DNA of 64,000 nt from Endozoicomonas elysicola (GTDB taxonomy: Bacteria > Pseudomonadota > Gammaproteobacteria > Pseudomonadales > Endozoicomonadaceae): the NCBI RefSeq assembly GCF_000710775.1, contig NZ_JOJP01000001.1, positions 1,255,825 through 1,319,824 on the forward strand, read 5' to 3'. Positions 1 through 64,000 of this stretch are shown here, piece by piece. Below the pieces are notes generated by a model. That model was given only the letters and a program-made list of their open reading frames with translations. It did no database searches and was not told the DNA's origin. The translations under genes were made by a program, and so were the position numbers. The stretch's first letter is position 1; each line of letters begins with the position of its first letter.

Positions 1-1523
1 TTACTGGATTAACAACGGCCATAATGCCGTTCAATTTGTTAATGGTGGTGGTTGGCTGTTTTGCAGGCACATTCATCGGTATGTTGCCGGGCCTTGGGCC
101 TATCTCTGCTGTGGCATTGATGATCCCCATCACCTACGGTCTAGATCCTTCGTCAGGCATTATTCTGATGGCGGGCGTTTACTATGGTGCTGTTTTTGGT
201 GGTTCGACATCATCGATTCTGATCAATGCACCAGGGTGTGCCAGCACGGTAGTGACCGCGTTTGATGGCTATCCTCTGGCGCAGCAGAATAAGGCGGGTA
301 AGGCTCTTGCTCTGGCCGCTTATTCTTCTTTTACCGGTGGCACTATCGGCGCCATTATTCTGCTGTTTGCAGCACCCTTTCTGGCCTCTGTTTCTCTCAG
401 CTTCCAGTCTGGTGATTACTTTGCCCTGATGCTCCTTGGTTTAACAGCCGTTGCCGCATTTTCAGGAAAAGGTCAGACGCTCAAAGCGATGATCATGACC
501 GTTTTTGGGTTGATGATTGCGACGGTGGGAACCGATTTGATGTCAGGCACCACACGGTTTACGTTTGGGAATGTAAACCTGATTGATGGTGTCAGTTTTC
601 TGTTGCTGGCGATGGCCACCTTTGCCTTGGCAGAAGTTCTGATGTCGGTTATGAAAGGCGCTCATCGAGAGCAGGATCAGGCGATGGATAGTGAAGCGCT
701 GGGCAGTATGAAACTCAGTCGTGATGAAGTAAAAGAAGTGGCGCCAACGGTCGCCCGTTCATCTGTATTTGGCTTTCTGGTCGGTGTGCTGCCGGGGGCT
801 GGTGCAACGATTGCCTCTTTCCTGGCTTATGGTCTTGAGCGCAACCTGGCCAGCGCCAAACAGAAGTTACAGTTTGGTAAGGGAGCGCTACGTGGGTTGG
901 CTGCGCCTGAGTCTGCCAATAATGCAGCCTCTACGGGCTCCTTTGTTCCCCTGCTAACGCTGGGTATTCCAGGCTCTGGAACCACAGCCATTATGTTGGG
1001 TGCATTGATCGCCTATGGTATTCAGCCTGGGCCTCGTCTGTTTATGGATAATCCGGATGTGTTCTGGTCCGTCATTATTTCCATGTACTTTGGCAATCTG
1101 GTGCTGTTGATTCTGAACCTACCATTGATTCCATACATCTCCAGGTTACTGGCGATTCCAAGGCCTATATTGATTCCACTGATTCTCTTTTTCTCCATTA
1201 CCGGCGTTTACCTGGTCAGCTTTAATACTTTTGATATTCATATGATGGTTGCGATTACCGTTATTGCCCTTGGGCTGAAGCTGCTGGATTTCCCTATGGC
1301 GCCAATGCTGCTTGGGTTTATTCTGGGTGGAATTCTCGAGAATAATCTCAGTCGGGCTCTGACGCTTTCCGATGGAAGTTTGTCTTTCCTGTGGGAGCGT
1401 CCACTGACGCTGAGTATTTGCCTGATTACCCTGGTTCTGCTTCTCTTGCCAGTACTTCGCAGCCTGCTGGACATGAAAGCAAGAAATCAGGAAGTACCGG
1501 GTGCGAATGTCGGTGAAGGTTGA
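1..1523 (+). CDS. Tripartite tricarboxylate transporter large permease, TctA family (5' partial)
   Basis: Large membrane subunit of a TTT-type secondary transporter, expected to import a carboxylate together with a periplasmic binding protein (TctC) and a small membrane subunit (TctB). The visible protein is almost entirely hydrophobic, with about ten to twelve membrane segments. It carries the family's N-terminal glycine/proline signature (GMLPGLGPISA) and the second repeat-like signature (GVLPGAGATIASF). An ATG occurs at 24, but the frame stays open to the window edge and the residues before that ATG still match the family N-terminus, so the gene most likely begins upstream. TctB/TctC would be expected upstream, outside the window. 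Substrate cannot be read from sequence. Confidence 0.88.
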   Translation, partial: TGLTTAIMPFNLLMVVVGCFAGTFIGMLPGLGPISAVALMIPITYGLDPSSGIILMAGVYYGAVFGGSTSSILINAPGCASTVVTAFDGYPLAQQNKAGKALALAAYSSFTGGTIGAIILLFAAPFLASVSLSFQSGDYFALMLLGLTAVAAFSGKGQTLKAMIMTVFGLMIATVGTDLMSGTTRFTFGNVNLIDGVSFLLLAMATFALAEVLMSVMKGAHREQDQAMDSEALGSMKLSRDEVKEVAPTVARSSVFGFLVGVLPGAGATIASFLAYGLERNLASAKQKLQFGKGALRGLAAPESANNAASTGSFVPLLTLGIPGSGTTAIMLGALIAYGIQPGPRLFMDNPDVFWSVIISMYFGNLVLLILNLPLIPYISRLLAIPRPILIPLILFFSITGVYLVSFNTFDIHMMVAITVIALGLKLLDFPMAPMLLGFILGGILENNLSRALTLSDGSLSFLWERPLTLSICLITLVLLLLPVLRSLLDMKARNQEVPGANVGEG

Positions 1524-1553
1524 AGCTAACAGAACCTGATCTGGATATTGAAT

Positions 1554-1582
1554 AAAAAGCCCTGGTGTCAGGGCTTTTTATT
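1554..1582. terminator. Bidirectional intrinsic terminator
   Basis: Stem AAAAAGCCCTG / CAGGGCTTTTT with a short loop, flanked by A and T runs, lies between the convergent TctA-type gene and the GNAT gene and can serve both. Confidence 0.8.
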
Positions 1583-1594
1583 CATTGTTTTTGT

Positions 1595-2017
1595 TTAGCT
1601 TAGGTTCATCGTGTATTCAGGATGCCCGGTGTGCGGGTCGGCCTGTTCACTGGCCTTAACGAACCCTTGAGACAGGTAAAATTGATAACTGGCTTTGTTT
1701 TCCTTGTAGACTGAAAGCGTTAATTCAGACCTTTGACCTTTTGCATGAGTGATCAGGGATTTTCCGATTCCCTGCCCTTGAAACTCCGGCAGCACAAAGA
1801 TTGCAGCCAGAGTATTTTCATACAGTGCGTAAAAGCCAAGAACTTTCCCTCTCTGTTCATATACCCAGCTTTCTGAAGCCGGCAGATAGGTATTCCGCAT
1901 ATTGTCTAACTGAGAACGCCAGAAATCAGCTTCGATAAAATCATGAGCTTTGATTGAAGCATTCAGCCAGATAGTGAGAACAGTATCAGTATCGTTCTCG
2001 TTGGATCGTCTAATCAT
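1595..2017 (-). CDS. GNAT family N-acetyltransferase (YiaC/YjaB-like)
   Basis: 140-residue GNAT enzyme that should transfer acetyl from acetyl-CoA to an amine. The acetyl-CoA-binding motif A is visible as LPEFQGQGIGKSL, followed by the family's C-terminal asparagine and F/Y-rich segment (ENKASYQFYLSQGF). Overall spacing and the N-terminal stretch (IWLNASIKAHDFI) resemble YiaC/YjaB of enterics; YiaC is described as a protein lysine acetyltransferase, but the acceptor here is unknown. It is monocistronic and convergent with the upstream transporter gene. Confidence 0.8.
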   Translation of the reverse strand: MIRRSNENDTDTVLTIWLNASIKAHDFIEADFWRSQLDNMRNTYLPASESWVYEQRGKVLGFYALYENTLAAIFVLPEFQGQGIGKSLITHAKGQRSELTLSVYKENKASYQFYLSQGFVKASEQADPHTGHPEYTMNLS

Positions 2018-2049
2018 CGGAGAGAATAATTAACAGAGGGTATGGATAT

Positions 2050-2074
2050 AAAAAAGCCCCTGAGTTCAGGGGCT
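2050..2074 (-). terminator. Terminator downstream of dnaJ
   Basis: On the minus strand AGCCCCTGA pairs with TCAGGGGCT and is followed by a run of T. It lies 18 bp beyond the dnaJ stop codon. Confidence 0.75.
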
Positions 2075-2091
2075 GATGATTTGCGAGGATA

Positions 2092-3234
2092 TCACGAAGT
2101 CATGTCATCAAAGAATTTTTTCACGCCATCGAAGAACGACTGCTTCTTCGGTGACTGACGACCAGTGCCTTCTTTTTGGAAGGTTTCTTCCAGTTCCTTC
2201 AACAGTTCCTTCTGACGCTCAGTCAATTTAACCGGAGTTTCAACCACCACACGACACATCAGGTCACCGGCACTACCACCTCGTACCGGGATAACACCCT
2301 TGCCGCGCAGGCGGAACAGCTTGCCAGTCTGCGTCTCTTCAGGAATCTTCAGTTTCACACGGCCTTCAAGGGTTGGAACTTCCAGTTCTCCGCCCAGGGC
2401 TGCATCCACAAAAGTAATGGGTACTTCACAGTACAGGTGTTTGCCGTCGCGCTGGAAGATCGGGTGATCGGCAACACTGACCTGAACATAAAGGTCTCCA
2501 GCAGGACCACCATTGCTGCCGGCTTCGCCTTCACCCGCGAGGCGGATGCGGTCGCCTGTATCAACACCCGGTGGAATTTTAACAGACAGAGTCTTGTATT
2601 CCTGAACTCGGCCTTCACCGTGACAGGCGTGGCAGGGATCTTTGATCATCTTGCCCGTGCCGCGACAGTCAGGGCAGGTTTGCTGAACAGAGAAGAAGCC
2701 TTGTTGCATACGCACCTGGCCAATGCCCCCACAGGTGGTACAACCAACAGGCTGGGTGCCTTTTTTCGCGCCGGAGCCGTCACATTCAGTACAGCTGACC
2801 AGCGTAGGAATACGAATTTTTTTGGTGACACCGCGAACGGCCTCTTCAAGGCTCAGTTCCAGCTGATAGCGGAGGTCTGCACCTCTTTGTACAGAGCTGC
2901 GGCTGCGGCCACCACCTGCACCGAAAATGTCACCAAAGACATCTCCAAAAATATCGCCAAAGTTACCACCGGCAAAACCGCCAGCCCCGCCCATGCCACC
3001 CATGCTTGGGTCAACACCAGCATGGCCATACTGGTCGTAGGCGGCTTTTTTCTGGCCGTCGGAAAGTACTTCGAAAGCTTCATTAATTTCCTTAAAGCTC
3101 TCTTCGGCCTCTTTATCACCAGGGTTACGGTCCGGGTGATGCTTCATGGCCATACGACGATAGGCCTTTTTTATGTCCTTGTCCGAAGCGCCCCTGTCTA
3201 CACCAAGCACTTCGTAATAGTCGCGTTTTGCCAT
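2092..3234 (-). CDS. dnaJ: Molecular chaperone DnaJ (Hsp40)
   Basis: 380-residue class I J-protein, the co-chaperone that delivers unfolded clients to DnaK and stimulates its ATPase. Domain order is complete: J domain with HPD at residues 33-35, a glycine/phenylalanine-rich linker ([19 protein letters not shown] and on), four CxxCxGxG zinc-binding repeats (starting CTECDGSG) and the C-terminal client-binding domain. Length is typical. It lies downstream of dnaK in the same direction and ends in its own terminator. No separate heat-shock promoter is visible in the 329-bp gap upstream. Confidence 0.98.
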
Positions 3235-3563
3235 CAGTAAAACCCTGAGCTAACTGCATTCACCAGTCGAGCATGAAAACACAGAACTCACTGGATTCAT
3301 GGTCAAGTCTGACAAAGCCTTCATTTTTGATATATACGACAACGCGGGAGTTAAACCAATCGCGTCTTTTGGAGCCGTATTGCACTGGTAACCTGAACTG
3401 AAATCCATCGTTAATGCTACTTACCATAGTGACGACTATGACTCGTTGCTTCGTTGTCTTTCAATCCAGCTAACCATGCTCATAACGGGGTTAGAAGACT
3501 TGATCGGTATTAATCCCGCGTTGTGGCCAATCCAATCATCAGTCATTGATGATTGCCATGGTC
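3235..3563. other. dnaK-dnaJ intergenic region
   Basis: 329 bp without a convincing gene, terminator or sigma-32 promoter. The gap is long for a dnaK-dnaJ operon; dnaJ is probably still reached by readthrough from dnaK. Confidence 0.5.
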
Positions 3564-5495
3564 TTACTTCTTGTCATCCTTTACTTCTTCAAACTCAGCG
3601 TCGACAGCATCGTCTGCAGCGGAGTCGCCTTTGCTGCCTTCGCCACCTTCAGCCTGGGCTCCACCCTGCTGTTGCTGAGCTTCCGCATACATCTTCTGAG
3701 TCAGGCCGGCAGACGCTTCAGAAAGAGCCTTGGTTTTAGCATCGATCTCTTCTTTATCGTCACCTTTGGCAGCTACTTCCAGCTCTTCAACGGCTTTGTT
3801 GATGGCTGTTTTCTCTTCTTCAGTCGCCTTGTCGCCTGCTTCTTCAAGCATTTTGCGGGTAGCGTGTGCAAGACCGTCGGCCTGGTTACGTGCAGTTGCC
3901 AGCTCTTCAAACTTCTTATCGTCTGCGGCGTTGGCTTCTGCATCCTTAACCATCTGATCGATTTCTTCGTCAGACAGACCGGAAGATGCCTTGATGACAA
4001 TAGACTGTTCTTTACCAGTTGCCTTGTCTTTTGCAGAAACATTCAGAATACCGTTGGCGTCCAGGTCGAAGCTGACTTCGATCTGAGGCATGCCACGCGG
4101 TGCAGGAGGAATATCTGCCAGGTCAAAACGACCCAGTGATTTGTTGTGAGTCGCCTGTTTACGTTCACCCTGCAGAACGTGAATGGTCACTGCACCCTGG
4201 TTATCGTCTGCGGTAGAGAAGGTCTGTGATTTCTTGGTAGGAATCGTGGTGTTCTTCTCGATCAGCGCAGTCATTACGCCGCCCATGGTCTCGATACCGA
4301 GGGTTAGAGGTGTAACGTCCAGCAGCAGAACGTCTTTAACGTCACCCGCCAGAACGGCAGCCTGGATAGAAGCACCCATGGCAACGGCTTCGTCTGGGTT
4401 AACGTCCTTACGCGGCTCTTTACCAAAGAACTCAGCCACTTTCTGCTGAACCAGTGGCATACGGGTCTGACCACCCACCAGGATAACTTCGTCGATATCA
4501 GACAGATCCAGGTCAGAGTCTTTAACCGCGATACGACATGGCTCCAGGGAACGGGCAACCAGATCTTCCACCAGAGATTCCAGCTTGGAACGGCTAACTT
4601 TAACGTTCAGGTGTTTAGGGCCGGTAGCATCAGCAGTGATGTATGGCAGGTTGACGTCAGTCTGCTGAGTAGAAGACAGCTCAATCTTGGCTTTTTCAGC
4701 GGCTTCTTTCAGACGCTGCATCGCCAGAGGGTCGCCTTTCAGGTCGATGCCCTGGTCTTTCTTGAATTCGTCTGCAAGGTATTCGATCAAGCGCAGGTCG
4801 AAGTCTTCACCACCCAGGAAGGTGTCACCGTTGGTCGCCAGTACTTCAAACTGGTGCTCACCGTCTACGTCGGCGATTTCGATAATGGAAACGTCGAAAG
4901 TACCGCCACCCAGGTCATAAACCGCGATGGTCTGGTCGCCTTTCTTCTTGTCCATGCCGTATGCCAGTGCCGCAGCAGTTGGCTCGTTGATAATACGCTT
5001 AACGTCCAGACCCGCGATACGGCCGGCGTCTTTAGTGGCCTGACGCTGAGAATCGTTGAAGTAGGCTGGAACAGTGATAACCGCTTCGGTGACTGACTCG
5101 CCCAGGTAATCTTCAGCCGTCTTCTTCATTTTCTTCAGAATTTCGGCAGAAATCTGAGGTGGAGCTTTTCTGTCGCCTTTAACCTCAACCCATGCATCGC
5201 CGTTTTCAGCTTCGGTGATCTTGTAAGGCACCATCTTGATGTCTTTCTGAACCACTTCATCTTTGAAGCGGCGACCAATCAGGCGCTTGATAGCAAACAG
5301 GGTATTGTTAGGGTTGGTTACCGCCTGACGCTTGGCTGGCTGGCCTACCAGAATTTCACCATCGTCAGTGTAAGCGATGATGGAAGGTGTGGTTCGCGCA
5401 CCTTCAGCGTTTTCAATAACTTTTGCTTTTTCGCCATCCAGGATCGCCACACAGGAGTTGGTGGTGCCCAGGTCAATACCAATGATTTTACCCAT
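3564..5495 (-). CDS. dnaK: Molecular chaperone DnaK (Hsp70)
   Basis: 643-residue Hsp70 chaperone. The N-terminal ATPase domain opens with [15 protein letters not shown] and contains the phosphate-binding and adenosine motifs ([25 protein letters not shown]). The substrate-binding domain and helical lid follow, and the C-terminus is acidic and ends EEVKDDKK, the usual EEVKDKK-like tail. The frame is open five codons further upstream, but ATG at 5495 is chosen because GGAGA precedes it at good spacing and the protein then starts at the family's normal residue. Its own sigma-32 promoter lies at 5628-5660. Confidence 0.98.
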
Positions 5496-5627
5496 TTTTT
5501 CTGTCTCCATTGCCTTGAAGCCAAGGCGGAATTCTTTGAAATCAGTGATCGCTTCCCAGTGGTTTCAGCAGATTATGAAGTCTGTTGAAACAGCGTCTAT
5601 GTGGTGATTACCACGATCTTGGTTTGC

Positions 5628-5660
5628 TATATGGGAGCGGCATTTTCTTTTTCAAGGGGG
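5628..5660 (-). promoter_or_regulatory. Sigma-32 (heat-shock) promoter of dnaK
   Basis: Read on the minus strand: -35 CCCCCTTGAAA at 5660-5650, a 14-bp spacer, and -10 CCCATATA at 5635-5628. This is an excellent match to the RpoH consensus (CTTGAAA / CCCATnT). It drives dnaK independently of the grpE promoter. Confidence 0.85.
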
Positions 5661-5708
5661 CTGCTCCAAGAATCTGGTCCTTAAAACAGCCTTGCAGCGA
5701 GATCTACC

Positions 5709-6326
5709 TTAGGCGGCGCTGGAAACTACAACCATTGCCGGGCGAATAACCCGTCCATTAAGCGTGTAACCTTTCTGGAAGACGTTCATCACCGTGTTAG
5801 GCTCCATATCCGGGTTCGGTACCATGGAGATGGCCTGATGAAAGTTCGGGTCAAAAGGCTCGCCTTCCGGGTTTACCTGCAGTACCTGGAATTTTGCGAG
5901 CGCATCCAGCAGCTGCTTATGAGTCAGGCGCATGCCTTCCAGCATGGTCTCGTGAGAACCGTCACCCTGCTCGGCACTTTCAATGCCTTTTTCCAGGCTA
6001 TCAACCACCGGGATCAATTCGTTGACGAACTTTTCCAGTGCAAACTTATGGGCCTTTTCCACATCCTGCTCAGCACGGCGCTTGATATTCATGGCCTCGG
6101 CATGAGCCCGCAGAGTCTGGTCTTTTGACTGGGCAAGCTGCTCTTCCAGCTCTTCAATACGTCTCGCGGTATCGTCAATGACCTGTTCTTCGGCTTGCTC
6201 TTCTGAAGCAGCCGCTTCCTCCAGAATAGGGTCAACGACTGCTGCTTCAACATCTGCAGAGGTTTCAGCCTCAGTGGCTTCAGGCTTCTCGACCTGATCT
6301 TCTGCTTTGGTGTTTTCTACAGTCAT
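5709..6326 (-). CDS. grpE: Nucleotide exchange factor GrpE
   Basis: 205-residue exchange factor that releases ADP from DnaK. An acidic, disordered N-terminal segment is followed by a long coiled coil (about residues 55-120, rich in E/Q/R/K) and the compact C-terminal beta domain ending with GYTLNGRVIRPAMVVVS, a hallmark of the family. ATG at 6326 is preferred over the upstream in-frame ATG because a GGAGA box sits ahead of it. It is transcribed with dnaK direction and has a sigma-32 promoter at 6442-6474. Confidence 0.96.
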   Translation of the reverse strand: MTVENTKAEDQVEKPEATEAETSADVEAAVVDPILEEAAASEEQAEEQVIDDTARRIEELEEQLAQSKDQTLRAHAEAMNIKRRAEQDVEKAHKFALEKFVNELIPVVDSLEKGIESAEQGDGSHETMLEGMRLTHKQLLDALAKFQVLQVNPEGEPFDPNFHQAISMVPNPDMEPNTVMNVFQKGYTLNGRVIRPAMVVVSSAA

Positions 6327-6441
6327 TCCAGCGTTTCTCCGGATTTCAATCCAGCCTGACATGCTGGCTGGAGCTTGTCTTCATTTGATAGCCAAGCGTT
6401 GTGAACGGTCACTCGGCATAAGTAAACATCAACTGATAGCC

Positions 6442-6474
6442 TAATATGGGGGTCATGGCTGCTTATTCAAGGGG
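6442..6474 (-). promoter_or_regulatory. Sigma-32 promoter of grpE
   Basis: Minus-strand reading gives -35 CCCCTTGAA (6474-6466), 14-bp spacer, -10 CCCCATATTA (6451-6442). This matches the RpoH consensus closely and lies about 115 bp upstream of grpE. Confidence 0.85.
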
Positions 6475-6507
6475 AAATTTTCTTTACCAATTCAGCTTTT
6501 GCGTTTA

Positions 6508-6523
6508 CTGTATAAATAAACAG
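6508..6523. promoter_or_regulatory. LexA (SOS) box upstream of recN
   Basis: CTGTATAAATAAACAG fits CTG-N10-CAG with an AT-rich centre and overlaps a possible -10 (TATAAA). It lies 36 bp before the recN start, as expected for an SOS-induced recN. Confidence 0.85.
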
Positions 6524-6558
6524 TAATCCAATATTGTATTGGGATCGTGAGAGCTGCC

Positions 6559-8277
6559 ATGCTGAACCAAATCTCCATCAGCAACTATGCCATCGTTGAC
6601 CACCTGAACCTGGACATCAATCCCGGAATGACAGCCATTACCGGAGAAACCGGTGCCGGTAAATCCATCATGCTGGATGCTCTCGGACTGGCACTGGGAG
6701 GACGGGCCGACAGTGATTGCGTTCGGGATGGTGCTGACCGTGCGGACATTCAAGTCTGTTTTGACCTTGAGCGAATTCCCGTAGCCAGACAGTGGTTGAT
6801 AGAGAAAGAGTATGACAACTGTCCGAAGTCTGAGCGCTCTAATTACACAGAAGGTTCTGACCAGACTGCAGAATGTATCTTGCGCCGGGTGATTACCCGT
6901 GAAGGCCGCTCCCGGGGCTATATCAATGGTACTCCGGTTACGCTTTCTGAATTAAAGTCTCTGGGTGAGCTGTTAATTGATATCCACAGTCAGCATGCCC
7001 ATCAATCACTGTTAAAAAAGACCAACCATTCTGAGCTGGTGGATCAGTTTGCCGGCTCATTGCCTCTGGCCAGAGAGGTTGCAAGGGTTGCAGCAGCGTA
7101 TCGTCAGACGCGAGACCAATTGCACAGCCTGTTGTCTGATCAGCAGGAAAGAGAAGAGAAAGTGCAGCTGTTAAGTTACCAGCTGAATGAGTTGGAGCAG
7201 CTTGGCCTTCAGCCGGGTGAGGTTGAGTTACTGGAGCAGGAGCACAGGCAGCAGTCTCAGGCTGGTGCAACTCTGACGGCCTGTCATCAGGTAACCCAGA
7301 TCTGCACCAGTGATGAAGGTGATAACCTTCTACAGCAACTCTCTTCCTGCCTTCATCGTCTGAGTGAGTTGCAGATTGAGCACTCTGCCATCAATAACGC
7401 CGTTGACATGCTTTCATCCGCACAGATTCAGGTGGAAGAAGCCGTGGGTGAGTTGAATCATTTTATTGATCACTTCGATGCCGATCCTGCAAGAGCCCGT
7501 GAAATTGAAGAGCGGCTCAGTGCCATTTTTGATCTCGCCAGAAAACATCGTGTTCAGCCGGAAGAGCTGCTTGAAAGGCAGCAGCTGATCAGTGAAGAGC
7601 TGGAAAAAGTGCAGTGCCATGACGAGCAGGTAGCAGAGCTGGAACTCTCTCTGGAGCAGCTGCAGAAACAACATAATCAGTTAGCAGAAAAGTTATCTGT
7701 CAGGCGCAGAACAGCCGCCCGCAAGTTGGAGAAACTAGTTTCAGAGCGAATTGCATTGCTGGGTATGCCCAAAGGGAAGTTCTGTGTTGAGCTGACCGAA
7801 ATTCCGGAGCGTACCGTTGCTTCCCAGGGGTTTGAGTCTATTGAGTTTCTGGTGACCACCAACCCCGGGCAGGCACCCCGCCCATTAGGGAAGGTGGCCT
7901 CTGGTGGTGAATTGTCCCGTATCAGTCTGGCGATACAGGTGATTATTGCCCAGACAGCATCAACACCCACTCTGGTGTTTGATGAGGTGGATGTCGGTAT
8001 TGGTGGTGGAACTGCAGAAATTGTTGGTAGCATGCTGAGAGAGGTTGGCAAAAGCGGACAGGTGTTGTGTGTTACACATCAGCCTCAGGTGGCTTCCCAG
8101 GCTCATCAGCATCTGCATGTCAGTAAGAAAGTCAGCAGGAAAACCTCAAGTACCCGTATTCTTGAGCTGGATGGCGATCATCGTGTTCATGAGATTGCCA
8201 GAATGCTGGGCGGTGTTGAGCTGACGGCCCCGACTCTGAGCCATGCCCAGGAAATGTTATTTCAGGCTCAGGCATAA
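6559..8277 (+). CDS. recN: DNA repair protein RecN
   Basis: 572-residue SMC-like ATPase acting early in double-strand-break repair. Walker A GETGAGKS is near residue 30; a long coiled-coil region rich in E/Q/L fills the middle; the ABC signature ASGGELSR and Walker B TLVFDEVDVGIGGG are near the C-terminus, followed by THQPQVAS. A GTG exists at 6547, but ATG at 6559 gives the usual RecN N-terminus MLNQISISNYAIV. The LexA box at 6508 indicates SOS control. Length is normal for the family. Confidence 0.97.
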   Translation: MLNQISISNYAIVDHLNLDINPGMTAITGETGAGKSIMLDALGLALGGRADSDCVRDGADRADIQVCFDLERIPVARQWLIEKEYDNCPKSERSNYTEGSDQTAECILRRVITREGRSRGYINGTPVTLSELKSLGELLIDIHSQHAHQSLLKKTNHSELVDQFAGSLPLAREVARVAAAYRQTRDQLHSLLSDQQEREEKVQLLSYQLNELEQLGLQPGEVELLEQEHRQQSQAGATLTACHQVTQICTSDEGDNLLQQLSSCLHRLSELQIEHSAINNAVDMLSSAQIQVEEAVGELNHFIDHFDADPARAREIEERLSAIFDLARKHRVQPEELLERQQLISEELEKVQCHDEQVAELELSLEQLQKQHNQLAEKLSVRRRTAARKLEKLVSERIALLGMPKGKFCVELTEIPERTVASQGFESIEFLVTTNPGQAPRPLGKVASGGELSRISLAIQVIIAQTASTPTLVFDEVDVGIGGGTAEIVGSMLREVGKSGQVLCVTHQPQVASQAHQHLHVSKKVSRKTSSTRILELDGDHRVHEIARMLGGVELTAPTLSHAQEMLFQAQA

Positions 8278-8328
8278 TCAACCACAAATATACATGACGA
8301 TTCTCTGTTACATTCAGCAATAAGCTTT

Positions 8329-8397
8329 GGCCACAAAGGCACTGAGTCACAGAGGAAAAGCCTTTTCTTTTCTCCATATCTTTTGTCTCTGTGGCAA
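8329..8397. repeat. Intergenic CACAAAG-type inverted repeat, copy 1
   Basis: Starts GGCCACAAAGGCACTGAGTC and closes with TCTCTGTGGC, giving an imperfect hairpin. The same pattern recurs at 12867-13022 and 22072-22138, always between genes. Confidence 0.6.
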
Positions 8398-8415
8398 TTT
8401 TCTTTCACGGCAAAC

Positions 8416-8449
8416 ATTAAAACAAACCCCCGGCAACAAGGGCGGGGGT
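8416..8449 (-). terminator. Terminator downstream of fur
   Basis: On the minus strand ACCCCCG pairs with CGGGGGT and is followed by TTGTTTTAA. It lies 45 bp beyond the fur stop. Confidence 0.6.
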
Positions 8450-8494
8450 AAGTCATCTCACAGGTTAGAAAATCTGGCAGCTTCTACCTTTCTT

Positions 8495-8905
8495 TTACTT
8501 TTTCTTCTTTGGACGCACATAGATCACAAGGTTGTGATCAACGATTTCAAAACCGTGCTTTTCAGCAATCGCGTGCTGACGTTTTTCAATCTCGTCATCA
8601 ATAAACTCGATGACGTCTCCAGTCTCCATACAAACCATATGATCATGATGCTCACCACGGGACAGCTCAAACACTGAGTGACCGCCATCAAAATTATGGC
8701 GAACCACAAGGCCTGCACTCTCAAACTGGGTCAGTACCCGATAGACTGTCGCCAGTCCCACATCCTCTTCCGCTTCCAGCAGAGCCTTGTAGACATCTTC
8801 CGCAGACAAGTGCTTGTCCTTAGCGGCTTCAAGGATCTGCAGAATCTTTACTCGAGGCAGGGTGACTTTCAATCCTGCTTTGCGCAACTCTTGATTTTCC
8901 AACAC
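8495..8905 (-). CDS. fur: Ferric uptake regulator Fur
   Basis: 136-residue iron-responsive repressor. The N-terminal winged helix ([14 protein letters not shown] ... [16 protein letters not shown]) and the metal-binding segment GEHHDHMVC are intact, and the dimerisation half ends in a lysine-rich tail. The second cysteine of the classical CxxC pair is replaced (CMET), as in some Pseudomonas-type Fur proteins, so structural zinc binding probably differs from E. coli Fur. Divergent from bamE, as in pseudomonads; a Fur-box-like inverted repeat lies in the shared intergenic region. Confidence 0.96.
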
Positions 8906-8925
8906 GTTTCCCTAACCCTTTGCAA

Positions 8926-8943
8926 GATAATCCTGCTATTATC
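8926..8943. promoter_or_regulatory. Candidate Fur box in the fur-bamE intergenic region
   Basis: GATAAT-CCTGCT-ATTATC forms an inverted repeat with the outer hexamers of the Fur consensus, one base shorter in the centre. Position fits autoregulation of fur. The match is partial. Confidence 0.4.
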
Positions 8944-8997
8944 ACATTTTCGTGCAAGTATTTCATTTTTGAGCAAGATAGTGGAAGTCTGAAACCG

Positions 8998-9372
8998 ATG
9001 CAAAAAACCACGATCGCCCTGGCCGCCGCACTTTTTTCAACCACCCTGCTGACAGGGTGCGCCAGCTCTACGGACAGTGGTTCGAAGCTTATCAGTTTCC
9101 CCGGCGCCTATAAAATTGATATTCAGCAGGGAAATGTCATTACCCAGGAAATGATCAATCAACTCCGCCCTGGAATGACCCGCGCCCAGGTTCAATACGT
9201 TATGGGTACTCCATTACTGGAAGATACCTTTAACCGCAACCGCTGGGACTATATCTACAGCCTGCAGCCAGGTGGCAAGGATCGTGAGCAGAAAACAGTA
9301 ACACTGTTTTTTGAAAACGATCAGCTTCGTTCTATCCAGGGCGACCTCAAACCTGAGAATAATCAGCAGTAG
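8998..9372 (+). CDS. bamE: Outer membrane protein assembly factor BamE (OmlA/SmpA lipoprotein)
   Basis: 124-residue lipoprotein of the BAM complex that helps insert beta-barrel proteins in the outer membrane. It has a lipoprotein signal peptide with lipobox LTGC (cysteine at about residue 20) and the conserved BamE core ([36 protein letters not shown]). The frame is open upstream to 8920, but only the ATG at 8998 gives a proper signal peptide. Gene order fur/bamE/rnfH/ratA is typical of the group. Confidence 0.95.
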
Positions 9373-9407
9373 TGACTACTGGTGTGGCTTTGACAATAAG
9401 CGTATTC

Positions 9408-9746
9408 TCAGTTCGCACTTTCCTGTACTGACTTTTTCTGCTTTGCCTGTTCAGCCCTGCGCTTGCGGACCTCTTTTGGGTCGGCAATCAACGGGCGGTA
9501 AATCTCGACGCGTTCACCTTCCTTTATAGCCTGCTCTGCTGGTTTGGCTACTGCTTTGCCAAAGATACCCAGTTTGGCCTCATCCAGATTAATTTCCGGA
9601 AAGTAGTCAACAATACCCGATTGTTGTACGGCTTCGAGCAGTGTAGTCCCCTGTTTGACCTGAACGGAAATTATTTTCTGTTCATTAGCTCTGGCGTAGG
9701 CTACTTCCACGCGGATCTTAGGGTCATCCATCATCATCTCAGCCAT
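9408..9746 (-). CDS. rnfH: RnfH family ubiquitin-fold protein
   Basis: About 112-residue UPF0125/RnfH protein with a beta-grasp fold. It contains the family motifs RVEVAYARANEQ, GIFGKAV and GERVEIYRPLIADPKEVRKRRAEQ. The ATG at 9746 overlaps the end of ratA by eight bases, so the two are translationally coupled. Alternative in-frame ATGs lie a few codons downstream (MMM). Role is not well established; RnfH is often encoded with ratA next to bamE and smpB. Confidence 0.93.
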   Translation of the reverse strand: MAEMMMDDPKIRVEVAYARANEQKIISVQVKQGTTLLEAVQQSGIVDYFPEINLDEAKLGIFGKAVAKPAEQAIKEGERVEIYRPLIADPKEVRKRRAEQAKQKKSVQESAN

Positions 9747-10170
9747 AAATCTGCTTCGCTCTCTTGCCAAAGGCATCCACCATGGCGTTCATCATCTGCC
9801 CGATCACGGAGCCCAGGGTTGCCTGGGTGAGCTTACTGCTCATCTCGAACTCAAGATCCAGAGAAACCTTGCAGCCGCTTTCTCCCAATGGCTGAAACGT
9901 CCAGATGCCAGACAAATGTTTGAATGGCCCTTCCAGCAGTTGCATTTCAATAGACTTCCCGGGCGTCATTTTGTTCCTTGTGGAAAAGCTATGGCGCAAA
10001 CCAGCTTTGGCAACCTCAAGTGTTGCTTCCAGTCGCTCACCTTCCTGATGATCAATTCGTCCACCAGCACAACCGGGCAGAAATTCGCCATACGCTTCAA
10101 TATCACTGACCAGATCATACATCTGTTGAGCGGAATACATGACCAGCGCGGAACGGGAAATCCTTGGCAT
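9739..10170 (-). CDS. ratA: Ribosome association toxin RatA / polyketide cyclase-like START domain protein
   Basis: 143-residue SRPBCC/START-fold protein. RatA of E. coli binds the 50S subunit and blocks 70S formation, while homologues in other bacteria act in ubiquinone transfer (Coq10-like). Conserved opening PRISRSALVMYSAQQMYDLVSDIEAYGEFLPGC and ending GKRAKQIYG are clear. It precedes and overlaps rnfH. In many gammaproteobacteria ratA-rnfH is adjacent and divergent to smpB; here a transporter gene and a MITE-like repeat separate them. Confidence 0.93.
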   Translation of the reverse strand: MPRISRSALVMYSAQQMYDLVSDIEAYGEFLPGCAGGRIDHQEGERLEATLEVAKAGLRHSFSTRNKMTPGKSIEMQLLEGPFKHLSGIWTFQPLGESGCKVSLDLEFEMSSKLTQATLGSVIGQMMNAMVDAFGKRAKQIYG

Positions 10171-10184
10171 AGAACAGGCCTTTC

Positions 10185-10220
10185 ATAAAAAAGGCCGGAT
10201 AGGATAACCCATTCCGGCCT
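10185..10220 (-). terminator. Terminator of the sodium-dependent transporter gene
   Basis: Minus strand: AGGCCGGA pairs with TCCGGCCT and is followed by TTTTTTA, just beyond the transporter stop codon. Confidence 0.85.
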
Positions 10221-10238
10221 CGGATAGACAGATGGTTC

Positions 10239-11597
10239 TTAGAAGAGAGTAGTGATCAGTACAGTCAGCACACACAATGGCACAACTACGCGGATCATGG
10301 CGCGCCACAGGTTGAACACGCCGACACTGAGTCCCAGCTCTTTCATCATGGTTGAACGCTTCATTACCCAACCAGCAAAGACAGAGATCAGCAGACCACC
10401 CACAGGTAGCAGAATATTACTGGTGAAGTAATCCAGCAGATCAAAGAAGTTCTTCTCGAACAGGGTGAAGGTCAGGTCACCACTCATGGAGAACACTGTA
10501 CCCAGGCCAACAAACCAGATGGCAGCGCAGAGAATCACCGTGGCAACCGTACGGCTCAGAGGCGTGCGTTCAATCAACCAAGCCAGTGCCGGTTCAACCA
10601 GAGAGATCGCAGAGCTCAGTGCTGCAATCCCCACCAGAACAAAGAACAGGAAGCCAAACAATTCACCCATTGGCATATGAACAAAGGCAGCCGTCAGGGA
10701 GACAAACAGCAGGCCGGGGCCAGCAGAAGGCTCCAGACCATAGGCAAATACAATCGGGAATACAATCAGGCCGGAGATAATAGCCATCAGTGTATCCAGC
10801 GCCGCAACATTAATGGCGGTTCTCGGAATGGAGTTATTCGCCGGCATATAGGCACCGTAGGCCATCAGACAGCACATACCCAGGCTCAGGGTAAAGAAGG
10901 CCTGCCCCAGCGCCGCGACAAAGGCTTCACCAGTCACCTTGGAGAAATCCACAGAGAACATAAAGTTGAAGCCACGCATGAACTGCCCGGTTTCCAGCAT
11001 ACTGTAACCCAGCATGACTAGCAGAAGGGCGAACAGGGCGGGCATCATAACCTGCAGGCCTTTCTCAAGACCTTTGTGAATGCCCCGGGCGGTAATCAAC
11101 AGCGTTATCAGCATAAAGGTGGTGTGCCAGAAGATCTGACGAGGTGCTGATGACACCAGCCCACCAAAGGCATCACCAACCTGGTCGGTGGTCATACCGT
11201 TAAATGCACCAGTGACAATATCCCAGGCGTAGGAAAGCGACCAGCCCGCGATAACACTGTAGAAAGAAAGAATCAGGAATCCAGCAAGCATACCCATCCA
11301 GCCAATAATCCCCCAAAGCTTTGAAGCCCCCAGGTCGCTGGTGAGTTTTTTAATGGCGTTCAGTGGACTCAGACGGGTATGACGGCCAATGGCGGTTTCT
11401 GCCATCAGTAGTGGAACACCCATAATAGCGATACAGAGCAGGTAGAGCATGACGAAGGCGCCACCACCGTATTGCCCGGCGATGTAAGGAAATTTCCAGA
11501 TGTTGCCCAGACCGATGGCAGAGCCTGCCGCAGCGAGCAAAAAGGTCCAGCGATTGGCCCAGGTTTTTTTCGATGTCGTTGGATTTTGTCCAGACAT
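10239..11597 (-). CDS. Sodium-dependent transporter, NSS (SNF) family
   Basis: 452-residue sodium symporter of the neurotransmitter:sodium symporter family, probably importing an amino acid or similar amine. The N-terminal TM1 signature is intact (WANRWTFLLAAAGSAIGLGNIWKFPYIAGQYGGGAFVMLY), including the unwound TM1 sodium/substrate site, and about eleven to twelve TM segments follow. Length suits the shorter, 11-12 TM bacterial members (MhsT/TnaT-like). It has its own terminator. Substrate is not determined by sequence. Confidence 0.92.
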   Translation of the reverse strand: MSGQNPTTSKKTWANRWTFLLAAAGSAIGLGNIWKFPYIAGQYGGGAFVMLYLLCIAIMGVPLLMAETAIGRHTRLSPLNAIKKLTSDLGASKLWGIIGWMGMLAGFLILSFYSVIAGWSLSYAWDIVTGAFNGMTTDQVGDAFGGLVSSAPRQIFWHTTFMLITLLITARGIHKGLEKGLQVMMPALFALLLVMLGYSMLETGQFMRGFNFMFSVDFSKVTGEAFVAALGQAFFTLSLGMCCLMAYGAYMPANNSIPRTAINVAALDTLMAIISGLIVFPIVFAYGLEPSAGPGLLFVSLTAAFVHMPMGELFGFLFFVLVGIAALSSAISLVEPALAWLIERTPLSRTVATVILCAAIWFVGLGTVFSMSGDLTFTLFEKNFFDLLDYFTSNILLPVGGLLISVFAGWVMKRSTMMKELGLSVGVFNLWRAMIRVVVPLCVLTVLITTLF

Positions 11598-11874
11598 GAG
11601 TTCCCCAATGAGTCGAATTATTTTATTAACTCAGAGGCCGTTTGAAAGACAGGTAAGGTCAGGACAACGAAAAACAACAATGAAGCTATGTTATGGATAA
11701 CCCGCTGTAATACAGCAGAGATCATCTTTATCAATCAGGGCCAGTTGTCGAAGACCAGAGCAGTCACACTGCATTTCAGACGGCTTCTTGAACTATTACC
11801 ACGCGAGAATTTCACGGGAACAACACAATCCCAGTAAATCCTCCAAACCGTGCAACCAGCGATAAAGACTACCT
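11598..11874. other. Upstream region of the transporter gene
   Basis: 277 bp with no supported gene. Short minus-strand open frames cover part of it but run into the inverted repeat at 11875-12036 and lack a recognisable product. Confidence 0.4.
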
Positions 11875-12036
11875 TCAGGGCCTGTTGACGTTTCGTCCTC
11901 CGGATGGCCCAGAAAAGTGCCATCTACTTTGTCAGACTTGCTTGATGTAGCGTAACTACGGTTTGCGTAAGTCTTTCGTGCATATGACACTTTTCTGAGC
12001 CACTGAGTCTCGTAACGAAACGTCAACAAGCCCTGA
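11875..12036. repeat. MITE-like element with ~50-bp imperfect terminal inverted repeats
   Basis: The left arm begins TCAGGGCCTGTTGACGTTTC and ends AGAAAAGTGCCAT. The right arm read in reverse complement begins TCAGGGCTTGTTGACGTTTC and ends AGAAAAGTGTCAT. A 60-bp centre contains a further inverted repeat (AGACTTGC / GCGTAAGTCT). It encodes nothing convincing, which fits a non-autonomous miniature element or a long structured repeat. Confidence 0.55.
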
Positions 12037-12285
12037 TAAAACAGCCTGCTGACAGAAGAACGGAGAAGATCAGACAGGGTTGGCAGTCATTGTACCGGTT
12101 AGGCATTACATCTCAACCGTTTTTGCCGTCCATATGGTCAAAATAGAGTTTTTTGAATACGGTAGTTATTAAATACAGAAATATTCACTATGCTAAACAT
12201 TCGTTGATCCGACGCTATTGCTGAAACTGGCCCGGATCCCCCAGAATAAGTGACTTTACATCAAGCTACTCCTATAATCCGCGCC
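12037..12285. other. Upstream region of smpB
   Basis: About 250 bp, AT-rich toward the gene. No promoter could be placed with confidence. Confidence 0.3.
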
Positions 12286-12765
12286 ATGGCAAAAAGTTCA
12301 AAGAAAGGCAAACAGGGCGATTCATCCATCGTCGTCAACAAGAAAGCCCGTCATGACTATCACATTGACGAAACTTTCGAGGCAGGTCTGTCCCTTGCTG
12401 GCTGGGAGGTGAAAAGCCTCCGGCAGGGCAAGGTTCAGCTGGTGGACAGCTACGTCCTGCTGAAAGATGGCGAAGCCTGGCTGATTGGTGCCCAGATCAC
12501 TCCATTAACCACGGCGTCTACCCATGTGGTAGCGGATCCGCTGCGTGATCGAAAACTGCTGCTCCATCAACGAGAGCTGGCAAGGCTGTTTTCTGAAACC
12601 CAGCAGAAGGGCCACACCTGTATCGCTACCAAGCTGTACTGGAAAGGTCATTTGATCAAATGCCAGATTGCACTCGCGCGAGGCAAGAAGGAATTTGATA
12701 AACGTGCCGCCACGAAAGAGCGTGAATGGAATATTGAAAAGCAGCGGGTCATGCACCGCGGCTGA
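12286..12765 (+). CDS. smpB: SsrA-binding protein SmpB
   Basis: 159-residue tmRNA partner that brings tmRNA to stalled ribosomes. Conserved core is present ([40 protein letters not shown]) and the C-terminal tail [12 protein letters not shown] is complete. ATG at 12286 is chosen because the family starts MAKSSKKGK or similar; the frame extends 12 codons upstream without a match. Placed 454 bp upstream of ssrA copy 1, the usual smpB-ssrA neighbourhood, so that copy is the ancestral locus. It would have to serve both tmRNAs of this window. Confidence 0.97.
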
Positions 12766-12866
12766 TAACCCCTTTACCTTTAGGCACACAGTTTCACTGT
12801 GTGCCGATAATTTATCCTTATCCTTCTTGATTTTCCTCCTGATATTGCACTCTTTTTAAGCCTTCA

Positions 12867-13022
12867 CCATAAATACACAGAGGTACAAAGAAAAGAAGGG
12901 CACGGTTTGTACTACAGGTCGAGTTAGTTCCCATAATCTTGATATTCTCACGAGATCAGCAGAGGCTTTGGAGCCACGACGCAGCCTTCTCATTAGCGCT
13001 CTTCGTGTTCTTTGTGGTTCCA
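12867..13022. repeat. Intergenic CACAAAG-type repeat, copy 2 (long form)
   Basis: Left end CCATAAATACACAGAGGTAC and right end CTTCGTGTTCTTTGTGGTTC are inverted relatives of the ends of copies 1 and 3, with a longer interior. It lies between smpB and ssrA. Confidence 0.5.
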
Positions 13023-13170
13023 AAAAAATGCTCTCGAGATATCCCTTTCTGCCTTTTGATTCCACCTTAGTTTAGAAACTCATGTAAAGGTCAGTTACAG
13101 TCTTTTCTCAGAAATATTTAACGACAATAGACTTTTTTAAAGTGTAAAAGTACTTATGTACTAATCACGG

Positions 13171-13199
13171 TTGCATTTGTTATTCGTTTTTGGCATAAA
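13171..13199 (+). promoter_or_regulatory. Sigma-70 promoter candidate for ssrA copy 1
   Basis: TTGCAT (13171-13176), 17-bp spacer, CATAAA (13194-13199), about 20 bp upstream of the mature 5' end, as expected for a precursor trimmed by RNase P. Confidence 0.5.
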
Positions 13200-13219
13200 T
13201 ACGACAGTGTTTTGTTACT

Positions 13220-13586
13220 GGGGGCGATCAGGATTCGACGACGGTTACGAAACCTAAGGTGCATGTCGAGCGTGTAGTGACGCTCGTAAATCAAAACACT
13301 ACAAACGTATTAGTTGCTAACGATAATAGCTACCACGGAGCTATGGCTGCCTAATAACAGCCGACTCCCGATCACTCTGTTTTGTCTATTGGGTGGAAAT
13401 GATCGCAATCGAAAATAGAATCGTCACATCAGTTTTCCTGTAGCTGTTGGATTAAAACCTTTCAGGATCGCGTGGTTCACCCTGACCGTTGGGTCGTGCT
13501 GCGTTAATTTAAAAACGGAAGCTAAGCATGTAGAGCCGAAGGCGTAGAGCTGGCGGACGCGGGTTCAAGTCCCGCCGCCTCCACCA
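13220..13586 (+). ncRNA. ssrA: Transfer-messenger RNA, copy 1 (canonical locus)
   Basis: 367-nt tmRNA. The 5' end GGGGGCGA pairs with the 3' CGCCTCC before ACCA, giving the seven-base-pair acceptor with the G3-U70 pair that AlaRS requires. The conserved tRNA-like 5' segment (GGATTCGACGACGG) and T-arm (GGGTTCAAGTCCC) are present. After TTAGTT the resume codon GCT starts a 12-codon tag reading ANDNSYHGAMAA, then TAA TAA (13316-13357). The tag keeps the AND start and AA end of proteobacterial tags, but the penultimate region (AMAA instead of ALAA) is unusual. It lies downstream of smpB and has a strong terminator. Confidence 0.96.
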
Positions 13587-13592
13587 AATATA

Positions 13593-13625
13593 AACCCCGT
13601 AGATCATCGATTTACGGGGTTTTTC
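13593..13625 (+). terminator. Terminator of ssrA copy 1
   Basis: ACCCCGTA pairs with TACGGGGT, then TTTTTC. It begins 6 nt after the CCA end. Confidence 0.9.
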
Positions 13626-13865
13626 TCTATATAGGATTTGTTAAATCTGGCAGGGTGTCGAAAATTAATTTCGGTCAATTTTCAATATCTACGACTTTGT
13701 CGTTCAAGACTTGTCAGGGGGTTAAGTTCTTCGGCTGCCATGAAGTGGTCGGGGACAAATTAAGCCACATAGGAGGAAACCTCTAAAAACGCCATAACTG
13801 TTTGCTTTGCATCATAGAAGAAAAATGAGGTTTGATTTATAAGACACACTTTTGTGTCGCACTGT

Positions 13866-14774
13866 ATGACAAGATATCCCCTGCTATATCTGCTGTTACT
13901 CTTGTCTTCGATGGCTCAAGCTATCGGGAGACTCAGTATTGGCAATACAGACCTGCCCCTGGTTGAAACAGAGTGGATACTGGGTCAGCCATCAATATCG
14001 ACATCAATTGATTTGTGTTTGGTCTCATCTGTTTATTGGGCCTTTAGTGGGTGGAAGCCGGAACCATTCTGGGTGGAAGTACGCCCGAAATCTGCAGGAA
14101 ATGGATACCATCTAGGGGATAACCAACAAATTCCCGTAACTTTTACCTTTCAGAAGAATGGTGAGGGTGCCAGAGACATCAAAGAAGGACAGCCTTCTGC
14201 AAATATCGCTGGTAACAATCAGTGTAATGGAACCAATCTCTATAAGCTAAATGTCACAATGTATGTTGATGGTCATGAATTCTATGGCTCTACATATAGC
14301 GGTGCTTTTACCCTCAGGTTAGGTTGGAGTCATGATGGTCAGACGGCAGAAATTGGTTTCGACCTGTCACTTGTCGTGCCGGAGGCGGCGTATGTTTCTG
14401 GTTTGGAGCATTTGACTCTTGTCGACTCCGGATCAGGCTGGACTGATGAGAATAACTTTGTCTGTGTATATTCTTCAACCAATAATGCCAAGTATAATGT
14501 TGAAGCCTCTGGAGAGAATAGTACAACTGACTTCAAACTGAAGATGGATAATAGTGATGCAGCTCCTATTGACTACACCCTTGAATGGAAAGATAGGAAT
14601 GGTAGATGGCGAACATTCACTCCAGGAAAAATAATCCAAAACCGGAAGGGAAGTTCTTCTGTGGACTGCCTTGATGGCCATTTATCTGGTGTAAAAGCAA
14701 CAGCATACCCCGATGGTACCTCTCAGCCAGGTGTGTACCAAGATACGGTGACGATAACGGTTTACCCAAGATAG
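13866..14774 (+). CDS. Secreted protein with SCPU/spore-coat-U-like C-terminal domain
   Basis: 302 residues with an N-terminal signal peptide (MTRYPLLYLLLLLSSMAQA). The rest is beta-rich and contains several cysteines. The C-terminus (GVYQDTVTITVYPR) matches the closing strand of SCPU/CsuA-type domains used in chaperone-usher pilins and adhesins. No chaperone or usher is next to it, so it may be a lone surface protein or adhesin. The frame is open to a GTG at 13854, but ATG at 13866 gives the better signal peptide. Specific function is unknown. Confidence 0.55.
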   Translation: MTRYPLLYLLLLLSSMAQAIGRLSIGNTDLPLVETEWILGQPSISTSIDLCLVSSVYWAFSGWKPEPFWVEVRPKSAGNGYHLGDNQQIPVTFTFQKNGEGARDIKEGQPSANIAGNNQCNGTNLYKLNVTMYVDGHEFYGSTYSGAFTLRLGWSHDGQTAEIGFDLSLVVPEAAYVSGLEHLTLVDSGSGWTDENNFVCVYSSTNNAKYNVEASGENSTTDFKLKMDNSDAAPIDYTLEWKDRNGRWRTFTPGKIIQNRKGSSSVDCLDGHLSGVKATAYPDGTSQPGVYQDTVTITVYPR

Positions 14775-14877
14775 TAAGGAGCGTCTCGCAAAAAATTAAA
14801 GTGATAGTGCGTCGACTCTCATTACGGGCATCATCACTACAATCCCTCCTTTTTCACCATTCGGTTCATCGGGCAGG

Positions 14878-15570
14878 TTGTGTCTATTGAAACTTAGCAA
14901 ACGACTCAAACAGATCGATTCCATGGTTGCCTCTGGGTACACTCATATCTGGGACTGCTGCTGTGACCATGGCTTTCTGGGGGCTGCACTGTTATCAAGA
15001 CAGGCTGCAGAGTGCATTCATTTTGTGGATATTGTACCCGAGCTGATGGTTGAACTGAGCCGTAAGCTGGAACGCTTTTTTCCACATTCATCTTCAGCCT
15101 GGGAAGCCCATTGTCTGGACGTGAAAGCATTACCGTTGAATCAGTATGAAGGGAGGCATCTGGTCATCATTGCCGGTGTCGGCGGTGATCTGATGGTTCA
15201 GTTTATCAATGCTCTGGTTCAGTACTATCCGGATCACGCTATTGATTTCCTGCTCTGCCCTGTCTATCACCAGTATATGGTACGGCAACACTTGATTGAG
15301 CTCGGCTTTAGCCTGAAGCAGGAAGTGCTGGTAGAAGAAAACCAGCGGTTCTATGAAATTCTGCTGGTGTCGTCAGTTAGTGATGTTCAATCAAAAATCA
15401 GCCCCTTTGGTGATGGAATCTGGAAAGCCGATAATGCACAGCAGGCTTCAGTAGCCAGAAGGTATCTTAATAAAACGTTGGGTCATTACCAGAGGATTCA
15501 ACGAAGCAGCGCTGACAACGTCCAGCCCGTGATTGATGGTTATCAACGTGTAATCATTTCTTCGTCGTGA
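14878..15570 (+). CDS. TrmK-like tRNA (adenine-N1) methyltransferase family protein
   Basis: About 230-residue Rossmann methyltransferase of the TrmK/COG2384 type, which in Bacillus methylates A22 of tRNA. SAM motif I is visible as DCCCDHGFLGAALL, followed by a DI acidic strand end and the IIAGVGGDLM motif, equivalent to the family's GMGG. The start is uncertain: TTG at 14878 opens the frame, and another TTG four codons on is possible. It is monocistronic. Activity is inferred from family only. Confidence 0.75.
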   Translation: MCLLKLSKRLKQIDSMVASGYTHIWDCCCDHGFLGAALLSRQAAECIHFVDIVPELMVELSRKLERFFPHSSSAWEAHCLDVKALPLNQYEGRHLVIIAGVGGDLMVQFINALVQYYPDHAIDFLLCPVYHQYMVRQHLIELGFSLKQEVLVEENQRFYEILLVSSVSDVQSKISPFGDGIWKADNAQQASVARRYLNKTLGHYQRIQRSSADNVQPVIDGYQRVIISSS

Positions 15571-15702
15571 ACCTTTTTTTATTCCAGTTCTCAAAACCGA
15601 TAGCTTGTTGAGTTCTATTCAGAGCTTTATCCGTAATCTGTGAACGGGATCCTTTTGTGACTATTGCCTTATTAATCAATAATCTATAAAAAGCGCGGGC
15701 AA

Positions 15703-17919
15703 ATGAAATGTGTAAGGAACAGAAATTTGTTCAAGCGTAAATTATTACAACTGGCTACTTCCACTGTACTGGCTGCCATGGGTGCAAGTGCACAGGCTAA
15801 TGGTTCGGCTATGGTCAATCCTGACAGTGGCGTTGTTGTGGGCTATTGGCACAACTGGTGTGATGGCGCAGGTTATCAGAGGGGTAATGCTCCCTGTGTG
15901 AAGCTGGATCAGATTGACCCGATGTACAACGTGGTTAACGTCTCTTTTATGAAGGTGTACGACACGGCGGCAGGTCGTATTCCGACATTTCATCTGGATC
16001 CGGCCATTGGTCTCTCTGAACAGCAGTTTATTAATCAGATTGCAGAACTCAATAACCAGGGGCGCTCTGTGCTGATTGCCCTCGGCGGTGCTGATGCGCA
16101 TGTTGAATTGAAAACAGGTGATGAGCAGCCCTTCGCGGATGAGATTATCCGTCTGACGGACATCTACGGTTTTGATGGTCTGGATATCGACCTGGAGCAG
16201 GCAGCGGTTACCGCTGCAGATAACCAGACGGTGATCCCAGCAGCATTGCGCATTGTTAAAGACCATTACAAGGCACAGGGTAAAAACTTCCTGATCACCA
16301 TGGCACCGGAGTTTCCTTACCTGACCACCGGTGGCAAGTACGTTCCCTATATCGAAAATCTGGAAGGTTACTACGACTGGATCAACCCTCAGTTTTACAA
16401 TCAAGGTGGTGATGGTATCTGGATTGATGGTGTTGGTTGGATTGCCCAGAACAACGACGACCTGAAAGAAGAGTTCATTTACTACATTTCTGACTCTCTG
16501 GTGAACGGCACCCGTGGTTTTCACCAGATTCCTCACTCCCGGCTGGTCTTTGGTATCCCGACCAGCAATGATGCGGCCGCTACCGGTTTTGTTAAAGACC
16601 CGCAAGATCTTTACAACGCCTTTGAACGTCTTGATGCACAGGGGCAGGGGCTGCGTGGTGTGATGACCTGGTCGGTAAACTGGGATATGGGCACCGATGC
16701 ATCGGGCAAGGCTTATAACGAGCAGTTTATTAAAGACTACGGCCCGTTTATCCACAGTAACTCGCCAACGCCACCACCGGTTGATGGAAAGCCGGTATTC
16801 AAAGGCATTCAGAACTCCCGCATTCTGCACGGCAGTGATTTTGACGCGATGGCCGGAGTAACCGCCATCGATAACGAAGACGGCGATCTTACGGGTGCTA
16901 TCCAGCTCGATGGCTATGTCGATACCCATGAGATTGGTACTTATGCCCTGACTTACCGTGTGACAGATAGCGATGATAACGCAACATCCATCGTTCGATC
17001 TGTGGAAGTGTACAGTCTGAAACCTGTCTTCACCGGGGTAGATAACACAATCATCCAGCTCAATACCCCATTTGATGAAATGGCGGGTGTTACGGCTACC
17101 GATGCTGAAGATGGTGATCTGACATCAGCCATCCGGGTATCCGGTTCTGTGAACACATCAGTCGTTGATGTTTATACATTGAACTATTCCGTCACTGACA
17201 GTGCTGGTCAGGCGGTATCAGCTAAGCGCAAAGTTACCGTATCCGACGGTACCAGCTGTGCTAACCCCTGGGGTGCAGGCACTGTCTACTTAAAAGGTGA
17301 TGAAGCATCTCATAACGGAATTCTGTGGCAGGCCGGCTGGTGGACCCAGGGTGAAGAGCCGGGAACCACCGGTGAGTGGGGTGTATGGCGTAAAGTCTCT
17401 GACAGCTCCTGCGGTGGTGGTGGCCAGCCCGATCCTGAGGCAGAAATGACAGTTTCTGGTGTTGCTTCTGAGTACATGGCAGACAATGGTCAGGTAAACC
17501 TGTCACTTCAGGTGACCGTTAATGAAACGATGGATCTGAACGCTGTCATCACTGACTCGAACGGTGATGTGGTGAGCGATGCCAGTCTGTCGGTTACTGA
17601 TAATGCCAGCCTTGCTTTGACCATTAATAATGCAGAAGCGGGTCGTTATGCCCTTACTGTAACCGGCACCACCGCTGATGGTGAAACAGCCAGCTACGAG
17701 GCAGGCTTTACGGTCAAAGTTGATGGTGGCGTAACACCGCCTCCGGGTGAGTATCCACTGTACGATGCCAATGCCAGCTACGCGGCCGGTGATATTGTGC
17801 TCGGCAGTGATAATGCCCTGTATGAGTGCAAGCCATGGCCTTACACCGCCTGGTGTTCAAGTCCGGCTTATGCACCAGGCAGCAGCCAGTATTGGCAGGA
17901 TGCCTGGATCAGACTGTAA
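15703..17919 (+). CDS. Multidomain secreted chitinase, GH18 family
   Basis: 738-residue enzyme predicted to be secreted and to cut chitin. It has a signal peptide (about residues 1-32) and a GH18 barrel (about 45-345) with the catalytic motif FDGLDIDLE and the acid E165. Two Ig-like surface domains of about 75 residues follow, each repeating the pattern MAGVTA-D-EDGDLT. Then come a chitin-binding CBM5/12-like module (about 520-570, W-rich), another Ig-like domain, and a second aromatic CBM-like module at the C-terminus (YPLYDANASYAAGDIV ... WQDAWIRL). The gene stands alone. Chitin use fits a marine or invertebrate-associated life. Confidence 0.92.
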   Translation: MKCVRNRNLFKRKLLQLATSTVLAAMGASAQANGSAMVNPDSGVVVGYWHNWCDGAGYQRGNAPCVKLDQIDPMYNVVNVSFMKVYDTAAGRIPTFHLDPAIGLSEQQFINQIAELNNQGRSVLIALGGADAHVELKTGDEQPFADEIIRLTDIYGFDGLDIDLEQAAVTAADNQTVIPAALRIVKDHYKAQGKNFLITMAPEFPYLTTGGKYVPYIENLEGYYDWINPQFYNQGGDGIWIDGVGWIAQNNDDLKEEFIYYISDSLVNGTRGFHQIPHSRLVFGIPTSNDAAATGFVKDPQDLYNAFERLDAQGQGLRGVMTWSVNWDMGTDASGKAYNEQFIKDYGPFIHSNSPTPPPVDGKPVFKGIQNSRILHGSDFDAMAGVTAIDNEDGDLTGAIQLDGYVDTHEIGTYALTYRVTDSDDNATSIVRSVEVYSLKPVFTGVDNTIIQLNTPFDEMAGVTATDAEDGDLTSAIRVSGSVNTSVVDVYTLNYSVTDSAGQAVSAKRKVTVSDGTSCANPWGAGTVYLKGDEASHNGILWQAGWWTQGEEPGTTGEWGVWRKVSDSSCGGGGQPDPEAEMTVSGVASEYMADNGQVNLSLQVTVNETMDLNAVITDSNGDVVSDASLSVTDNASLALTINNAEAGRYALTVTGTTADGETASYEAGFTVKVDGGVTPPPGEYPLYDANASYAAGDIVLGSDNALYECKPWPYTAWCSSPAYAPGSSQYWQDAWIRL

Positions 17920-17935
17920 TCGTGTAGTGAAATAA

Positions 17936-17963
17936 GAGAAGCGGTGAGTGATTACCGCTTCTC
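17936..17963. terminator. Hairpin after chitinase gene
   Basis: GAGAAGCGGT / ACCGCTTCTC perfect 10-bp stem, 16 bp after the stop. There is no strong T run, so terminator strength is uncertain. Confidence 0.5.
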
Positions 17964-18172
17964 AAGCACCGAATAAATATATCCTCACCCTCATGAAACT
18001 TTTCTCCCAGGCGGTGTTGGCCGGCAGAGCTCAAACCTGAATTCTGCTAGAGTGGCTGCCGGATAAATCCAGTGTCATTTGAGTCTGTGTGTTACGTAAT
18101 CTGGATGGTGCACGGCATAGGCGAGGCGTGAGGCTTCGTTCTGTCGCGACTCGTTTTCATGAATAAGGTGTA

Positions 18173-19213
18173 GTGAAAGTGATAAAAGTAGGTGTGATTG
18201 GCTATGGTTATTCTGCAAACACTTTCCATATTCCATTGATTGAATCAATCGAGTCAATGGAATTGACGGCTATTAGCAGTTCTAAACCAGAAGTCATAGA
18301 AGCTGAGCACCCCTCCGTTACCGTATTTGATTCGGCAGAAGCATTAATTACCAGTGGTAATGTTAATCTTGTGGTTATTACCGCGCCAAATCACGTTCAT
18401 TTTTCATTGGCAAAACTGTGCTTGGAAAATGGTGTACATGTGGTTGTTGAAAAACCAATGGTGACCACGAGTTTGGAGGCGGAAGAGCTTGAGTCCATCG
18501 CTGAAAAAAGTGGATTAGTGCTATCAGTGTTTCACAATCGGCGTTGGGATGGTGACTTTCTAACGGTGCAAAAACTGTTGAGGGAAAATGCCTTAGGAGA
18601 CCTTAAGCTCTTTGAGTCGCGCTATGATCGTTTTCGCCCGATTGTTCGTCAACGGTGGCGGGAAGAACCCGGGCCTGGAGCCGGTATCTGGTATGATCTG
18701 GGTTCTCATCTGGTTGACCAGTCAATTACCCTGTTCGGATTGCCAGAGGCGTTGACGGCAAGATGCTTACCGTTAAGAGACGGTTCAAAAACAACCGATT
18801 ATTTTCACGTACTGCTTCATTATCAAGGCTTTGAAGTCATTCTTCATGCCAGCTCCTTTTCAGCTGCACCCAATAGTCGCTTTCGACTTGAAGGCAGTCA
18901 AGGCAGTTTTGTTAAGTATGGATTTGACCCCCAGGAAGCGCAGTTGAAAAATGGTATGGTGCCATCTCAGTCAGGGTATGGCATTGAAAATAAAGAGCAG
19001 TATGGCAGTCTCTACGGTGATGCCGCTGTTGAATGCATTGCAACAGAAGCCGGTTGCTATCAACACTATTACCAGGATGTAGCAAACGCAATAATTACTG
19101 GCGATAGAAATCCGGTTAGCCCCAGTGATGCTGTGGAAGTGTTAAAAATTCTTGAGTTGGCTGAAAAAAGCAGCCAGCAGGGCCAAACACTTTCTGTGTG
19201 TGAGGCAGATTGA
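18173..19213 (+). CDS. Gfo/Idh/MocA family oxidoreductase
   Basis: 346-residue NAD(P)-dependent oxidoreductase. The N-terminal Rossmann motif is VGVIGYGYSANTFHIPLI, the EKP motif (VVVEKPMV) is near residue 97, and the C-terminal substrate domain carries DLGSHLVDQ. The sequence is close in style to YdgJ/YhhX-like sugar or inositol dehydrogenases. GTG at 18173 is the start. A GNAT gene follows 4 bp after the stop, so the two are probably co-transcribed. Substrate is unknown. Confidence 0.85.
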   Translation: MKVIKVGVIGYGYSANTFHIPLIESIESMELTAISSSKPEVIEAEHPSVTVFDSAEALITSGNVNLVVITAPNHVHFSLAKLCLENGVHVVVEKPMVTTSLEAEELESIAEKSGLVLSVFHNRRWDGDFLTVQKLLRENALGDLKLFESRYDRFRPIVRQRWREEPGPGAGIWYDLGSHLVDQSITLFGLPEALTARCLPLRDGSKTTDYFHVLLHYQGFEVILHASSFSAAPNSRFRLEGSQGSFVKYGFDPQEAQLKNGMVPSQSGYGIENKEQYGSLYGDAAVECIATEAGCYQHYYQDVANAIITGDRNPVSPSDAVEVLKILELAEKSSQQGQTLSVCEAD

Positions 19214-19217
19214 ACTC

Positions 19218-19682
19218 ATGACTATAACTGAAGTAAGAAGAGCGACCGGGCAAGATCTTGAAACGATCCAGAAGATCGCCAGAGAGACCATTGATAAGAG
19301 TTATCGCTCTTTTCTGGGTGATGAAGCGGTTGACTGGTACATCAACAGTGGCGAGTCCGACAAAGAGCTGGCAAGTTATTTGGATCGCTGTGATGTGCTG
19401 ACGCTGGATAATGAGATTGCCGCCTTTACCATCTATTTTGATGACCTGATCCATCTGATGATGGTGGATGTGAAGCTGCACCGCAGTGGGTTGGGTTCTA
19501 CACTGCTGGCACATTCCGGTGCCCAGCTGTTTTCCAGAGGCCATCAGGTTATTCGACTTGAAACTTTTCAGGGCAACACCCAGGCTATTAACTTCTATAA
19601 GAAGAACCACTGGTTGGTAGTGAAAGAAGAAAAAGACGAGGCATTTGGTTTCGTTCGTGTGTTCTTTGAAAAGCGGGCATAG
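19218..19682 (+). CDS. GNAT family N-acetyltransferase
   Basis: 154-residue acetyltransferase. The central strand DLIHLMMVDVKLHRSGLGSTLLAHS contains a motif A-like R/Q-x-x-G-x-G pattern (RSGLGS), and GNTQAINFYKKNHW is the usual C-terminal segment. ATG at 19218 is preferred; the frame continues upstream only within the end of the oxidoreductase gene. Likely forms an operon with the genes on either side. Confidence 0.8.
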   Translation: MTITEVRRATGQDLETIQKIARETIDKSYRSFLGDEAVDWYINSGESDKELASYLDRCDVLTLDNEIAAFTIYFDDLIHLMMVDVKLHRSGLGSTLLAHSGAQLFSRGHQVIRLETFQGNTQAINFYKKNHWLVVKEEKDEAFGFVRVFFEKRA

Positions 19683-19690
19683 TCGGGGAA

Positions 19691-20119
19691 ATGATGAAAA
19701 AGGGCTGGGGTATCATTCTTGCTTTGATGGCATTTACCGCCTCGGCAGCAGAAACTATAGATTGTAGTAAGGCCTATACGACCATTGAAATCAATCAATG
19801 TGCCACCATTGAGCTGGGTGTAGCTCAGAAGGAAATGCAGCGTTATTTTGACGCTAGTTTAAAGCATAATAGCTTTGATACTGAGCTGGTTGCAGCGATT
19901 AGAGCAGCACAAAGCGACTGGGAGAAGTACTACAATTCCCATTGAGATGCTGTGTATACGCAGTGGCGTGAAGGGACTATTTGGGGAGTGATGGCGCTTT
20001 CCTGCCAGACAAAACTGACCCGACAGAGAACCCATGAGCTGTGGGAAAATTTCCTGACGTATATGGACAGTACGCCGCCAGTGTTGCCTGAACCTAAATT
20101 CAGCAGCCAGGTGCTTTAA
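19691..20119 (+). pseudogene. LprI-like (DUF1311) protein gene interrupted by in-frame TGA
   Basis: An LprI/DUF1311-type protein with signal peptide (MMKKGWGIILALMAFTASA) and the family motif DCSKAYTTIEINQCATIEL. Translation stops at TGA 19943-19945, yet the same frame runs on for 57 more codons to TAA at 20117 and gives the rest of the family (WREGTIWGVMALSCQTKLTRQRTHELWENFL). The TGA falls where the family normally has a cysteine before the acidic-tyrosine segment. A TGC/TGT to TGA mutation is the simplest reading. Recoding as selenocysteine is possible but the downstream hairpin is weak. Confidence 0.7.
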
Positions 20120-20197
20120 TTTCTCTGCGAGCCTCAGAACTAAAGGCTCTCCGCGGAGTTACCTATTCACCTTTTGGGGGATCGGCTATAACGCTCT

Positions 20198-20314
20198 GCG
20201 GCTTTCTGAAAAATTTCAGCGCCCTCCGCTGCGTTGTGCCATTTGCCAAGGACTACGGCCATTGGCTGCATGACGCGCCTTGCTGAGAACACTGAAATTT
20301 CCCAGAAAATCCGC
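20198..20314. repeat. 117-nt long-stem inverted repeat
   Basis: GCGGCTTTCTGAAAAATTTC at the left pairs imperfectly with GAAATTTCCCAGAAAATCCG at the right, giving a 22-bp stem, and an inner TGCCAA/TTGGC stem adds structure. No gene is inside. It could be a miniature element or a structured RNA. Confidence 0.45.
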
Positions 20315-20370
20315 ATCCAACTGCTGAATTTCGCCTGAACCAAACCATTAATCGGTATAACAAAGACAGT

Positions 20371-20973
20371 ATGAGCAACCTTATCGAGAGTAGTGCTGAA
20401 TATCTTTCCATAACGTTCAGTGATGGTGATTTTGCCCACGGGAAATTCCAGGATATTGAGTTTGATGCCTGTACGTTCGTGAACTGTGACTTCAGCGAGA
20501 CGGTGTTTGAAAAGTGCCGGTTTATTGATTGTGAATTTGAGAAATGCAACCTCAGCCTGGTTAAGCTGAACCACAGTCGGTTTTCGGATGTTGTCTTCAA
20601 AAACAGCAAGATTATCGGTGTGGACTGGACGAAGGTGGCCTGGCCCAATATTTCTGTGGCTTCGCCTATCCAGTTTTTTCAATGCATTATCAATGACTCC
20701 TCTTTCTTTGGACTCAGCTTAACCGAGATCACCCTGGAAGAGTGTAAGGCGCATGAGGTCGATTTCAGAGAAGGTGATTTCAGAGACGGTGTGTTCGATT
20801 ACACCGATCTCACCAATAGTCTTTTCAGCAATACCAACCTATCTTCGGCCAGCTTTGCTGAGTCAACCAATTACGATATTGATATCAATGTGAACAAGAT
20901 AAAAAATGCTAAATTCACCCGCCATGAGGCAATCCGGCTTTTAGCCAGCCTGGATATCGAACTGCTGGACTAA
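20371..20973 (+). CDS. Pentapeptide repeat protein
   Basis: 200 residues, mostly a right-handed beta-helix of A(D/N)LxF-type repeats (for example FDACTFVNCDFSETVFEKCRFIDCEFEKCNLSLV, then FREGDFRDGVFDYTDLTNSLFSNTNLSSASF). It is interrupted near the middle by a non-repeat segment, as in McbG/Qnr-type proteins that mimic DNA and protect gyrase. The size matches that group, but gyrase protection is only an inference. It stands alone, 250 bp after the broken LprI gene. Confidence 0.85.
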   Translation: MSNLIESSAEYLSITFSDGDFAHGKFQDIEFDACTFVNCDFSETVFEKCRFIDCEFEKCNLSLVKLNHSRFSDVVFKNSKIIGVDWTKVAWPNISVASPIQFFQCIINDSSFFGLSLTEITLEECKAHEVDFREGDFRDGVFDYTDLTNSLFSNTNLSSASFAESTNYDIDINVNKIKNAKFTRHEAIRLLASLDIELLD

Positions 20974-21134
20974 CATTTTTGTGTTGTGCGTTGGGAGGCC
21001 GTCAAGCAACGGCTGATTTTAGCCTGTGAAACCAATCCCTTTTAAAATCCTCTGCTGGGGATGGTCTATATTAAAAGGCACGTGTTTGGTAAAAATGCCT
21101 GCATTCTGCTCAATCAGTAGAGGAATTCATCTCG

Positions 21135-21953
21135 ATGAGCGTATTAGATGTTACCAGGGAAGCCAGTGTCACTACTGCTTTATTGAATAACCCTCCCGCC
21201 AATGTGCTCACTATTGACCTGATCAATGAGGTCAACCATTTCCTCGCTTCTGTTGATAATGAACAGGATACTAAAGTGGTGGTGTTCAAATCTGCGAACC
21301 CCCTGTTTTTTTCGGCTCATTTTGATTTGAATCTTATTAATGGTACAGCAGAAGGGCATGCTGGCTGTATGGCATTCAGCCAGATGATCAAGAGCCTGAA
21401 GCAGCTCAAGCCCCTTTCAATAGCGGTAGTGGATGGCTGTGCCCGTGGTGGCGGTGATGAGTTTGTGATGGCGTGTGATCTTTCTTTCGGTACCGAGAAT
21501 GCTGTTTTTGCTCAGCCGGAAATTGGTGTGAATATTCCTACGGGGGGACAGGGTGGTGTGCAATACGCACGTCGTATGGGGCGAAGCAAGGCGCTGCAGT
21601 CTTTATTAACCGGGCGTGACCACTCTGCCCAGGAAGCCGAGCGATTAAACATCATCACCCAATATGTTCCCAAAGCGGATATGGACAGCTTTCTCGACAG
21701 TCAGCTTGCTGTGATTAACAGTCTCGATCGGCGTGATATTGCGATGTATAAGGATATTGTGGCTACTTCCATTATGGATGAAGATGCTGGTGTTGAGTTG
21801 GAGCTGAAATACTTTCTGGATCGGGCCGGAGAGGAAAAATCACAAACCATCTTTAAAGCTTTTCTTAAAAGTGGTGGCCAGACGGAACGTGAAGCCACCG
21901 ACTTTATGGGGATTTTTGCCGACACCGTGGCTGAGTTAAGCCGACATTCTTAG
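21135..21953 (+). CDS. Enoyl-CoA hydratase/isomerase family protein
   Basis: 272-residue crotonase-fold protein. The oxyanion-hole segments are recognisable (AHFDLNLI near residue 60 and DGCARGGGDEFVMACDLSFGT near 100), followed by FAQPEIGVNIPTGGQGGVQYARRMG. The second catalytic position has a glycine/threonine-rich stretch in place of the common glutamate, so hydratase activity is not certain and a different crotonase reaction is possible. Preceded by a good ATG and not obviously in an operon. Confidence 0.82.
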   Translation: MSVLDVTREASVTTALLNNPPANVLTIDLINEVNHFLASVDNEQDTKVVVFKSANPLFFSAHFDLNLINGTAEGHAGCMAFSQMIKSLKQLKPLSIAVVDGCARGGGDEFVMACDLSFGTENAVFAQPEIGVNIPTGGQGGVQYARRMGRSKALQSLLTGRDHSAQEAERLNIITQYVPKADMDSFLDSQLAVINSLDRRDIAMYKDIVATSIMDEDAGVELELKYFLDRAGEEKSQTIFKAFLKSGGQTEREATDFMGIFADTVAELSRHS

Positions 21954-22071
21954 TATAGAGGTTAAGGGCTTCCATAAAGGCTTCTGGGGGGGCAATGCCA
22001 GTAAGATTACTGCTTGTCTCTGACCTATTGATTCACGCTGGGAGCCAGAGCATGCTGCGGGGATTCTTTTT

Positions 22072-22138
22072 TGAACCACTGAGATCACAAAGAGCACAAA
22101 GGAAAAGCAAAGCTCTCCTTCGTGGTCTTTGTGGTTCA
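22072..22138. repeat. Intergenic CACAAAG-type inverted repeat, copy 3 (compact form)
   Basis: Begins TGAACCACTGAGATCACAAA and ends GTGGTCTTTGTGGTTCA, so the ends are perfect inverted repeats. Lies between convergent genes. Confidence 0.65.
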
Positions 22139-22179
22139 ATCGATAACCCATGGAAACAGGGAGTAAGTGCTTAATGTCT

Positions 22180-23193
22180 TCACCCCCAACGCTCCTCTCT
22201 CCACTGTATTTGCTGCTCTTTGGATAGAAATGTCCATGCCACAATACGAGTCAGCTTTTGACCCTGCACCATTTTAATAGTGCGAACATCAACAGCATTC
22301 ACTTGTTTAAGGACTTTATAGAGTGCTGGTAAGTTTTCTTTCTTAGACACCAGGGTCGAGTACCAGAAGCAATTTTCAGGCTTTTCTGAGCTTTCGATAG
22401 TCATTCGCTGAATAAATGCAGCCTCACCACCAGGGCACCAGAGTTCCGCTTTTTGACCACCAAAGTTTAAAACGGGTTTTATGGCATGATTTTTTGAGAA
22501 AAGACCTCTATTCCTGCCGCTGCCTTTCTTACTTGCATTGGCCCTCAGGTTGCGAACCTTGCGCTCAGACCCTACTGTTGCTTCTTCTAATGATGCATGG
22601 AATGGAGGGTTACATAGGGTGAAATCAAAAACATCGTGATCGTTTATTATCCCGATAAAAATATTATCTGGGTTTTTCTGTAGCCGACACTGAATAGCAC
22701 CGGCCAATGATCGGTTCGACTCAACAATCAGTGTTGCTGATTTTACTGATAATGCATCAATATCTGAGCCTGTAAAACGCCAGCCATAAGTTCGATGACC
22801 AATGATCGGATAAACGCAATTAGCACCCATACCAATGTCCAGGCCATGAATATGCTTGCCTTGAGGAATAACCCCTTTGTTAGAGGCGGCTAATAAATCA
22901 GCCATATAGTGAATATAGTCAGCACGCCCGGGAATTGGTGGGCACAAGTAACCTGGAGGGATATCCCAGTTCTCGACCTTATAAAAATGGTGTAATAAGG
23001 CTTTGTTCAGCATTTTTACTGCAGCAGGATCGGAAAAATCAACCGACAGATTACCAAATTGATTTTTGGCCACAAATGGGGCTAAGCCGGGACAGCTTAC
23101 TATCAACGCATCAAAATCATAGCGTTGATTATGAAGGTTGCGAGGGTGTAGGCCTTCTTTCTTCTGCGTTGGCTGGTTTTTCTTTGGGGCCAT
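22180..23193 (-). CDS. rlmF: 23S rRNA (adenine(1618)-N(6))-methyltransferase RlmF
   Basis: 337-residue SAM-dependent enzyme that methylates A1618 of 23S rRNA. Basic N-terminus ([17 protein letters not shown]), SAM-binding [16 protein letters not shown] and catalytic NPPFHAS are all present. Length and the ending match RlmF. Monocistronic. Confidence 0.93.
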
Positions 23194-23389
23194 TACACAT
23201 TACCAATGGGGTATGATTTCATAGAACTGGATAGTTAACAGCCGGTGGGCGTTCGGGTATCGTGCAGGCGCTGAACACGTTAATCACAAAGCTGTTAATA
23301 AAAACAGAAGGCTATCTTGAGTCTTGCATTTCTTCAAAATTAAAGGCTATCCGACCTTGCTTTTGTGATCAACAAGCATAACCCATGCT

Positions 23390-23692
23390 TCATGACAACT
23401 CACTTATCCACCCCCGTCCTGTTTCTGTCAGAACGTATCGCTCCTGCGCAACCGGCTTGTGGATAAAACCTATCGCTTTTTTGTTTTTCCCGGATGCTAG
23501 CACCAGCATCCTCAGCAACTCCCTGACTTTATCTGGCCCGAAGCCGGTTCGCTCACACAATTCCTCAAGATTCATGGGAGACTCTTTTAAAATCAGCAGG
23601 ATAACTAGCTGAGCCATGGTAATGTTGTAGTTGTGGGAAATACTGATGTATTTCTCTAGTCTTGCCAAGTTGTCAATCAGCTTTGCCGTCAT
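23390..23692 (-). CDS. Small winged-helix (MarR-like) transcriptional regulator
   Basis: 100 residues with a central winged helix: recognition region MNLEELCERTGFGPDKVRELLRMLVLAS, then a wing ending in YVLTETGRGWISEL, the typical MarR end of the wing. It lacks the long dimerisation helices of full MarR proteins. The target is unknown. Two DnaA-box-like 9-mers lie within or at the end of the coding region. Confidence 0.6.
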   Translation of the reverse strand: MTAKLIDNLARLEKYISISHNYNITMAQLVILLILKESPMNLEELCERTGFGPDKVRELLRMLVLASGKNKKAIGFIHKPVAQERYVLTETGRGWISELS

Positions 23693-24038
23693 TACATAAG
23701 ATACCTGAAGAAAAACTGCCTATGGTCGTTTTGTTCTACTAATTATCCACAATAAGTCATCCAGAATTTGTGTGGATAATGTTGTGGATAAACCGTTAGG
23801 TGATTAACGAGAGCATGAATTCATGTGGTGCTGTTAAAATTGATTGTTTTTTGATCAAATTTAGAGTCTGTGTTCTGATGCAGGCTTCACACTATACCAG
23901 CCTATGCTCAAAGAATGATCGGTATATGTACTAGGAGACAAGTTTGGCAAAATATAGGTGGAAGTCTTGGTGGAAGTGATCATGGTATGAACGCTCCCTG
24001 ATAAATTTGGTATTTGGGAGCGTGTGCTTCGAGAAAGC
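23693..24038. other. Intergenic region with DnaA-box cluster
   Basis: 346 bp without a gene. Its notable content is three DnaA boxes at 23743-23791; the remainder shows nothing clear. Confidence 0.5.
23743..23791. promoter_or_regulatory. Cluster of three perfect DnaA boxes
   Basis: TTATCCACA at 23743-23751, and its reverse complement TGTGGATAA at 23771-23779 and 23783-23791. A further perfect box lies at 23458-23466 and a near match (TTATCCACC) at 23404. No dnaA, dnaN, gidA or parAB gene is nearby, so this is more likely a DnaA-titration or regulatory site than oriC. Confidence 0.5.
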
Positions 24039-24224
24039 TCAGCGGTTAAGATAAGCCCAGATCTTGGGCAGTGATTCGGAACCTATCAGCTTGATCACTT
24101 TATCAATGATGATTTTTTCTGAGTCGGTAGCGTTTTGATAGAGGGTGTTCAGGTCTTCTGCTCTCTCGAATTGATCCTTGTAATTATTAATAGCCAGTTC
24201 AAGCATTACTCTTATTTCATTCAT
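24039..24224 (-). CDS. Hypothetical small helical protein
   Basis: 61 residues, probably all helical and acidic/basic mixed (MNEIRVMLELAINNYKDQFERAEDLNTLY). A GGAG box sits eight bases before the ATG on the minus strand, which supports translation. No family recognised. Isolated between two gene-poor stretches. Confidence 0.45.
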   Translation of the reverse strand: MNEIRVMLELAINNYKDQFERAEDLNTLYQNATDSEKIIIDKVIKLIGSESLPKIWAYLNR

Positions 24225-24627
24225 TGTGCTACTCCATAGCGATAGATATCCACATCATTTCTATAATTTTGATGCGATCTCAAATGACCTGCTCGTTTAT
24301 GTTTTTACCGATCGAATAACCCTATGTAAATGCTATATCAGAGAAAAAACTATCAAGAATATTGGTTATTAAGAAAAGATATAAATGGCCTATTTTATTG
24401 CAACTACATCATGTGCTGAGAGATTTTAGAAAAAACAAAAATTGCCCTGATAAAGTTTCTGAATTCATGGCGGCAAAGTCATCTGACTTTGGTGTTTTAC
24501 TTACTGTTGTACGATTATCGTGGATCTCAATCTTGCTTGGCATTTTTCGATGACTTCTAGAAAGTATTTCATTGTTGGAACTATTGTAAAGTTGGCTGAG
24601 TCTGACCTGAATTAGTATAGGGGTTAG
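24225..24627. other. AT-rich intergenic region
   Basis: 403 bp without a supported gene. One 63-codon open frame (24362-24553) starts with TTG and lacks a ribosome binding site. It leads into the M48 protease gene. Confidence 0.4.
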
Positions 24628-25698
24628 ATGAGGTATGTGATGCATCGAACTGTTGGCTGTATTTTTATTATTTTTATTTTTTCTCTCATACCTGTTGCCG
24701 CTTTTTCTGAAGAACCTTCGGAGGGTGGAGGTGCAAATCCGGTTGAAGCGATTGGCTGGGATAGTGAAGAAGCAATTATATTCAAGCTTCGCAATGCAAC
24801 AAATAGAGGCCTTTTGGATGAGATTGCCAAGACTGGTTTTGCATCCATTACCGGTGGTATTGTTGGTTCTGTTTTTGGCTTTAGCTGGCCGGGGCTATTA
24901 ACGGTACTGCAAAGTGGTGGGCCTGGTAACCTGCTATATCTTAACTTTTTTGCTGGAGCTATTCTAAAGGGTGCGGCTTTGGGTGCACTTTCTATGATAT
25001 CAAGGGTGTACCTGAGAACTCCTGCTGATTATATTGCCTGGCCCTATTCATGGTATGTAATTACTAAAATAAGGTTAAAAAACTGGGTCTTTTATGAAGA
25101 CCCTGCTCCTAAGACACAGCAGGATATGTCGGCCTATATAGATCCGGTCGCCAGCCGTTTAAAAACAGTGGTTGAGCAGATTTTCCAAATCCCTGCCAGT
25201 TCATGGACGATAGTAACTTTAGCAGGTGGTTCTCCGAATGCCTTATCTGGAATAGGCTATAAAGTTATCCTCTTTTCTCCGGTACTTTCTATCGCCAAAA
25301 ATCAAGCAGGGCTTTCCTGTGTTATTGCTCATGAAATGGGGCATGCTCTGGCACAACACATTGCACAGGACAATTTGGATCTGCTGTTTTTTCAAAAATG
25401 GGGAATAGCGAGTATTCCTTTTACCAAAGCTATATCACAGGAAAGGGAGCTTCAAGCTGATGAAATAGGTCTTTATCTTACAGCTCTAGCGGGGTATGAC
25501 CCATCCGAGTGTGCGGCGGTTTGGCGCAGGATGAGTGTTGCAACTGGAGATATCAGACCAATTGTGAATATGTTTATCTCAGACCACCCTACCAATAAAA
25601 CACGGTTTGATGAAATGAAAAAGTTAAGTGATAAATTAAAGGGCTATCACTTAAGAAATCCTGACTCTCTAGGTTTGGGAATTGAGTATGAACTGTAA
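24628..25698 (+). CDS. M48 family metalloprotease
   Basis: 356 residues with an N-terminal signal peptide (about residues 1-28). The zinc-protease motif HEMGH lies in CVIAHEMGHALAQHIAQ, with the third ligand glutamate in the RELQADEIGLYL motif, as in BepA/LoiP/Oma1 relatives. A hydrophobic, glycine-rich segment (about residues 75-130) may associate with a membrane. The final part contains DHPTNKTRFDEM, like the DHP-R motif of BepA. Likely periplasmic protein quality control. TTG or GTG alternatives were not needed, as ATG at 24628 is suitable. Confidence 0.85.
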   Translation: MRYVMHRTVGCIFIIFIFSLIPVAAFSEEPSEGGGANPVEAIGWDSEEAIIFKLRNATNRGLLDEIAKTGFASITGGIVGSVFGFSWPGLLTVLQSGGPGNLLYLNFFAGAILKGAALGALSMISRVYLRTPADYIAWPYSWYVITKIRLKNWVFYEDPAPKTQQDMSAYIDPVASRLKTVVEQIFQIPASSWTIVTLAGGSPNALSGIGYKVILFSPVLSIAKNQAGLSCVIAHEMGHALAQHIAQDNLDLLFFQKWGIASIPFTKAISQERELQADEIGLYLTALAGYDPSECAAVWRRMSVATGDIRPIVNMFISDHPTNKTRFDEMKKLSDKLKGYHLRNPDSLGLGIEYEL

Positions 25699-26146
25699 TG
25701 CTTATTCCAGTTACATGAAACTATGAAGCATATGGCAGCTTTTACCTGTACAGATAATACTATTTCCTCGGCTTTGGTAGTTTGATTGCTTGTCTTCAAA
25801 GAAAGAATGGTTCCATTCTGGTAGATGGTCTCAGCAGGAAAGAGGCGGGATTTTTCTTTTCTGAATGCAGTGCCTGTAAGGAAAAGGTTTATAGATGGAA
25901 CCATTGACCTTTCTCAGGCCTCCAATGAAAAAGTTGAAATAGAATCAGGCAAAGGTGATATGACTGGTTAAGCCACCATCGACGAAGAAAAACAGGTTAT
26001 AGGGTAGCTGCTCTGCAGCTGGCCCATTTAAACGAAACCCTCAGGGTGATAGTATTCCCGCCGCCAAAATGGCCGCATCCTGCCCCTGCTCACTTTGCCA
26101 TCCTGCCTGAATCCGAGCCTGTGTATTGGTGTGAATGCTCTGATTA
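25699..26146. other. Intergenic region
   Basis: 448 bp. No gene, terminator or repeat could be supported. Confidence 0.35.
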
Positions 26147-27502
26147 ATGCAAATGTTATCTTCCCGCTTTCATCATTTTATTGATGAATCCAAAGCACTG
26201 TTAGGCCTTTCGTTACCGATTATTGTTACTCAGCTGGCCACCAATGGTATGAATTTCGTCGATACCAGTATGGCAGGCCAGGCCAGTGCCAGAGATCTTG
26301 CTGCTATTGCTGTGGGCACCAGTCTATGGTTACCGGCCAGCTTATTACTGCGTGGCATCCTGATGATGCTGACGCCGGTGACAGCACATCATCGTGGAGC
26401 TGGTAATAACCCGGGTATTAGCAAAGATCTGGGGCAAACGCTATGGATAGCCTTGCTCTGTTCCGCAGCCTTGATCAGCTATCTGAATTTCAGTGAAGAC
26501 ATTCTTGTCTATATGACGGTCGCACCGGAGATTATCCCGGTGGGGGTTGGTTATCTTCATGCATTGGCATTTGGTTTGCCCGGTATCGCCCTTTTTTACA
26601 TGCTTAACAGCTTTCTGGAAGGTATGGGCAATACCCGTGCACCGATGGTGATCTCCCTGTTGGGGCTACTGGTGAATATTCCAGTGAACTACGTGCTGAT
26701 TTATGGAAAGTTTGGCCTTCCTGAATTAGGGGCTGTGGGCTGTGGCTGGGCGACCAGTATCGTTTATTGGATGATGTCTATACTGATTTTTCTATATATC
26801 CGAACACATCATCGCTACGAGCATTTGCTGGATTTAAGAGCGACACTTCCTGACTTTACACGAATCCGGGAGTTATTCCGTCTGGGGTTGCCTATAGGAG
26901 TTAGTATCTGTGTCTGCGGCAGTATTTTTGCGGTGATTGCTCTGCTGATAGGTAAGCTGGGAGCCAACAATATTGCAGCTGCCCAGATTGCCCTGAACTT
27001 TTCCAGTATGACGTATATGGTTCCCATGAGTCTGTCGTTTGGCATTACCATCAGAGTGGGCCACTCACTGGGTAAAGGACTGAATGATGAAGCCAGAATA
27101 CAGGCCATCTGTGGCATTCTGACGGCTGCGTTGATCGCTGTGCTTTCCGTACTTTGCATCTTGATATTCCGCCAGCAAATCATCAGCTTATATACCAATG
27201 ATCCGCTTATTGTTAAAGGGGCTTCGGTGTTGCTGGTCTGTGCTGCGATGTACCAGATCAGTGATGCAGTACAGGCATCAGCCAGCGGGGCTCTTAGGGG
27301 CTATAAAGATACCCGTGTTCCCATGGTGCTCTCATGTGGTGCTTATTGGGGCATTGCCTTACCTGTAGGGTATGCTTTTGCTATGACGGATATTTTTGGA
27401 GCTCCAATGGGTACTGAGGGTTTCTGGGTTGGTATTATAAGCGGACTCACTTTAGCTGCAGGTTTATTGTTAGGTCGCTTGGTTCGTTTGATGAAATTGT
27501 AA
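26147..27502 (+). CDS. MATE family multidrug efflux transporter (NorM-like)
   Basis: 451-residue antiporter that should export organic cations using sodium or protons. Twelve TM segments in two halves are visible. The N-terminal MATE signature (LSLPIIVTQLATNGMNFVDTSMAGQASARDLAAIAVGTSLWLP) and the second half (LGLPIGVSICVCGSIFAVIALLIGKLGANNIAAAQIALNFSSMTYMVPMSLSFGITIRVGHSLG) are typical of NorM. Substrate range is unknown. Monocistronic. Confidence 0.9.
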   Translation: MQMLSSRFHHFIDESKALLGLSLPIIVTQLATNGMNFVDTSMAGQASARDLAAIAVGTSLWLPASLLLRGILMMLTPVTAHHRGAGNNPGISKDLGQTLWIALLCSAALISYLNFSEDILVYMTVAPEIIPVGVGYLHALAFGLPGIALFYMLNSFLEGMGNTRAPMVISLLGLLVNIPVNYVLIYGKFGLPELGAVGCGWATSIVYWMMSILIFLYIRTHHRYEHLLDLRATLPDFTRIRELFRLGLPIGVSICVCGSIFAVIALLIGKLGANNIAAAQIALNFSSMTYMVPMSLSFGITIRVGHSLGKGLNDEARIQAICGILTAALIAVLSVLCILIFRQQIISLYTNDPLIVKGASVLLVCAAMYQISDAVQASASGALRGYKDTRVPMVLSCGAYWGIALPVGYAFAMTDIFGAPMGTEGFWVGIISGLTLAAGLLLGRLVRLMKL

Positions 27503-27774
27503 ATACCATGAGGGGGCTTTATGATCTGTCTTAGATTGTAAAGCCACCATATCAGATATGCCTGCTTGATTGTTTTCGGTAGGGCTAATTAAAAACTGCA
27601 CGTTAACTTATGGAATTTATTATCGAATATATTTGCCATTGATTTATTAGAATTTTTTAGAAAGCTGAATCAATGGTTTATCTTGATAAGGTTGTTGAGA
27701 AAATCAAAAAAATAGAATTCTTCAATAAAATTGTATAATGTCTTTAGAATGTCTTATTTTTTCCGGGAGGTGAC

Positions 27775-28215
27775 ATGCTGAAGGCAGGGTTGGCAGGTTT
27801 TGCAGTCTATGTTTCTTCAATGTTTAATACAATATTCGTAGCTTCTCGTGGTTCTGGGTGGATATCCAATACTATTCCTCAGTTCATTAAGGTGGCTCTG
27901 TCAAATATGACACTCGAGATTTTATTTTTACATTTACCTTACTATTTTGTTGGTATATATGTTTATAAGTTGATTGCCAGATCCACACTGTTTAAAAAAA
28001 TGCTTGTAATTACTCTTCTTATTTTACCTGTACTCGATACAGTTATTTTTCGTGGTTTGACCTTCAGTATTTTTGCTTTTCCTCTTGCATTTGGCTATGG
28101 GGTTTCTGAAGTGAAAGCAATAGCACTGGTCTACTCAGTGTACGCAATTTTCCTTGCGTGGGGGTTATATAATTTGAACCGAAGGCCATCTGAAGAAAAT
28201 AGACAGGAGGAATAG
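27775..28215 (+). CDS. Hypothetical four-TM membrane protein
   Basis: 146 residues with four hydrophobic segments and a charged, glutamate-rich C-terminal end. A good ribosome binding site (GGGAGGTGAC) precedes the ATG. The gene and its upstream 270 bp are AT-richer than the neighbours, which hints at acquisition. No family recognised with confidence. Confidence 0.6.
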   Translation: MLKAGLAGFAVYVSSMFNTIFVASRGSGWISNTIPQFIKVALSNMTLEILFLHLPYYFVGIYVYKLIARSTLFKKMLVITLLILPVLDTVIFRGLTFSIFAFPLAFGYGVSEVKAIALVYSVYAIFLAWGLYNLNRRPSEENRQEE

Positions 28216-28408
28216 AGTTCTGTGTGGTTGTAGGCTCTTCTCCAAGCTAATGAACCATCTGATAGTGGGCTTGGAACACACAATAAAACCTTATCTCACT
28301 CTATATCAACAATGCATTACATCTATGAAATCCCCTGAATGGATTACGCCCTTTCCTGCCAGTCTTATTAAGCTAGGCGACAGTGACTTATCCGGATGCA
28401 TAAAAACA

Positions 28409-29164
28409 ATGAAAAAACTAACGGGAAAGATTGCCCTGGTGACCGGAGGCGGTCAGGGCGTTGGTCAGGGTATAGCGCTTTCTCTGGCTAAGGAAGGGGC
28501 TGTTGTGGCGGTCGCTGGTAGAACGCTTGCAAAATGCGAAGCCACCTGTGAACAGATCCAGGAAGTGGGTGGTAAAGCCATTGCTATTGCGATGGATGTA
28601 AAAGATCCAGCATCTTTGACCACTGGTGTTGATCGTATTGTCAGTGAATTGGGTGGGCTGAATATTCTGGTCAATAATGCTCAGGAAATTGCGCTTGGCA
28701 CTCTGAATAAAATTACTGATGAAGCATTTGAAGCGGGCTGGCAGTCAGGACCATTGGCTACCCTGAGGCTCATGCGCCTCTGCTATCCGCACCTTAAAGG
28801 TGATGGTGTCATCATTAACCTGGCGTCCACTGCAGCCAAGCGTTGGGATATGTCTGGCTATGGGCCCTATGCGGCGGTAAAGGAAGCGATTCGTTCCCTG
28901 AGTCGTGCCGCAGCCTGTGAATGGGGGCCAGATAATATTCGCTGTAATGTGGTGTTGCCTCATGCCAAATCCCCAAGCCTTGAGTGGTGGATGAATGCGA
29001 ACCCTGAGGAGGCAGAGGCGTTTGTGAATGCCATTCCCATGCGCCGGGTCGGTGAGTGTGAAGACGATATTGGCAGGGTAGTGGCTAATCTCTGTTCTGA
29101 AGATATGCGTTATATCAATGGTCAAAGCATCGCTGTTGATGGTGGTCAGGCGTTTATGGGGTGA
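28409..29164 (+). CDS. Short-chain dehydrogenase/reductase (SDR)
   Basis: 251 residues with the classical SDR layout: cofactor motif TGGGQGVGQG at the N-terminus, NNAQ segment, catalytic serine region NLASTAA and the YxxxK pair in YGPYAAVKEA, ending with IAVDGGQAF. ATG at 28409 is chosen because the SDR fold begins there; the frame extends 53 codons upstream without family resemblance. Substrate unknown. Confidence 0.88.
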   Translation: MKKLTGKIALVTGGGQGVGQGIALSLAKEGAVVAVAGRTLAKCEATCEQIQEVGGKAIAIAMDVKDPASLTTGVDRIVSELGGLNILVNNAQEIALGTLNKITDEAFEAGWQSGPLATLRLMRLCYPHLKGDGVIINLASTAAKRWDMSGYGPYAAVKEAIRSLSRAAACEWGPDNIRCNVVLPHAKSPSLEWWMNANPEEAEAFVNAIPMRRVGECEDDIGRVVANLCSEDMRYINGQSIAVDGGQAFMG

Positions 29165-29230
29165 ATTACAAGACGCTGACTCTTTTTTGCAGTCTTGGAG
29201 ATAGTCGCTTTAAGCGTCAGAGCTCTGCAG

Positions 29231-29248
29231 GTCTCCCATCAGGGAGAC
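29231..29248. terminator. Short hairpin between convergent genes
   Basis: GTCTCCC-ATCA-GGGAGAC, a perfect 7-bp stem with no T run, between the SDR gene and the orphan minus-strand gene. Terminator role is tentative. Confidence 0.35.
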
Positions 29249-29263
29249 TCTGTTGGTTAAGTA

Positions 29264-30229
29264 TCAGTCATCATCACTGTCGCTGAATACGGGGGTATCT
29301 TCTGTAGACTCAATAACAACAACGCCGGAATGCACGGAGCTTCCAGTGCTCTCGACACTTGACTGGGGTTTCAGTCTGCCAAATAGCTGTGATTCTGATG
29401 TTGTCCCATCCAATAACTCACTGATAAAAGGAGGGTAGAATATTTGATGATCCTCCCTGTATGCCTTAAATAAATCAGGCATCTTCTCCCGGTAAAATGG
29501 ATAAATATTTGAATAACTTTCAGCTATCACTGTTGCCGAAAGTATTTCTTCTCTTAAAATATCAGTGATTGTTTTATCTTTTTCTTTTAAGAGTTTGTAG
29601 ATATTAAAAAATAGCTGTAAATGCAGTTGATCTATTTTCTCGAAGTCTTCTTTAAAGTGGTTGTGGCATCTATTGTTTTGGTCCAGACACCTTTCTTTAT
29701 ATCTGCAGTAAATCAATAATGTCGTTTTAATGAAACAGCTGAGTCTTTCAGGATTACCTGTCAGAGTAATCGGTGTATCGCGAAACTCCTCGAAATAACC
29801 TTTGACCCTGTCGACCAGGTGGGCTTTTAAACCGGTAAAACCAAAACCTCTAATACAACAGGCCTGGTATTTACTTCGATATTTTTCAGAAAGTTGTTCA
29901 TAGAGTTCTTTATAGTGACTGTATTTTGGATGAGTTGCCCCCTCTGATTCTGTTGATCCTGTCCGCCTTTGATGAATGTTAACTATGGGGATAGGGGCAT
30001 GCATTGGCGTTATTGATTTTTCTGTGTTGTTTCCAAATGTCAGGGTCTTTCCCTGAAATACTCTGCAGGTGGGTGGTGTTTCAGAACATAAGGCATCATG
30101 TGCTGGGCTTGGATACTCCTTTGCTGAGTGAAAAGACGGACTGCTTCGTTCTGGGCTACTGGGTACGGACATGTTAATAAACCTGTTCATTAGCAAAAGG
30201 CTCAGGACTACTTCAAGTGTTGGCCCCAT
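29264..30229 (-). CDS. Hypothetical protein with disordered N-terminus
   Basis: 321 residues if GTG/ATG at 30229 is used; starts at the methionines 15 or 20 codons later are equally possible. The first ~100 residues are rich in S/P/T and look disordered, the middle (about 105-280) is helical with many K/E/Y/F residues, and the end is acidic (FSDSDDD). There is no signal peptide or TM segment. No family recognised. The architecture resembles orphan proteins of host-associated marine gammaproteobacteria, possibly secreted effectors, but nothing here proves that. Confidence 0.6.
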   Translation of the reverse strand: MGPTLEVVLSLLLMNRFINMSVPSSPERSSPSFHSAKEYPSPAHDALCSETPPTCRVFQGKTLTFGNNTEKSITPMHAPIPIVNIHQRRTGSTESEGATHPKYSHYKELYEQLSEKYRSKYQACCIRGFGFTGLKAHLVDRVKGYFEEFRDTPITLTGNPERLSCFIKTTLLIYCRYKERCLDQNNRCHNHFKEDFEKIDQLHLQLFFNIYKLLKEKDKTITDILREEILSATVIAESYSNIYPFYREKMPDLFKAYREDHQIFYPPFISELLDGTTSESQLFGRLKPQSSVESTGSSVHSGVVVIESTEDTPVFSDSDDD

Positions 30230-30476
30230 GAAATATTGAGCTATACCGCAGTCATTAAAAAAGCGCAGTATTGATGTTATTAAATCGACGCTCGGTGTTT
30301 TCCTCTTAGTCAGAAGGTTAGTTGTGCAGCTTCATTTTGGCGAGCTGGAGCTGGAGGATATTGAGTGTATCAATGTCTATTGATGCTGAATAAATACAGC
30401 TGAGAAGTCATAGTGGCATATTTCACTTATGATAGTGATCCCGGTTTAAGTTGATCATTTTTCAAGAGAGTAAACC

Positions 30477-30875
30477 ATGCCATTCAGTTTGGAGATGAAG
30501 GTTCGCGACTATGAGTGCGACCTGCAGGGAATCGTAAATAACAGTGTCTACTTCAACTATCTTGAACATGCACGCCATGAGTTTCTGCACGCCAATAACA
30601 TCGACTTTGCGAAGCTGGCAGCAGAAAAAATTAATTTAGTCGTGCTGAGGAGCGAGATGGATTACAAAATGTCGCTGGTGCCAGGGGATGAGTTTTATGT
30701 GGAAGTGGAACCGGTTCGGCTCTCCAGACTGAAATTTGGATTCAAGCAGAAAATCTTCCGTAAACGGGATAACAAGTTGGCCATTGATGCATTGGTGGTA
30801 GGGACTTCGTTGAATGCTAAAGGCCGGCCTTTTGTATCGGAAGATATTGATCGGGTGTTTCCGTTTATCGACTGA
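30477..30875 (+). CDS. Acyl-CoA thioesterase, 4HBT/YbgC-like
   Basis: 132-residue hotdog-fold thioesterase. The catalytic loop is visible as [26 protein letters not shown], matching the D-x-x-G-(I/V)-V pattern of the 4-hydroxybenzoyl-CoA thioesterase group. It should hydrolyse an acyl-CoA; chain preference is unknown. A bidirectional terminator separates it from the DoxX gene. Confidence 0.85.
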
Positions 30876-30891
30876 GAGTAAATGCAAAAAT

Positions 30892-30924
30892 AAAGAAACG
30901 TCAGAATTCATCTGACGTTTCTTT
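30892..30924. terminator. Bidirectional intrinsic terminator
   Basis: AAAGAAACGTCAGA pairs with TCTGACGTTTCTTT around a five-base loop, serving the thioesterase gene (+) and the DoxX gene (-). Confidence 0.85.
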
Positions 30925-30930
30925 GTCCAT

Positions 30931-31524
30931 TTATTTTTTCAACAGCTTTCTTCCCACAAAGTAATCCACGCTGACATAGCGTCCTGCACCCTGGAAAAAG
31001 AGCACCAGCAACATAACCAGATAGGTTGCAGCAAACTCAATACCATTGTTCAGAATCACCGGCTTACCAAACTCGGTAATGTAGTTGTAGCGGCCAGGAT
31101 GGTTCAACTTCAGCCAGCCCAGAAAACCATTCAGTCGTTTTGCTGCTTCCGCAGCATTTTCATTGGGTGCAAAGCTGCCTGGATCAGCAATAGCCTGCCA
31201 CCCGTGGGGCCAGTGCACGGCAAAAATAGCAACCAGCATAGTGATGATCAGCGGAACAGAGATCAATCGAATACCCAGGCCTGCGACCAGTAAAACCGCA
31301 CCAATAATCTCTGTCCAGGTTGCCAGGGCGGCCATCAGCCAGGGTAAGGGCAGGGCAAGCCCATGTTCAAACCACATCACAATATCTTCAAAATGCGCCA
31401 GCTTATTGGTGCCGGCAATCCAGAAAATGGGGGCAAGGTATAGGCGAAGGGCCAGCAGGGGTAGTCCATCAGCGTGATGGAGGCAGTCCACTGTTTTTTG
31501 GTAGAGTGACGGGATCGTATTCAT
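30931..31524 (-). CDS. DoxX family membrane protein (bufferin locus, GigP/BufD-type)
   Basis: 197 residues with four TM segments and the DoxX core (LRLYLAPIFWIAGTNKLAHFEDIVMWFEHGLALP). DoxX proteins commonly accompany the DUF692/DUF2063/bufferin genes found at 33552-35504 (for example the gold/copper-induced gig operon). Here it is separate but shares with bufA the promoter motif TGTAAC-N16-CGTTG, which ties it to the same ECF regulon. Its exact biochemical role is unknown; electron transfer or quinone-linked redox support has been proposed for relatives. Confidence 0.82.
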   Translation of the reverse strand: MNTIPSLYQKTVDCLHHADGLPLLALRLYLAPIFWIAGTNKLAHFEDIVMWFEHGLALPLPWLMAALATWTEIIGAVLLVAGLGIRLISVPLIITMLVAIFAVHWPHGWQAIADPGSFAPNENAAEAAKRLNGFLGWLKLNHPGRYNYITEFGKPVILNNGIEFAATYLVMLLVLFFQGAGRYVSVDYFVGRKLLKK

Positions 31525-31564
31525 GGCTGACTCCCTGAATCTTGTTTTTATTGGGTTATTAACT

Positions 31565-31591
31565 CAACGTATGAGTGGGATGGTTGTTACA
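31565..31591 (-). promoter_or_regulatory. Putative ECF sigma promoter of the DoxX gene
   Basis: Minus strand: -35 TGTAAC (31591-31586), 16-bp spacer, -10 CGTTG (31569-31565). The same motif with identical spacing lies upstream of bufA at 35557-35583, and an ECF sigma gene is divergent from it. Confidence 0.65.
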
Positions 31592-31631
31592 GCATGAAGG
31601 TCATTTTTTTCATTCCCGGGTTTGTAACGGT

Positions 31632-32228
31632 ATGGACGATGAAGCGTTATTAATAAAACAGGCACAAAATGGTGATCAGCAGGCGTTTACGGTGTTGGTG
31701 CGGCATTATTACCGCCTGATGAGCTTTGTTGCCCTGCCCATTGTGGGTGAAAGCGATGCCGATGAAATTGTTCAGGAAGCCTGGTTGACGGTGCATCAGA
31801 AGCTGCCGGAATGGGAGCCCAGAGGCAGCTTTAAAGGGTGGTTGCTGACCATTACTGCCAATGAAGCCCGTTCCCGGTATCGCAAACAGAAGCGGGAGTT
31901 TCTGTCAGATGCTCCGGAAGAGGAACCTATGGCTCACCGCTTTAAGGCCAACGGCCATTGGCAGCAGCCTCCGTCTAACTGGGACCTGGGAGGGCCAGAG
32001 GCATTATTGGACAAACGTGAACTGATGGACTGCCTGAACCATAAGATCACCGCGTTGCCAGAAAAACAGCGTCTGGTGTTTGGCTTGAAAGATCTCAGCC
32101 AGATGTCACTGGAAGAGATCGCTGGCTTTATTGATGAGTCGGCGGCGAATGTCAGGGTTCTGCTGCATCGGGCACGAGCCAAGTTGTATTCCGGTATTGA
32201 ACATTTTCAGGAGACAGGCATATGTTGA
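31632..32228 (+). CDS. ECF-type RNA polymerase sigma factor
   Basis: 198 residues with region 2 (FTVLVRHYYRLMSFVALPIVGESDADEIVQEAWLTVHQKLPEWEPRGSFKGWLLTITANEARSRYRKQKRE) and region 4 (LPEKQRLVFGLKDLSQMSLEEIAGFIDESAANVRVLLHRARAKL). It overlaps the zinc anti-sigma gene by seven bases. It probably directs transcription of the divergent DoxX gene and of bufABC, both of which carry a common promoter motif. ATG at 31632 gives the normal ECF start; the frame is open 19 codons further upstream. Confidence 0.88.
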   Translation: MDDEALLIKQAQNGDQQAFTVLVRHYYRLMSFVALPIVGESDADEIVQEAWLTVHQKLPEWEPRGSFKGWLLTITANEARSRYRKQKREFLSDAPEEEPMAHRFKANGHWQQPPSNWDLGGPEALLDKRELMDCLNHKITALPEKQRLVFGLKDLSQMSLEEIAGFIDESAANVRVLLHRARAKLYSGIEHFQETGIC

Positions 32229-32455
32229 AATGTCGGGATATTGAGCGCATGGCGGGTCAGCTTCAGGATGATGAGCTGAACTGGCGACAGCGCTTTAGTA
32301 TGCGGATGCATCTGATGATGTGCCATCATTGTCGCCGTTTTGTCAGGCAGTTTGCTGCCATAAAAAAACTGGCCGAGCGCTCTGTCAGTGAGCAGGCTTC
32401 TGATGATGAAGTACAGTCAGTGATGGATAAAATCAACGATCCGCAGAAGGGTTAG
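32222..32455 (+). CDS. Zinc-finger anti-sigma factor
   Basis: 77-residue soluble ZAS-type anti-sigma. The signature H-x3-C-x2-C is at H30, C34, C37 (MHLMMCHHCRRF), with a further cysteine near the N-terminus. No TM segment, so it likely senses a cytoplasmic metal or redox signal and releases the overlapping ECF sigma factor. Confidence 0.85.
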   Translation: MLKCRDIERMAGQLQDDELNWRQRFSMRMHLMMCHHCRRFVRQFAAIKKLAERSVSEQASDDEVQSVMDKINDPQKG

Positions 32456-32466
32456 AATAACCCTTC
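32446..32466. terminator. Hairpin between convergent anti-sigma and Ntn-hydrolase genes
   Basis: GAAGGGTTA / TAACCCTTC perfect 9-bp stem overlapping the anti-sigma stop codon. There is no T run, so it is weak. Confidence 0.4.
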
Positions 32467-32472
32467 GTTATG

Positions 32473-33471
32473 TTAAAGCGTATAACTCTCAAAATTGATC
32501 ATTGGATTAAAACCTTCTCTTAACTGCATCTGCCGTCTACCCAGATCCATCATTAGCGTAACCAGCGTACCGCCATTGCCAGTCAGCTCATGATAGCTGT
32601 AGGGCCTCAGTATTGGATAAGGTTGCTCATTGTTATCCAGAAGCAGCTGTATGGCTTTCAGGCTTAACTCCGGATTTTTTTGATGATTTTCCTGCAGTTT
32701 TTTCAGGCGGGTTTCTGTGCAGGTTCGGGTGGTTGTGGGTAGCGCCTGCCCTGGTTGCAGATAGTGGTTGGTATGGAAATAGGTGGTCTGCTCTGTTGAC
32801 TGAAACCAGGGTTGATCCGGCGCCAGCTCCACGGCAATCGTCGTTTTTTTGTCGGCCACCATCACATGGCTGGCCTTGCCTGCACCATGTATTTTGATCA
32901 TTGCTTTGGCCTCCTGCAGAGTCTGGCACTCAAGCAGCGCCCTGAGCAGGAAGTGTACGGGCAGACCGGTCAGCTTCTGGTTAGCGGGCAGAATATTCAG
33001 GCAGACGCCAAGGCCAGCAGAGTTCATACCAATTTTGGCCAGCATACCCGGTTCGGTCATGGTTAATAGGCGATGGCCCGATTCCAGCTCAATGTCTACC
33101 AGCGCCAGTTGACCTTCCAGAGCCTGAGCCCAGTCCCAGTTTTGACCTATTAAGCCCTGTTGGGGAAAGGCAATGGATGAACATTCCGTGGGAACGGGCG
33201 ATGACATCAATTCACTGCGGGCGTTAATACAGTAGATCCAGAATGGCTCAACACCAGATGCTTTGGCAATGGCATCCATTTCAACCTGATACTCTGGTCT
33301 GAAAGCGATCAGCTGCTGCATCAGCAGATCTACATGACTCTGCAGCTTTGCCCTGTCCGCCAGGAAGCGGGAGCGGTAATAGTCCAGAACGGTGTGGATT
33401 TCTTCACGCATCAGCTCGCCATGAAGGTGTCCACGGTCTTTGGCTGATCCTTTCAGCAGCAGCTTTTTCAT
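32473..33471 (-). CDS. C45 family autoproteolytic acyltransferase/hydrolase (AAT-like)
   Basis: 332-residue Ntn-hydrolase-fold protein related to acyl-CoA:6-aminopenicillanate acyltransferase. The expected self-cleavage point and nucleophile is C97 (TECSSIAFPQQGLIGQNWDW), preceded by a helical N-terminal segment containing RGHLHGELMREEI. Members cleave amide bonds or transfer acyl groups; the substrate here is unknown. It points the same way as bufC and lies 80 bp downstream of it, so it may be co-transcribed with the bufferin genes, an uncommon association. Confidence 0.75.
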   Translation of the reverse strand: MKKLLLKGSAKDRGHLHGELMREEIHTVLDYYRSRFLADRAKLQSHVDLLMQQLIAFRPEYQVEMDAIAKASGVEPFWIYCINARSELMSSPVPTECSSIAFPQQGLIGQNWDWAQALEGQLALVDIELESGHRLLTMTEPGMLAKIGMNSAGLGVCLNILPANQKLTGLPVHFLLRALLECQTLQEAKAMIKIHGAGKASHVMVADKKTTIAVELAPDQPWFQSTEQTTYFHTNHYLQPGQALPTTTRTCTETRLKKLQENHQKNPELSLKAIQLLLDNNEQPYPILRPYSYHELTGNGGTLVTLMMDLGRRQMQLREGFNPMINFESYTL

Positions 33472-33551
33472 TGGTGGTAATCCAGCGCTCAGTGACTCCT
33501 TATTATTGCTCTGTTAGCAATGGCTTTGACAAGAGCTTTTACCAGATATCT

Positions 33552-34310
33552 TTAAGGGCTATGCCCCAGAATCAAACCCAGTTGATAATAGTTTACCAGT
33601 GCCTGTTCGGCATAAGGTTTAACTCGAGCCTGCTCTGTCGTCGTCAGGTGCTCCAGGGTCTGGTTGATAAGCATCTTCTGGTTAGCTGGTCGGTCAAGAT
33701 CGCAAGCCGCTTGAAACAGCTGCCAGGCCAGCGCATCCACGGAAAGAAAGCGAGTCTCGTTTTCCTGTCGGTAAATAATCAGAAGCGTTGGTTGTTCGGG
33801 AATAGTCTCTGGCTGAAAGTCCTGGCTGATTTTATGGACGGGGTATTGATAGGCTGCGGCCACAGCATTCACTGACCAGATAAGTTCATCTTCACATTCT
33901 GAAAAATAGTTGATCAGCATTGCTGGTGGTTCGTCCTGCTCGTTACCCAGCAAGACGGTTTCGAGCCATTCGTAATGTGCCAGTTCCTGAAGGAAGGGTG
34001 GCAGAGTCCGGTCTTCATCGGTCACTGGTCTTGTATTAAGCCAGGCCAGAAATTCAGCCGAGATATCGATAAAGTAGGGAGAACCTGCGTGATGCCCAGC
34101 AATAAAGCGATCAATCAGACTACTGAACTGTGCCTCGGATAATATCTTCTTCAGCACAGGGTAGCCCTGGCTGACAAAGTTAAAAATATTATTTCGGATT
34201 AACCTTGAATAGACGGCAAAGCCTTCAGGCTTGATCTGGTCGAAAGGATTATCTGCCTGATGACGTATAGCCTCAGTGAACTGTTGCTGAACCTTTTGAA
34301 AATCATCCAC
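33552..34310 (-). CDS. bufC: DUF2063 family protein, bufferin maturation partner BufC
   Basis: 252 residues. The N-terminal domain fits the DUF2063/putative DNA-binding domain family (QQQFTEAIRHQADNPFDQIKPEGFAVYSRLIRNNIFNFVSQGYPVLKKIL), which pairs with DUF692 enzymes and corresponds to MbnC/BufC; the C-terminal domain carries a helical acidic region. It overlaps the bufB stop by eight bases. In known systems the B and C proteins form a complex that modifies cysteines of the precursor peptide to thiooxazole-type groups. Confidence 0.85.
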   Translation of the reverse strand: MDDFQKVQQQFTEAIRHQADNPFDQIKPEGFAVYSRLIRNNIFNFVSQGYPVLKKILSEAQFSSLIDRFIAGHHAGSPYFIDISAEFLAWLNTRPVTDEDRTLPPFLQELAHYEWLETVLLGNEQDEPPAMLINYFSECEDELIWSVNAVAAAYQYPVHKISQDFQPETIPEQPTLLIIYRQENETRFLSVDALAWQLFQAACDLDRPANQKMLINQTLEHLTTTEQARVKPYAEQALVNYYQLGLILGHSP

Positions 34311-35154
34311 AGGCGTACTCCTTCTGCTGATTCATCTCAGCCTGCTGTATACGATGAATGGTGGTCAGCTCTTCGACCAGTTCCTCCAACGGGGGAATAT
34401 TAAAATCCCGTTCCAGCAGGGTCGGGAAGACTCCGTGGTGCTTATAGGCTTTGTGGAGCAGCTGCCAGACATCATCCCGCACCGGTGCTCCGTGACTGTC
34501 GATAATCAGATCTGGCTGTTCGACAAAATGACCGGCAATATGGCCATAGCTGATGCGCTTCGAGGGTAGCTGCCTCAGAAACGTATCCGCGTCATAACCA
34601 TGATTGATGCTGTTCACAAAGATATTGTTGATATCCAGCAGCAGCTCACAATCTGCCAGTTCCAGAATCGTGTTAATAAACTCAATTTCTGGCATCTGCT
34701 GCCCGGGAGCACAGTAGTAAGAGACATTCTCCACCGCAATAGGCTCCCCCAGAAAGTCCTGAGTCTGCTTAATGCGGTCTGCAACATAATGTGCTGCGGC
34801 TTTGGTAAACGGGATGGGCATCAGGTCATAAAGGTGCCCCTGGTCAGAGCAGTAACTGAGGTGCTCGGTATAACGCACCACACGGTGCTCTTGAAGAAAT
34901 GTTTTGATCTCTTTCAGCAGGTTCATGTCCAGAGGTGTTGGTCCGCCCAGTGACAGAGAGAGACCATGACAGACCAGTGGCGTCTGTTCCAGGATTTGTT
35001 CCAGCAGCTGGCGCCTCTGCTTTGGGGCTTTAATCCAGTTTTCCGGAGCCACCTCCAGAAACTGAACGGTGGATGGCACCTCTCTGGCCATAGCCTGAAG
35101 GTGCTCCCGGCGCAGGCCAAGGCCTGCACCGCAGAGTGAGTGAAGAGGCTTCAT
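34303..35154 (-). CDS. bufB: DUF692 multinuclear iron oxidase, bufferin maturation enzyme BufB
   Basis: 283-residue TIM-barrel protein of the DUF692/MbnB family. Several conserved metal-ligand motifs are visible: CHGLSLSLGG, TEHLSYC, ENVSYY, DINNIFVNSINHG, YGHIAGH, DSHGAPV and LERDFNIPPLEEL. The ATG at 35154 overlaps the stop of bufA (TGATG), so translation is coupled to the precursor peptide. The frame extends ten codons upstream but that part lies inside bufA. Confidence 0.9.
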   Translation of the reverse strand: MKPLHSLCGAGLGLRREHLQAMAREVPSTVQFLEVAPENWIKAPKQRRQLLEQILEQTPLVCHGLSLSLGGPTPLDMNLLKEIKTFLQEHRVVRYTEHLSYCSDQGHLYDLMPIPFTKAAAHYVADRIKQTQDFLGEPIAVENVSYYCAPGQQMPEIEFINTILELADCELLLDINNIFVNSINHGYDADTFLRQLPSKRISYGHIAGHFVEQPDLIIDSHGAPVRDDVWQLLHKAYKHHGVFPTLLERDFNIPPLEELVEELTTIHRIQQAEMNQQKEYACG

Positions 35155-35504
35155 CAGGCGGCTCCGCACTTGCCTTCGCCACATTTGCCTTCTTCATCCT
35201 TGCTGGCCGATTCGCCACATTTGCCCTCACCGCACTTGCCTTCGTCCACTTTGGTCGCATTGTCGCCACCGCATTTCCCTTCGCCACACTTGCCTTCTTC
35301 TGTTTTAGCAGAGGTTGATGAGGCACCGCATTTGCCTTCCCCGCACTTGCCCTCTTCGAGCGTTCTCTCCGCCAGAACAACACCTTCATAGCCCTGATTC
35401 AGCGCTGTGATTGAGCCTGTCATATCAGCGCTGACGGTGATTGATGCGGCGGATACGAGAGTGGCTGCAACCAGTGTGGTCAGTTTATTGGTTCTTGTAG
35501 TCAT
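35154..35504 (-). CDS. bufA: Bufferin-type precursor peptide with four EGKCGEGKCG repeats
   Basis: 116 residues with a signal peptide (cleavage near residue 26, VSA|DM). The mature part holds four copies of EGKCGEGKCG, eight cysteines in all, separated by short acidic/serine linkers. EGKCGEGKCG is the hallmark of type 1 bufferins, ribosomally made peptides whose cysteines are modified by BufB-BufC and that bind copper in the periplasm. RBS AGGAG precedes the ATG. An ECF-type promoter lies about 55 bp upstream. Having four tandem motifs is more than the one or two I associate with typical members. Confidence 0.9.
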   Translation of the reverse strand: MTTRTNKLTTLVAATLVSAASITVSADMTGSITALNQGYEGVVLAERTLEEGKCGEGKCGASSTSAKTEEGKCGEGKCGGDNATKVDEGKCGEGKCGESASKDEEGKCGEGKCGAA

Positions 35505-35556
35505 TGGTGACGCTCCTGTCGTTTTTATCAGGCCGCAAATCGCGGACTTATCAATA

Positions 35557-35583
35557 CAACGTGGGAGTCGGAGAGATGTTACA
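35557..35583 (-). promoter_or_regulatory. Putative ECF sigma promoter of bufABC
   Basis: Minus strand: TGTAAC (35583-35578), 16-bp spacer, CGTTG (35561-35557), the same motif and spacing as at 31565-31591. Confidence 0.65.
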
Positions 35584-35784
35584 AAAAAAGTTAAAAAAGT
35601 TTGAGGTAGTGGTTTAGTACTATCAGTTCAACCCAGTTCTTGTGGGTAAAGAGATGCTTTGTTCATTATTTCTTCAGGAAGGCTCAAAAACTGGTCTTAT
35701 GGTTGTTTAATCTTGCTGTCATTGAACTGTTTTCCAAGAACGATTTCTAAATAAAGAGAATTATAACGTTAACAGGTCTGACAA

Positions 35785-37173
35785 ATGTTAAATCTTGATA
35801 TTTCAAACGCAGTTCTGAATCAAAGCTCCTGGAAAAGTGAGTCTGTTGCCAAAAAGCACCGTGGCAGTGATGAGAATACGCCGCCGCCCGATCTATTCAG
35901 GGAGGCGAGCCCATTCAATACTGAGACTCAATACGACCTGGGCTATGAAGTTAATCATAATACCCTCAAAGATGGATTCCGTTTGATTGACTCACATCCT
36001 AGAGTGCTGGAGAACCCTGAAAATAAAATTAGTAATATTGAGCAAGATGAGCTCAGGAAGTTTGAAGAAGGCAAAGCTGAGTTTTTTATAAAGCGTGCAG
36101 GAAGCACAGATCAACAGAGAATGGAGCGGTGGGTTGAGTCAGTTTTAGCTGAAAACCTCGAGTATGCCAGAGACCAGAAAGATAACCCGATCCGTAGGCC
36201 TGATAGTCAGAGGCAGACTAACCCTGTCTTGGAGGCTGGGCCTCACTTCCTTTCTGACAGGGCAGTCAGTTTTGGTTGGCAATATAAAAGCAAGAAAGGA
36301 GAAGATTTCTGTATAGCTGGAAGATTTGAGATCCTTGTTTCCGGCGAGAGGGCGCCTTTTTTCTTTTCCTGTGTTTGTGATGGGCATGGAGGTCAGGAAG
36401 TTGCGCGGCTGGTTCAGGCAGAGATTCCTGCTGTTCTTTCAAAAGCTATGACGCTTTCCTGCAAGAATGGTATTGATCCTGCCAGTGTTTATTATGCTCT
36501 GAACTTAACGTTCGAACATTTGCAGAATCAGGTGGATGAACATATAAAATCAATGCCATTGGCGGTGGTTAAGAAAGGTAAGGGAACTACCGTCAACCTG
36601 ATGGTTCAGGAAGGAAAACATACCTGGTTTGCCAATGCTGGTGATAGCCGTGGTTGCGTCCTGAAACGGGATTTCTCCGGGATTATACAAGCTACTGAAG
36701 ATGCAACCTGCAGTAAGCCAAGGTTTGTTGAAAAAGTTACAAATATGGGCGGGTTTATTGCTCCGAACAAGAAAGTTAATGAGGCAGTTGCTACGCCCTG
36801 CGCTATCGGAACGTACTATATACGAAAGTCAGAATATACTCAGGAGCGGGGATTTATAAAAGTGATTGACCATGAGCCTGCCATTACACGGGTGGTCACT
36901 GGAAAATATCCTTGGGTCGTTCAGGCTTCCGATGGTTTGTGGAATGTGGTGTCCACAGAAGACACTCAAAAGTTGATTCTTAAACATCAGTTGAACAAGC
37001 CTGATTACATTGCCCAAATGCTATTGAAAGAGGCGCACAGCCGGTGGGATAGGGATTTAAAGCGGGTACCTGAATATAAGCGTCGTCCCATAGATGACAT
37101 TACTGTCCAGGTGACCATTTTCTCCACTCCCAAGGTACTCGGCCTGTCGCAGGAAGTAAGTACAGACAACTGA
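35785..37173 (+). CDS. PP2C-type serine/threonine protein phosphatase
   Basis: 462 residues. The PP2C domain (about 160-445) shows the metal-binding motifs in order: CDGHGG with D199, ANAGDSRG with D287 region, ASDGLWNV with D383, and DDITV near the end. A ~130-residue N-terminal extension rich in charged and polar residues precedes it; no signal peptide or TM segment is visible. The extended GHGG and long spacing look more like eukaryotic PP2Cs than like bacterial PrpC. No kinase gene is adjacent. It may act on bacterial or, as a secreted effector, on host proteins; that is speculation. Confidence 0.85.
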   Translation: MLNLDISNAVLNQSSWKSESVAKKHRGSDENTPPPDLFREASPFNTETQYDLGYEVNHNTLKDGFRLIDSHPRVLENPENKISNIEQDELRKFEEGKAEFFIKRAGSTDQQRMERWVESVLAENLEYARDQKDNPIRRPDSQRQTNPVLEAGPHFLSDRAVSFGWQYKSKKGEDFCIAGRFEILVSGERAPFFFSCVCDGHGGQEVARLVQAEIPAVLSKAMTLSCKNGIDPASVYYALNLTFEHLQNQVDEHIKSMPLAVVKKGKGTTVNLMVQEGKHTWFANAGDSRGCVLKRDFSGIIQATEDATCSKPRFVEKVTNMGGFIAPNKKVNEAVATPCAIGTYYIRKSEYTQERGFIKVIDHEPAITRVVTGKYPWVVQASDGLWNVVSTEDTQKLILKHQLNKPDYIAQMLLKEAHSRWDRDLKRVPEYKRRPIDDITVQVTIFSTPKVLGLSQEVSTDN

Positions 37174-37202
37174 TGCCTGTACTATCGGTAACAAACTTCG
37201 AC

Positions 37203-38261
37203 TCACATTAAACCAAAACGGAAAACTGTTTTCTCTTGATAAGTGTCACCCGGGTTCAGCTGAGTGGATGGAAACTCTGGCCTGTTTGGTGAATCCGGAA
37301 AGTGCTGAGTCTCCAGACAGAAACCTGCCCGCATTCCGTACTGAAGGCCTCCCCGAGCAGGCTCGCCTTTCAGGAAGTTGCCTGTGTAGAGCTGCACACC
37401 CGGTTGGGTGGTGAGCACTTCCAGGGTTCGGCCACTTTCTGCCTCTTCTGCCAGTGCGACAGGTTTCAGAGAGTGATCACTGCCTCTTTCCGTCCATATG
37501 ACCCAGTTGTGGTCATATCCCCTGGCCTGTTTCAGCTGGACAAAGTCTTGACCAATATCTTGGCCGATGGGCTTCATGGTGGTGAAGTCCATGGGGGTGT
37601 TGATAACAGGCTCAATCTCGCCATAGGGGATGGAAGTTTCATCAGTAGGTGTGAAATGGCTGCAGTGAAGTTGCAGCTGGTGGCTCAGGCAGTCTTCGCT
37701 GCCGTTAAGGTTGAAATAGGCATGGTTGGTCAGGTTAACCACAGTAGGGGCATCCGTCGTTGCCTGATATTCAATCCCCAGCTCATTCTGGTTATTCAGG
37801 GTGTAGATCACATTGACTTTCAGCGTCCCGGGGTAACCCTCTTCACCATCCTCTGACTCATAATAAAGAGACAGTGTGCAGAGGTTGTCGCTTGTATGAT
37901 GTTCAGCCCGCCAGAGATGATGATCAAAGCCCACCTTGCCACCATGCAGATGATTGGGTGCATCGTTACAGGCCAGCTGAAACCGCTCACCATTCAGTTC
38001 AAATTCACCTCTGGCAATACGGTTGGCATAACGGCCAACAATGGCGCCAAAATAAGCACCTGAGCGTTCATAGTCTGCCACTGAGTCGCAGCCCAGGGTG
38101 ACTTCGCCCAGATCGCCAGCTCTATCCGGAACACGAATGCTCTGGATAATCCCCCCCATGGTCAAAATGGTGACTTCCATGCCTTTCTGGTTACAGAGCC
38201 TGAAAGCATAAACCGGTTCACCGGAGCGATTGGCTCCAAACACTTCCTGAAAAATCTTCAT
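37203..38261 (-). CDS. galM: Aldose 1-epimerase (galactose mutarotase)
   Basis: 352-residue mutarotase converting alpha and beta anomers of aldoses. Active-site histidine motifs NHLHGGKVGFD and TNHAYFNL, and the C-terminal acid region QPGVQLYTGNF with CLETQHFPDSPN, are present and in the usual order. ATG at 38261 gives the family N-terminus; 14 upstream codons in frame show no match. It stands alone and converges with the PP2C gene. Confidence 0.92.
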   Translation of the reverse strand: MKIFQEVFGANRSGEPVYAFRLCNQKGMEVTILTMGGIIQSIRVPDRAGDLGEVTLGCDSVADYERSGAYFGAIVGRYANRIARGEFELNGERFQLACNDAPNHLHGGKVGFDHHLWRAEHHTSDNLCTLSLYYESEDGEEGYPGTLKVNVIYTLNNQNELGIEYQATTDAPTVVNLTNHAYFNLNGSEDCLSHQLQLHCSHFTPTDETSIPYGEIEPVINTPMDFTTMKPIGQDIGQDFVQLKQARGYDHNWVIWTERGSDHSLKPVALAEEAESGRTLEVLTTQPGVQLYTGNFLKGEPARGGLQYGMRAGFCLETQHFPDSPNRPEFPSTQLNPGDTYQEKTVFRFGLM

Positions 38262-38303
38262 AAATACGCCATTGCTCTGGAACACAAGGTCTCCAACATT
38301 CAC

Positions 38304-38639
38304 AAAACGTGGAGTCAGGCTTCGTACGTAAAGAGAAATTTACGTAGTCAGCGGTATCACCAAAGATAGCCATAGTATCCAGAGTTTGTATATCAATTCA
38401 CTGCTTGGGGTCATGGCAGAGGGCCTTCATGGTGTATTCAGTAACCAGAGTTCAAAAAACATCCAGCAGAATTAGCGTTAAGCCTGCAGTTGACGTGGTG
38501 GTGATCGATCGGTACAGGCAGGCTAATCTGGGGAAGGAGGCTCAACTGGTCTGGCCCGGTTTACTTTGCCGGCTGGACCGTACCGACCCATCATGGCGGG
38601 AATAACCGGTCGATATGTCCACTGATTATGCTCCAGCCA
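38304..38639. other. Region between galM and ssrA copy 2
   Basis: 336 bp without a supported gene, ending in the tmRNA copy 2 promoter. Confidence 0.4.
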
Positions 38640-38668
38640 TTGCGACATCGAGCTCAGTGCTCTATAAC
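38640..38668 (+). promoter_or_regulatory. Sigma-70 promoter of ssrA copy 2
   Basis: TTGCGA (38640-38645), exact 17-bp spacer, TATAAC (38663-38668), 10 bp before the mature 5' end. It is closer to consensus than that of copy 1. Confidence 0.75.
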
Positions 38669-38678
38669 TATTAGTTCC

Positions 38679-39084
38679 GGGGGCGATTCGGATTCGACGA
38701 CGGTATCGAACCCTTAGGTGCATGCCGAGGGCGTAGTGGTTCTCGTTAATCAAAACACTACAAACCTATTAGTTGCCAAATCAAGCAACTTCGAAAGCGC
38801 AAACGACGCTGAGTACGCTCAGCTGAAACTTGCTTAATCGTAGCTAAACCCTACGAGCTTTCCAGTCTAACCGGTTCGTTTGCTGGCTGGTATTCAGACT
38901 GTCATCGTAAGCAAACTCGCCACGATCAGCAGGTCTCTGGCTGACGGGCTAAAACTTGTGGGAATCGCATCGCAGAACCCCGACCACTGGGTCGCTGTGG
39001 TGTTAAATCAAAGGTGGATCTAAGCATGTAGAGCCGAAGGCTGAGAGCTGGCGGACGCGGGTTCAAATCCCGCCGCCTCCACCA
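38679..39084 (+). ncRNA. ssrA: Transfer-messenger RNA, copy 2 (element integration site)
   Basis: 406-nt second tmRNA. The acceptor pairs as in copy 1, including G3-U70, and the 5' segment (GGATTCGACGACGGTATCGA) and T-arm are intact, so it should be alanylated by AlaRS. After TTAGTT the resume codon GCC opens a 20-codon tag, AKSSNFESANDAEYAQLKLA, then TAA (38775-38837). The embedded ANDAEYA recalls the usual ANDxxYA tag, preceded by eight extra codons and ending KLA instead of ALAA. It is about 40 nt longer than copy 1. The 3' 26 nt serve as the left attachment core of the 21 kb element. Confidence 0.92.
39059..39084 (+). repeat. attL core: 3' end of ssrA copy 2
   Basis: 26-bp T-arm/acceptor sequence from GGGTTCAAATC to CTCCACCA, repeated exactly at 60160-60185. 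Copy 1 of ssrA differs from it by one base (G for A). Confidence 0.9.
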
Positions 39085-39092
39085 CTATAAAG

Positions 39093-39126
39093 ACCTCGTA
39101 GGTTACTGATCTACGGGGTTTTTTTA
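39093..39126 (+). terminator. Terminator supplied by the element for ssrA copy 2
   Basis: ACCTCGTAG pairs with CTACGGGGT (one T-G pair), then TTTTTT. It lies just inside the element and restores termination of the tmRNA after integration. Confidence 0.7.
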
Positions 39127-40221
39127 TGGCTGAGGGATTGGGCTATTTGTCGAAGTGTCCAAAAAGTGTCCAACTGCTTTGTTGGCATACTTGTCGGAGG
39201 TATGGAGGTTGCACAGTTGGGAGGAAAGCGGGTTGAGTCTGGTGGCATCTTTCAGGTGTTCAGGATCAAACTTTGCATACCTCATGGTCATGGCAATGTC
39301 TGAGTGCCCCAGTATTTTTTGCAGTACCAGGATATTGCCGCCATTCATCATAAAGTGGCTGGCAAAGGTATGCCTTAATACGTGGCTTGCCTGTCCTTTG
39401 GGCAGTTGGATACCGGATCGCTTTAACGCCCTTCTGAACGCGCCTATTGATGACTCAAAGCGTTTGTAGACTTTCAGGTGTGCTGAAATCTCGTCAAACA
39501 ATTGAGAATCTACAGGGATTGAGCGTATCCGCTTACCTTTGGTATTGGAGTACTGAACACGGTAGTCCTTGAAGTGATAAAGCTGCCTGCTTTCGACTTC
39601 TCCCCATCGAGCACCGGTACTCAAACATAAACGAGTGATCAGTCCTACATGGGGGTTACTGCATCCCGTGTCGATGTGGAAAAGCAGTGTTTTGATTTGA
39701 TCATTCGTCAGGTAGGCAAGCTCCGGCTGTTGCGTCTTGATCATCTCGGCTTCTTCCAGAGGGTTGCGATAGCGAATGTCTTTGCTTTTGATCAGCGTGT
39801 TATACATCGCTCTCAGATAGCCCAGATGATTGTTTACGGTTTTATCCGCAATGGGCTTGTCTGTCGCACTCCCAGCCTTCTTGATGTTTTTGTATTCGTG
39901 GAAGTCCTTGATGGTCAATGCACGGGCAATAGGGTTATCAAGAATGTCTGCCATCGCCAGTAAAAGCCGTTTTCTGGGTTCTCCATCGGATAAATCGCAG
40001 CCTTTGGCTTTGTACCAGATGTCGATCAGTTCAGTTAACCGGCGATTGTCAGCGGCTTCGGCCTTCCACGGCTTCCCTTCCTGATATTTGGCTTTGAGAA
40101 AGTCGATGTACTCAATGCATTCCCGTTTTGTCGTGCAGGTTTTTCGGTAACGCCTTCCGTATTTCCCTACCCTGACATCAACTTTCCATAATCCTGATAC
40201 TTTGTCTTTTGTTATGCTCAT
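39124..40221 (-). CDS. int: Tyrosine recombinase / phage integrase
   Basis: 365-residue site-specific recombinase that would insert and excise the element at the tmRNA 3' end. Arm-binding-type N-terminal domain, core-binding SAM-like domain, then the catalytic residues: R in CLSTGARWGEVE, H-x-x-R in SHVLRHTFASHFM, LGHSD, and Y in MTMRYAKFDPEHL. It is the gene nearest attL and its coding end contains the GTGTCCA double repeat. Xer-independent integration of an inovirus by its own integrase is a known alternative to dif use. Confidence 0.95.
   Translation of the reverse strand: MSITKDKVSGLWKVDVRVGKYGRRYRKTCTTKRECIEYIDFLKAKYQEGKPWKAEAADNRRLTELIDIWYKAKGCDLSDGEPRKRLLLAMADILDNPIARALTIKDFHEYKNIKKAGSATDKPIADKTVNNHLGYLRAMYNTLIKSKDIRYRNPLEEAEMIKTQQPELAYLTNDQIKTLLFHIDTGCSNPHVGLITRLCLSTGARWGEVESRQLYHFKDYRVQYSNTKGKRIRSIPVDSQLFDEISAHLKVYKRFESSIGAFRRALKRSGIQLPKGQASHVLRHTFASHFMMNGGNILVLQKILGHSDIAMTMRYAKFDPEHLKDATRLNPLSSQLCNLHTSDKYANKAVGHFLDTSTNSPIPQP
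39155..39172. repeat. Arm-type repeat copy 1
   Basis: GTGTCCAAAAAGTGTCCA, 71 bp inside attL. The identical 18-mer occurs at 57212 and 60038. Probable integrase arm-binding site. Confidence 0.7.
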
Positions 40222-40253
40222 ACAGTTCCTCGCTTTTTGCCTTGTTTTAAAGG

Positions 40254-40586
40254 CTATTCTTTAAGTGGGTTTTTTCTATACGTTCTCCGACGTTTAGATA
40301 TTTCCGTATCTAAATCTTCAATAGATTCAACTTCTTGGGCTAATTGCTTAATTTTCTCCTTCTCTTTTTTGGTGAATTTAATTTCGGCTTTGCCGGTGAT
40401 GAGGTAATTGCTGGCAAATGGGAAAAGAATACAAAGCTGCTCCACCAGGTCAGCCGGTGTGCGCTGTTTTCCAAATTCAATGTTCTCCAGCGATTGCTCT
40501 GAAATTCCACATTTTTGAGCTAATTCCCCTCTGGTTAGACCTTCTAATTTGCGAATTAGTTCGATTCTCTTGTTTATGTTACTCAT
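40254..40586 (-). CDS. XRE/Cro-CI family phage repressor
   Basis: 110 residues with an N-terminal helix-turn-helix (INKRIELIRKLEGLTRGELAQKCGISEQSLENIEFGKQRTPADLVEQLC) and a charged C-terminal tail. It is divergent from the excisionase-like gene and borders a perfect palindrome at 40658-40680, so it is the likely lysogeny repressor, analogous to RstR in CTX phage. Confidence 0.82.
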   Translation of the reverse strand: MSNINKRIELIRKLEGLTRGELAQKCGISEQSLENIEFGKQRTPADLVEQLCILFPFASNYLITGKAEIKFTKKEKEKIKQLAQEVESIEDLDTEISKRRRTYRKNPLKE

Positions 40587-40657
40587 TGATTTTAAACGCC
40601 ATTTTAATTTTTTTAATAAATGTATTTGTATACTGTACGGAAATAAAGTATACCTTC

Positions 40658-40680
40658 TAATCCGTATATATAACGGATTA
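40658..40680. promoter_or_regulatory. Palindromic operator in the divergent phage control region
   Basis: TAATCCGT-ATATATA-ACGGATTA, a perfect 8-bp inverted repeat between the repressor and the excisionase-like gene, set in AT-rich promoter-like sequence. Confidence 0.6.
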
Positions 40681-40729
40681 TATATACATTTGACTAATAC
40701 TATCCTGTTTCATGGAGGAAATGGCAACT

Positions 40730-40951
40730 ATGGAAAACTCTGGATTGTTCCAGACTGCTGAAGGCTTTGCCGCCGATCTTGGTGTGACTGTGCGCACGGT
40801 GGAAAGTTGGATGGAGCGAAATCTCTTACCTACCCAGAAAATCGGCAAGCGCCGATTGATTAACCTCTATCAGATCAAAAAGAATCTTGATGCGGGTGAG
40901 CCAATTAATAAAACGACAATAGCGAAGTTCTTAAAGAAGTCTAAAAAATAA
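40730..40951 (+). CDS. Excisionase/Cro-like helix-turn-helix protein
   Basis: 73 residues from ATG 40730. A MerR/AlpA-like helix-turn-helix is visible (EGFAADLGVTVRTVESWMERNLLPTQKIGKRRLINLYQIKKNL). Upstream ATGs at 40712 and 40721 are possible, but the GGAGG at 40714 suits 40730 best. Either an excision factor or an early activator that opposes the repressor. Confidence 0.65.
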   Translation: MENSGLFQTAEGFAADLGVTVRTVESWMERNLLPTQKIGKRRLINLYQIKKNLDAGEPINKTTIAKFLKKSKK

Positions 40952-41019
40952 CGCCGCGACGTTCAGCATTTCGGTAACTCATTAAAAAATCAAAGTCATT
41001 ACTTTGGTAGGGGAATCTT

Positions 41020-41268
41020 ATGTCTGAAAAAAATAAATCTATGATAGAGGTGTCCGAGCTGTGTAAACAGATTCAATTGATCTGCTACTGCTTGAAGCTT
41101 ATCAGTGATGAGCGGGAACGAATTAAAAAAAGTATTTCCGCATTTAATCAATACACCAGCGATGATGATCGTGGGCTTTGGCTTTCGGAATTGAATGAGT
41201 GTGATCTCAATTATGCAGAGCTGCAACACTGGCTATCGGATTTAATTGCTTCTCTTGGTAATGCATGA
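41020..41268 (+). CDS. Hypothetical inovirus protein
   Basis: 82 residues, helical and charged, with a repeated WLSELNECDLNYAELQHWLSDL pattern. A GGGGAA box precedes it. The stop overlaps the next start (ATGA). No family recognised; its place suggests an early or replication function. Confidence 0.55.
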   Translation: MSEKNKSMIEVSELCKQIQLICYCLKLISDERERIKKSISAFNQYTSDDDRGLWLSELNECDLNYAELQHWLSDLIASLGNA

Positions 41269-41489
41269 GAAGAAGCCAGTCAAAGGTCAAGCCAGGTTGC
41301 AGCCTTCGGGAGCGTCATGATGAAGCAATGGCTAGACTTAAACAGTACGGCCATCATCCACCCTCTCTGCAAATAAAGCACACCACCCGTAATAAGTACT
41401 GGCGGTGTGTTTACCACTGGAATGACCGGAAAGGGGTCATTATTGGCGATGAGCCACCTAACGACACATGGCCAACCCATAACCGATGA
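41265..41489 (+). CDS. Hypothetical small basic inovirus protein
   Basis: 74 residues, very basic and tryptophan-containing (RERHDEAMARLKQYGHHPPSLQIKHTTRNKYWRCVYHW), overlapping the preceding gene. The end touches the large hairpin at 41488. Likely nucleic-acid binding; no family recognised. Confidence 0.5.
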   Translation: MRRSQSKVKPGCSLRERHDEAMARLKQYGHHPPSLQIKHTTRNKYWRCVYHWNDRKGVIIGDEPPNDTWPTHNR

Positions 41490-41608
41490 ATTTTTTTCTT
41501 GAACTGGAATAAGGCAAAGACAGACTTTGATCGCAGTCAAAATCCATTTTGACTGCGAGCGAAGCGATTCGTTTTTGCCTTAAAGGTTCCAGATCAAGAA
41601 AAAAATTC
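41488..41608. other. Multi-hairpin intergenic region, candidate inovirus origin/packaging signal
   Basis: Outer perfect 15-bp stem GAATTTTTTTCTTGA (41488-41502) with TCAAGAAAAAAATTC (41594-41608), then GGAA/TTCC and AAGGCAAA/TTTGCCTT, enclosing a perfect 12-bp hairpin CGCAGTCAAAAT/ATTTTGACTGCG (41532-41557) and a small CGAA/TTCG hairpin. The arrangement resembles the hairpin-rich intergenic region of filamentous phages holding packaging signal and strand origins. Confidence 0.6.
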
Positions 41609-41727
41609 ACCCCGGTTTTTACGCTTTATTACTCATTAACCGGAATTTTATTTTTGCCTATTGTTTTTAATTTTTTTGAGAGCTATAGATTAACAGGCCA
41701 ACTAATCAAGCATGGAGAGCTTAAACA

Positions 41728-42015
41728 ATGTATTCATACGTTAATGCAATGTACCTGGGAATCAAAGTCACCGAATTTGAAACCAGTCGTTATTTAAAAG
41801 TGTTTCTTGCTGTACCTCCCGATCCTGAAAATAAAAACATTTCTGGCCTTGATGTAATGATTTGTTCTGCGGATGTGGAAAACCTTTTCGAGTACGAAAA
41901 GCTCGAACCCAAAAAGAATTATGAGTTTAAAACCAAAATTCAATCCGGTGCACAGAACAAGATCTCCATCAGGGTTGTTGGTATCAAACAAGTGCCTGCT
42001 AAACAGGCTCAGTAA
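41728..42015 (+). CDS. Putative ssDNA-binding protein (gene V-like)
   Basis: 95 residues, mostly beta-strand, basic C-terminal end, no signal or TM segment. It sits directly before the small coat genes, the place of the ssDNA-binding protein (pV) in filamentous phages, and has that size. GGAGAG lies upstream of the ATG. Identity is by position and size more than by motif. Confidence 0.55.
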   Translation: MYSYVNAMYLGIKVTEFETSRYLKVFLAVPPDPENKNISGLDVMICSADVENLFEYEKLEPKKNYEFKTKIQSGAQNKISIRVVGIKQVPAKQAQ

Positions 42016-42227
42016 TGCAACTGCTTCTGTGTGAGGGTTTCAGTTTGGATGCCGAAGGGCGGATTTCCTGCTCTGGTGAGTCTGCAACCATCACACTTGA
42101 AGAGGTGCGGGCGATCCCTGCATCGAATGGGCTGACGAAAGAGCAGGCGGATGGCCTGATCAGTGCCACTCTCCTGACGCTGGTTATCGGTTTCATATTT
42201 GCCCTGATCCTTCGTCAATTACGTTAA
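42015..42227 (+). CDS. Small membrane protein, minor coat-like
   Basis: 70 residues with one TM segment near the C-terminus (LISATLLTLVIGFIFALILRQLR) and a cysteine-containing N-terminal half. The start overlaps the stop of the upstream gene (TAATG). Position before the major coat gene fits a small virion or assembly protein of an inovirus. Confidence 0.6.
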   Translation: MQLLLCEGFSLDAEGRISCSGESATITLEEVRAIPASNGLTKEQADGLISATLLTLVIGFIFALILRQLR

Positions 42228-42250
42228 CCAAAACCACAAGGACGTGAGCT

Positions 42251-42454
42251 ATGAAAAAGCTAAAGCACCTTGGTCTGTTGGTGGCTTCTGCCCTGATGTC
42301 ATCCAGCGTTTTCGCTGCAATTGATATCAGTGCTGCCACTACCGCTCTGACAACTGATGGTTCTGCTGCGATTACCGCCGTTGGAACCGCTCTGGTTGGC
42401 CTGGCGGGAATTGCCGTGGTCTTCAAGTGGGTGAAAGGCGCGATATTCGGCTGA
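42251..42454 (+). CDS. Inovirus major coat protein (pVIII-like)
   Basis: 67-residue precursor: signal peptide (about residues 1-22/23, ending VFAA), an amphipathic acidic start of the mature protein, a TM helix (about 43-60), and the basic C-terminus KWVKGAIFG that contacts DNA. This is the classic pVIII layout, and the strong terminator right after it also matches gene VIII of filamentous phages. Confidence 0.9.
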   Translation: MKKLKHLGLLVASALMSSSVFAAIDISAATTALTTDGSAAITAVGTALVGLAGIAVVFKWVKGAIFG

Positions 42455-42471
42455 CACCTGTTTGTATGGGG

Positions 42472-42497
42472 AATGGGAGGTAATGCCTCCCATTTTT
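42472..42497 (+). terminator. Strong terminator after the major coat gene
   Basis: AATGGGAGG pairs with CCTCCCATT around TAATG and is followed by TTTTT, leading to high coat mRNA levels and lower expression of pIII and beyond. Confidence 0.9.
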
Positions 42498-42545
42498 ACA
42501 ACGACCAGCGATGGTCATGAACAACAACACAGGGATGACAGAAAC

Positions 42546-42617
42546 ATGATGATTCCAGACTATGGATGGTTCTATGTGCTGGTTGTCCTGATGGCTGTCT
42601 GGGTCATGCGGCCATGA
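42546..42617 (+). CDS. 23-residue single-TM minor coat protein (pVII/pIX-like)
   Basis: MMIPDYGWFYVLVVLMAVWV plus three residues, a short hydrophobic peptide overlapping the pIII-like gene by ATGA. Size, one TM span and position between pVIII and pIII equivalents match the tiny end-cap proteins of filamentous phages. Confidence 0.6.
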   Translation: MMIPDYGWFYVLVVLMAVWVMRP

Positions 42618-43936
42618 AACTATTTTTACTGATTATATTTCTATCTACCCTCAGCCTGGACTCTTTCTCTTATCAACAAGGAGCAGCTGACTGTACTTCG
42701 CCGATTGGCCAGACCTATTCCGAAACTTCCGGTTCAACCTATTCGGTTCGTTTGCTGTCCCATGTTCATAATGGCTTAAACCAATATCCAGGCAGCACTC
42801 TATATAACTACTGTGCTCCTGATGATCAGTCTTCAAACTTCACAGCACTCTACAATTTCAGCACAGCGCCTGAGTGTGAGGTGTATGACGAAACGGGTGC
42901 TTGTACTTCTTCCTGTTTATCAGCGAGACCCATCACCAGTTCCACCGATACCCAAACCGCCTGTTTTAACCAGTGCAGCTACACCTCATTAGGCGGCTTT
43001 CGTGACTATGACAATGCACTGGCTCCCATCGCTTATGAATACATTCCGACTGGTGGTGCCTGTACCGGCAATGAAGAAACCACTCAATTAGCGGGTGTCA
43101 GCGAATACACCGAAATCAATGAAGATGAACTGCCTTGTCGTTCTGATGGCAGTACTCAAGTGTGTATCAGTGCTGACCAGACCTGCAAACTGATTAATGG
43201 GGTTCCTGTTTGCATTGATAATGAAACACGGGAAGACCAGTTCAACTGCGGAACCTTTAACGGCGAAGTTGTCTGCTTCGAAAAGAATGCTTACAGCAAC
43301 TGCCAATACGTCAATGGTGAATACCTTTGCACTTACCCTGAAGGTGATGTCGTCGATCCTAACTCTGTTGATCATCCTGCCAATGGTGGCAATGCGAATG
43401 GCAGTACCACGGATGATATTCTCGATCAGCAGGATCTCACGGACAACACACCAGAAGCTCAAAGCGTCCAGCAAATTGTCAAAGAAACGGGTATTCGCCA
43501 GCAGGCCGAAAAACAGGCAGAAAAAGACAATCCCAAATCGGCGTTTTCCGGCTTTGAATGCGATAAAGAAGTGACCTGTTCAGGTGATGCAGTTCAATGC
43601 GCCATTGCTCGAATGGAGAAGAAGCAGCTGTGCCTGTCGGAATTTAACGACAGTGAAATCAGCACCATCATCAGCAGCAATACAAACATGTCTCCATTGG
43701 GAACACTGCCAGGTGACACGTTGGAAGTGCATGTGGACGATTTTCTGGAAACGGACGAATACGTGTCATCGGATAACCAGTGCCCTGACCCTATCGGTTT
43801 CAATGTACTCGGGACTGACTACGACATTGCGCTGAATCCACTCTGTGACCTGGCTTCCTATATTTCCTATTTCATCATTTTTGCCACCTGGTTCTCGATG
43901 TCCGTCGTGTTGGCGAAATCCCTCGGTAATGGATAA
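42614..43936 (+). CDS. Inovirus adsorption protein (pIII-like)
   Basis: 440 residues from ATG 42614: signal peptide (MKLFLLIIFLSTLSLDSFS), a cysteine- and serine/threonine-rich extracellular part with low-complexity linker (about 230-300, rich in D/N/G/Q), a second Cys-rich domain and one C-terminal TM anchor (ISYFIIFATWFSMSVVLA). This is the host-attachment protein at the virion tip. The frame is open further upstream (to 42566) but the signal peptide fixes the start. Receptor unknown. Confidence 0.82.
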   Translation: MKLFLLIIFLSTLSLDSFSYQQGAADCTSPIGQTYSETSGSTYSVRLLSHVHNGLNQYPGSTLYNYCAPDDQSSNFTALYNFSTAPECEVYDETGACTSSCLSARPITSSTDTQTACFNQCSYTSLGGFRDYDNALAPIAYEYIPTGGACTGNEETTQLAGVSEYTEINEDELPCRSDGSTQVCISADQTCKLINGVPVCIDNETREDQFNCGTFNGEVVCFEKNAYSNCQYVNGEYLCTYPEGDVVDPNSVDHPANGGNANGSTTDDILDQQDLTDNTPEAQSVQQIVKETGIRQQAEKQAEKDNPKSAFSGFECDKEVTCSGDAVQCAIARMEKKQLCLSEFNDSEISTIISSNTNMSPLGTLPGDTLEVHVDDFLETDEYVSSDNQCPDPIGFNVLGTDYDIALNPLCDLASYISYFIIFATWFSMSVVLAKSLGNG

Positions 43937-43962
43937 ACGACAAAACGGATAAGGAGCCGATC

Positions 43963-44274
43963 ATGGGCTACATACTCACTTTTATTGTTTCCACCATTGT
44001 TCCCATTGCCTGGCTACTACTGCGTGGTCTGGGTGCAGGCGTGGTGACTTATTTTGGGTTAGACCTATTGATTGATTACCTCGGTGATCAGATGCAGGCC
44101 AACTTTGATGGTATGCCAGTGGCCATGTTCCAGATGCTTTCTCTTCTCGGCATCCCCAAAGCGGTCAATATCGCACTGTCGTTTATCACCGTCATCATGG
44201 TGATCAAGGGTGTCTCCTATTTTAACGGACGGCCAAAACAAAGCGTTTCCTTCTGGAAAGGCTTTGGTGGCTAG
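43963..44274 (+). CDS. DUF2523 / pVI-like minor coat protein
   Basis: 103 residues with three hydrophobic segments and a basic end (GRPKQSVSFWKGFGG). AGGAG precedes the ATG. DUF2523 proteins sit between the adsorption and Zot genes of many inoviruses and correspond to pVI. Confidence 0.8.
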   Translation: MGYILTFIVSTIVPIAWLLLRGLGAGVVTYFGLDLLIDYLGDQMQANFDGMPVAMFQMLSLLGIPKAVNIALSFITVIMVIKGVSYFNGRPKQSVSFWKGFGG

Positions 44275-44421
44275 TCCTGAACCACGGGTTGTTAACGCTG
44301 TCTATTGAGCCGCTGGAAACGGTGTTCTTTTCCTGAAAAGAACTCGGTTTCCTGCGGAACCCAAAATCAGCAGCCATTAACAATCCGCAAGGATGACCAC
44401 AGGAGAAAAGGGACACGTGCG

Positions 44422-45726
44422 ATGCTTCACTTCATTACCGGCAGGCCAGGTGCCAGCAAAAGCCTGAATTGCTTCAAAACCGTCTGCACCGATAAGAAAT
44501 ACGCTGGCAGACCCAAGTTCTACAACAACATCAAACTGAACCTGCTGGACTATCAGCAGTGCCAGACCTTTCAGGCGTTTTTCTACGACATCTATCTACC
44601 GTCGCTGACCAAGAATCAGAAGTCCGTCATCGCACCCATGATTCAACCGATCCATGAACAAAAGCGATTTGTGGAACTCAAGGATGCGCCATTTCTGGAA
44701 GCGGTTTTTAAACAACACGATCCATTGAGACAATGGCTGAAGTGGGTCAAAATCTGTTATCCCGCTGCACAGGTTCAGAAGGTCTCTGAGATCGAGAAGA
44801 ACGCTCCTGAAGGTGTCGAACTCACCTTCAAGGACTTCGAGCATCTGAACCTGCACTGGACACATTTCCCTGATCCTCACCAATGGTATGATCTGCAAGG
44901 CTACTCGGTACTGGTGATTGATGAGGCACAGGAGTTCTTTCCGGTACGCTCCGGCAAAGACAAAGTTCCATTGTATGCATCACGCTTTGAAAAGCATCGC
45001 CATGACAGCTTTGATGTCATCTTGATAACCCAGCATCCGAACTTTCTTGATGTACACCTGAGAAGGCTGTGCGGACACCATACCCACTACTTCAATTTCT
45101 GGGGTTCCTCTAAAGTTACCCGATATACCTGGGACAAGTGCGCTGACCCCGATGATCACTTTGCCAAGAAAGAAGGGCAAAAGACCGTCACTGGCAAACC
45201 TAAAAAATACTTCGGGGTTTACTTCTCTGCTTTTGAGCACACCCACAAGCTGAGCCTGCCGCCGGTGATCTGGCTGATCCCGATACTGCTCGGTGCTGTC
45301 GGTTTTGCACTCTATCTCGGCTACACCACGCTTACCCCTGATCAACAAGGCGAAGCCGCACCGGCACCAGAACCCTCCGGTTCTCTGCTGCCGGTTGCTG
45401 ACACCGAGCCTCAAAGCCGTGAGCAGTATCTGGAAGAGCGCAAGCCGAGGATCACCGGCATGGCTCATACGGCGCCGGTCTACGATCACCTGACCAAACC
45501 CCGTTCCTTTCCCAAACCACAAAACTGTGTGCTCTGGCGGGAGGGAACCGCACAGGAAGTCTGCATCTGTTACTCCCAGCGGGTGACTCGCATGGATGTG
45601 CCGGACTACCTGTGCAAGGCCATTGTCCGCAATGGCTACTTTGACGAAACACTCTCGGATAAACGACACGACAGAAACAGTCGCCGCAGCAGCAGAAGAG
45701 AAGTTGAGCCTTATGACGAACTCTAG
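44422..45726 (+). CDS. Zot/pI-type phage assembly ATPase
   Basis: 434 residues. Walker A GRPGASKS at residues 7-14, Walker B VLVIDEAQEFF near 163-173, one TM segment (about 280-302, VIWLIPILLGAVGFALYLGY) and a periplasmic C-terminal part. It drives extrusion of the virion through the membranes. ATG at 44422 puts the P-loop at the usual distance from the N-terminus; 39 codons of open frame upstream are not conserved-looking. Confidence 0.92.
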   Translation: MLHFITGRPGASKSLNCFKTVCTDKKYAGRPKFYNNIKLNLLDYQQCQTFQAFFYDIYLPSLTKNQKSVIAPMIQPIHEQKRFVELKDAPFLEAVFKQHDPLRQWLKWVKICYPAAQVQKVSEIEKNAPEGVELTFKDFEHLNLHWTHFPDPHQWYDLQGYSVLVIDEAQEFFPVRSGKDKVPLYASRFEKHRHDSFDVILITQHPNFLDVHLRRLCGHHTHYFNFWGSSKVTRYTWDKCADPDDHFAKKEGQKTVTGKPKKYFGVYFSAFEHTHKLSLPPVIWLIPILLGAVGFALYLGYTTLTPDQQGEAAPAPEPSGSLLPVADTEPQSREQYLEERKPRITGMAHTAPVYDHLTKPRSFPKPQNCVLWREGTAQEVCICYSQRVTRMDVPDYLCKAIVRNGYFDETLSDKRHDRNSRRSSRREVEPYDEL

Positions 45727-45736
45727 AGTGGGCACT

Positions 45737-45769
45737 GTGCCAGGCTGCAACGCGCAGCGCAGCCTGCAC
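45737..45769. repeat. Hairpin between zot and rep genes
   Basis: GTGC-CAGGCTGC pairs with GCAGCCTG-CAC around a 10-base loop. No T run, so a structural element or weak terminator. Confidence 0.4.
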
Positions 45770-45843
45770 AGGCAGACGTCCCTGTAGCACGTCTTTAAAC
45801 CAAACCAGTGGAAATTATAAAAGTTATAAGAAAAGGAGTTTTT

Positions 45844-47151
45844 ATGAAATCGTTAGAACGATACGAACTGTCCGAGGACAGAAGCGAAACCATACCCAGT
45901 GAAAAAGGGCTGCTATTTGTTCATCCCAAATTTGGGAAAGTGGCAGATTTTTATCAAGACAATTTCCAGATTGTCGGAACCTATGTGGATACATTAAGGC
46001 AGTTATTCAAAGGGCAGATGAATTTGGACTTCATCACTGACTGTGAACAGTCTTTGAGTCTTGGTGAGAAAACCTACCGGTTTTTAAGCGTTGACTGGTT
46101 GCTGGGTAAAAGCTCCAAGTCCTCTGGCTATCAGTACCGGCTCCAGAACAATCAGCTGGGGATCATCATCTTCTTTAAGATGTACCACACCAAAGCGGAG
46201 TCTTACGGCTCCCACCTGAAAATCGAATGCTCCCCGTGGTTCCTGGATAACCGGTCTCCGAAAAAGGTGGATCAGTATCTAAACAGGATTGCGAAAAAAG
46301 TACTGGTCGGTGCAGAAGCCCATTATCCAGCGATTCATCTGGCTGTGGATATTCAGGGTTGGAGACCTGATAACGAACTGTCTGAAAGGATGCACTGTCG
46401 ATCAAGACGCTCTGCACAGTTCAATGGGTTTGATAAAGCAGAATTTAACCTGTCTGAAATCTCCTGCACCTACGACCGCTCACAGTCATTCAAGTTTGGT
46501 TCTGCCGGTGCAGTCCAGTTAGCGATTTACAACAAAACCATACAGGCCAGAAGCAACGATAAGCTGGATTACATGGAACACAAATGGCAGGAAACCACGA
46601 AAACCACGGATGGCTCATTCGGTTATGAACAGGATAAAGATGTCTTCAGGTTCGAGCTTCGTTTCCACCATTCAGTAATACAGCAATTTGCCCTGGGTAG
46701 CTGTGATGTCAAAACCGGAGAGGTGGGTGTCAAAATGAACACGTACTCAGAGGTAATACAGCATATACAGGCACTCTGGAACTACGGCCTGACCACTTTC
46801 AAGCTCAAGTACAACAGCAACTATATAGACCCTATCTGGACAGTGCTTCAGGAAGACATTGTCTTCCGGTTTCCTGAATCCTCTTATAAAGACAACCTGC
46901 ACTATAAGCGGTACTACAAAAAAGCCACGTCCTTCTCCGGCAAAAATTACCAGCTCTATGTGGGCAACTTTCTCTCAGCCTGTGCCAGAAAGGGAGCCAC
47001 CTTCCACAAAGTGCTCACAGAACTTCAGAAAAGCTATATCTGGAACGATATTGCTCTTCACTATGAGAGCAATGACACAACAGAGCACCAGTTGATCGAA
47101 CGAATGAAGGAGTCGTACCAGGAAAGACTGTTGCTGGGGTATAGCATCTAA
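45844..47151 (+). CDS. Phage replication initiation protein (RstA/pII-like)
   Basis: 435 residues. The stretch AEAHYPAIHLAVDIQGWRPD and the later EHKWQETTK and FRFELRFHHSVIQQF motifs resemble Rep proteins of filamentous phages and rolling-circle plasmids (RstA group), which nick the plus-strand origin. ATG at 45844 follows AAGGAG; an upstream ATG at 45808 has none. The gene lies after zot, whereas in CTX- or M13-type genomes the initiator precedes the coat genes. Confidence 0.7.
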   Translation: MKSLERYELSEDRSETIPSEKGLLFVHPKFGKVADFYQDNFQIVGTYVDTLRQLFKGQMNLDFITDCEQSLSLGEKTYRFLSVDWLLGKSSKSSGYQYRLQNNQLGIIIFFKMYHTKAESYGSHLKIECSPWFLDNRSPKKVDQYLNRIAKKVLVGAEAHYPAIHLAVDIQGWRPDNELSERMHCRSRRSAQFNGFDKAEFNLSEISCTYDRSQSFKFGSAGAVQLAIYNKTIQARSNDKLDYMEHKWQETTKTTDGSFGYEQDKDVFRFELRFHHSVIQQFALGSCDVKTGEVGVKMNTYSEVIQHIQALWNYGLTTFKLKYNSNYIDPIWTVLQEDIVFRFPESSYKDNLHYKRYYKKATSFSGKNYQLYVGNFLSACARKGATFHKVLTELQKSYIWNDIALHYESNDTTEHQLIERMKESYQERLLLGYSI

Positions 47152-47210
47152 TCAGTAAGCCCTGAAAATTGCTCCTTGCATTTTCAGGATAGATTACATC
47201 CCTGTAAATA

Positions 47211-47228
47211 AGAGGGGATAACCCCTCT
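47211..47228. terminator. Bidirectional hairpin after rep
   Basis: AGAGGGG-ATAA-CCCCTCT lies between the rep gene and the convergent 72-codon gene; a second stem CCTGAAAAT/ATTTTCAGG is at 47161-47188. Confidence 0.6.
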
Positions 47229-47231
47229 GAG

Positions 47232-47450
47232 TTATTTCTTGGTGGACTTCGGCTTATCATCGTGCAGTTTGAGAACTGAGTCGAGGATATCCTTGATGGC
47301 CACCAGTTCTTCCACTTCTGAGTTATAGCTCTCTCGGATAACTTTGGTGGTGTACTGAGAGAGGTTAGCAATCTCCTGTCTTTTGGTTTCCAGCTGGTTT
47401 TTGGTCAAGTGAATCAGTGTGCAGAGCATAGAGTTAGTGAGTGTTTCCAT
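47232..47450 (-). CDS. Hypothetical small helical protein at end of the inovirus module
   Basis: 72 residues, helical and charged, ending KSTKK. AGAGGT ribosome binding site on the minus strand is well placed. No family recognised. The only phage-module gene on the minus strand besides integrase and repressor; may be a regulator or stability protein. Confidence 0.55.
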   Translation of the reverse strand: METLTNSMLCTLIHLTKNQLETKRQEIANLSQYTTKVIRESYNSEVEELVAIKDILDSVLKLHDDKPKSTKK

Positions 47451-48083
47451 GATGTGTTACCTCTTTTTTTTGAATGTAATTTGTCCAGGAACAGCAAGAG
47501 AACGTGTCCAAAAAATGTTTTGTCCACAGGACAACAGATATTTTTGAGTAAGTACGATGTTGTTCAAAATTACGGCAATTCAAAAAAAGGGGGATGACAG
47601 TGATATGGAAATCATTCTTTTAACGTCTCTGTGATGGCTGATGCAGCTCATCAGAGCTGGAAGAAAAGATACTGAGAGCGTCTACTTATCCACATTGATG
47701 TAGAGAGCTGAGGTACAGAGAGGGCAAAGGCTGTAGCTGTGTATAGCTGGATAGGTAGATCCACTGTAGTGGATGGAGAAAAAAGAAATAAGAAGCAATA
47801 TAAAGATGGACGGAGCGATGGTACTATTTGCAGCTTATGAAATTAAACATTATATGTCGTGCAAAAAGAGCATTATCTGACTATTCCTGGAGATGTCTGG
47901 ACGGGCGGTAGCGTGGGTTTTAGTACTGAGAAAAGTTAAAGAGCTCAAAGCCCAGAAGATCAAAATTTTCATTCATATCTTTACTCCAGCACTAGATATC
48001 AAGTTTGCCTTGCTCAGCAGTAAGGTGCTTGGGACGCCTTCGACACCTCACATACAAGCGTTAGACTCCACACTAAGAAAAAG
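47451..48083. other. Junction between inovirus module and cargo
   Basis: 633 bp with no supported gene. Its left part carries TTGTCCAGGAACAG and GTGTCCAAAAAATG...TTGTCCA (47481-47527), related to the integrase arm repeats, suggesting an old element end. Its right part ends with GCGTTAGAC (48056), a GTTRRRY-like core just upstream of the first cargo gene. Confidence 0.45.
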
Positions 48084-49094
48084 ATGAAGAAAACTAGAAA
48101 ATATCTTTCAGAATACAGTGTACATATATGTAGTTCGAAGTGGCTTATGATGCCATCAGATCAAATTCAGTCCGAAGGAACAATGGATGAAGAAGCTGAG
48201 AATGTCTCAAAAACTTGCCACATCTACTTGATTTGTAGGAGGCCATCCACGTATTTCATCAAAGATACTATGAAGCATGATGGTGAAACTTTAGAAGTTG
48301 ATGTGGGATACAAAATTGATGGAAAAGAAGAAAAATTTAGCTATAAGGGTGAATTTCCATTATTAGATGGCGCTGTTACCCTAGCCGTGAGTGATTATCC
48401 GCATAGAGAAATTACTACTTATGACCAAGAGGGGAAAAAAGTAAGGGGATTACCTGCGAGTGTGATTTCTGTAAATCAGGGGTGGGAGAGCCCGCTCAAA
48501 CAGCTCGAAGTACTTTACATCGGTCAAGCATTTGGAAATGGAACAAGGTCTGCTCACGAAAGGCTAAAAAGCCACTCAACGTTACAAAAGATACTTGCTG
48601 ACAGCTACCATAAGTATCCTGACAGTGAAATATCAGTATTGATGGTGAAGTTTGAACCATACCAATTGCTTATAACTATGGATGGCAGTTCAAATGTTAA
48701 AAATGATAATAATGTAGAAAATAACCGTTTCCGAAGCATTCTGGAAAACTCTTTATCTGAAAAGCAGCAGATAGGTATCGTGGAAGCTGCATTAATCCGG
48801 TATTTTCAACCATTCTATAATGACAAGTTCAAAATTAAATTTCCTTCTCCAAAGGTAAAAGTATTAAAAAAGTGCTATGAACTCGATTTTTCGGGGCTTG
48901 TTGTAGAGATAAATACACAAGAGCTTATGTTCCTTCTTTATTCAAAAGAAAGAGGGCTTAGAGATCATCATATCTGTAATGTTGATATTTCTGATGAGAA
49001 AAGTAGAGCTGGATTTTTTTACGTAAATTTGGGTTCAGGGAATATGGTTAAAATAAGTGATTGCATTGAACCTAGTTCTTATAGAAAAAGCTAA
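48084..49094 (+). CDS. Hypothetical protein with GIY-YIG-like nuclease fold
   Basis: 336 residues. Around residues 142-165 VLYIGQAFGNGTRSAHERLKSH resembles the GIY-YIG start with its arginine, and EAALIRYFQPFYNDKF near 235 matches the glutamate and N/P closing motif. Between them lies an insertion. The first 140 residues and last 80 are unassigned. It opens the cargo region and is AT-rich. A nuclease acting in defence or element mobility is plausible, but catalytic completeness is uncertain. Confidence 0.5.
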   Translation: MKKTRKYLSEYSVHICSSKWLMMPSDQIQSEGTMDEEAENVSKTCHIYLICRRPSTYFIKDTMKHDGETLEVDVGYKIDGKEEKFSYKGEFPLLDGAVTLAVSDYPHREITTYDQEGKKVRGLPASVISVNQGWESPLKQLEVLYIGQAFGNGTRSAHERLKSHSTLQKILADSYHKYPDSEISVLMVKFEPYQLLITMDGSSNVKNDNNVENNRFRSILENSLSEKQQIGIVEAALIRYFQPFYNDKFKIKFPSPKVKVLKKCYELDFSGLVVEINTQELMFLLYSKERGLRDHHICNVDISDEKSRAGFFYVNLGSGNMVKISDCIEPSSYRKS

Positions 49095-49211
49095 TAAGGA
49101 TAAATACAATCATTCTATTTAAAATAGTATATTGAACTGAGCAGCCTTGTCCAAGTTTCGGCCATTTGTGTTGGCGGTATTAGGTTTTAGAATAAATTAA
49201 AGGGGGTTGAG

Positions 49212-49913
49212 TTGTTTGAGAAACTACCAAATGTAATCACCGGTTTTACTGCTTTGGTTTTATCTATATCTGTAACTTATGATTTTGGTTTCTTCTTCTG
49301 GTATGGAGTTTCATTTTCTGAAATACCTACAACCTTATCTGATCATTTGCGGAGTTCTCTAATATGGATTCCATCAACGTTTTTTGTCATTTTTATAATA
49401 ATAGCTAATGAACTCATTTCGAGAAGGATTGAGCGTGCTCATACAGAAGAAGAGATAATTCAAAGTTCCAAAAATCCAAAGTTACTAGCACTTTGGCGTC
49501 GATCACCGATAATTCCTTTTATTCTATTAGCAGCATTCCTTCCATTTGCGTATTTTATGGAAATTGAAGTGCCTCTGTTTGGTTGGATGTTTGGGCTAAT
49601 TACGTGGTGGTTTTTTATTCACGACTTTAGCTTTAGCCACAAAATGGTTGTAGAAAGAACAAGTACTAATTTTTATTTTTTTACGCGCTGGTTTCCAGTA
49701 GCTGCAATATTAATACTTTTTTCTGGTGCAATATCAGCTCAAAGACTGCCCGAGGGAGAGCATTACTACTTCGAAATTGGTAAGAGTAAAAAAGAGTATG
49801 TGATTGCAAGAGCTTACGATAAATATTTTGTCTTATGGAATGTTGAGAGTAAAACTTTAGACTTTATCCCTTCCTCACAAGTACAAAAGTACTACTCTAA
49901 AGAAAAAATCTAA
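49212..49913 (+). CDS. Hypothetical membrane protein with soluble C-terminal domain
   Basis: 233 residues starting at TTG with AGGGGG upstream. Three to five TM segments (near 10-30, 47-65, 98-115, 122-140, 157-172) precede a C-terminal ~55-residue hydrophilic tail. No family recognised. AT content matches the surrounding cargo. Confidence 0.5.
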   Translation: MFEKLPNVITGFTALVLSISVTYDFGFFFWYGVSFSEIPTTLSDHLRSSLIWIPSTFFVIFIIIANELISRRIERAHTEEEIIQSSKNPKLLALWRRSPIIPFILLAAFLPFAYFMEIEVPLFGWMFGLITWWFFIHDFSFSHKMVVERTSTNFYFFTRWFPVAAILILFSGAISAQRLPEGEHYYFEIGKSKKEYVIARAYDKYFVLWNVESKTLDFIPSSQVQKYYSKEKI

Positions 49914-50024
49914 TTACTTACGTCACTTACGGTAGAAGCAGCCTGAGACGCCTGCAGCGTGCCGAATAAGGGTGTTAGTTGTCAAATCAGTATTGAGTAA
50001 AACATCACTTCTTAAGGAGTTGAA

Positions 50025-51527
50025 GTGTCATTTAGAGTGAATAAATTTAGAGTGCATAGTGAAAGTTTCACATGCCCACATGTAGATTTAACAAAAAGTA
50101 TTTCTCAAGAAAATTATTTTAGTGTGATTATTGGAGATAATGGGACAGGTAAGAGCAGGTTTATTTCAAATTTAGTTAACGCATTTTTAGAAAATATTGA
50201 AGGAAAACGAAGGAAGCCTATTGAATACGAGATAGAGTATGAGCTTGATAAGGAGGTCGTAAAAATAGAACGTTTTTTTAAAATTAACGATGAGAATAGA
50301 AGAGCTAGTGAGAATTTAAAAGTCAAATTCCCGAACAAATTGATTGCTATCTCAACAAGTCTTTCCGATAAATTTCCTCTAGATAGACAAAGCAGGAATA
50401 AAAACTTTGAAAATAGATTGAATTCTAAAGAAGAATTTTACACGTATCTGGGTACAAAGAACCGTGTGAATGCATCCTCAAGTCGTGCTCTAATGGACCG
50501 TGCGATTGGTACCATGCTTGAAAATATGCACGAAAATAACAACAATGAACGGTATCGTGAAATATTTAATTACTTGAATTATGAGCCAGTTATTAAATTA
50601 TCATATCGCATACGAATACCTGACTTCATAAAGAATCACAGTCTTTTTGTTTTTAGTGGGAATGACCTAAAATCATTATTAAAAGATTGGTCTGAGAAAA
50701 GAGGTGGGTTTAGAACGAGTTTCTATAATAGGGCTATTGAAATATATTCAGATACTTACTGGGATGATCTTGCCAGGTTTTATGCTGAAACATTAGATAA
50801 AACTATTTTTAGTGGTAAGCGTTCTGAATATTCTTTCATAGTAAACTTTTCAGAAAAAAATAGTATCAGGTATGAAAACAATTTAGACTTTCATGAAAGT
50901 AATAAGTATTTCTTTTTAGAAGAGCTAAAACGGTATGATTTGGTAAGGGGGCCAGAAATAAGTCTATATAAGATCGGAGGAGGAGAGTTTGATTTTTATG
51001 ATGCTAGTTCTGGTGAAGCTAGCATTCTTTCAACTCTTATAGGTCTAATTCCAAATCTTACAGATAATTGCTTGGTGGTAATTGATGAGCCAGAGATTAG
51101 CCTTCATCCGACATGGCAATATCGTTATGTAAATCTGATTGATAGAATAATTAGTAAGTTTAAAGGTTGTCATGTCATTATCGCAACACATTCACACTTT
51201 ATTATTTCAGATTTACCTTTATATCGTTCACATGTCATTCATTTTAAAAATGATAAAAGATCAAATATCCAAGTTAATTATATAGATCATGAAACACATG
51301 GTCTGTCAGCTGAAGATGTACTTCTGAATATCTTTGATTTGCCTTCAACACGTAATTATTTCTTATCAAAAGAGGTTTCAGAAGCTCTAGAACTTCTTGC
51401 TGATGGTAAAAAAACATCAGCTAGATATATTGAGCTTTCTTCTAGGTTTGCTAGATATTTACCAAATTTAAAATCTATAGATCCTATGCATGAAATTCTC
51501 AGCATTCTAGTATCTTCGAGAAAATAA
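50025..51527 (+). CDS. AAA/ABC-type ATPase, Septu PtuA-like
   Basis: 500 residues, GTG start after AAGGAG. Walker A GDNGTGKS at residues 37-44, ABC signature-like SSGEAS near 330, Walker B CLVVIDEPEISLHP near 350-360 and the switch histidine in ATHSHF near 388. An HNH nuclease gene follows two bases after the stop. That pair is the composition of the Septu defence system (PtuA with PtuB), in which the ATPase controls the nuclease. Other AAA-HNH systems exist, so the subtype is open. Confidence 0.7.
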   Translation: MSFRVNKFRVHSESFTCPHVDLTKSISQENYFSVIIGDNGTGKSRFISNLVNAFLENIEGKRRKPIEYEIEYELDKEVVKIERFFKINDENRRASENLKVKFPNKLIAISTSLSDKFPLDRQSRNKNFENRLNSKEEFYTYLGTKNRVNASSSRALMDRAIGTMLENMHENNNNERYREIFNYLNYEPVIKLSYRIRIPDFIKNHSLFVFSGNDLKSLLKDWSEKRGGFRTSFYNRAIEIYSDTYWDDLARFYAETLDKTIFSGKRSEYSFIVNFSEKNSIRYENNLDFHESNKYFFLEELKRYDLVRGPEISLYKIGGGEFDFYDASSGEASILSTLIGLIPNLTDNCLVVIDEPEISLHPTWQYRYVNLIDRIISKFKGCHVIIATHSHFIISDLPLYRSHVIHFKNDKRSNIQVNYIDHETHGLSAEDVLLNIFDLPSTRNYFLSKEVSEALELLADGKKTSARYIELSSRFARYLPNLKSIDPMHEILSILVSSRK

Positions 51528-51529
51528 CG

Positions 51530-52159
51530 ATGTCATCAAGAATACTGGAAGCATATCAACTCACTGCTAGTGAAAAAAAAATTATAGATACTCATTTTTC
51601 CACACACAAAGATTGGGAAAAATCAGTATTTGAGGGAATAAAAGAAAATCTAGTTAATGATCTTCGTATAAAGCAGAATAATAAGTGCTGTTATTGTAGA
51701 AATGAATTGGGTTATGACATTAAAGCTGTGGATATTGAGCACATTTTGCCAAAATCAAAGTATGAGAAATTCACATTTCACACCAAAAACCTCGCTTTAT
51801 CTTGTCCTGGATGCAATACGTCAAAAGGGTCAAAAGAAGTTTTAAAGTCACCTATCAAAAAATATCCAAGGACAGGGACCAATATAATTATCGTACATGC
51901 TCATTTCGATAACTATGAATCAAGCATTGAAATTCACTCAGGCTCAATCTACGAGGGACTGGATGAAAAAGGCTGTGAAACAATAAAGCAGTGTAAGCTT
52001 TACAGGTTGAAACGAGTTCATAAGAAAGCTAGAAAAAATTTATCAAACAGCTCGCCTATACAACAACTTGTAGAAAGTCTGCGTACAGCATCAGATGCAG
52101 ATAAGCAGCTTTTTATTAATCAAATGCGTGAAATGACTAACCAGTTTCAAGGTCCCTAA
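51530..52159 (+). CDS. HNH endonuclease, Septu PtuB-like
   Basis: 209 residues. Zinc-binding cysteine pairs CCYC and CPGC flank the HNH centre VDIEHILPKSKYEKFTFHTKNLALSCPGCN, and helical segments follow. Immediately downstream of the AAA ATPase gene, so co-translated. It is the probable effector that cuts DNA or RNA on infection. Confidence 0.75.
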   Translation: MSSRILEAYQLTASEKKIIDTHFSTHKDWEKSVFEGIKENLVNDLRIKQNNKCCYCRNELGYDIKAVDIEHILPKSKYEKFTFHTKNLALSCPGCNTSKGSKEVLKSPIKKYPRTGTNIIIVHAHFDNYESSIEIHSGSIYEGLDEKGCETIKQCKLYRLKRVHKKARKNLSNSSPIQQLVESLRTASDADKQLFINQMREMTNQFQGP

Positions 52160-52249
52160 AAATTAAATTCAGGTGAAGTATGAGGGCTGCCTGATTTAGG
52201 TGTTAGGGGATTGTGAGACCTAAGTTTTAAATATTAAAAGGAGTAATAA

Positions 52250-53167
52250 ATGGTAAAAGTTACAACAAAGAAATTCTATTTTGATTTCTATCAGTGTGAT
52301 GTTAGAAGTTCTAATCAATTGCCAACAATGAGTATGGAAGGGATTTTATCTCACTTTAAGTCCTTATTTGATGGTTTAGAAACGAATACTGTCCGAAAAG
52401 TTGCTGGACGTGAAATTGAATTGAGAAGTATTGAAATTACTGATTATGGTTATCGTGGTACTGTCGGTAAATACAGAAAGGCCAATTTACCACATGCAGC
52501 TGTTCCAGGAGGAGAAGAAAGAGAAATAGATTTGAACGAAAATGAACATTTGTTAGAGAAAGCGTATTTTAAATATTTTAGTGATTATTCATTAATAATC
52601 TTCCAAAGAAATCGTTATGCTATAAGTTCAGATTATTTTTCTCATTATTTGTCAATTAATGGTTATAATGTTTCTCTTAATCCAATAATTGAACCGGCTG
52701 ATCTTCAAAGATTAATGGATGATGAAGTTCAACTCAGAGCTGCGACATTGACTATCGCAAGGCCAACAAATCCAGCTCTTTTTGAAAATGTTGAGCATGA
52801 TTTTAATAATACTATAATTCAGAGTTTGAACAGTTCAAATGCCGCAACAGTAAACCTAATTCTTAGAGGGGATGGACATTCTGGAGATCCAGAAAAGCGT
52901 TATCTTGACTCTTCGCTTAAGCGTGCATTCCTTGAGTTAAAGAATAAGTTTGATGTCAAAAAGGCTGATCTGGTTCTTGAGGATGGCGGTATTTCTCATC
53001 CGCTTGATCTCGTGACAGATAGGTTAGTTTTTGATAAAGATATTACAATTAGCGGTCGATACCCTTCAAGTTCTGATATGTGGTCGGCAATTTGGGAAGC
53101 CCGTTCAGAAAAAGAAGTTGAAGTGTCAAGTTATTTTGGAACTTTAGACCAAGAAAGGCTGGCCTAA
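52250..53167 (+). CDS. Hypothetical soluble protein of a two-gene cargo unit
   Basis: 305 residues with good RBS (AAAGGAG). Mixed alpha/beta, no TM segment; notable features are DFYQCDVRSS at the start, a Y/F-rich patch (KAYFKYFSDYSLIIFQRNRYAISSDYFSHYL) and a conserved-looking C-terminal half. It is four bases upstream of a four-TM gene. The pairing of a soluble ~300-residue protein and a ~150-residue four-TM protein recalls Kiwa (KwaA/KwaB), but order is reversed and I cannot align it to KwaB. Confidence 0.55.
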   Translation: MVKVTTKKFYFDFYQCDVRSSNQLPTMSMEGILSHFKSLFDGLETNTVRKVAGREIELRSIEITDYGYRGTVGKYRKANLPHAAVPGGEEREIDLNENEHLLEKAYFKYFSDYSLIIFQRNRYAISSDYFSHYLSINGYNVSLNPIIEPADLQRLMDDEVQLRAATLTIARPTNPALFENVEHDFNNTIIQSLNSSNAATVNLILRGDGHSGDPEKRYLDSSLKRAFLELKNKFDVKKADLVLEDGGISHPLDLVTDRLVFDKDITISGRYPSSSDMWSAIWEARSEKEVEVSSYFGTLDQERLA

Positions 53168-53171
53168 TGCT

Positions 53172-53630
53172 ATGAAAAAACGTGAGGCGGTGACTTATCT
53201 TATGATTTCTACTGCTGTAGCTTATGCCTCATGGTCTGTAGTACCAACCATGAAAATTGCTCAAATCCAACCCATATCATCTACTGTGGCAACTGTTGCA
53301 GGGATTTTATTTGGCTTTGTTATGGCATCAGTAACAATGATTGCTTCAGCCAAAGGTAATAAACTTGTCCAGAATACTCAAAAAACAAAATATCTTCCAA
53401 AGTTAGTTAAAAAGCTACATACGACTATGGGTTTTTTACTATTTGTATGTGTCATTTTTTTGATTTGTCTTTTTATACCTGATCAAAAAATGGTGGCTAC
53501 TACAGGCCTTTTTTCAACAGTAAAAATTTTGAGTGTTATTTTAGTGTTTGGAGTATTCATTCTTAGCTTTTCCATATGCCAATTTATTAGTGTGTGGAGA
53601 GAGTTTTCAAAATTTGCATCTCATATGTGA
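53172..53630 (+). CDS. Four-TM membrane protein of a two-gene cargo unit
   Basis: 152 residues with hydrophobic segments near 8-24, 34-56, 75-96 and 108-133 and a basic loop between the second and third. Follows the soluble 305-residue gene after four bases, so they form one unit. Could be the membrane effector or sensor of a defence system. Family not recognised. Confidence 0.55.
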   Translation: MKKREAVTYLMISTAVAYASWSVVPTMKIAQIQPISSTVATVAGILFGFVMASVTMIASAKGNKLVQNTQKTKYLPKLVKKLHTTMGFLLFVCVIFLICLFIPDQKMVATTGLFSTVKILSVILVFGVFILSFSICQFISVWREFSKFASHM

Positions 53631-53635
53631 TCTAC

Positions 53636-53695
53636 CCCTAACAAAAATGTCCTGCGGACATTCACTCCACTTTTACCGCTAAGTTTGTTGTTAGG
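53636..53695. other. attC-like recombination site candidate
   Basis: Begins CCCTAACAAA and ends TTTGTTGTTAGGC, giving imperfect terminal complementarity with the integron core GTTAGGC at the right. An inner perfect hairpin AATGTCC-TGC-GGACATT is present. It directly follows the two-gene unit. About 60 bp, within the attC size range, but the second half of the stem pairs poorly. Confidence 0.35.
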
Positions 53696-53848
53696 CCCTC
53701 AAAGGCTGCTCAAAGGCTGGTGTCAGGTCTTGAAACTTGAATTTATTGGAAAAAAGGGCTTGATCTTTGAATTATTTTTCAGAATTACAAAATAAGGCTT
53801 TTTAAAATAGACATCCTACTATCCAGATCTTCAGATTATGAGAAATTT

Positions 53849-54436
53849 GTGACTCATATTTTGCAGCAGCCAGCGTATGATAGCTCTGACAGAATCAGAG
53901 TCAGTAAAATAATGTGCAGTGTGTCTCTTGAACACGCTGAGAGTTTCAAAATATTGTTAGCTTCAAGAAACTTTACTTCTGCGATCAGTCTATTGAGATT
54001 ACAGTTTGAGTCTTTAGTCCGAGGTATGTGGGTTCTCTATGCTGCTTCTGATACAGCGTTAAGGAAATTGACTGCTGACTTAACTGAAGAAAGCCAGAAG
54101 AGGGCAAATAACCTTCCTATGTTATCTGAGATGATAAAACAGCTGGAGGGTAAAGCTCCAAAAAATGCAATTGATCCGATACTTGAATTTAAGGAATATT
54201 CCTGGAAGCCTTTAAGTTCGTATGTACATGGCGGGCTTCATGCGATTGATCGACACAGTAAGGGATATCCGCTTGATATTTTGATTCAAGCCCTTAAAGC
54301 TTCTAATGGTGTAAATGGTTTGGTCGCAATATTTGCGTCAGTCCTGACTGGCCAGAGCGACTTAACTAAAGATGTCTACAGGTCTCTAGAGGAGTATTCT
54401 GACTGCTTTCAAATGAAAGTAGAGATTGCTTTATAA
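53849..54436 (+). CDS. DUF6988-like helical protein
   Basis: 195 residues from GTG 53849. Core motifs CSVSLEHAESFKILLASRNFTSAISLLRLQFESLVRGMWVLYAAS and KPLSSYVHGGLHAIDRH match what I recall of the DUF6988/DUF5677-like group of bacterial helical proteins often found in islands. The frame remains open upstream for about 26 codons (reading DILLSRSSDYEKF before the start), which looks like protein, so the true start may be an unusual codon further upstream. Function unknown. Confidence 0.6.
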   Translation: MTHILQQPAYDSSDRIRVSKIMCSVSLEHAESFKILLASRNFTSAISLLRLQFESLVRGMWVLYAASDTALRKLTADLTEESQKRANNLPMLSEMIKQLEGKAPKNAIDPILEFKEYSWKPLSSYVHGGLHAIDRHSKGYPLDILIQALKASNGVNGLVAIFASVLTGQSDLTKDVYRSLEEYSDCFQMKVEIAL

Positions 54437-54496
54437 AAAATTCTGTGTGCAATTGAAGATTAGGGCAGTATCAATATGAATAAGGAGAATTAGGCG

Positions 54497-54925
54497 TTGA
54501 TCGAGAGTATTCCAAAGTTTGCTGAATTAAAAACTTTGAAGGAACTGAGTAAAGTTCTTGTAGTACCTTTACTGGTGACAGCATTTCTTACGCAGACAAA
54601 CTTCACTTTTTTTGGTTTAGAAGTTGATTTGAAAACTTCAATGAGTATCCAGATATTTCAATTCATTGCTGTTCTAGTGTCGGCCATTGCTGTTATTGGT
54701 GGCATTGCCTGGGGAGTACACGATCTTTTGGTTTATCTTCAAATAATAACGCAATCAACAGCGCTTCTTATTTTATCAACGGTTTCTATAACGTTGGGCC
54801 TTCTTGGAATATTCGGTGAAAAAATACCGTTATTGATGGATTTGAATCATCTATGGTTTTATGGTTCATTTGTCTGTGGTTTCTACTTTTTAGCACGAGC
54901 TGCAGATATTGAAAAAATGTTGTAA
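54497..54925 (+). CDS. Hypothetical membrane protein
   Basis: 142 residues with a TTG start behind AGGAG. Three or four TM segments (about 20-36, 47-72, 80-102, 112-132). A single gene between the DUF6988-like and Mrr genes; no family recognised. Confidence 0.5.
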   Translation: MIESIPKFAELKTLKELSKVLVVPLLVTAFLTQTNFTFFGLEVDLKTSMSIQIFQFIAVLVSAIAVIGGIAWGVHDLLVYLQIITQSTALLILSTVSITLGLLGIFGEKIPLLMDLNHLWFYGSFVCGFYFLARAADIEKML

Positions 54926-55107
54926 TAAATATGTGCTGCCAATTCATTTTGGCTTCAAGTAAAACTAGGGTCTAGTCTTGAATGTTGAATTTATTAAAAT
55001 GAAAGATCTGACCATCATGACTACGAAGGTGTTTATTTTTTGCAAAGTCTAGATAATATCGGGAGCAAGTCTTTCATTGAGCGAAATCTATTATCAGGTC
55101 TTTAATC

Positions 55108-56337
55108 TTGTCTCATCTAACAATTAATCATCTTCAGGAAATGGACTGGAAACGGTTCGAAGAGCTTTGTCATCAATATTTCCTGCATAAAGGTTATGAT
55201 TCACAATTAACGGCTTCTGGTGCAGATGGGGGTGTTGATGTTGTACTGAAAAGGACATCTCCTGAAGGTAAGCTTGTTAAGGTTTACGTTCAATGCAAAG
55301 CCTGGTCAAATCAAAAAGTTGGAGTGAAGGTTGTTCGTGAACTCTATGGTGTCATGGCTGGAGACCAGGTTCCTATCGGTATTTTTATCACTGCCAGTGA
55401 TTTTACTGACGATGCTATGGCTTTTGCGAAAGGGAAGAAGCTGCAACTGATTTCTGGTGAAAGGCTTTTATCGCTTATTAGCCAGTTACCTGAAGATCAG
55501 CACAAAGAGCTGGCTGATCAAGCTCTGGCTGGAGATTATACCACCCCAAGCTGTCCGAAATGCGAAGTTAAGATGGTGCTTCGTACTGTCTCAAAAGGTA
55601 AAAATAGTGGAGAGCAGTTCTGGGGGTGTCGTAACTTCCCTTCATGTCGTCAGAGGCTGCATGTAAAAGGAGGCCAATCTAAGGCAAGCGATAGTGATGA
55701 TTTCTATGACCGTATCTTCAATACATCCAGAAATCGGTCAAGGCAATACACAGGTTCTTCCAATAATAACTGGTCATCTGGTGGCAATGACCAAACCAAA
55801 TCTTCCTATAGGTATTCAGGTGCTTCTGCATCCGCTGAAGCTTGGGCTGCTGAATCCAGTGGCGGAAGAAACTCTAGGCAGAGCTCGAAAAGTAGAAGTA
55901 ATGGCAAGGTGCTTTTGGTTAGCATTGTTCTTTCCATTGGTCTTGTCGCAGGAGCTATAAAAGCCATTGGCTCTGTGTTTGACTGGTTCGGCGCCTCTAT
56001 GGTGGAAAATGCCCAGAACGTTCAGCAAGGTGTGCAACAATCCCATAAGCAGAGTGAGAGTGGGCAACAGAGGACTCAAACTGCTTCTTCTGTTCAGCCT
56101 GTAACTGACTCCTATGATGAGCAGGTGTTTGCTCTTGAACGTAAAGCAGCACTGGCCTATGAGCTTGAGCTGGCGCAGGAGATGCAAAGAAAATCAGAAG
56201 CATGGGAGAAATGGTACGAACTCCCTTGGCGTTGTGATGACTGGCGCTCCGAAGATCACATGGTTGAGTGTGTTAACCACAAGCGAAAAGCAAAAGAGGC
56301 GTTCGATATACTCTGGGCTGAAGGGAAATTGAAATAA
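55108..56337 (+). CDS. Mrr-type restriction endonuclease with topoisomerase-like zinc finger and TM segment
   Basis: 409 residues. Mrr_cat nuclease domain at about 10-125 with catalytic D44 (ADGGVDVVL) and Q62-x-K64 (VQCKAW). A C4 zinc finger of the topoisomerase I type follows (about 148-178, CPKCEVKMVL ... WGCRNFPSCRQR), then a serine/asparagine-rich linker, one TM helix near 272-292 and a Q-rich C-terminal coil. Mrr proteins cut modified DNA (type IV restriction). Start TTG at 55108; ATG at 55141 is an alternative. Confidence 0.8.
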   Translation: MSHLTINHLQEMDWKRFEELCHQYFLHKGYDSQLTASGADGGVDVVLKRTSPEGKLVKVYVQCKAWSNQKVGVKVVRELYGVMAGDQVPIGIFITASDFTDDAMAFAKGKKLQLISGERLLSLISQLPEDQHKELADQALAGDYTTPSCPKCEVKMVLRTVSKGKNSGEQFWGCRNFPSCRQRLHVKGGQSKASDSDDFYDRIFNTSRNRSRQYTGSSNNNWSSGGNDQTKSSYRYSGASASAEAWAAESSGGRNSRQSSKSRSNGKVLLVSIVLSIGLVAGAIKAIGSVFDWFGASMVENAQNVQQGVQQSHKQSESGQQRTQTASSVQPVTDSYDEQVFALERKAALAYELELAQEMQRKSEAWEKWYELPWRCDDWRSEDHMVECVNHKRKAKEAFDILWAEGKLK

Positions 56338-56422
56338 TTCTTTGCGGGGTTTATCTATGCCTCCAGTGACCTGTGCATACACCGATATATCTATGTCGGA
56401 GACCAAAATGGTATAGATCAGT

Positions 56423-57184
56423 ATGCGCAAGGGCTGGCGATCCCCTCTCAAGGAAAAGCCTTTAAGGAATCCAGGGCAATCTCTGGATGAATATATTCAA
56501 AATCTACTTGATGTTGAAATCAATTCTTATCTTGTTGTTGCTTTAACTGCTTTGGTTTTAGCTTTCTACGAATGGTACCGCTGGTATACTGATGTTGGCT
56601 ATCATCCCGTAGCGTTGACTATTATCGCTGTTTTGGCTGTCTTATACAGCGCATGGAAGATCCGCCGGCTGATGGTTAAGGTTAATCGGCTAAAGCAGGG
56701 CAGGGATGGCGAGAAGATCGTAGGCCAATACCTTGATAACCTGAAAGCCAGTGGTTATAGAGTCTTCCATGATATCGTCTGTGATGACTTCAATATTGAC
56801 CATGTGGTGATTTGTGAGCATGGCCTTTTTACGATTGAAACCAAGACTTATTCCAAGCCAGGTTCAGGAAGTTCGGCAGTCGTTGTCAAAGGTGATCAGA
56901 TTACGGTGAATGGCTTCACCACTGAAAAAATAGTTCATCAGGCAAAAGCAGAAGCCGACTGGCTAAGGCAGCTGCTACTTGAAACAACCGGTGAAACGCA
57001 TCCTATACGGCCTGTCGTTTTATTCCCCGAATGGTATGTAAACTCCTCCCAAGCAAACCGTGATATTTGGGTCTTGAATCCCAAAGCCCTACCTACCTTT
57101 ATTGCCAATACCCCCAAGCTGCTTTCAAAACAGCAGGTCATGCAGGCGACTTACAGTGTATCCAGATACATCAGGACTACCTGA
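56423..57184 (+). CDS. NERD domain nuclease-related membrane protein
   Basis: 253 residues with two TM segments near residues 35-75, then a NERD domain (about 92-205): GRDGEKIVGQYLDNLKASGYRVFHDI, FNIDHVVICEHGLFTIETKTYSKPG, with the D...E-x-K pattern of restriction-like nucleases (ID, ETK). Together with the preceding Mrr gene it makes a pair of membrane-anchored PD-(D/E)xK proteins at the end of the cargo. Confidence 0.78.
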   Translation: MRKGWRSPLKEKPLRNPGQSLDEYIQNLLDVEINSYLVVALTALVLAFYEWYRWYTDVGYHPVALTIIAVLAVLYSAWKIRRLMVKVNRLKQGRDGEKIVGQYLDNLKASGYRVFHDIVCDDFNIDHVVICEHGLFTIETKTYSKPGSGSSAVVVKGDQITVNGFTTEKIVHQAKAEADWLRQLLLETTGETHPIRPVVLFPEWYVNSSQANRDIWVLNPKALPTFIANTPKLLSKQQVMQATYSVSRYIRTT

Positions 57185-57211
57185 TCAGTCTTCATTTATC
57201 CCCCTTTTCAA

Positions 57212-57344
57212 GTGTCCAAAAAGTGTCCAGAAAATAGCGTATTACTGCGGGAAATAGCGGGAAAACGGCTATTTCTTGATGTCTGAAATTGGTTAACTTA
57301 TTGAAAAATAAAGAGAACCCTAATTTAGAACTAGGGTTCAAATC
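57212..57344. repeat. Internal attR-like arm (relic junction)
   Basis: Begins with the 18-mer GTGTCCAAAAAGTGTCCA and continues with GTATTACTGCG...AAATAGCG...AAAACGG, then a hairpin AACCCT...AGGGTT and the core start GGGTTCAAATC (57334-57344). The same string of features in the same spacing occurs at 60038-60170. The core is intact only for its first 11 bases, so this end looks degenerate. Confidence 0.75.
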
Positions 57345-57428
57345 ATATCTTTTTAATAAATACCAACTGTCTAACTTATTGATGCTTGTTGCTTTTATTC
57401 TGGTAATACCGTTATCGAAGTTTATAAA

Positions 57429-57446
57429 GTCCAGGAAGTGTCCAAC
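57429..57446. repeat. Arm-like repeat at left end of the satellite module
   Basis: GTCCAGGAAGTGTCCAAC differs at only two positions from GTCCAAAAAGTGTCCAAC at the attL side (39157-39174). It lies 85 bp inside the internal junction, comparable with 71 bp at attL. Confidence 0.55.
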
Positions 57447-57507
57447 AAATTTAACCTAAGCGATAGTTAACGGAAGTATTCGCTCTCAGCCTGCAAGTTT
57501 GAATCAC

Positions 57508-59844
57508 TTATCTGACAGCATTCCAGTTGTCTGAAATCATAGGTAACCCCATTGCCTTGTAAATGTAGTTACTTCCTTTTTCCTGGTTGAGGCACTCAAT
57601 AGCCAGTCGATTTACCACCTTTACAGGGAAAGCCTGCCCCTTGTTTCCTGCGCTTTTGCCAATTACCAGGAAGTACCCACCCTTTCTTCTGTCGTTAAAC
57701 AGTGCGACGACCATGCTGTTAATGTGTTTGACTCTGGCTCTTTCAACAGATTCGTGAGGCAGCGTTGTTTTCGTTCTGACTCCTTCTACTATTATCTGTT
57801 TAAGCGTAGACATCACCTCTGTGCCAAAGAGTGTTTCCAGAAATTTGTGCTTTTGCTGATCTGTGAATACATCCAGACGCTTGCAGTCTCTAAAATCAAA
57901 CAGCGGCTTGCCAATAAACCTGTCGTACATGACGTTAGCCATGAGTTCGAATTCTTCGTCAGCCGGTGTTGCTTTGCGCTCCCTGTCAAATCCCCAGCCG
58001 AATGGATACTGCTTCAGCTTGAAGAGCTTTAAAATATCATCAACGTACCTGCGAACACATTGTCGCTGACTTTCCGAATGCATTGAGGCTCCTTTTTCAA
58101 ACTCAGCCAAAAATTCCCTGCGTGTCCATTTTGCTGGATCACCTTTTACATCCCAGCTTTTTGGAAAGACTACTGACTGTTTTAGCAGGTGCAGCATGGT
58201 GCCATCAATATTGCCGTCCTTACTGGGGACTTTTTCATTCTCTGCTATTTCAGAGAGTTTTCTTGCTGAGGGTGGAGCAATCTGTTCGGCAATCTGGCGG
58301 TAGCCTACGGTTTCTGAAAACTTGTGGACAGATTCACTGGGTTTCATCGCCTGCTTTTTGACCTGGTTAAGATCACGGACAATGGTTTTTGATTTTTCTG
58401 CACAGCGCTCTTCCAGAAATTTATCAAGCTGTTGTCTTTCACGCTCGCTTTTACAGTTTTCTACAAATTTCAGCACTGCATCTGCAATAGCCATGTCTCC
58501 CTTAAGCTTGCGGATGTCTGCGATTGATGGGTAGGTTTTAGTGACAACAGCAGGAGTAACAGGCTTTGGTTTTTCCTTTGCTATGGGTGGTCTGCTGGCA
58601 ACAGGTTTAGGTTTTGCTTCAGGCCTTGGAGTAGATGGTTTTGGTTCAGCTGCTTCTTCTTTTTTTCTTTTTGACTGCTCGAGAAATTTAGCTGTATCTT
58701 CGAGCATTTTATCGAACTCCTCCATTGCTTTTTCTGTGGCTTCCTGATGCTTTCTTTCCAGCTCTGAAAGCTTTGAGCTTGAGGCTTTATCAGTAGTGTC
58801 TGTGTTGTCCTGCTTTTTATGACTTGTTGATGGTTGATCAAGAGATCCAGCTACAGGCTCTTTTGTGTCTTCATCGTCAGATTCTGGTTCATCGAGACCA
58901 GAATCACATCCAGGATCTCCATCATCGGGAGCTGAAGGTGCCGAAACTCCAGAATCTCTTGCCAGTGCGTTAACCTCATTTTTCATAAAGTTAAAAGCGG
59001 AAAGTGCCTGTAGCCTTCTGAGAAGAGACTTATCGGTATCCGATTCTACCTTCTCCTGAGCATCTTTAAAGGTAGGATTACTGAAGGCTTTGGCTATGCA
59101 GGCAGTCCTGACATCATCCATGAGCATATCCATTTTGTCAGTCATTTGCTCTATGGCATGCCGGACAACCTCACTTTTCGCTTCCATACTTGCTGGCATT
59201 AGCTTGTCGAGCTGATAAACACGTCGAACATACTCAGTAAAGTGGTGTGTGGCTTTTGTTTTGTCAGGGGTAACAAAGTCATGGGCACTATTTCTGAAAA
59301 ATGCTTTTAATTTCTCTGTGGCCTTTTCTCCATTGCCCTCTCTGATTTGTTGTAAGTCTTGCTGCAGTTCTTTATCAAATCTCTGGTAGCGAACATCAGG
59401 TGCTTCCCAAACTTCTATGGGTAGTTCCAGATCCATCTCTAAAAACTCGTCCAGTTCTGAGTCTGAAATGTGAAGGTCATCTAATAGCCTTTGAGAGTTC
59501 GGTTCTTTAGGCTTTTCTGACTCTTTGTTTTTCTTTTTTTCTGCCGGTTTTTCCATTTCTGGCATCATCATTCCAAGCAGTTTTTCATGTTCCAGATGGG
59601 GAGTCTTTTCAATATCAGAGAAAAAAGGGTGTACTTGTATAACAGTCTGAGGATTGTACTTGTTGAGGCTTTTGTGGGGAGGAGTAGGCGCCAGGTTATT
59701 AGTGAGAATAGATTTTTGGCCAAGCAATTCATCTCTTTGGTGGCAAGTCCATCGCCCTGTATGTGCAGAGTTATTGTCATGGAGAGCAGCAGAGGAATAG
59801 TGTGAGTTAAGGTGGTATGGTAAGAGCTGGTTATTAGTATCCAC
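57508..59844 (-). CDS. Large orphan protein of the satellite module
   Basis: 778 residues, GTG start with AGGGA upstream. N-terminal ~100 residues polar; K/E-rich stretch near 100-115; helical regions; acidic low-complexity segment near 295-340; a coiled-coil region (about 355-395, ERKHQEATEKAMEEFDKMLEDTAKFLEQSKRKKEE); a proline/lysine-rich linker (about 400-430); a helical C-terminal half. No signal peptide, TM, nuclease or ATPase motif. It is the only gene between two attR-like arms, and its base composition is less AT-rich than the adjacent cargo. Function unknown; effector-like architecture. Confidence 0.7.
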   Translation of the reverse strand: MDTNNQLLPYHLNSHYSSAALHDNNSAHTGRWTCHQRDELLGQKSILTNNLAPTPPHKSLNKYNPQTVIQVHPFFSDIEKTPHLEHEKLLGMMMPEMEKPAEKKKNKESEKPKEPNSQRLLDDLHISDSELDEFLEMDLELPIEVWEAPDVRYQRFDKELQQDLQQIREGNGEKATEKLKAFFRNSAHDFVTPDKTKATHHFTEYVRRVYQLDKLMPASMEAKSEVVRHAIEQMTDKMDMLMDDVRTACIAKAFSNPTFKDAQEKVESDTDKSLLRRLQALSAFNFMKNEVNALARDSGVSAPSAPDDGDPGCDSGLDEPESDDEDTKEPVAGSLDQPSTSHKKQDNTDTTDKASSSKLSELERKHQEATEKAMEEFDKMLEDTAKFLEQSKRKKEEAAEPKPSTPRPEAKPKPVASRPPIAKEKPKPVTPAVVTKTYPSIADIRKLKGDMAIADAVLKFVENCKSERERQQLDKFLEERCAEKSKTIVRDLNQVKKQAMKPSESVHKFSETVGYRQIAEQIAPPSARKLSEIAENEKVPSKDGNIDGTMLHLLKQSVVFPKSWDVKGDPAKWTRREFLAEFEKGASMHSESQRQCVRRYVDDILKLFKLKQYPFGWGFDRERKATPADEEFELMANVMYDRFIGKPLFDFRDCKRLDVFTDQQKHKFLETLFGTEVMSTLKQIIVEGVRTKTTLPHESVERARVKHINSMVVALFNDRRKGGYFLVIGKSAGNKGQAFPVKVVNRLAIECLNQEKGSNYIYKAMGLPMISDNWNAVR

Positions 59845-60037
59845 TTGATGATCCCTGACTTTAAATAGCTTGATTCAGTGAAGTTGGAGTTTTATTAATC
59901 CAAAAAATTCAATGCCAGCCCAGGTAATTCGTGATTATTTCGTAAATTACTGAATAAAAAAGTTATTTTATACTTCTTTAATACATGCATTGTTAGGAAT
60001 GATAGTGCCTATTAGCTGTTGATTTAGTCGATCTGAA
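59845..60037. other. Upstream region of the orphan gene
   Basis: 193 bp, AT-rich, leading into the right arm. No gene; presumably contains the promoter of the 778-residue gene. Confidence 0.3.
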
Positions 60038-60185
60038 GTGTCCAAAAAGTGTCCAGAAAATTGAGTATTACTGCGTAAAATAGCGTAAAAACGGTGATTT
60101 TTTGATTGAAGATTTTTCATAATTAACTGAAAAATATAGAAAACCCCAATCTAAGACTGGGGTTCAAATCCCGCCGCCTCCACCA
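60038..60185. repeat. attR: right arm and core of the element
   Basis: 18-mer arm repeat at 60038-60055, then a region parallel to 57230-57333, a hairpin AACCCC...GGGGTT, and the 26-bp core (60160-60185) identical to the 3' end of ssrA copy 2. Confidence 0.85.
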
Positions 60186-60190
60186 AATAG

Positions 60191-60225
60191 AAACCCGGTT
60201 GATCCTGGATCTTCCGGGTTTTTTA
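60191..60225 (+). terminator. Original terminator of ssrA copy 2, displaced by integration
   Basis: AAACCCGG pairs with CCGGGTTT followed by TTTT, starting 6 bases after the attR core, the same offset as at ssrA copy 1. It also suits the convergent flavoprotein gene. Confidence 0.75.
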
Positions 60226-60284
60226 TTGCCTGATATTTTTCAGATATCAAGAGGGGAAAACCTTAGTTCCCTTCGACGTGTACT

Positions 60285-62129
60285 TTATTGCAAAAGCTCG
60301 TCGAGCATGGCGTTCGAATACAGGTTCATTGGGTCATACTCCTGCATAATGCGAACGGTGCTGACGAAGCTTCGTGGCGTTTTTGCAAATGATGCCGGGA
60401 TTTTGGTGCGCAAAATATCACTATCCGTCCATGGGCCTTTATCATCGGTGTATCCCCATCCCTTTGACCATTCCGAACGCATTTCTGCAGTAGGGTATCT
60501 GTCGTATAGCCATTGCTCAATTTCCCGATAAAGGGCATTCGATGCAGGGGCTCCGGGCAACGTCAGTAAGTCAAGCCACACCGCGGTATCAACCTTTGAG
60601 TCACTGGTGCTGGATTTTGTTAAGGCTGAAATAGCGGGTGGTTTGGGCTTTTGTCCATTGCGGGTTTTCAGGCTGCCCGTTTCTTCCAGCCCGGTGACCC
60701 GGATTTCCATAGGGCCAGCCATGGGGTATAGCCCCCGCTGGGCGTACTCTTTTGCCAATGACTGATACTTCTGAACAAAATCATGAATCATTTTCTGGAC
60801 ATCAGCCCTTGGGAGATGAATGGCATAACCATTGGCAGTTACTCTCAGGGTCGATTTTTTCACATAGAGCAACGTGTGCCAGGCAGGGCCCCAGAGATCA
60901 TTCAGTCGGATTACGCTGGCAGGCGTAGTGGATAAATCAAGCTCTGAACTGTCTGCGTCGTTCTTAGACATGGCATTTTTCAGCTCGACACTGGTCAGTT
61001 TTCCATCAAGGGCAAGGTCAACCAGACAGTATTGAAACTGTCCAAAGCTCGGTACCAGGCTGGGGCTATCGTTGACGATAGATTTGATCAGGCGGCTTCC
61101 TATCACCGGTATTTGATCGGCAAAGGCATAGTTATAAGGGCCCGTTGTTACTTTTGATTCCGGTGGTTTGGTCGGGCTGTTTTCCCAGATTTTCAACCAT
61201 GGGTATTCTGTGAATGGGAACCAGATCGTTTCCATCCGCCCGTAGCGGTCAAGAATACTGGCAACAGTTAATGCACTGTTATTGGCATTTTCATGAAACA
61301 ACTCTTTCCAGCTGACGTTGGTGTAACTTCGACAGCGCAGGTTGAAGTTAGGCACAGCCTGAAGCGTCACTTCTGTAATTAACAGGCGACCCATGTGGGT
61401 GAGGAAAACATCGGTATCTTCTTCGTCTCTGTGAAAGGTTTTGGCTTCATACTTCCCGGTGCCCCGATTGTAGACGATGGCTCTCAGTGACAAGACCGTA
61501 TTACTTAAACTGCCATGAAAGTTAGGGTCTTCATTAGAATTATTATATTCAACACCGGTTCCATGGCCGTTAATCGCCAGTATACCTGCAATGGTAATAT
61601 CACCGGGTGCCGGCGTATTTTGGAATGCGTATCCCTGGCTGGCTCCACCGGGCGTGCGGTTGTCCGATAAGAAACGATATAAATCTTCCGCAAGGGTGCC
61701 AGAGCCCGCTCGCACAACACCGTAATCTGGCAGGGCTTTTACCATCTCCAATTGGTTGAGCAGGGATGTATCCACCAATAATATTTTGTCGTCTTTCGTG
61801 GTGCCCTGGGTAATGATGAGGGGGGACCAGTTATGCATTTCCCCAAGCGGCCTTACCTTGTAGCCATTTTCTGCCGCCCACTGCACGATGGTTACCGCAT
61901 CACTCTCATTGGTGGGTTTGGTTGCCAGCATATCTTTGGCCTGTATGTTTTCAGACCAATTGATAAAGTTGATTTTGTAAAAAGTCGCATCACAGCCTGT
62001 TAATAAAGCAGACATGGGTAAAGCTGTGGTGACCAGCGCGGTAAAGGTCAGGGTTGATGAGTTTTTCAGGAATTGACGTCGGCTTTTGTTGACTTCAGGA
62101 GAGATTGTTTCGCTGCGATTTTTCTTCAT
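60285..62129 (-). CDS. Tat-exported FAD-dependent oxidoreductase, cholesterol oxidase (VAO-type) family
   Basis: 614 residues. The N-terminus carries a twin-arginine-like signal (SRRQFLKNSSTLTFTALVTTALPMSALLTGC), so export and possibly lipidation are likely. The FAD-binding PCMH domain (about 65-240) shows VRPLGEMHNWSP, VRAGSGTLAEDLYRFL and TIAGILAINGHGTGVEY, and the C-terminal part resembles the substrate-binding domain of Brevibacterium-type cholesterol oxidase. Oxidation of a sterol or other alcohol is inferred; the substrate is unproven. Confidence 0.78.
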   Translation of the reverse strand: MKKNRSETISPEVNKSRRQFLKNSSTLTFTALVTTALPMSALLTGCDATFYKINFINWSENIQAKDMLATKPTNESDAVTIVQWAAENGYKVRPLGEMHNWSPLIITQGTTKDDKILLVDTSLLNQLEMVKALPDYGVVRAGSGTLAEDLYRFLSDNRTPGGASQGYAFQNTPAPGDITIAGILAINGHGTGVEYNNSNEDPNFHGSLSNTVLSLRAIVYNRGTGKYEAKTFHRDEEDTDVFLTHMGRLLITEVTLQAVPNFNLRCRSYTNVSWKELFHENANNSALTVASILDRYGRMETIWFPFTEYPWLKIWENSPTKPPESKVTTGPYNYAFADQIPVIGSRLIKSIVNDSPSLVPSFGQFQYCLVDLALDGKLTSVELKNAMSKNDADSSELDLSTTPASVIRLNDLWGPAWHTLLYVKKSTLRVTANGYAIHLPRADVQKMIHDFVQKYQSLAKEYAQRGLYPMAGPMEIRVTGLEETGSLKTRNGQKPKPPAISALTKSSTSDSKVDTAVWLDLLTLPGAPASNALYREIEQWLYDRYPTAEMRSEWSKGWGYTDDKGPWTDSDILRTKIPASFAKTPRSFVSTVRIMQEYDPMNLYSNAMLDELLQ

Positions 62130-62419
62130 TGAGACCTATCCGTGGGCAAATGGAAGTTTACAGCTATCAGTTTCTGAAGGTATCGAAGATTGTTGGGAAA
62201 ATGAACCGTTTCAAGAAACCTTCACAAAATAATTTGATGCACTGGTAGTCTTTAAGGCATCTTCGGTCACTTTATTGAGTGCTCTATGCTTTTTCTGAAA
62301 ATTCACAGTCTATTGGATGTTGAGGTTAATACCTGCCCGGTGGTTGCGCTCAGTACTCCGGTGCTGGTTTTTAGGAATGGTTTCGTCGGTTTATTGATGT
62401 AGGCTGCCATCCGATGACG
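62130..62419. other. Intergenic region
   Basis: 290 bp between two minus-strand genes. No gene or clear terminator seen. Confidence 0.3.
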
Positions 62420-63292
62420 TTATTCGGGAGCTGGCTTTTCTGCTTTTGGCGAGAACGCTTCATTCAGAAACTGTGCCACGGCACTAAGCGCTTGTTGGTG
62501 GACTGTGGGGTTAGCGTTTTTATGGCCAGAGATATCAAAACCGTGACCGGCTTCCGGGTAGGTAATGCTTTGCACAGGCAGGCCCCGGGTTATCCATTTA
62601 TCCGCCATTGCTTCACATTCAGCGGGGTTAACCGTTGTATCCTCACCGGCATTAATGATGAGCAACGGCGTAGGGTTGCTGTAGGTATAGCGTGCCCTTG
62701 AAGGAAGCCCACAGTAGGGGTAATACACAATAGCGGCTTTGACGGACTGTAATGCATCTGGCGGTGCTGAGGCCAAAGCATAAGGTGTATCTCCTTGGTA
62801 GGACAGGGCGTCGTGAATGGCCCAGCCTCCATGGGAATAACCAAGTAACGCGATATTGCTGGTATCAGCCTTTGGGTGCTGGCGGATGGCTTCTAAAGCA
62901 ACGTATATATCTCCTGCCCGTTCAGCTCCCCAGAGTGCATGGCCACCACACACAGTGTCTTCATCAAGTCCACGTCCTTTATGGCTATCAACCATGACGG
63001 CCATGTATCCTTGTTTGACCAGCCACTCCATCCTCGGCTCAGCCCTTTCAGGTTTAACGCCCTCACAGCCGGGTATAATCAGCACGACAGGAAAAGGGCC
63101 GCTGCCAGTGGGCGTCTCAATTGTCATATGCGGTATGACGATATCGTTTAGCTGTTGCCAGCTGTGTGCCCTAGCAAAGATGGCGCTTTTAAACGGCCAA
63201 AGCCCGATAATAATGAGCAGTAATACTGTTAGAAAAAGGGGAATAAACAGTCGAAAGACAAGGTTTCGAGTACGGGATTTTTGACTGGTCAT
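62420..63292 (-). CDS. Dienelactone hydrolase-type alpha/beta hydrolase, membrane anchored
   Basis: 290 residues with one N-terminal TM anchor (about 12-31) followed by an alpha/beta hydrolase domain. The nucleophile motif GYSHGG, the strand VVLIIPGCEGVKPER, the acid region INAGEDTTVNP and the histidine in EAGHGFD define a DLH-like triad. Likely periplasmic esterase or lactonase of unknown substrate. Confidence 0.8.
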   Translation of the reverse strand: MTSQKSRTRNLVFRLFIPLFLTVLLLIIIGLWPFKSAIFARAHSWQQLNDIVIPHMTIETPTGSGPFPVVLIIPGCEGVKPERAEPRMEWLVKQGYMAVMVDSHKGRGLDEDTVCGGHALWGAERAGDIYVALEAIRQHPKADTSNIALLGYSHGGWAIHDALSYQGDTPYALASAPPDALQSVKAAIVYYPYCGLPSRARYTYSNPTPLLIINAGEDTTVNPAECEAMADKWITRGLPVQSITYPEAGHGFDISGHKNANPTVHQQALSAVAQFLNEAFSPKAEKPAPE

Positions 63293-63520
63293 GATTTTTT
63301 ACTCCGTACTTTCTAATTGTATCAGTAAGTTGAACCTTGATTCTAAAGCACAATAATCCATGCAGGATAAGTTTGTTTATCATCGAAGGAGAAGATCAAG
63401 TCTTAGATAGTGGATGCTTTCGAAAACGGTCACTTTCAGTAGTTGCTACTGCAGCAAATACCTTCCATAAAGTGTCCAGCTGGAATTCCTGGCAACTTTG
63501 CGATTGTGAATTTACCCTGA

Positions 63521-63814
63521 TTAAAATGTAAAGCCCACACGATCAATAATCCCTGCGACCATCGCCAGATACATTAAAAAGCCCAGACCATTACCGACCC
63601 AGATGGTAGGGTTTTTGTGGTAAAGGCCATAAATCGTCCACAAAAGGGCGATGAAGGAATACATCGACCATGTTGTAAGAGACAGTCCCAGGGCGTATTG
63701 CCCATGGGAGAAGTAGAGCTTGTAAAGCTGGGGGAGTGTTGCAAGTGGGCTGATTAGCCCCATAAGGAGCATTACGGGTTCGAGTGCTTTTCCAATGCGT
63801 TCAATCAGAGTCAT
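63521..63814 (-). CDS. SemiSWEET (PQ-loop) sugar transporter family protein
   Basis: 97 residues with three TM helices and the PQ motif in ATLPQLYKLYFS. Bacterial SemiSWEETs dimerise to pass small sugars. Good length for the family. Alone at the window end. Confidence 0.8.
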   Translation of the reverse strand: MTLIERIGKALEPVMLLMGLISPLATLPQLYKLYFSHGQYALGLSLTTWSMYSFIALLWTIYGLYHKNPTIWVGNGLGFLMYLAMVAGIIDRVGFTF

Positions 63815-64000
63815 CGCAGTCTCATCGATGGTTTATTTCTATCAGCGTATTTGGTGATCATAGAAATGCTCGCAGGAATCATCAAACCCGGTTTTTGATC
63901 AACCGTCTCAAGCGAAGAGAGCAGCCTTATCTTTATAATTGCTCTAATGGATAACTGAGATCTAACTCCTGGGTCCAATTAAAAAGCCTTGTAGGATTTA
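63815..64000. other. Window end
   Basis: 186 bp with no gene seen. Confidence 0.3.

Follow-up and report, generated by a model that had tools for sequence, protein, structure and literature searches.

tmRNA is normally encoded by a single gene. The stretch of Endozoicomonas elysicola DNA analyzed here (the window, 64,000 nucleotides) contains two candidates, ssrA1 and ssrA2, and raises the question of what the second gene is and why it is kept. A first-pass annotation of the window had proposed two full, distinct tmRNA genes. This is borne out by ARAGORN and the Rfam covariance model RF00023, which are concordant on both genes, ends included (Table 1). Each gene aligns to RF00023 model positions 1-374 and exceeds the gathering score of 47 bits. 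As the annotation had described, both contain the acceptor stem with G3-U70, the conserved 5' segment GGAUUCGACG, the T-arm, the CCA end and an open tag frame, and ssrA1 is located next to smpB. ssrA2 is indeed longer than ssrA1; the difference measures 39 nt, not the 40 nt given earlier.

Table 1. Features of the two tmRNA loci, with positions counted from the first nucleotide of the window
Feature	Position	Strand	Evidence and remarks
smpB	12250..12765	+	Pfam SmpB 190.3 bits; single SmpB gene found in genome
Promoter-like TTGCAT-N17-CATAAA of ssrA1	13171..13199	+	By eye; absent from sigma-70 scan output
ssrA1, short-type tmRNA	13220..13586	+	ARAGORN; 367 nt; RF00023 196.6 bits, E 1.1e-78
ssrA1 tag reading frame: ANDNSYHGAMAA, with two stop codons	13316..13357	+	ARAGORN, tag comparison
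Intrinsic terminator of ssrA1	13592..13622	+	Terminator scan
galM-like gene, upstream of ssrA2	37203..38303	-	Pfam Aldose_epim 310 bits
Promoter-like TTGCGA-N17-TATAAC of ssrA2	38640..38668	+	By eye; absent from sigma-70 scan output
ssrA2, long-type tmRNA	38679..39084	+	ARAGORN; 406 nt; RF00023 178.1 bits, E 7e-71; covariation in 33 long-type sequences
ssrA2 tag reading frame: AKSSNFESANDAEYAQLKLA, with one stop codon	38775..38837	+	ARAGORN, tag comparison
attL core, 3' end of ssrA2	39054..39084	+	31-nt repeat
Integrated element, 21.1 kb	39085..60185		Inovirus-like genes (Zot, DUF2523) and defense cargo
Terminator-like stem and seven T after ssrA2	39094..39125	+	By eye; within integrated element
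Tyrosine integrase	39124..40221	-	Pfam Phage_integrase 70.1 bits; PHROG integrase; abuts ssrA2
attR, displaced ssrA2 3' end	60155..60185	+	29/31 identical to 39054-39084

The two genes belong to two types that recur in the family. The short type is 365-369 nt long and usually located beside smpB, and the long type is 384-419 nt. Among 37 Endozoicomonadaceae genomes, 24 genomes from four genera contain both types, 10 the long type only, two the short type only and one neither. The presence and synteny of the second copy were thereby compared between related genomes, as the first-pass annotation had suggested. In each of the 11 same-genus genomes that contain the long type, it has the galM-like gene as its nearest tested upstream neighbor (tblastn synteny). 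Outside the family, two tmRNA matches were found in one genome among 110 from the order and in two among 368 of the class sample (G191 and G307). The pair is often found in the marine animal-associated Endozoicomonadaceae, and nearly all sampled relatives show one tmRNA. Since each type is absent from some genomes, neither looks indispensable where the other is present. In one of the long-only genomes (G005), all that remains of the smpB-linked short copy is 181 nt of its 5' part, with 92% identity. Exactly one SmpB match is found in each of the 37 family genomes and in the genome of the window; SspB is found in 36 of the 37.

Structural analysis of the long type revealed extensive covariation. 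Over 33 long-type sequences and 84 base pairs, 93.6% of cells are paired, and 40 of the pairs have changed on both sides. The covariation score is 0.270, compared to 0.162 for shuffled and at most 0.074 for slid alignments. For PK1, PK2 and PK4, pairing reaches 94.2-100% of cells in both stems, and each stem contains pairs changed on both sides; these three pseudoknots are held by covariation. Stem 1 of PK3 is 91.7% paired, with four of five pairs doubly changed; its stem 2 as drawn is paired in 70.3% of cells, and the post-tag hairpin in 72.0%. G3-U70 is present in all 33 sequences and ACCA is invariant. Broken pseudoknots would have refuted the intact structure claimed for ssrA2; PK1, PK2 and PK4 are not broken, and stem 2 of PK3 is less secure.

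In the tree, the short genes form one clade (26/26, support 100/99). The long genes form another, which contains 33 of 35 genes, spans six genera and has support of 99/93. The two clades are joined at 91/76, which is not a starred branch, and in a tag-free tree they are recovered at 98/95 (short) and 84/93 (long). The two remaining long genes, from the long-only genomes G014 and G028, sit on long branches and do not group with the long clade, and their placement in a single long clade is not rejected (p-AU 0.446). Endozoicomonadaceae is not cleanly apart from one other family (f34) in the tree. When only the two gene ends are used (97 columns), short and long types do not separate (4 changes), either because the paralogues have exchanged sequence or because so short an alignment carries too little signal. 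Outside the tag, identity over the 276 pairs of the 24 dual genomes is 0.823 for the short type and 0.828 for the long type (r 0.86). Both types change at an equal rate in this region.

The tags differ in length. The short type encodes 12-13 residues (12 in ssrA1), whereas the long type encodes a variable 13-28. The last tag residue is Ala in 35/35 long-type genes and the last two are Ala-Ala in 31/35, with varied third bases. An SspB-like box, a pattern picked after inspection, is found in 33/35 long-type tags versus 6.2 expected on shuffling. The ssrA2 tag of the window ends in LKLA, without Ala-Ala. Because it ends in KLA and not AA, its degradation signal may be weaker than that of most relatives' tags.

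The upstream regions also differ. The motif TTG-N19-CTATAA, picked after inspection, is present in 23/35 long-type genes and in none of 26 short-type or 71 outgroup genes; the 12 long-type genes that lack it include those of all four dual genomes of one genus. The ‘stronger promoter’ once assigned to ssrA2 finds no backing in a sigma-70 scan, in which neither gene had a qualifying upstream site. Each tmRNA had also been credited with its own terminator. The scan identified one for ssrA1; at ssrA2 there is a candidate stem found by eye (39094-39118, 8 pairs, then seven T), which, with its 9-nt loop, is missing from the scan results.

The abutting integrase and the distant 31-nt repeat of the 3' end indicate that ssrA2 is the attL side of the integrated element, in agreement with its earlier description as an integration target. 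The body of ssrA2 is outside the element. This is an ordinary 3'-end integration into ssrA2 and not the source of the gene.

The insertion suggests two further explanations for ssrA2, both of which we consider very improbable. In one, which the first-pass annotation had put forward, ssrA2 is a decoy kept so that mobile elements spare the smpB-linked copy. The element of the window did insert in ssrA2, and among copies for which 1.5 kb or more of sequence was available, a motif search places an integrase within 3 kb downstream of 4/29 long-type and 1/23 short-type ones. This search may miss degenerate integrases, and tblastn shows uncounted fragments next to one copy of each type; it replaced a profile search seeded with the integrase of the window, which returned only 6 ORFs. 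However, these counts indicate that both types are used and that most copies of either have no integrase beside them. In addition, in 10/37 genomes no intact tmRNA was found other than the long type. Integration at tmRNA islands restores the 3' end of the gene, so a decoy is not needed. On the motif-search counts we rejected the decoy as the main reason for ssrA2. The other explanation, to which we give equally little credence, is that ssrA2 arrived recently on a phage or island, like the extra tmRNAs of some mycobacteria. The adjoining integrase is consistent with this. In the available portions of two papers, extra ssrA genes are read as coming from phage or other bacteria (PMC9569102), and ssrA is reported on phages and plasmids (PMC4131195). 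However, the long types of six genera cluster in a single clade, to which the short type is joined, and the gene body keeps its galM-like neighbor outside the element. None of the phage and plasmid records searched covers more than 21% of a 561-base query containing ssrA2. Recent acquisition was rejected on these three grounds: no grouping with a foreign donor, a gene body off the element and no phage or plasmid record above 21% query coverage.

It is harder to set aside a redundant pair, in which ssrA2 is functional and kept only for more tmRNA while its tag drifts with no distinct role. We regard this as possible, at rather less than even weight. It agrees with the equal rates of the two bodies, with the retention of both signals of an ordinary tag in the long type, and with the absence of either type from some genomes, as expected for interchangeable genes. 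However, retention of both in 24/37 genomes of four genera is longer than pure dosage would lead one to expect, the two types differ in upstream motif, and longer tags are found in the long type only.

We consider it highly probable that ssrA1 and ssrA2 are an ancient paralogous tmRNA pair of Endozoicomonadaceae, in which ssrA2 is expressed separately and carries its own tag, and SmpB is shared. ssrA1 would be the ordinary tmRNA and ssrA2 a paralogue inherited alongside it. Both RNAs would be charged with alanine, bound by the single SmpB and enter stalled ribosomes, where each would add its own tag. SspB and ClpXP would recognize each tag by an N-D-x-x-Y/F box and the C-terminal Ala. ssrA2 is set apart by its promoter motif and by a longer, fast-changing tag, which retains both signals and often has an N-terminal extension ahead of them. 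Expression of the two RNAs under different conditions would be the reason why the pair is kept. Transcription, charging, tagging and this reason for retention are inferred. Retention, covarying structure, tag end and promoter motif fit the earlier suggestion of a specialized trans-translation RNA; the specialization itself we infer. A stronger version, which we hold to be doubtful, is a family-wide two-tag system of two separately controlled tmRNAs with one SmpB, in which the ssrA2 tag is diversifying under selection and gives rescued proteins a different fate. ssrA2 might then act under special conditions, such as inside the animal host or during phage attack, and the fate might be changed by use of another adaptor or protease or by escape from an antagonist.

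Because tmRNA is usually a single gene, what the tag sequence contributes is difficult to tell apart from ribosome rescue. In several genera, two complete tmRNAs that differ in tag and upstream motif have been retained together, and either is absent in some relatives. This makes selection on the tag sequence, rather than on rescue alone, testable. Recognition by SspB and ClpXP could also be studied with the matched natural tags, 12 to 28 residues long, that the pair provides.

Among the matches listed, literature searches showed no paper that describes a conserved pair of tmRNA genes in Endozoicomonadaceae; in the available part of PMC9743535, tmRNA is named in a reference title only. The following comparisons draw on excerpts of the cited papers. 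The tmRNA Website survey notes second or third ssrA alleles, and thus more than one ssrA per genome as here, in a single sentence that names no conserved lineage; its excerpted text does not mention Endozoicomonas (PMC4131195). A Hydrogenivirga assembly also has two tmRNA types with different tags, in one genome only, and its authors left contamination or an assembly artefact possible (PMC4227106). The tmRNA islands of Islander (PMC4383910) match the element of the window, which likewise has an integrase at the ssrA 3' end and, at its opposite end, a displaced 3' fragment. They are equivalent to that element, not to the reason for two tmRNA genes. Some mycobacteria likewise contain, alongside the first tmRNA gene, another whose tag differs; it is read as horizontally acquired in four species, from phage or a Tsukamurella (PMC9569102). 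Unlike these, the Endozoicomonadaceae pair is inherited family-wide, and the second gene is nearest the resident gene. Compared to the gammaproteobacterial one-piece tmRNA of RF00023, ssrA2 is alike in its full-length match, tRNA-Ala-like ends, pseudoknots and Ala-ending tag. It differs in being one of two paralogous genes per genome, the second with a variable tag of 13-28 residues.

The covariance model RF00023 was run on both tmRNA loci of the window. Each match spans the whole model, with scores (see table) to be compared with a gathering score of 47 bits, and ARAGORN and Rfam are concordant on both genes. The claim of the first-pass annotation that the window carries two complete tmRNA genes is thus upheld, and the observation is real and no artefact. 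The short-type gene, ssrA1, lies 454 bases downstream of the end of smpB. The body of the long-type gene, ssrA2, lies outside the integrated element at its 3' end, and a galM-like gene adjoins it. No further match above the gathering score was found in the window's own genome (5.6 Mb, two contigs).

Positions of tmRNA genes and associated features in the window
Feature	Position	Strand	Evidence
ssrA1, short-type tmRNA	13220-13586 (367 nt)	+	ARAGORN; Rfam, 196.6 bits
Presumed copper-peptide operon	30931-35504		
ssrA2, long-type tmRNA	38679-39084 (406 nt)	+	ARAGORN; Rfam, 178.1 bits
Septu-like defence pair in element	50025-52159		PADLOC: PtuA E 3.7e-166, PtuB E 2e-76
Possible defence cargo in element	53849-57184		PDC-S52/DUF6988 protein, E 3.6e-79; Mrr-type restriction endonuclease domain protein, Pfam 117 bits; NERD-domain protein
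135-nt repeat, inner copy	57210-57344		79% identity to attR-end copy
135-nt repeat, attR-end copy	60036-60170		
31-nt copy of ssrA2 3' end	60155-60185		29/31 identical

We searched RF00023 in 37 genomes of the Endozoicomonadaceae from eight genera, 12 of them in the window's genus, g1. Two tmRNA length classes are found, a short type of 365-369 nt and a long type of 384-419 nt. The comparison bears out the second copy, as both types are intact in 24 of the 37 genomes (9/12 in g1, 1/3 in g4, 10/10 in g5 and 4/6 in g8). Ten genomes carry the long type alone (G005, G008, G012-G014, G016, G017, G028-G030) and two the short type alone (G007, G034); many assemblies are drafts, and single absences may be assembly gaps. 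This may also apply to G033, a 96% complete genome in which no tmRNA was found above the cut-off though SmpB and SspB are present. G005 has a second match of 52.9 bits, barely above the gathering score. We count this copy as decayed because ARAGORN makes no call there and only 181 nt of the 5' part are kept, at 92% identity, the remainder being lost. SmpB is encoded once per genome, and SspB was found in 36 of the 37.

ARAGORN calls on the extracted stretches amount to 26 short-type and 35 long-type genes, with two long copies in G018. These copies (L072:308-720 and L073:330-742) are nearly identical, each on its own contig with its own flanking sequence; one adjoins an integrase and a Zot gene. 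Of the 26 short-type genes, 25 have smpB on their own strand no more than 4 kb upstream; in G027 the upstream distance is about 45 kb. The sole long-type gene of G014, G029 and G030 is directly 3' of smpB. A galM-like gene is the closest tested neighbor of the long type in all 11 g1 genomes having this type. On shared contigs the two genes are spaced by 5.7 kb (G031) to 92 kb (G024). They are far apart in G025, 1.7 Mb if the contig is circular.

Two surveys outside the family used filters stricter than those of the family search. At E 1e-20 or better, a tmRNA match is found in 99 of the 110 non-family genomes of an order sample (115 genomes, five from the family). One, G110, has two matches, identical copies spaced by 2.2 kb. 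In a class sample of 369 genomes including the window's own, with only three candidates scored per genome, 316 have a match, and besides the window's genome only G191 and G307 have two (2/368). Named genome records were scanned for a long-type pattern of pseudoknot PK1, which gave 18 stretches. At least one of them (L182) holds a short-type gene, so specificity for the long type is not strict. The records include Endozoicomonas arenosclerae, E. ascidiicola, E. acroporae, E. cretensis, Kistimonas asteriae and a Candidatus Endonucleobacter; others are labelled merely gammaproteobacteria or Oceanospirillales, and one Salinisphaera. Long divergent tags are also seen in the tmRNAs of two genomes from other families, f33 and f18 (L144:1470-1861, AKVAINDEAFGLERAAA; L146:1434-1860, AENVPMNDADWGTASLAA). 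These tmRNAs fall apart from the family's long type in the tree.

A maximum-likelihood tree was built from 132 tmRNAs, 61 from the family and 71 from others. All 26 short-type genes form one clade (support 100/99), 33 of the 35 long-type genes, from six genera, form another (99/93), and the two are joined at 91/76. The long-type genes of G014 and G028, both long-only genomes, are located outside on long branches; the data do not reject a single clade of all 35 (p-AU 0.446). The two f34 genes, from a family with one tmRNA in each genome of the order sample, fall beside the Endozoicomonadaceae without clean separation. When the tag is removed, support for the short and long clades is 98/95 and 84/93, and with the gene middle alone one branch splits the two types (84/85). 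On the two gene ends alone (97 columns) the split needs four changes, which reflects either paralogues having exchanged their ends or insufficient signal in so few columns. The less common T-stem GGGGG/CCCCC is common to both paralogues within G031 and within G035 (both genes at L086, 3' ends at L088 and L094). It may record an exchange of 3' ends between copies, perhaps through integrases. The simplest history is that a single early duplication in the family gave rise to both copies, which were then inherited, with losses. The two genes probably began as neighbors.

Outside the tag, mean identity over the 276 pairs of the 24 genomes with both types is 0.823 for the short and 0.828 for the long type (r 0.86), and the long type is the more identical one in 135 pairs. 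The long type equals the short in this respect and is no decaying copy. Covariation was scored in 33 aligned long-type genes (G014 and G028 excluded) over 84 named pairs, including pseudoknots. Paired cells make up 93.6%, and both sides changed in 40 of the 84 pairs. Covariation scores 0.270 vs 0.162 in the shuffled control and 0.038-0.074 in the slid control, where the structure is favored as it was drawn from the window's copy. The intact fold claimed for the second gene stands for PK1, PK2 and PK4, which are supported by covariation. It is not secured for PK3 stem 2, paired in 70.3% of cells as drawn, nor for the post-tag hairpin (72.0%).

Tags were read anew, starting at the codon that follows the TAGTT-like motif; in the 35 long genes this codon is GCC in 33 and GCT and GGC in one each. 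For a few genes the ARAGORN tag is shorter. Long tags measure 13-28 residues (30 distinct of 35) and short tags 12-13 (16 distinct of 26). Ala is the last residue of every long tag and Ala-Ala the last two of 31, and the third codon bases vary; all short tags end in Ala-Ala. A box N[DESQAGN]x(1,2)[FYW] is found in 33/35 long tags vs 6.2 when shuffled and in 26/26 short tags vs 6.5, counts that are descriptive since the pattern was picked after seeing the tags. It resembles the site that SspB recognizes in the Escherichia coli tag AANDENYALAA. The last four residues are LKLA in the window's ssrA2 tag and LMVA in the tag of its nearest long-type gene (G010), so most relatives may have a stronger signal. 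The candidate promoter motif TTG-N19-CTATAA, also selected after looking, is found within 110 bases upstream of 23/35 long, 0/26 short and 0/71 outgroup genes. The 12 long genes lacking it belong to eight long-only genomes of other genera and four g8 genomes with both types. By eye, the upstream sequences of G016, G029 and G030, all long-only, resemble short-type ones.

An integrase on the opposite strand follows ssrA2, and a displaced copy of the ssrA2 3' end is present, indicating that a 21.1-kb element integrated at this site. It contains inovirus-like genes (Zot, DUF2523) and defence cargo. A 135-nt stretch at the far-end junction, attR, has a second copy 2.8 kb upstream. The repeat closes with a few bases resembling a tmRNA 3' end, which would fit the end of an earlier element within the present one. 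The 778-aa ORF between the repeats has no Pfam or PADLOC match. The first-pass annotation had suggested that the second gene could be a decoy integration site. Among copies with 1.5 kb or more of sequence available, integrases, defined by motif search, are found within 3 kb downstream of 1/23 short and 4/29 long ones. Both types serve as integration sites and neither is generally occupied; the decoy idea does not account for the keeping of two genes. Elsewhere in the window, what we take to be DoxX-like, sigma-factor-like, DUF2063-like and DUF692-like genes, with a small EGKCG-repeat protein, presumably form a bufferin-type operon, as predicted from their sequences.

The family has two types of intact tmRNA gene, close in origin, and one SmpB, with conserved structure and tag end and different upstream motifs. 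Both RNAs would be aminoacylated, associate with SmpB and mark stalled proteins for SspB-ClpXP, and the second may be expressed under other conditions. No report of a conserved pair in Endozoicomonadaceae was found in the open-licence literature searched. Additional tmRNAs whose tags differ have been described in four mycobacteria and interpreted as horizontal acquisitions (PMC9569102), and two tmRNA types in one doubtful assembly (PMC4227106). ssrA1 and ssrA2 are ordinary tmRNAs in kind; what is new is a paralogous pair across a family.
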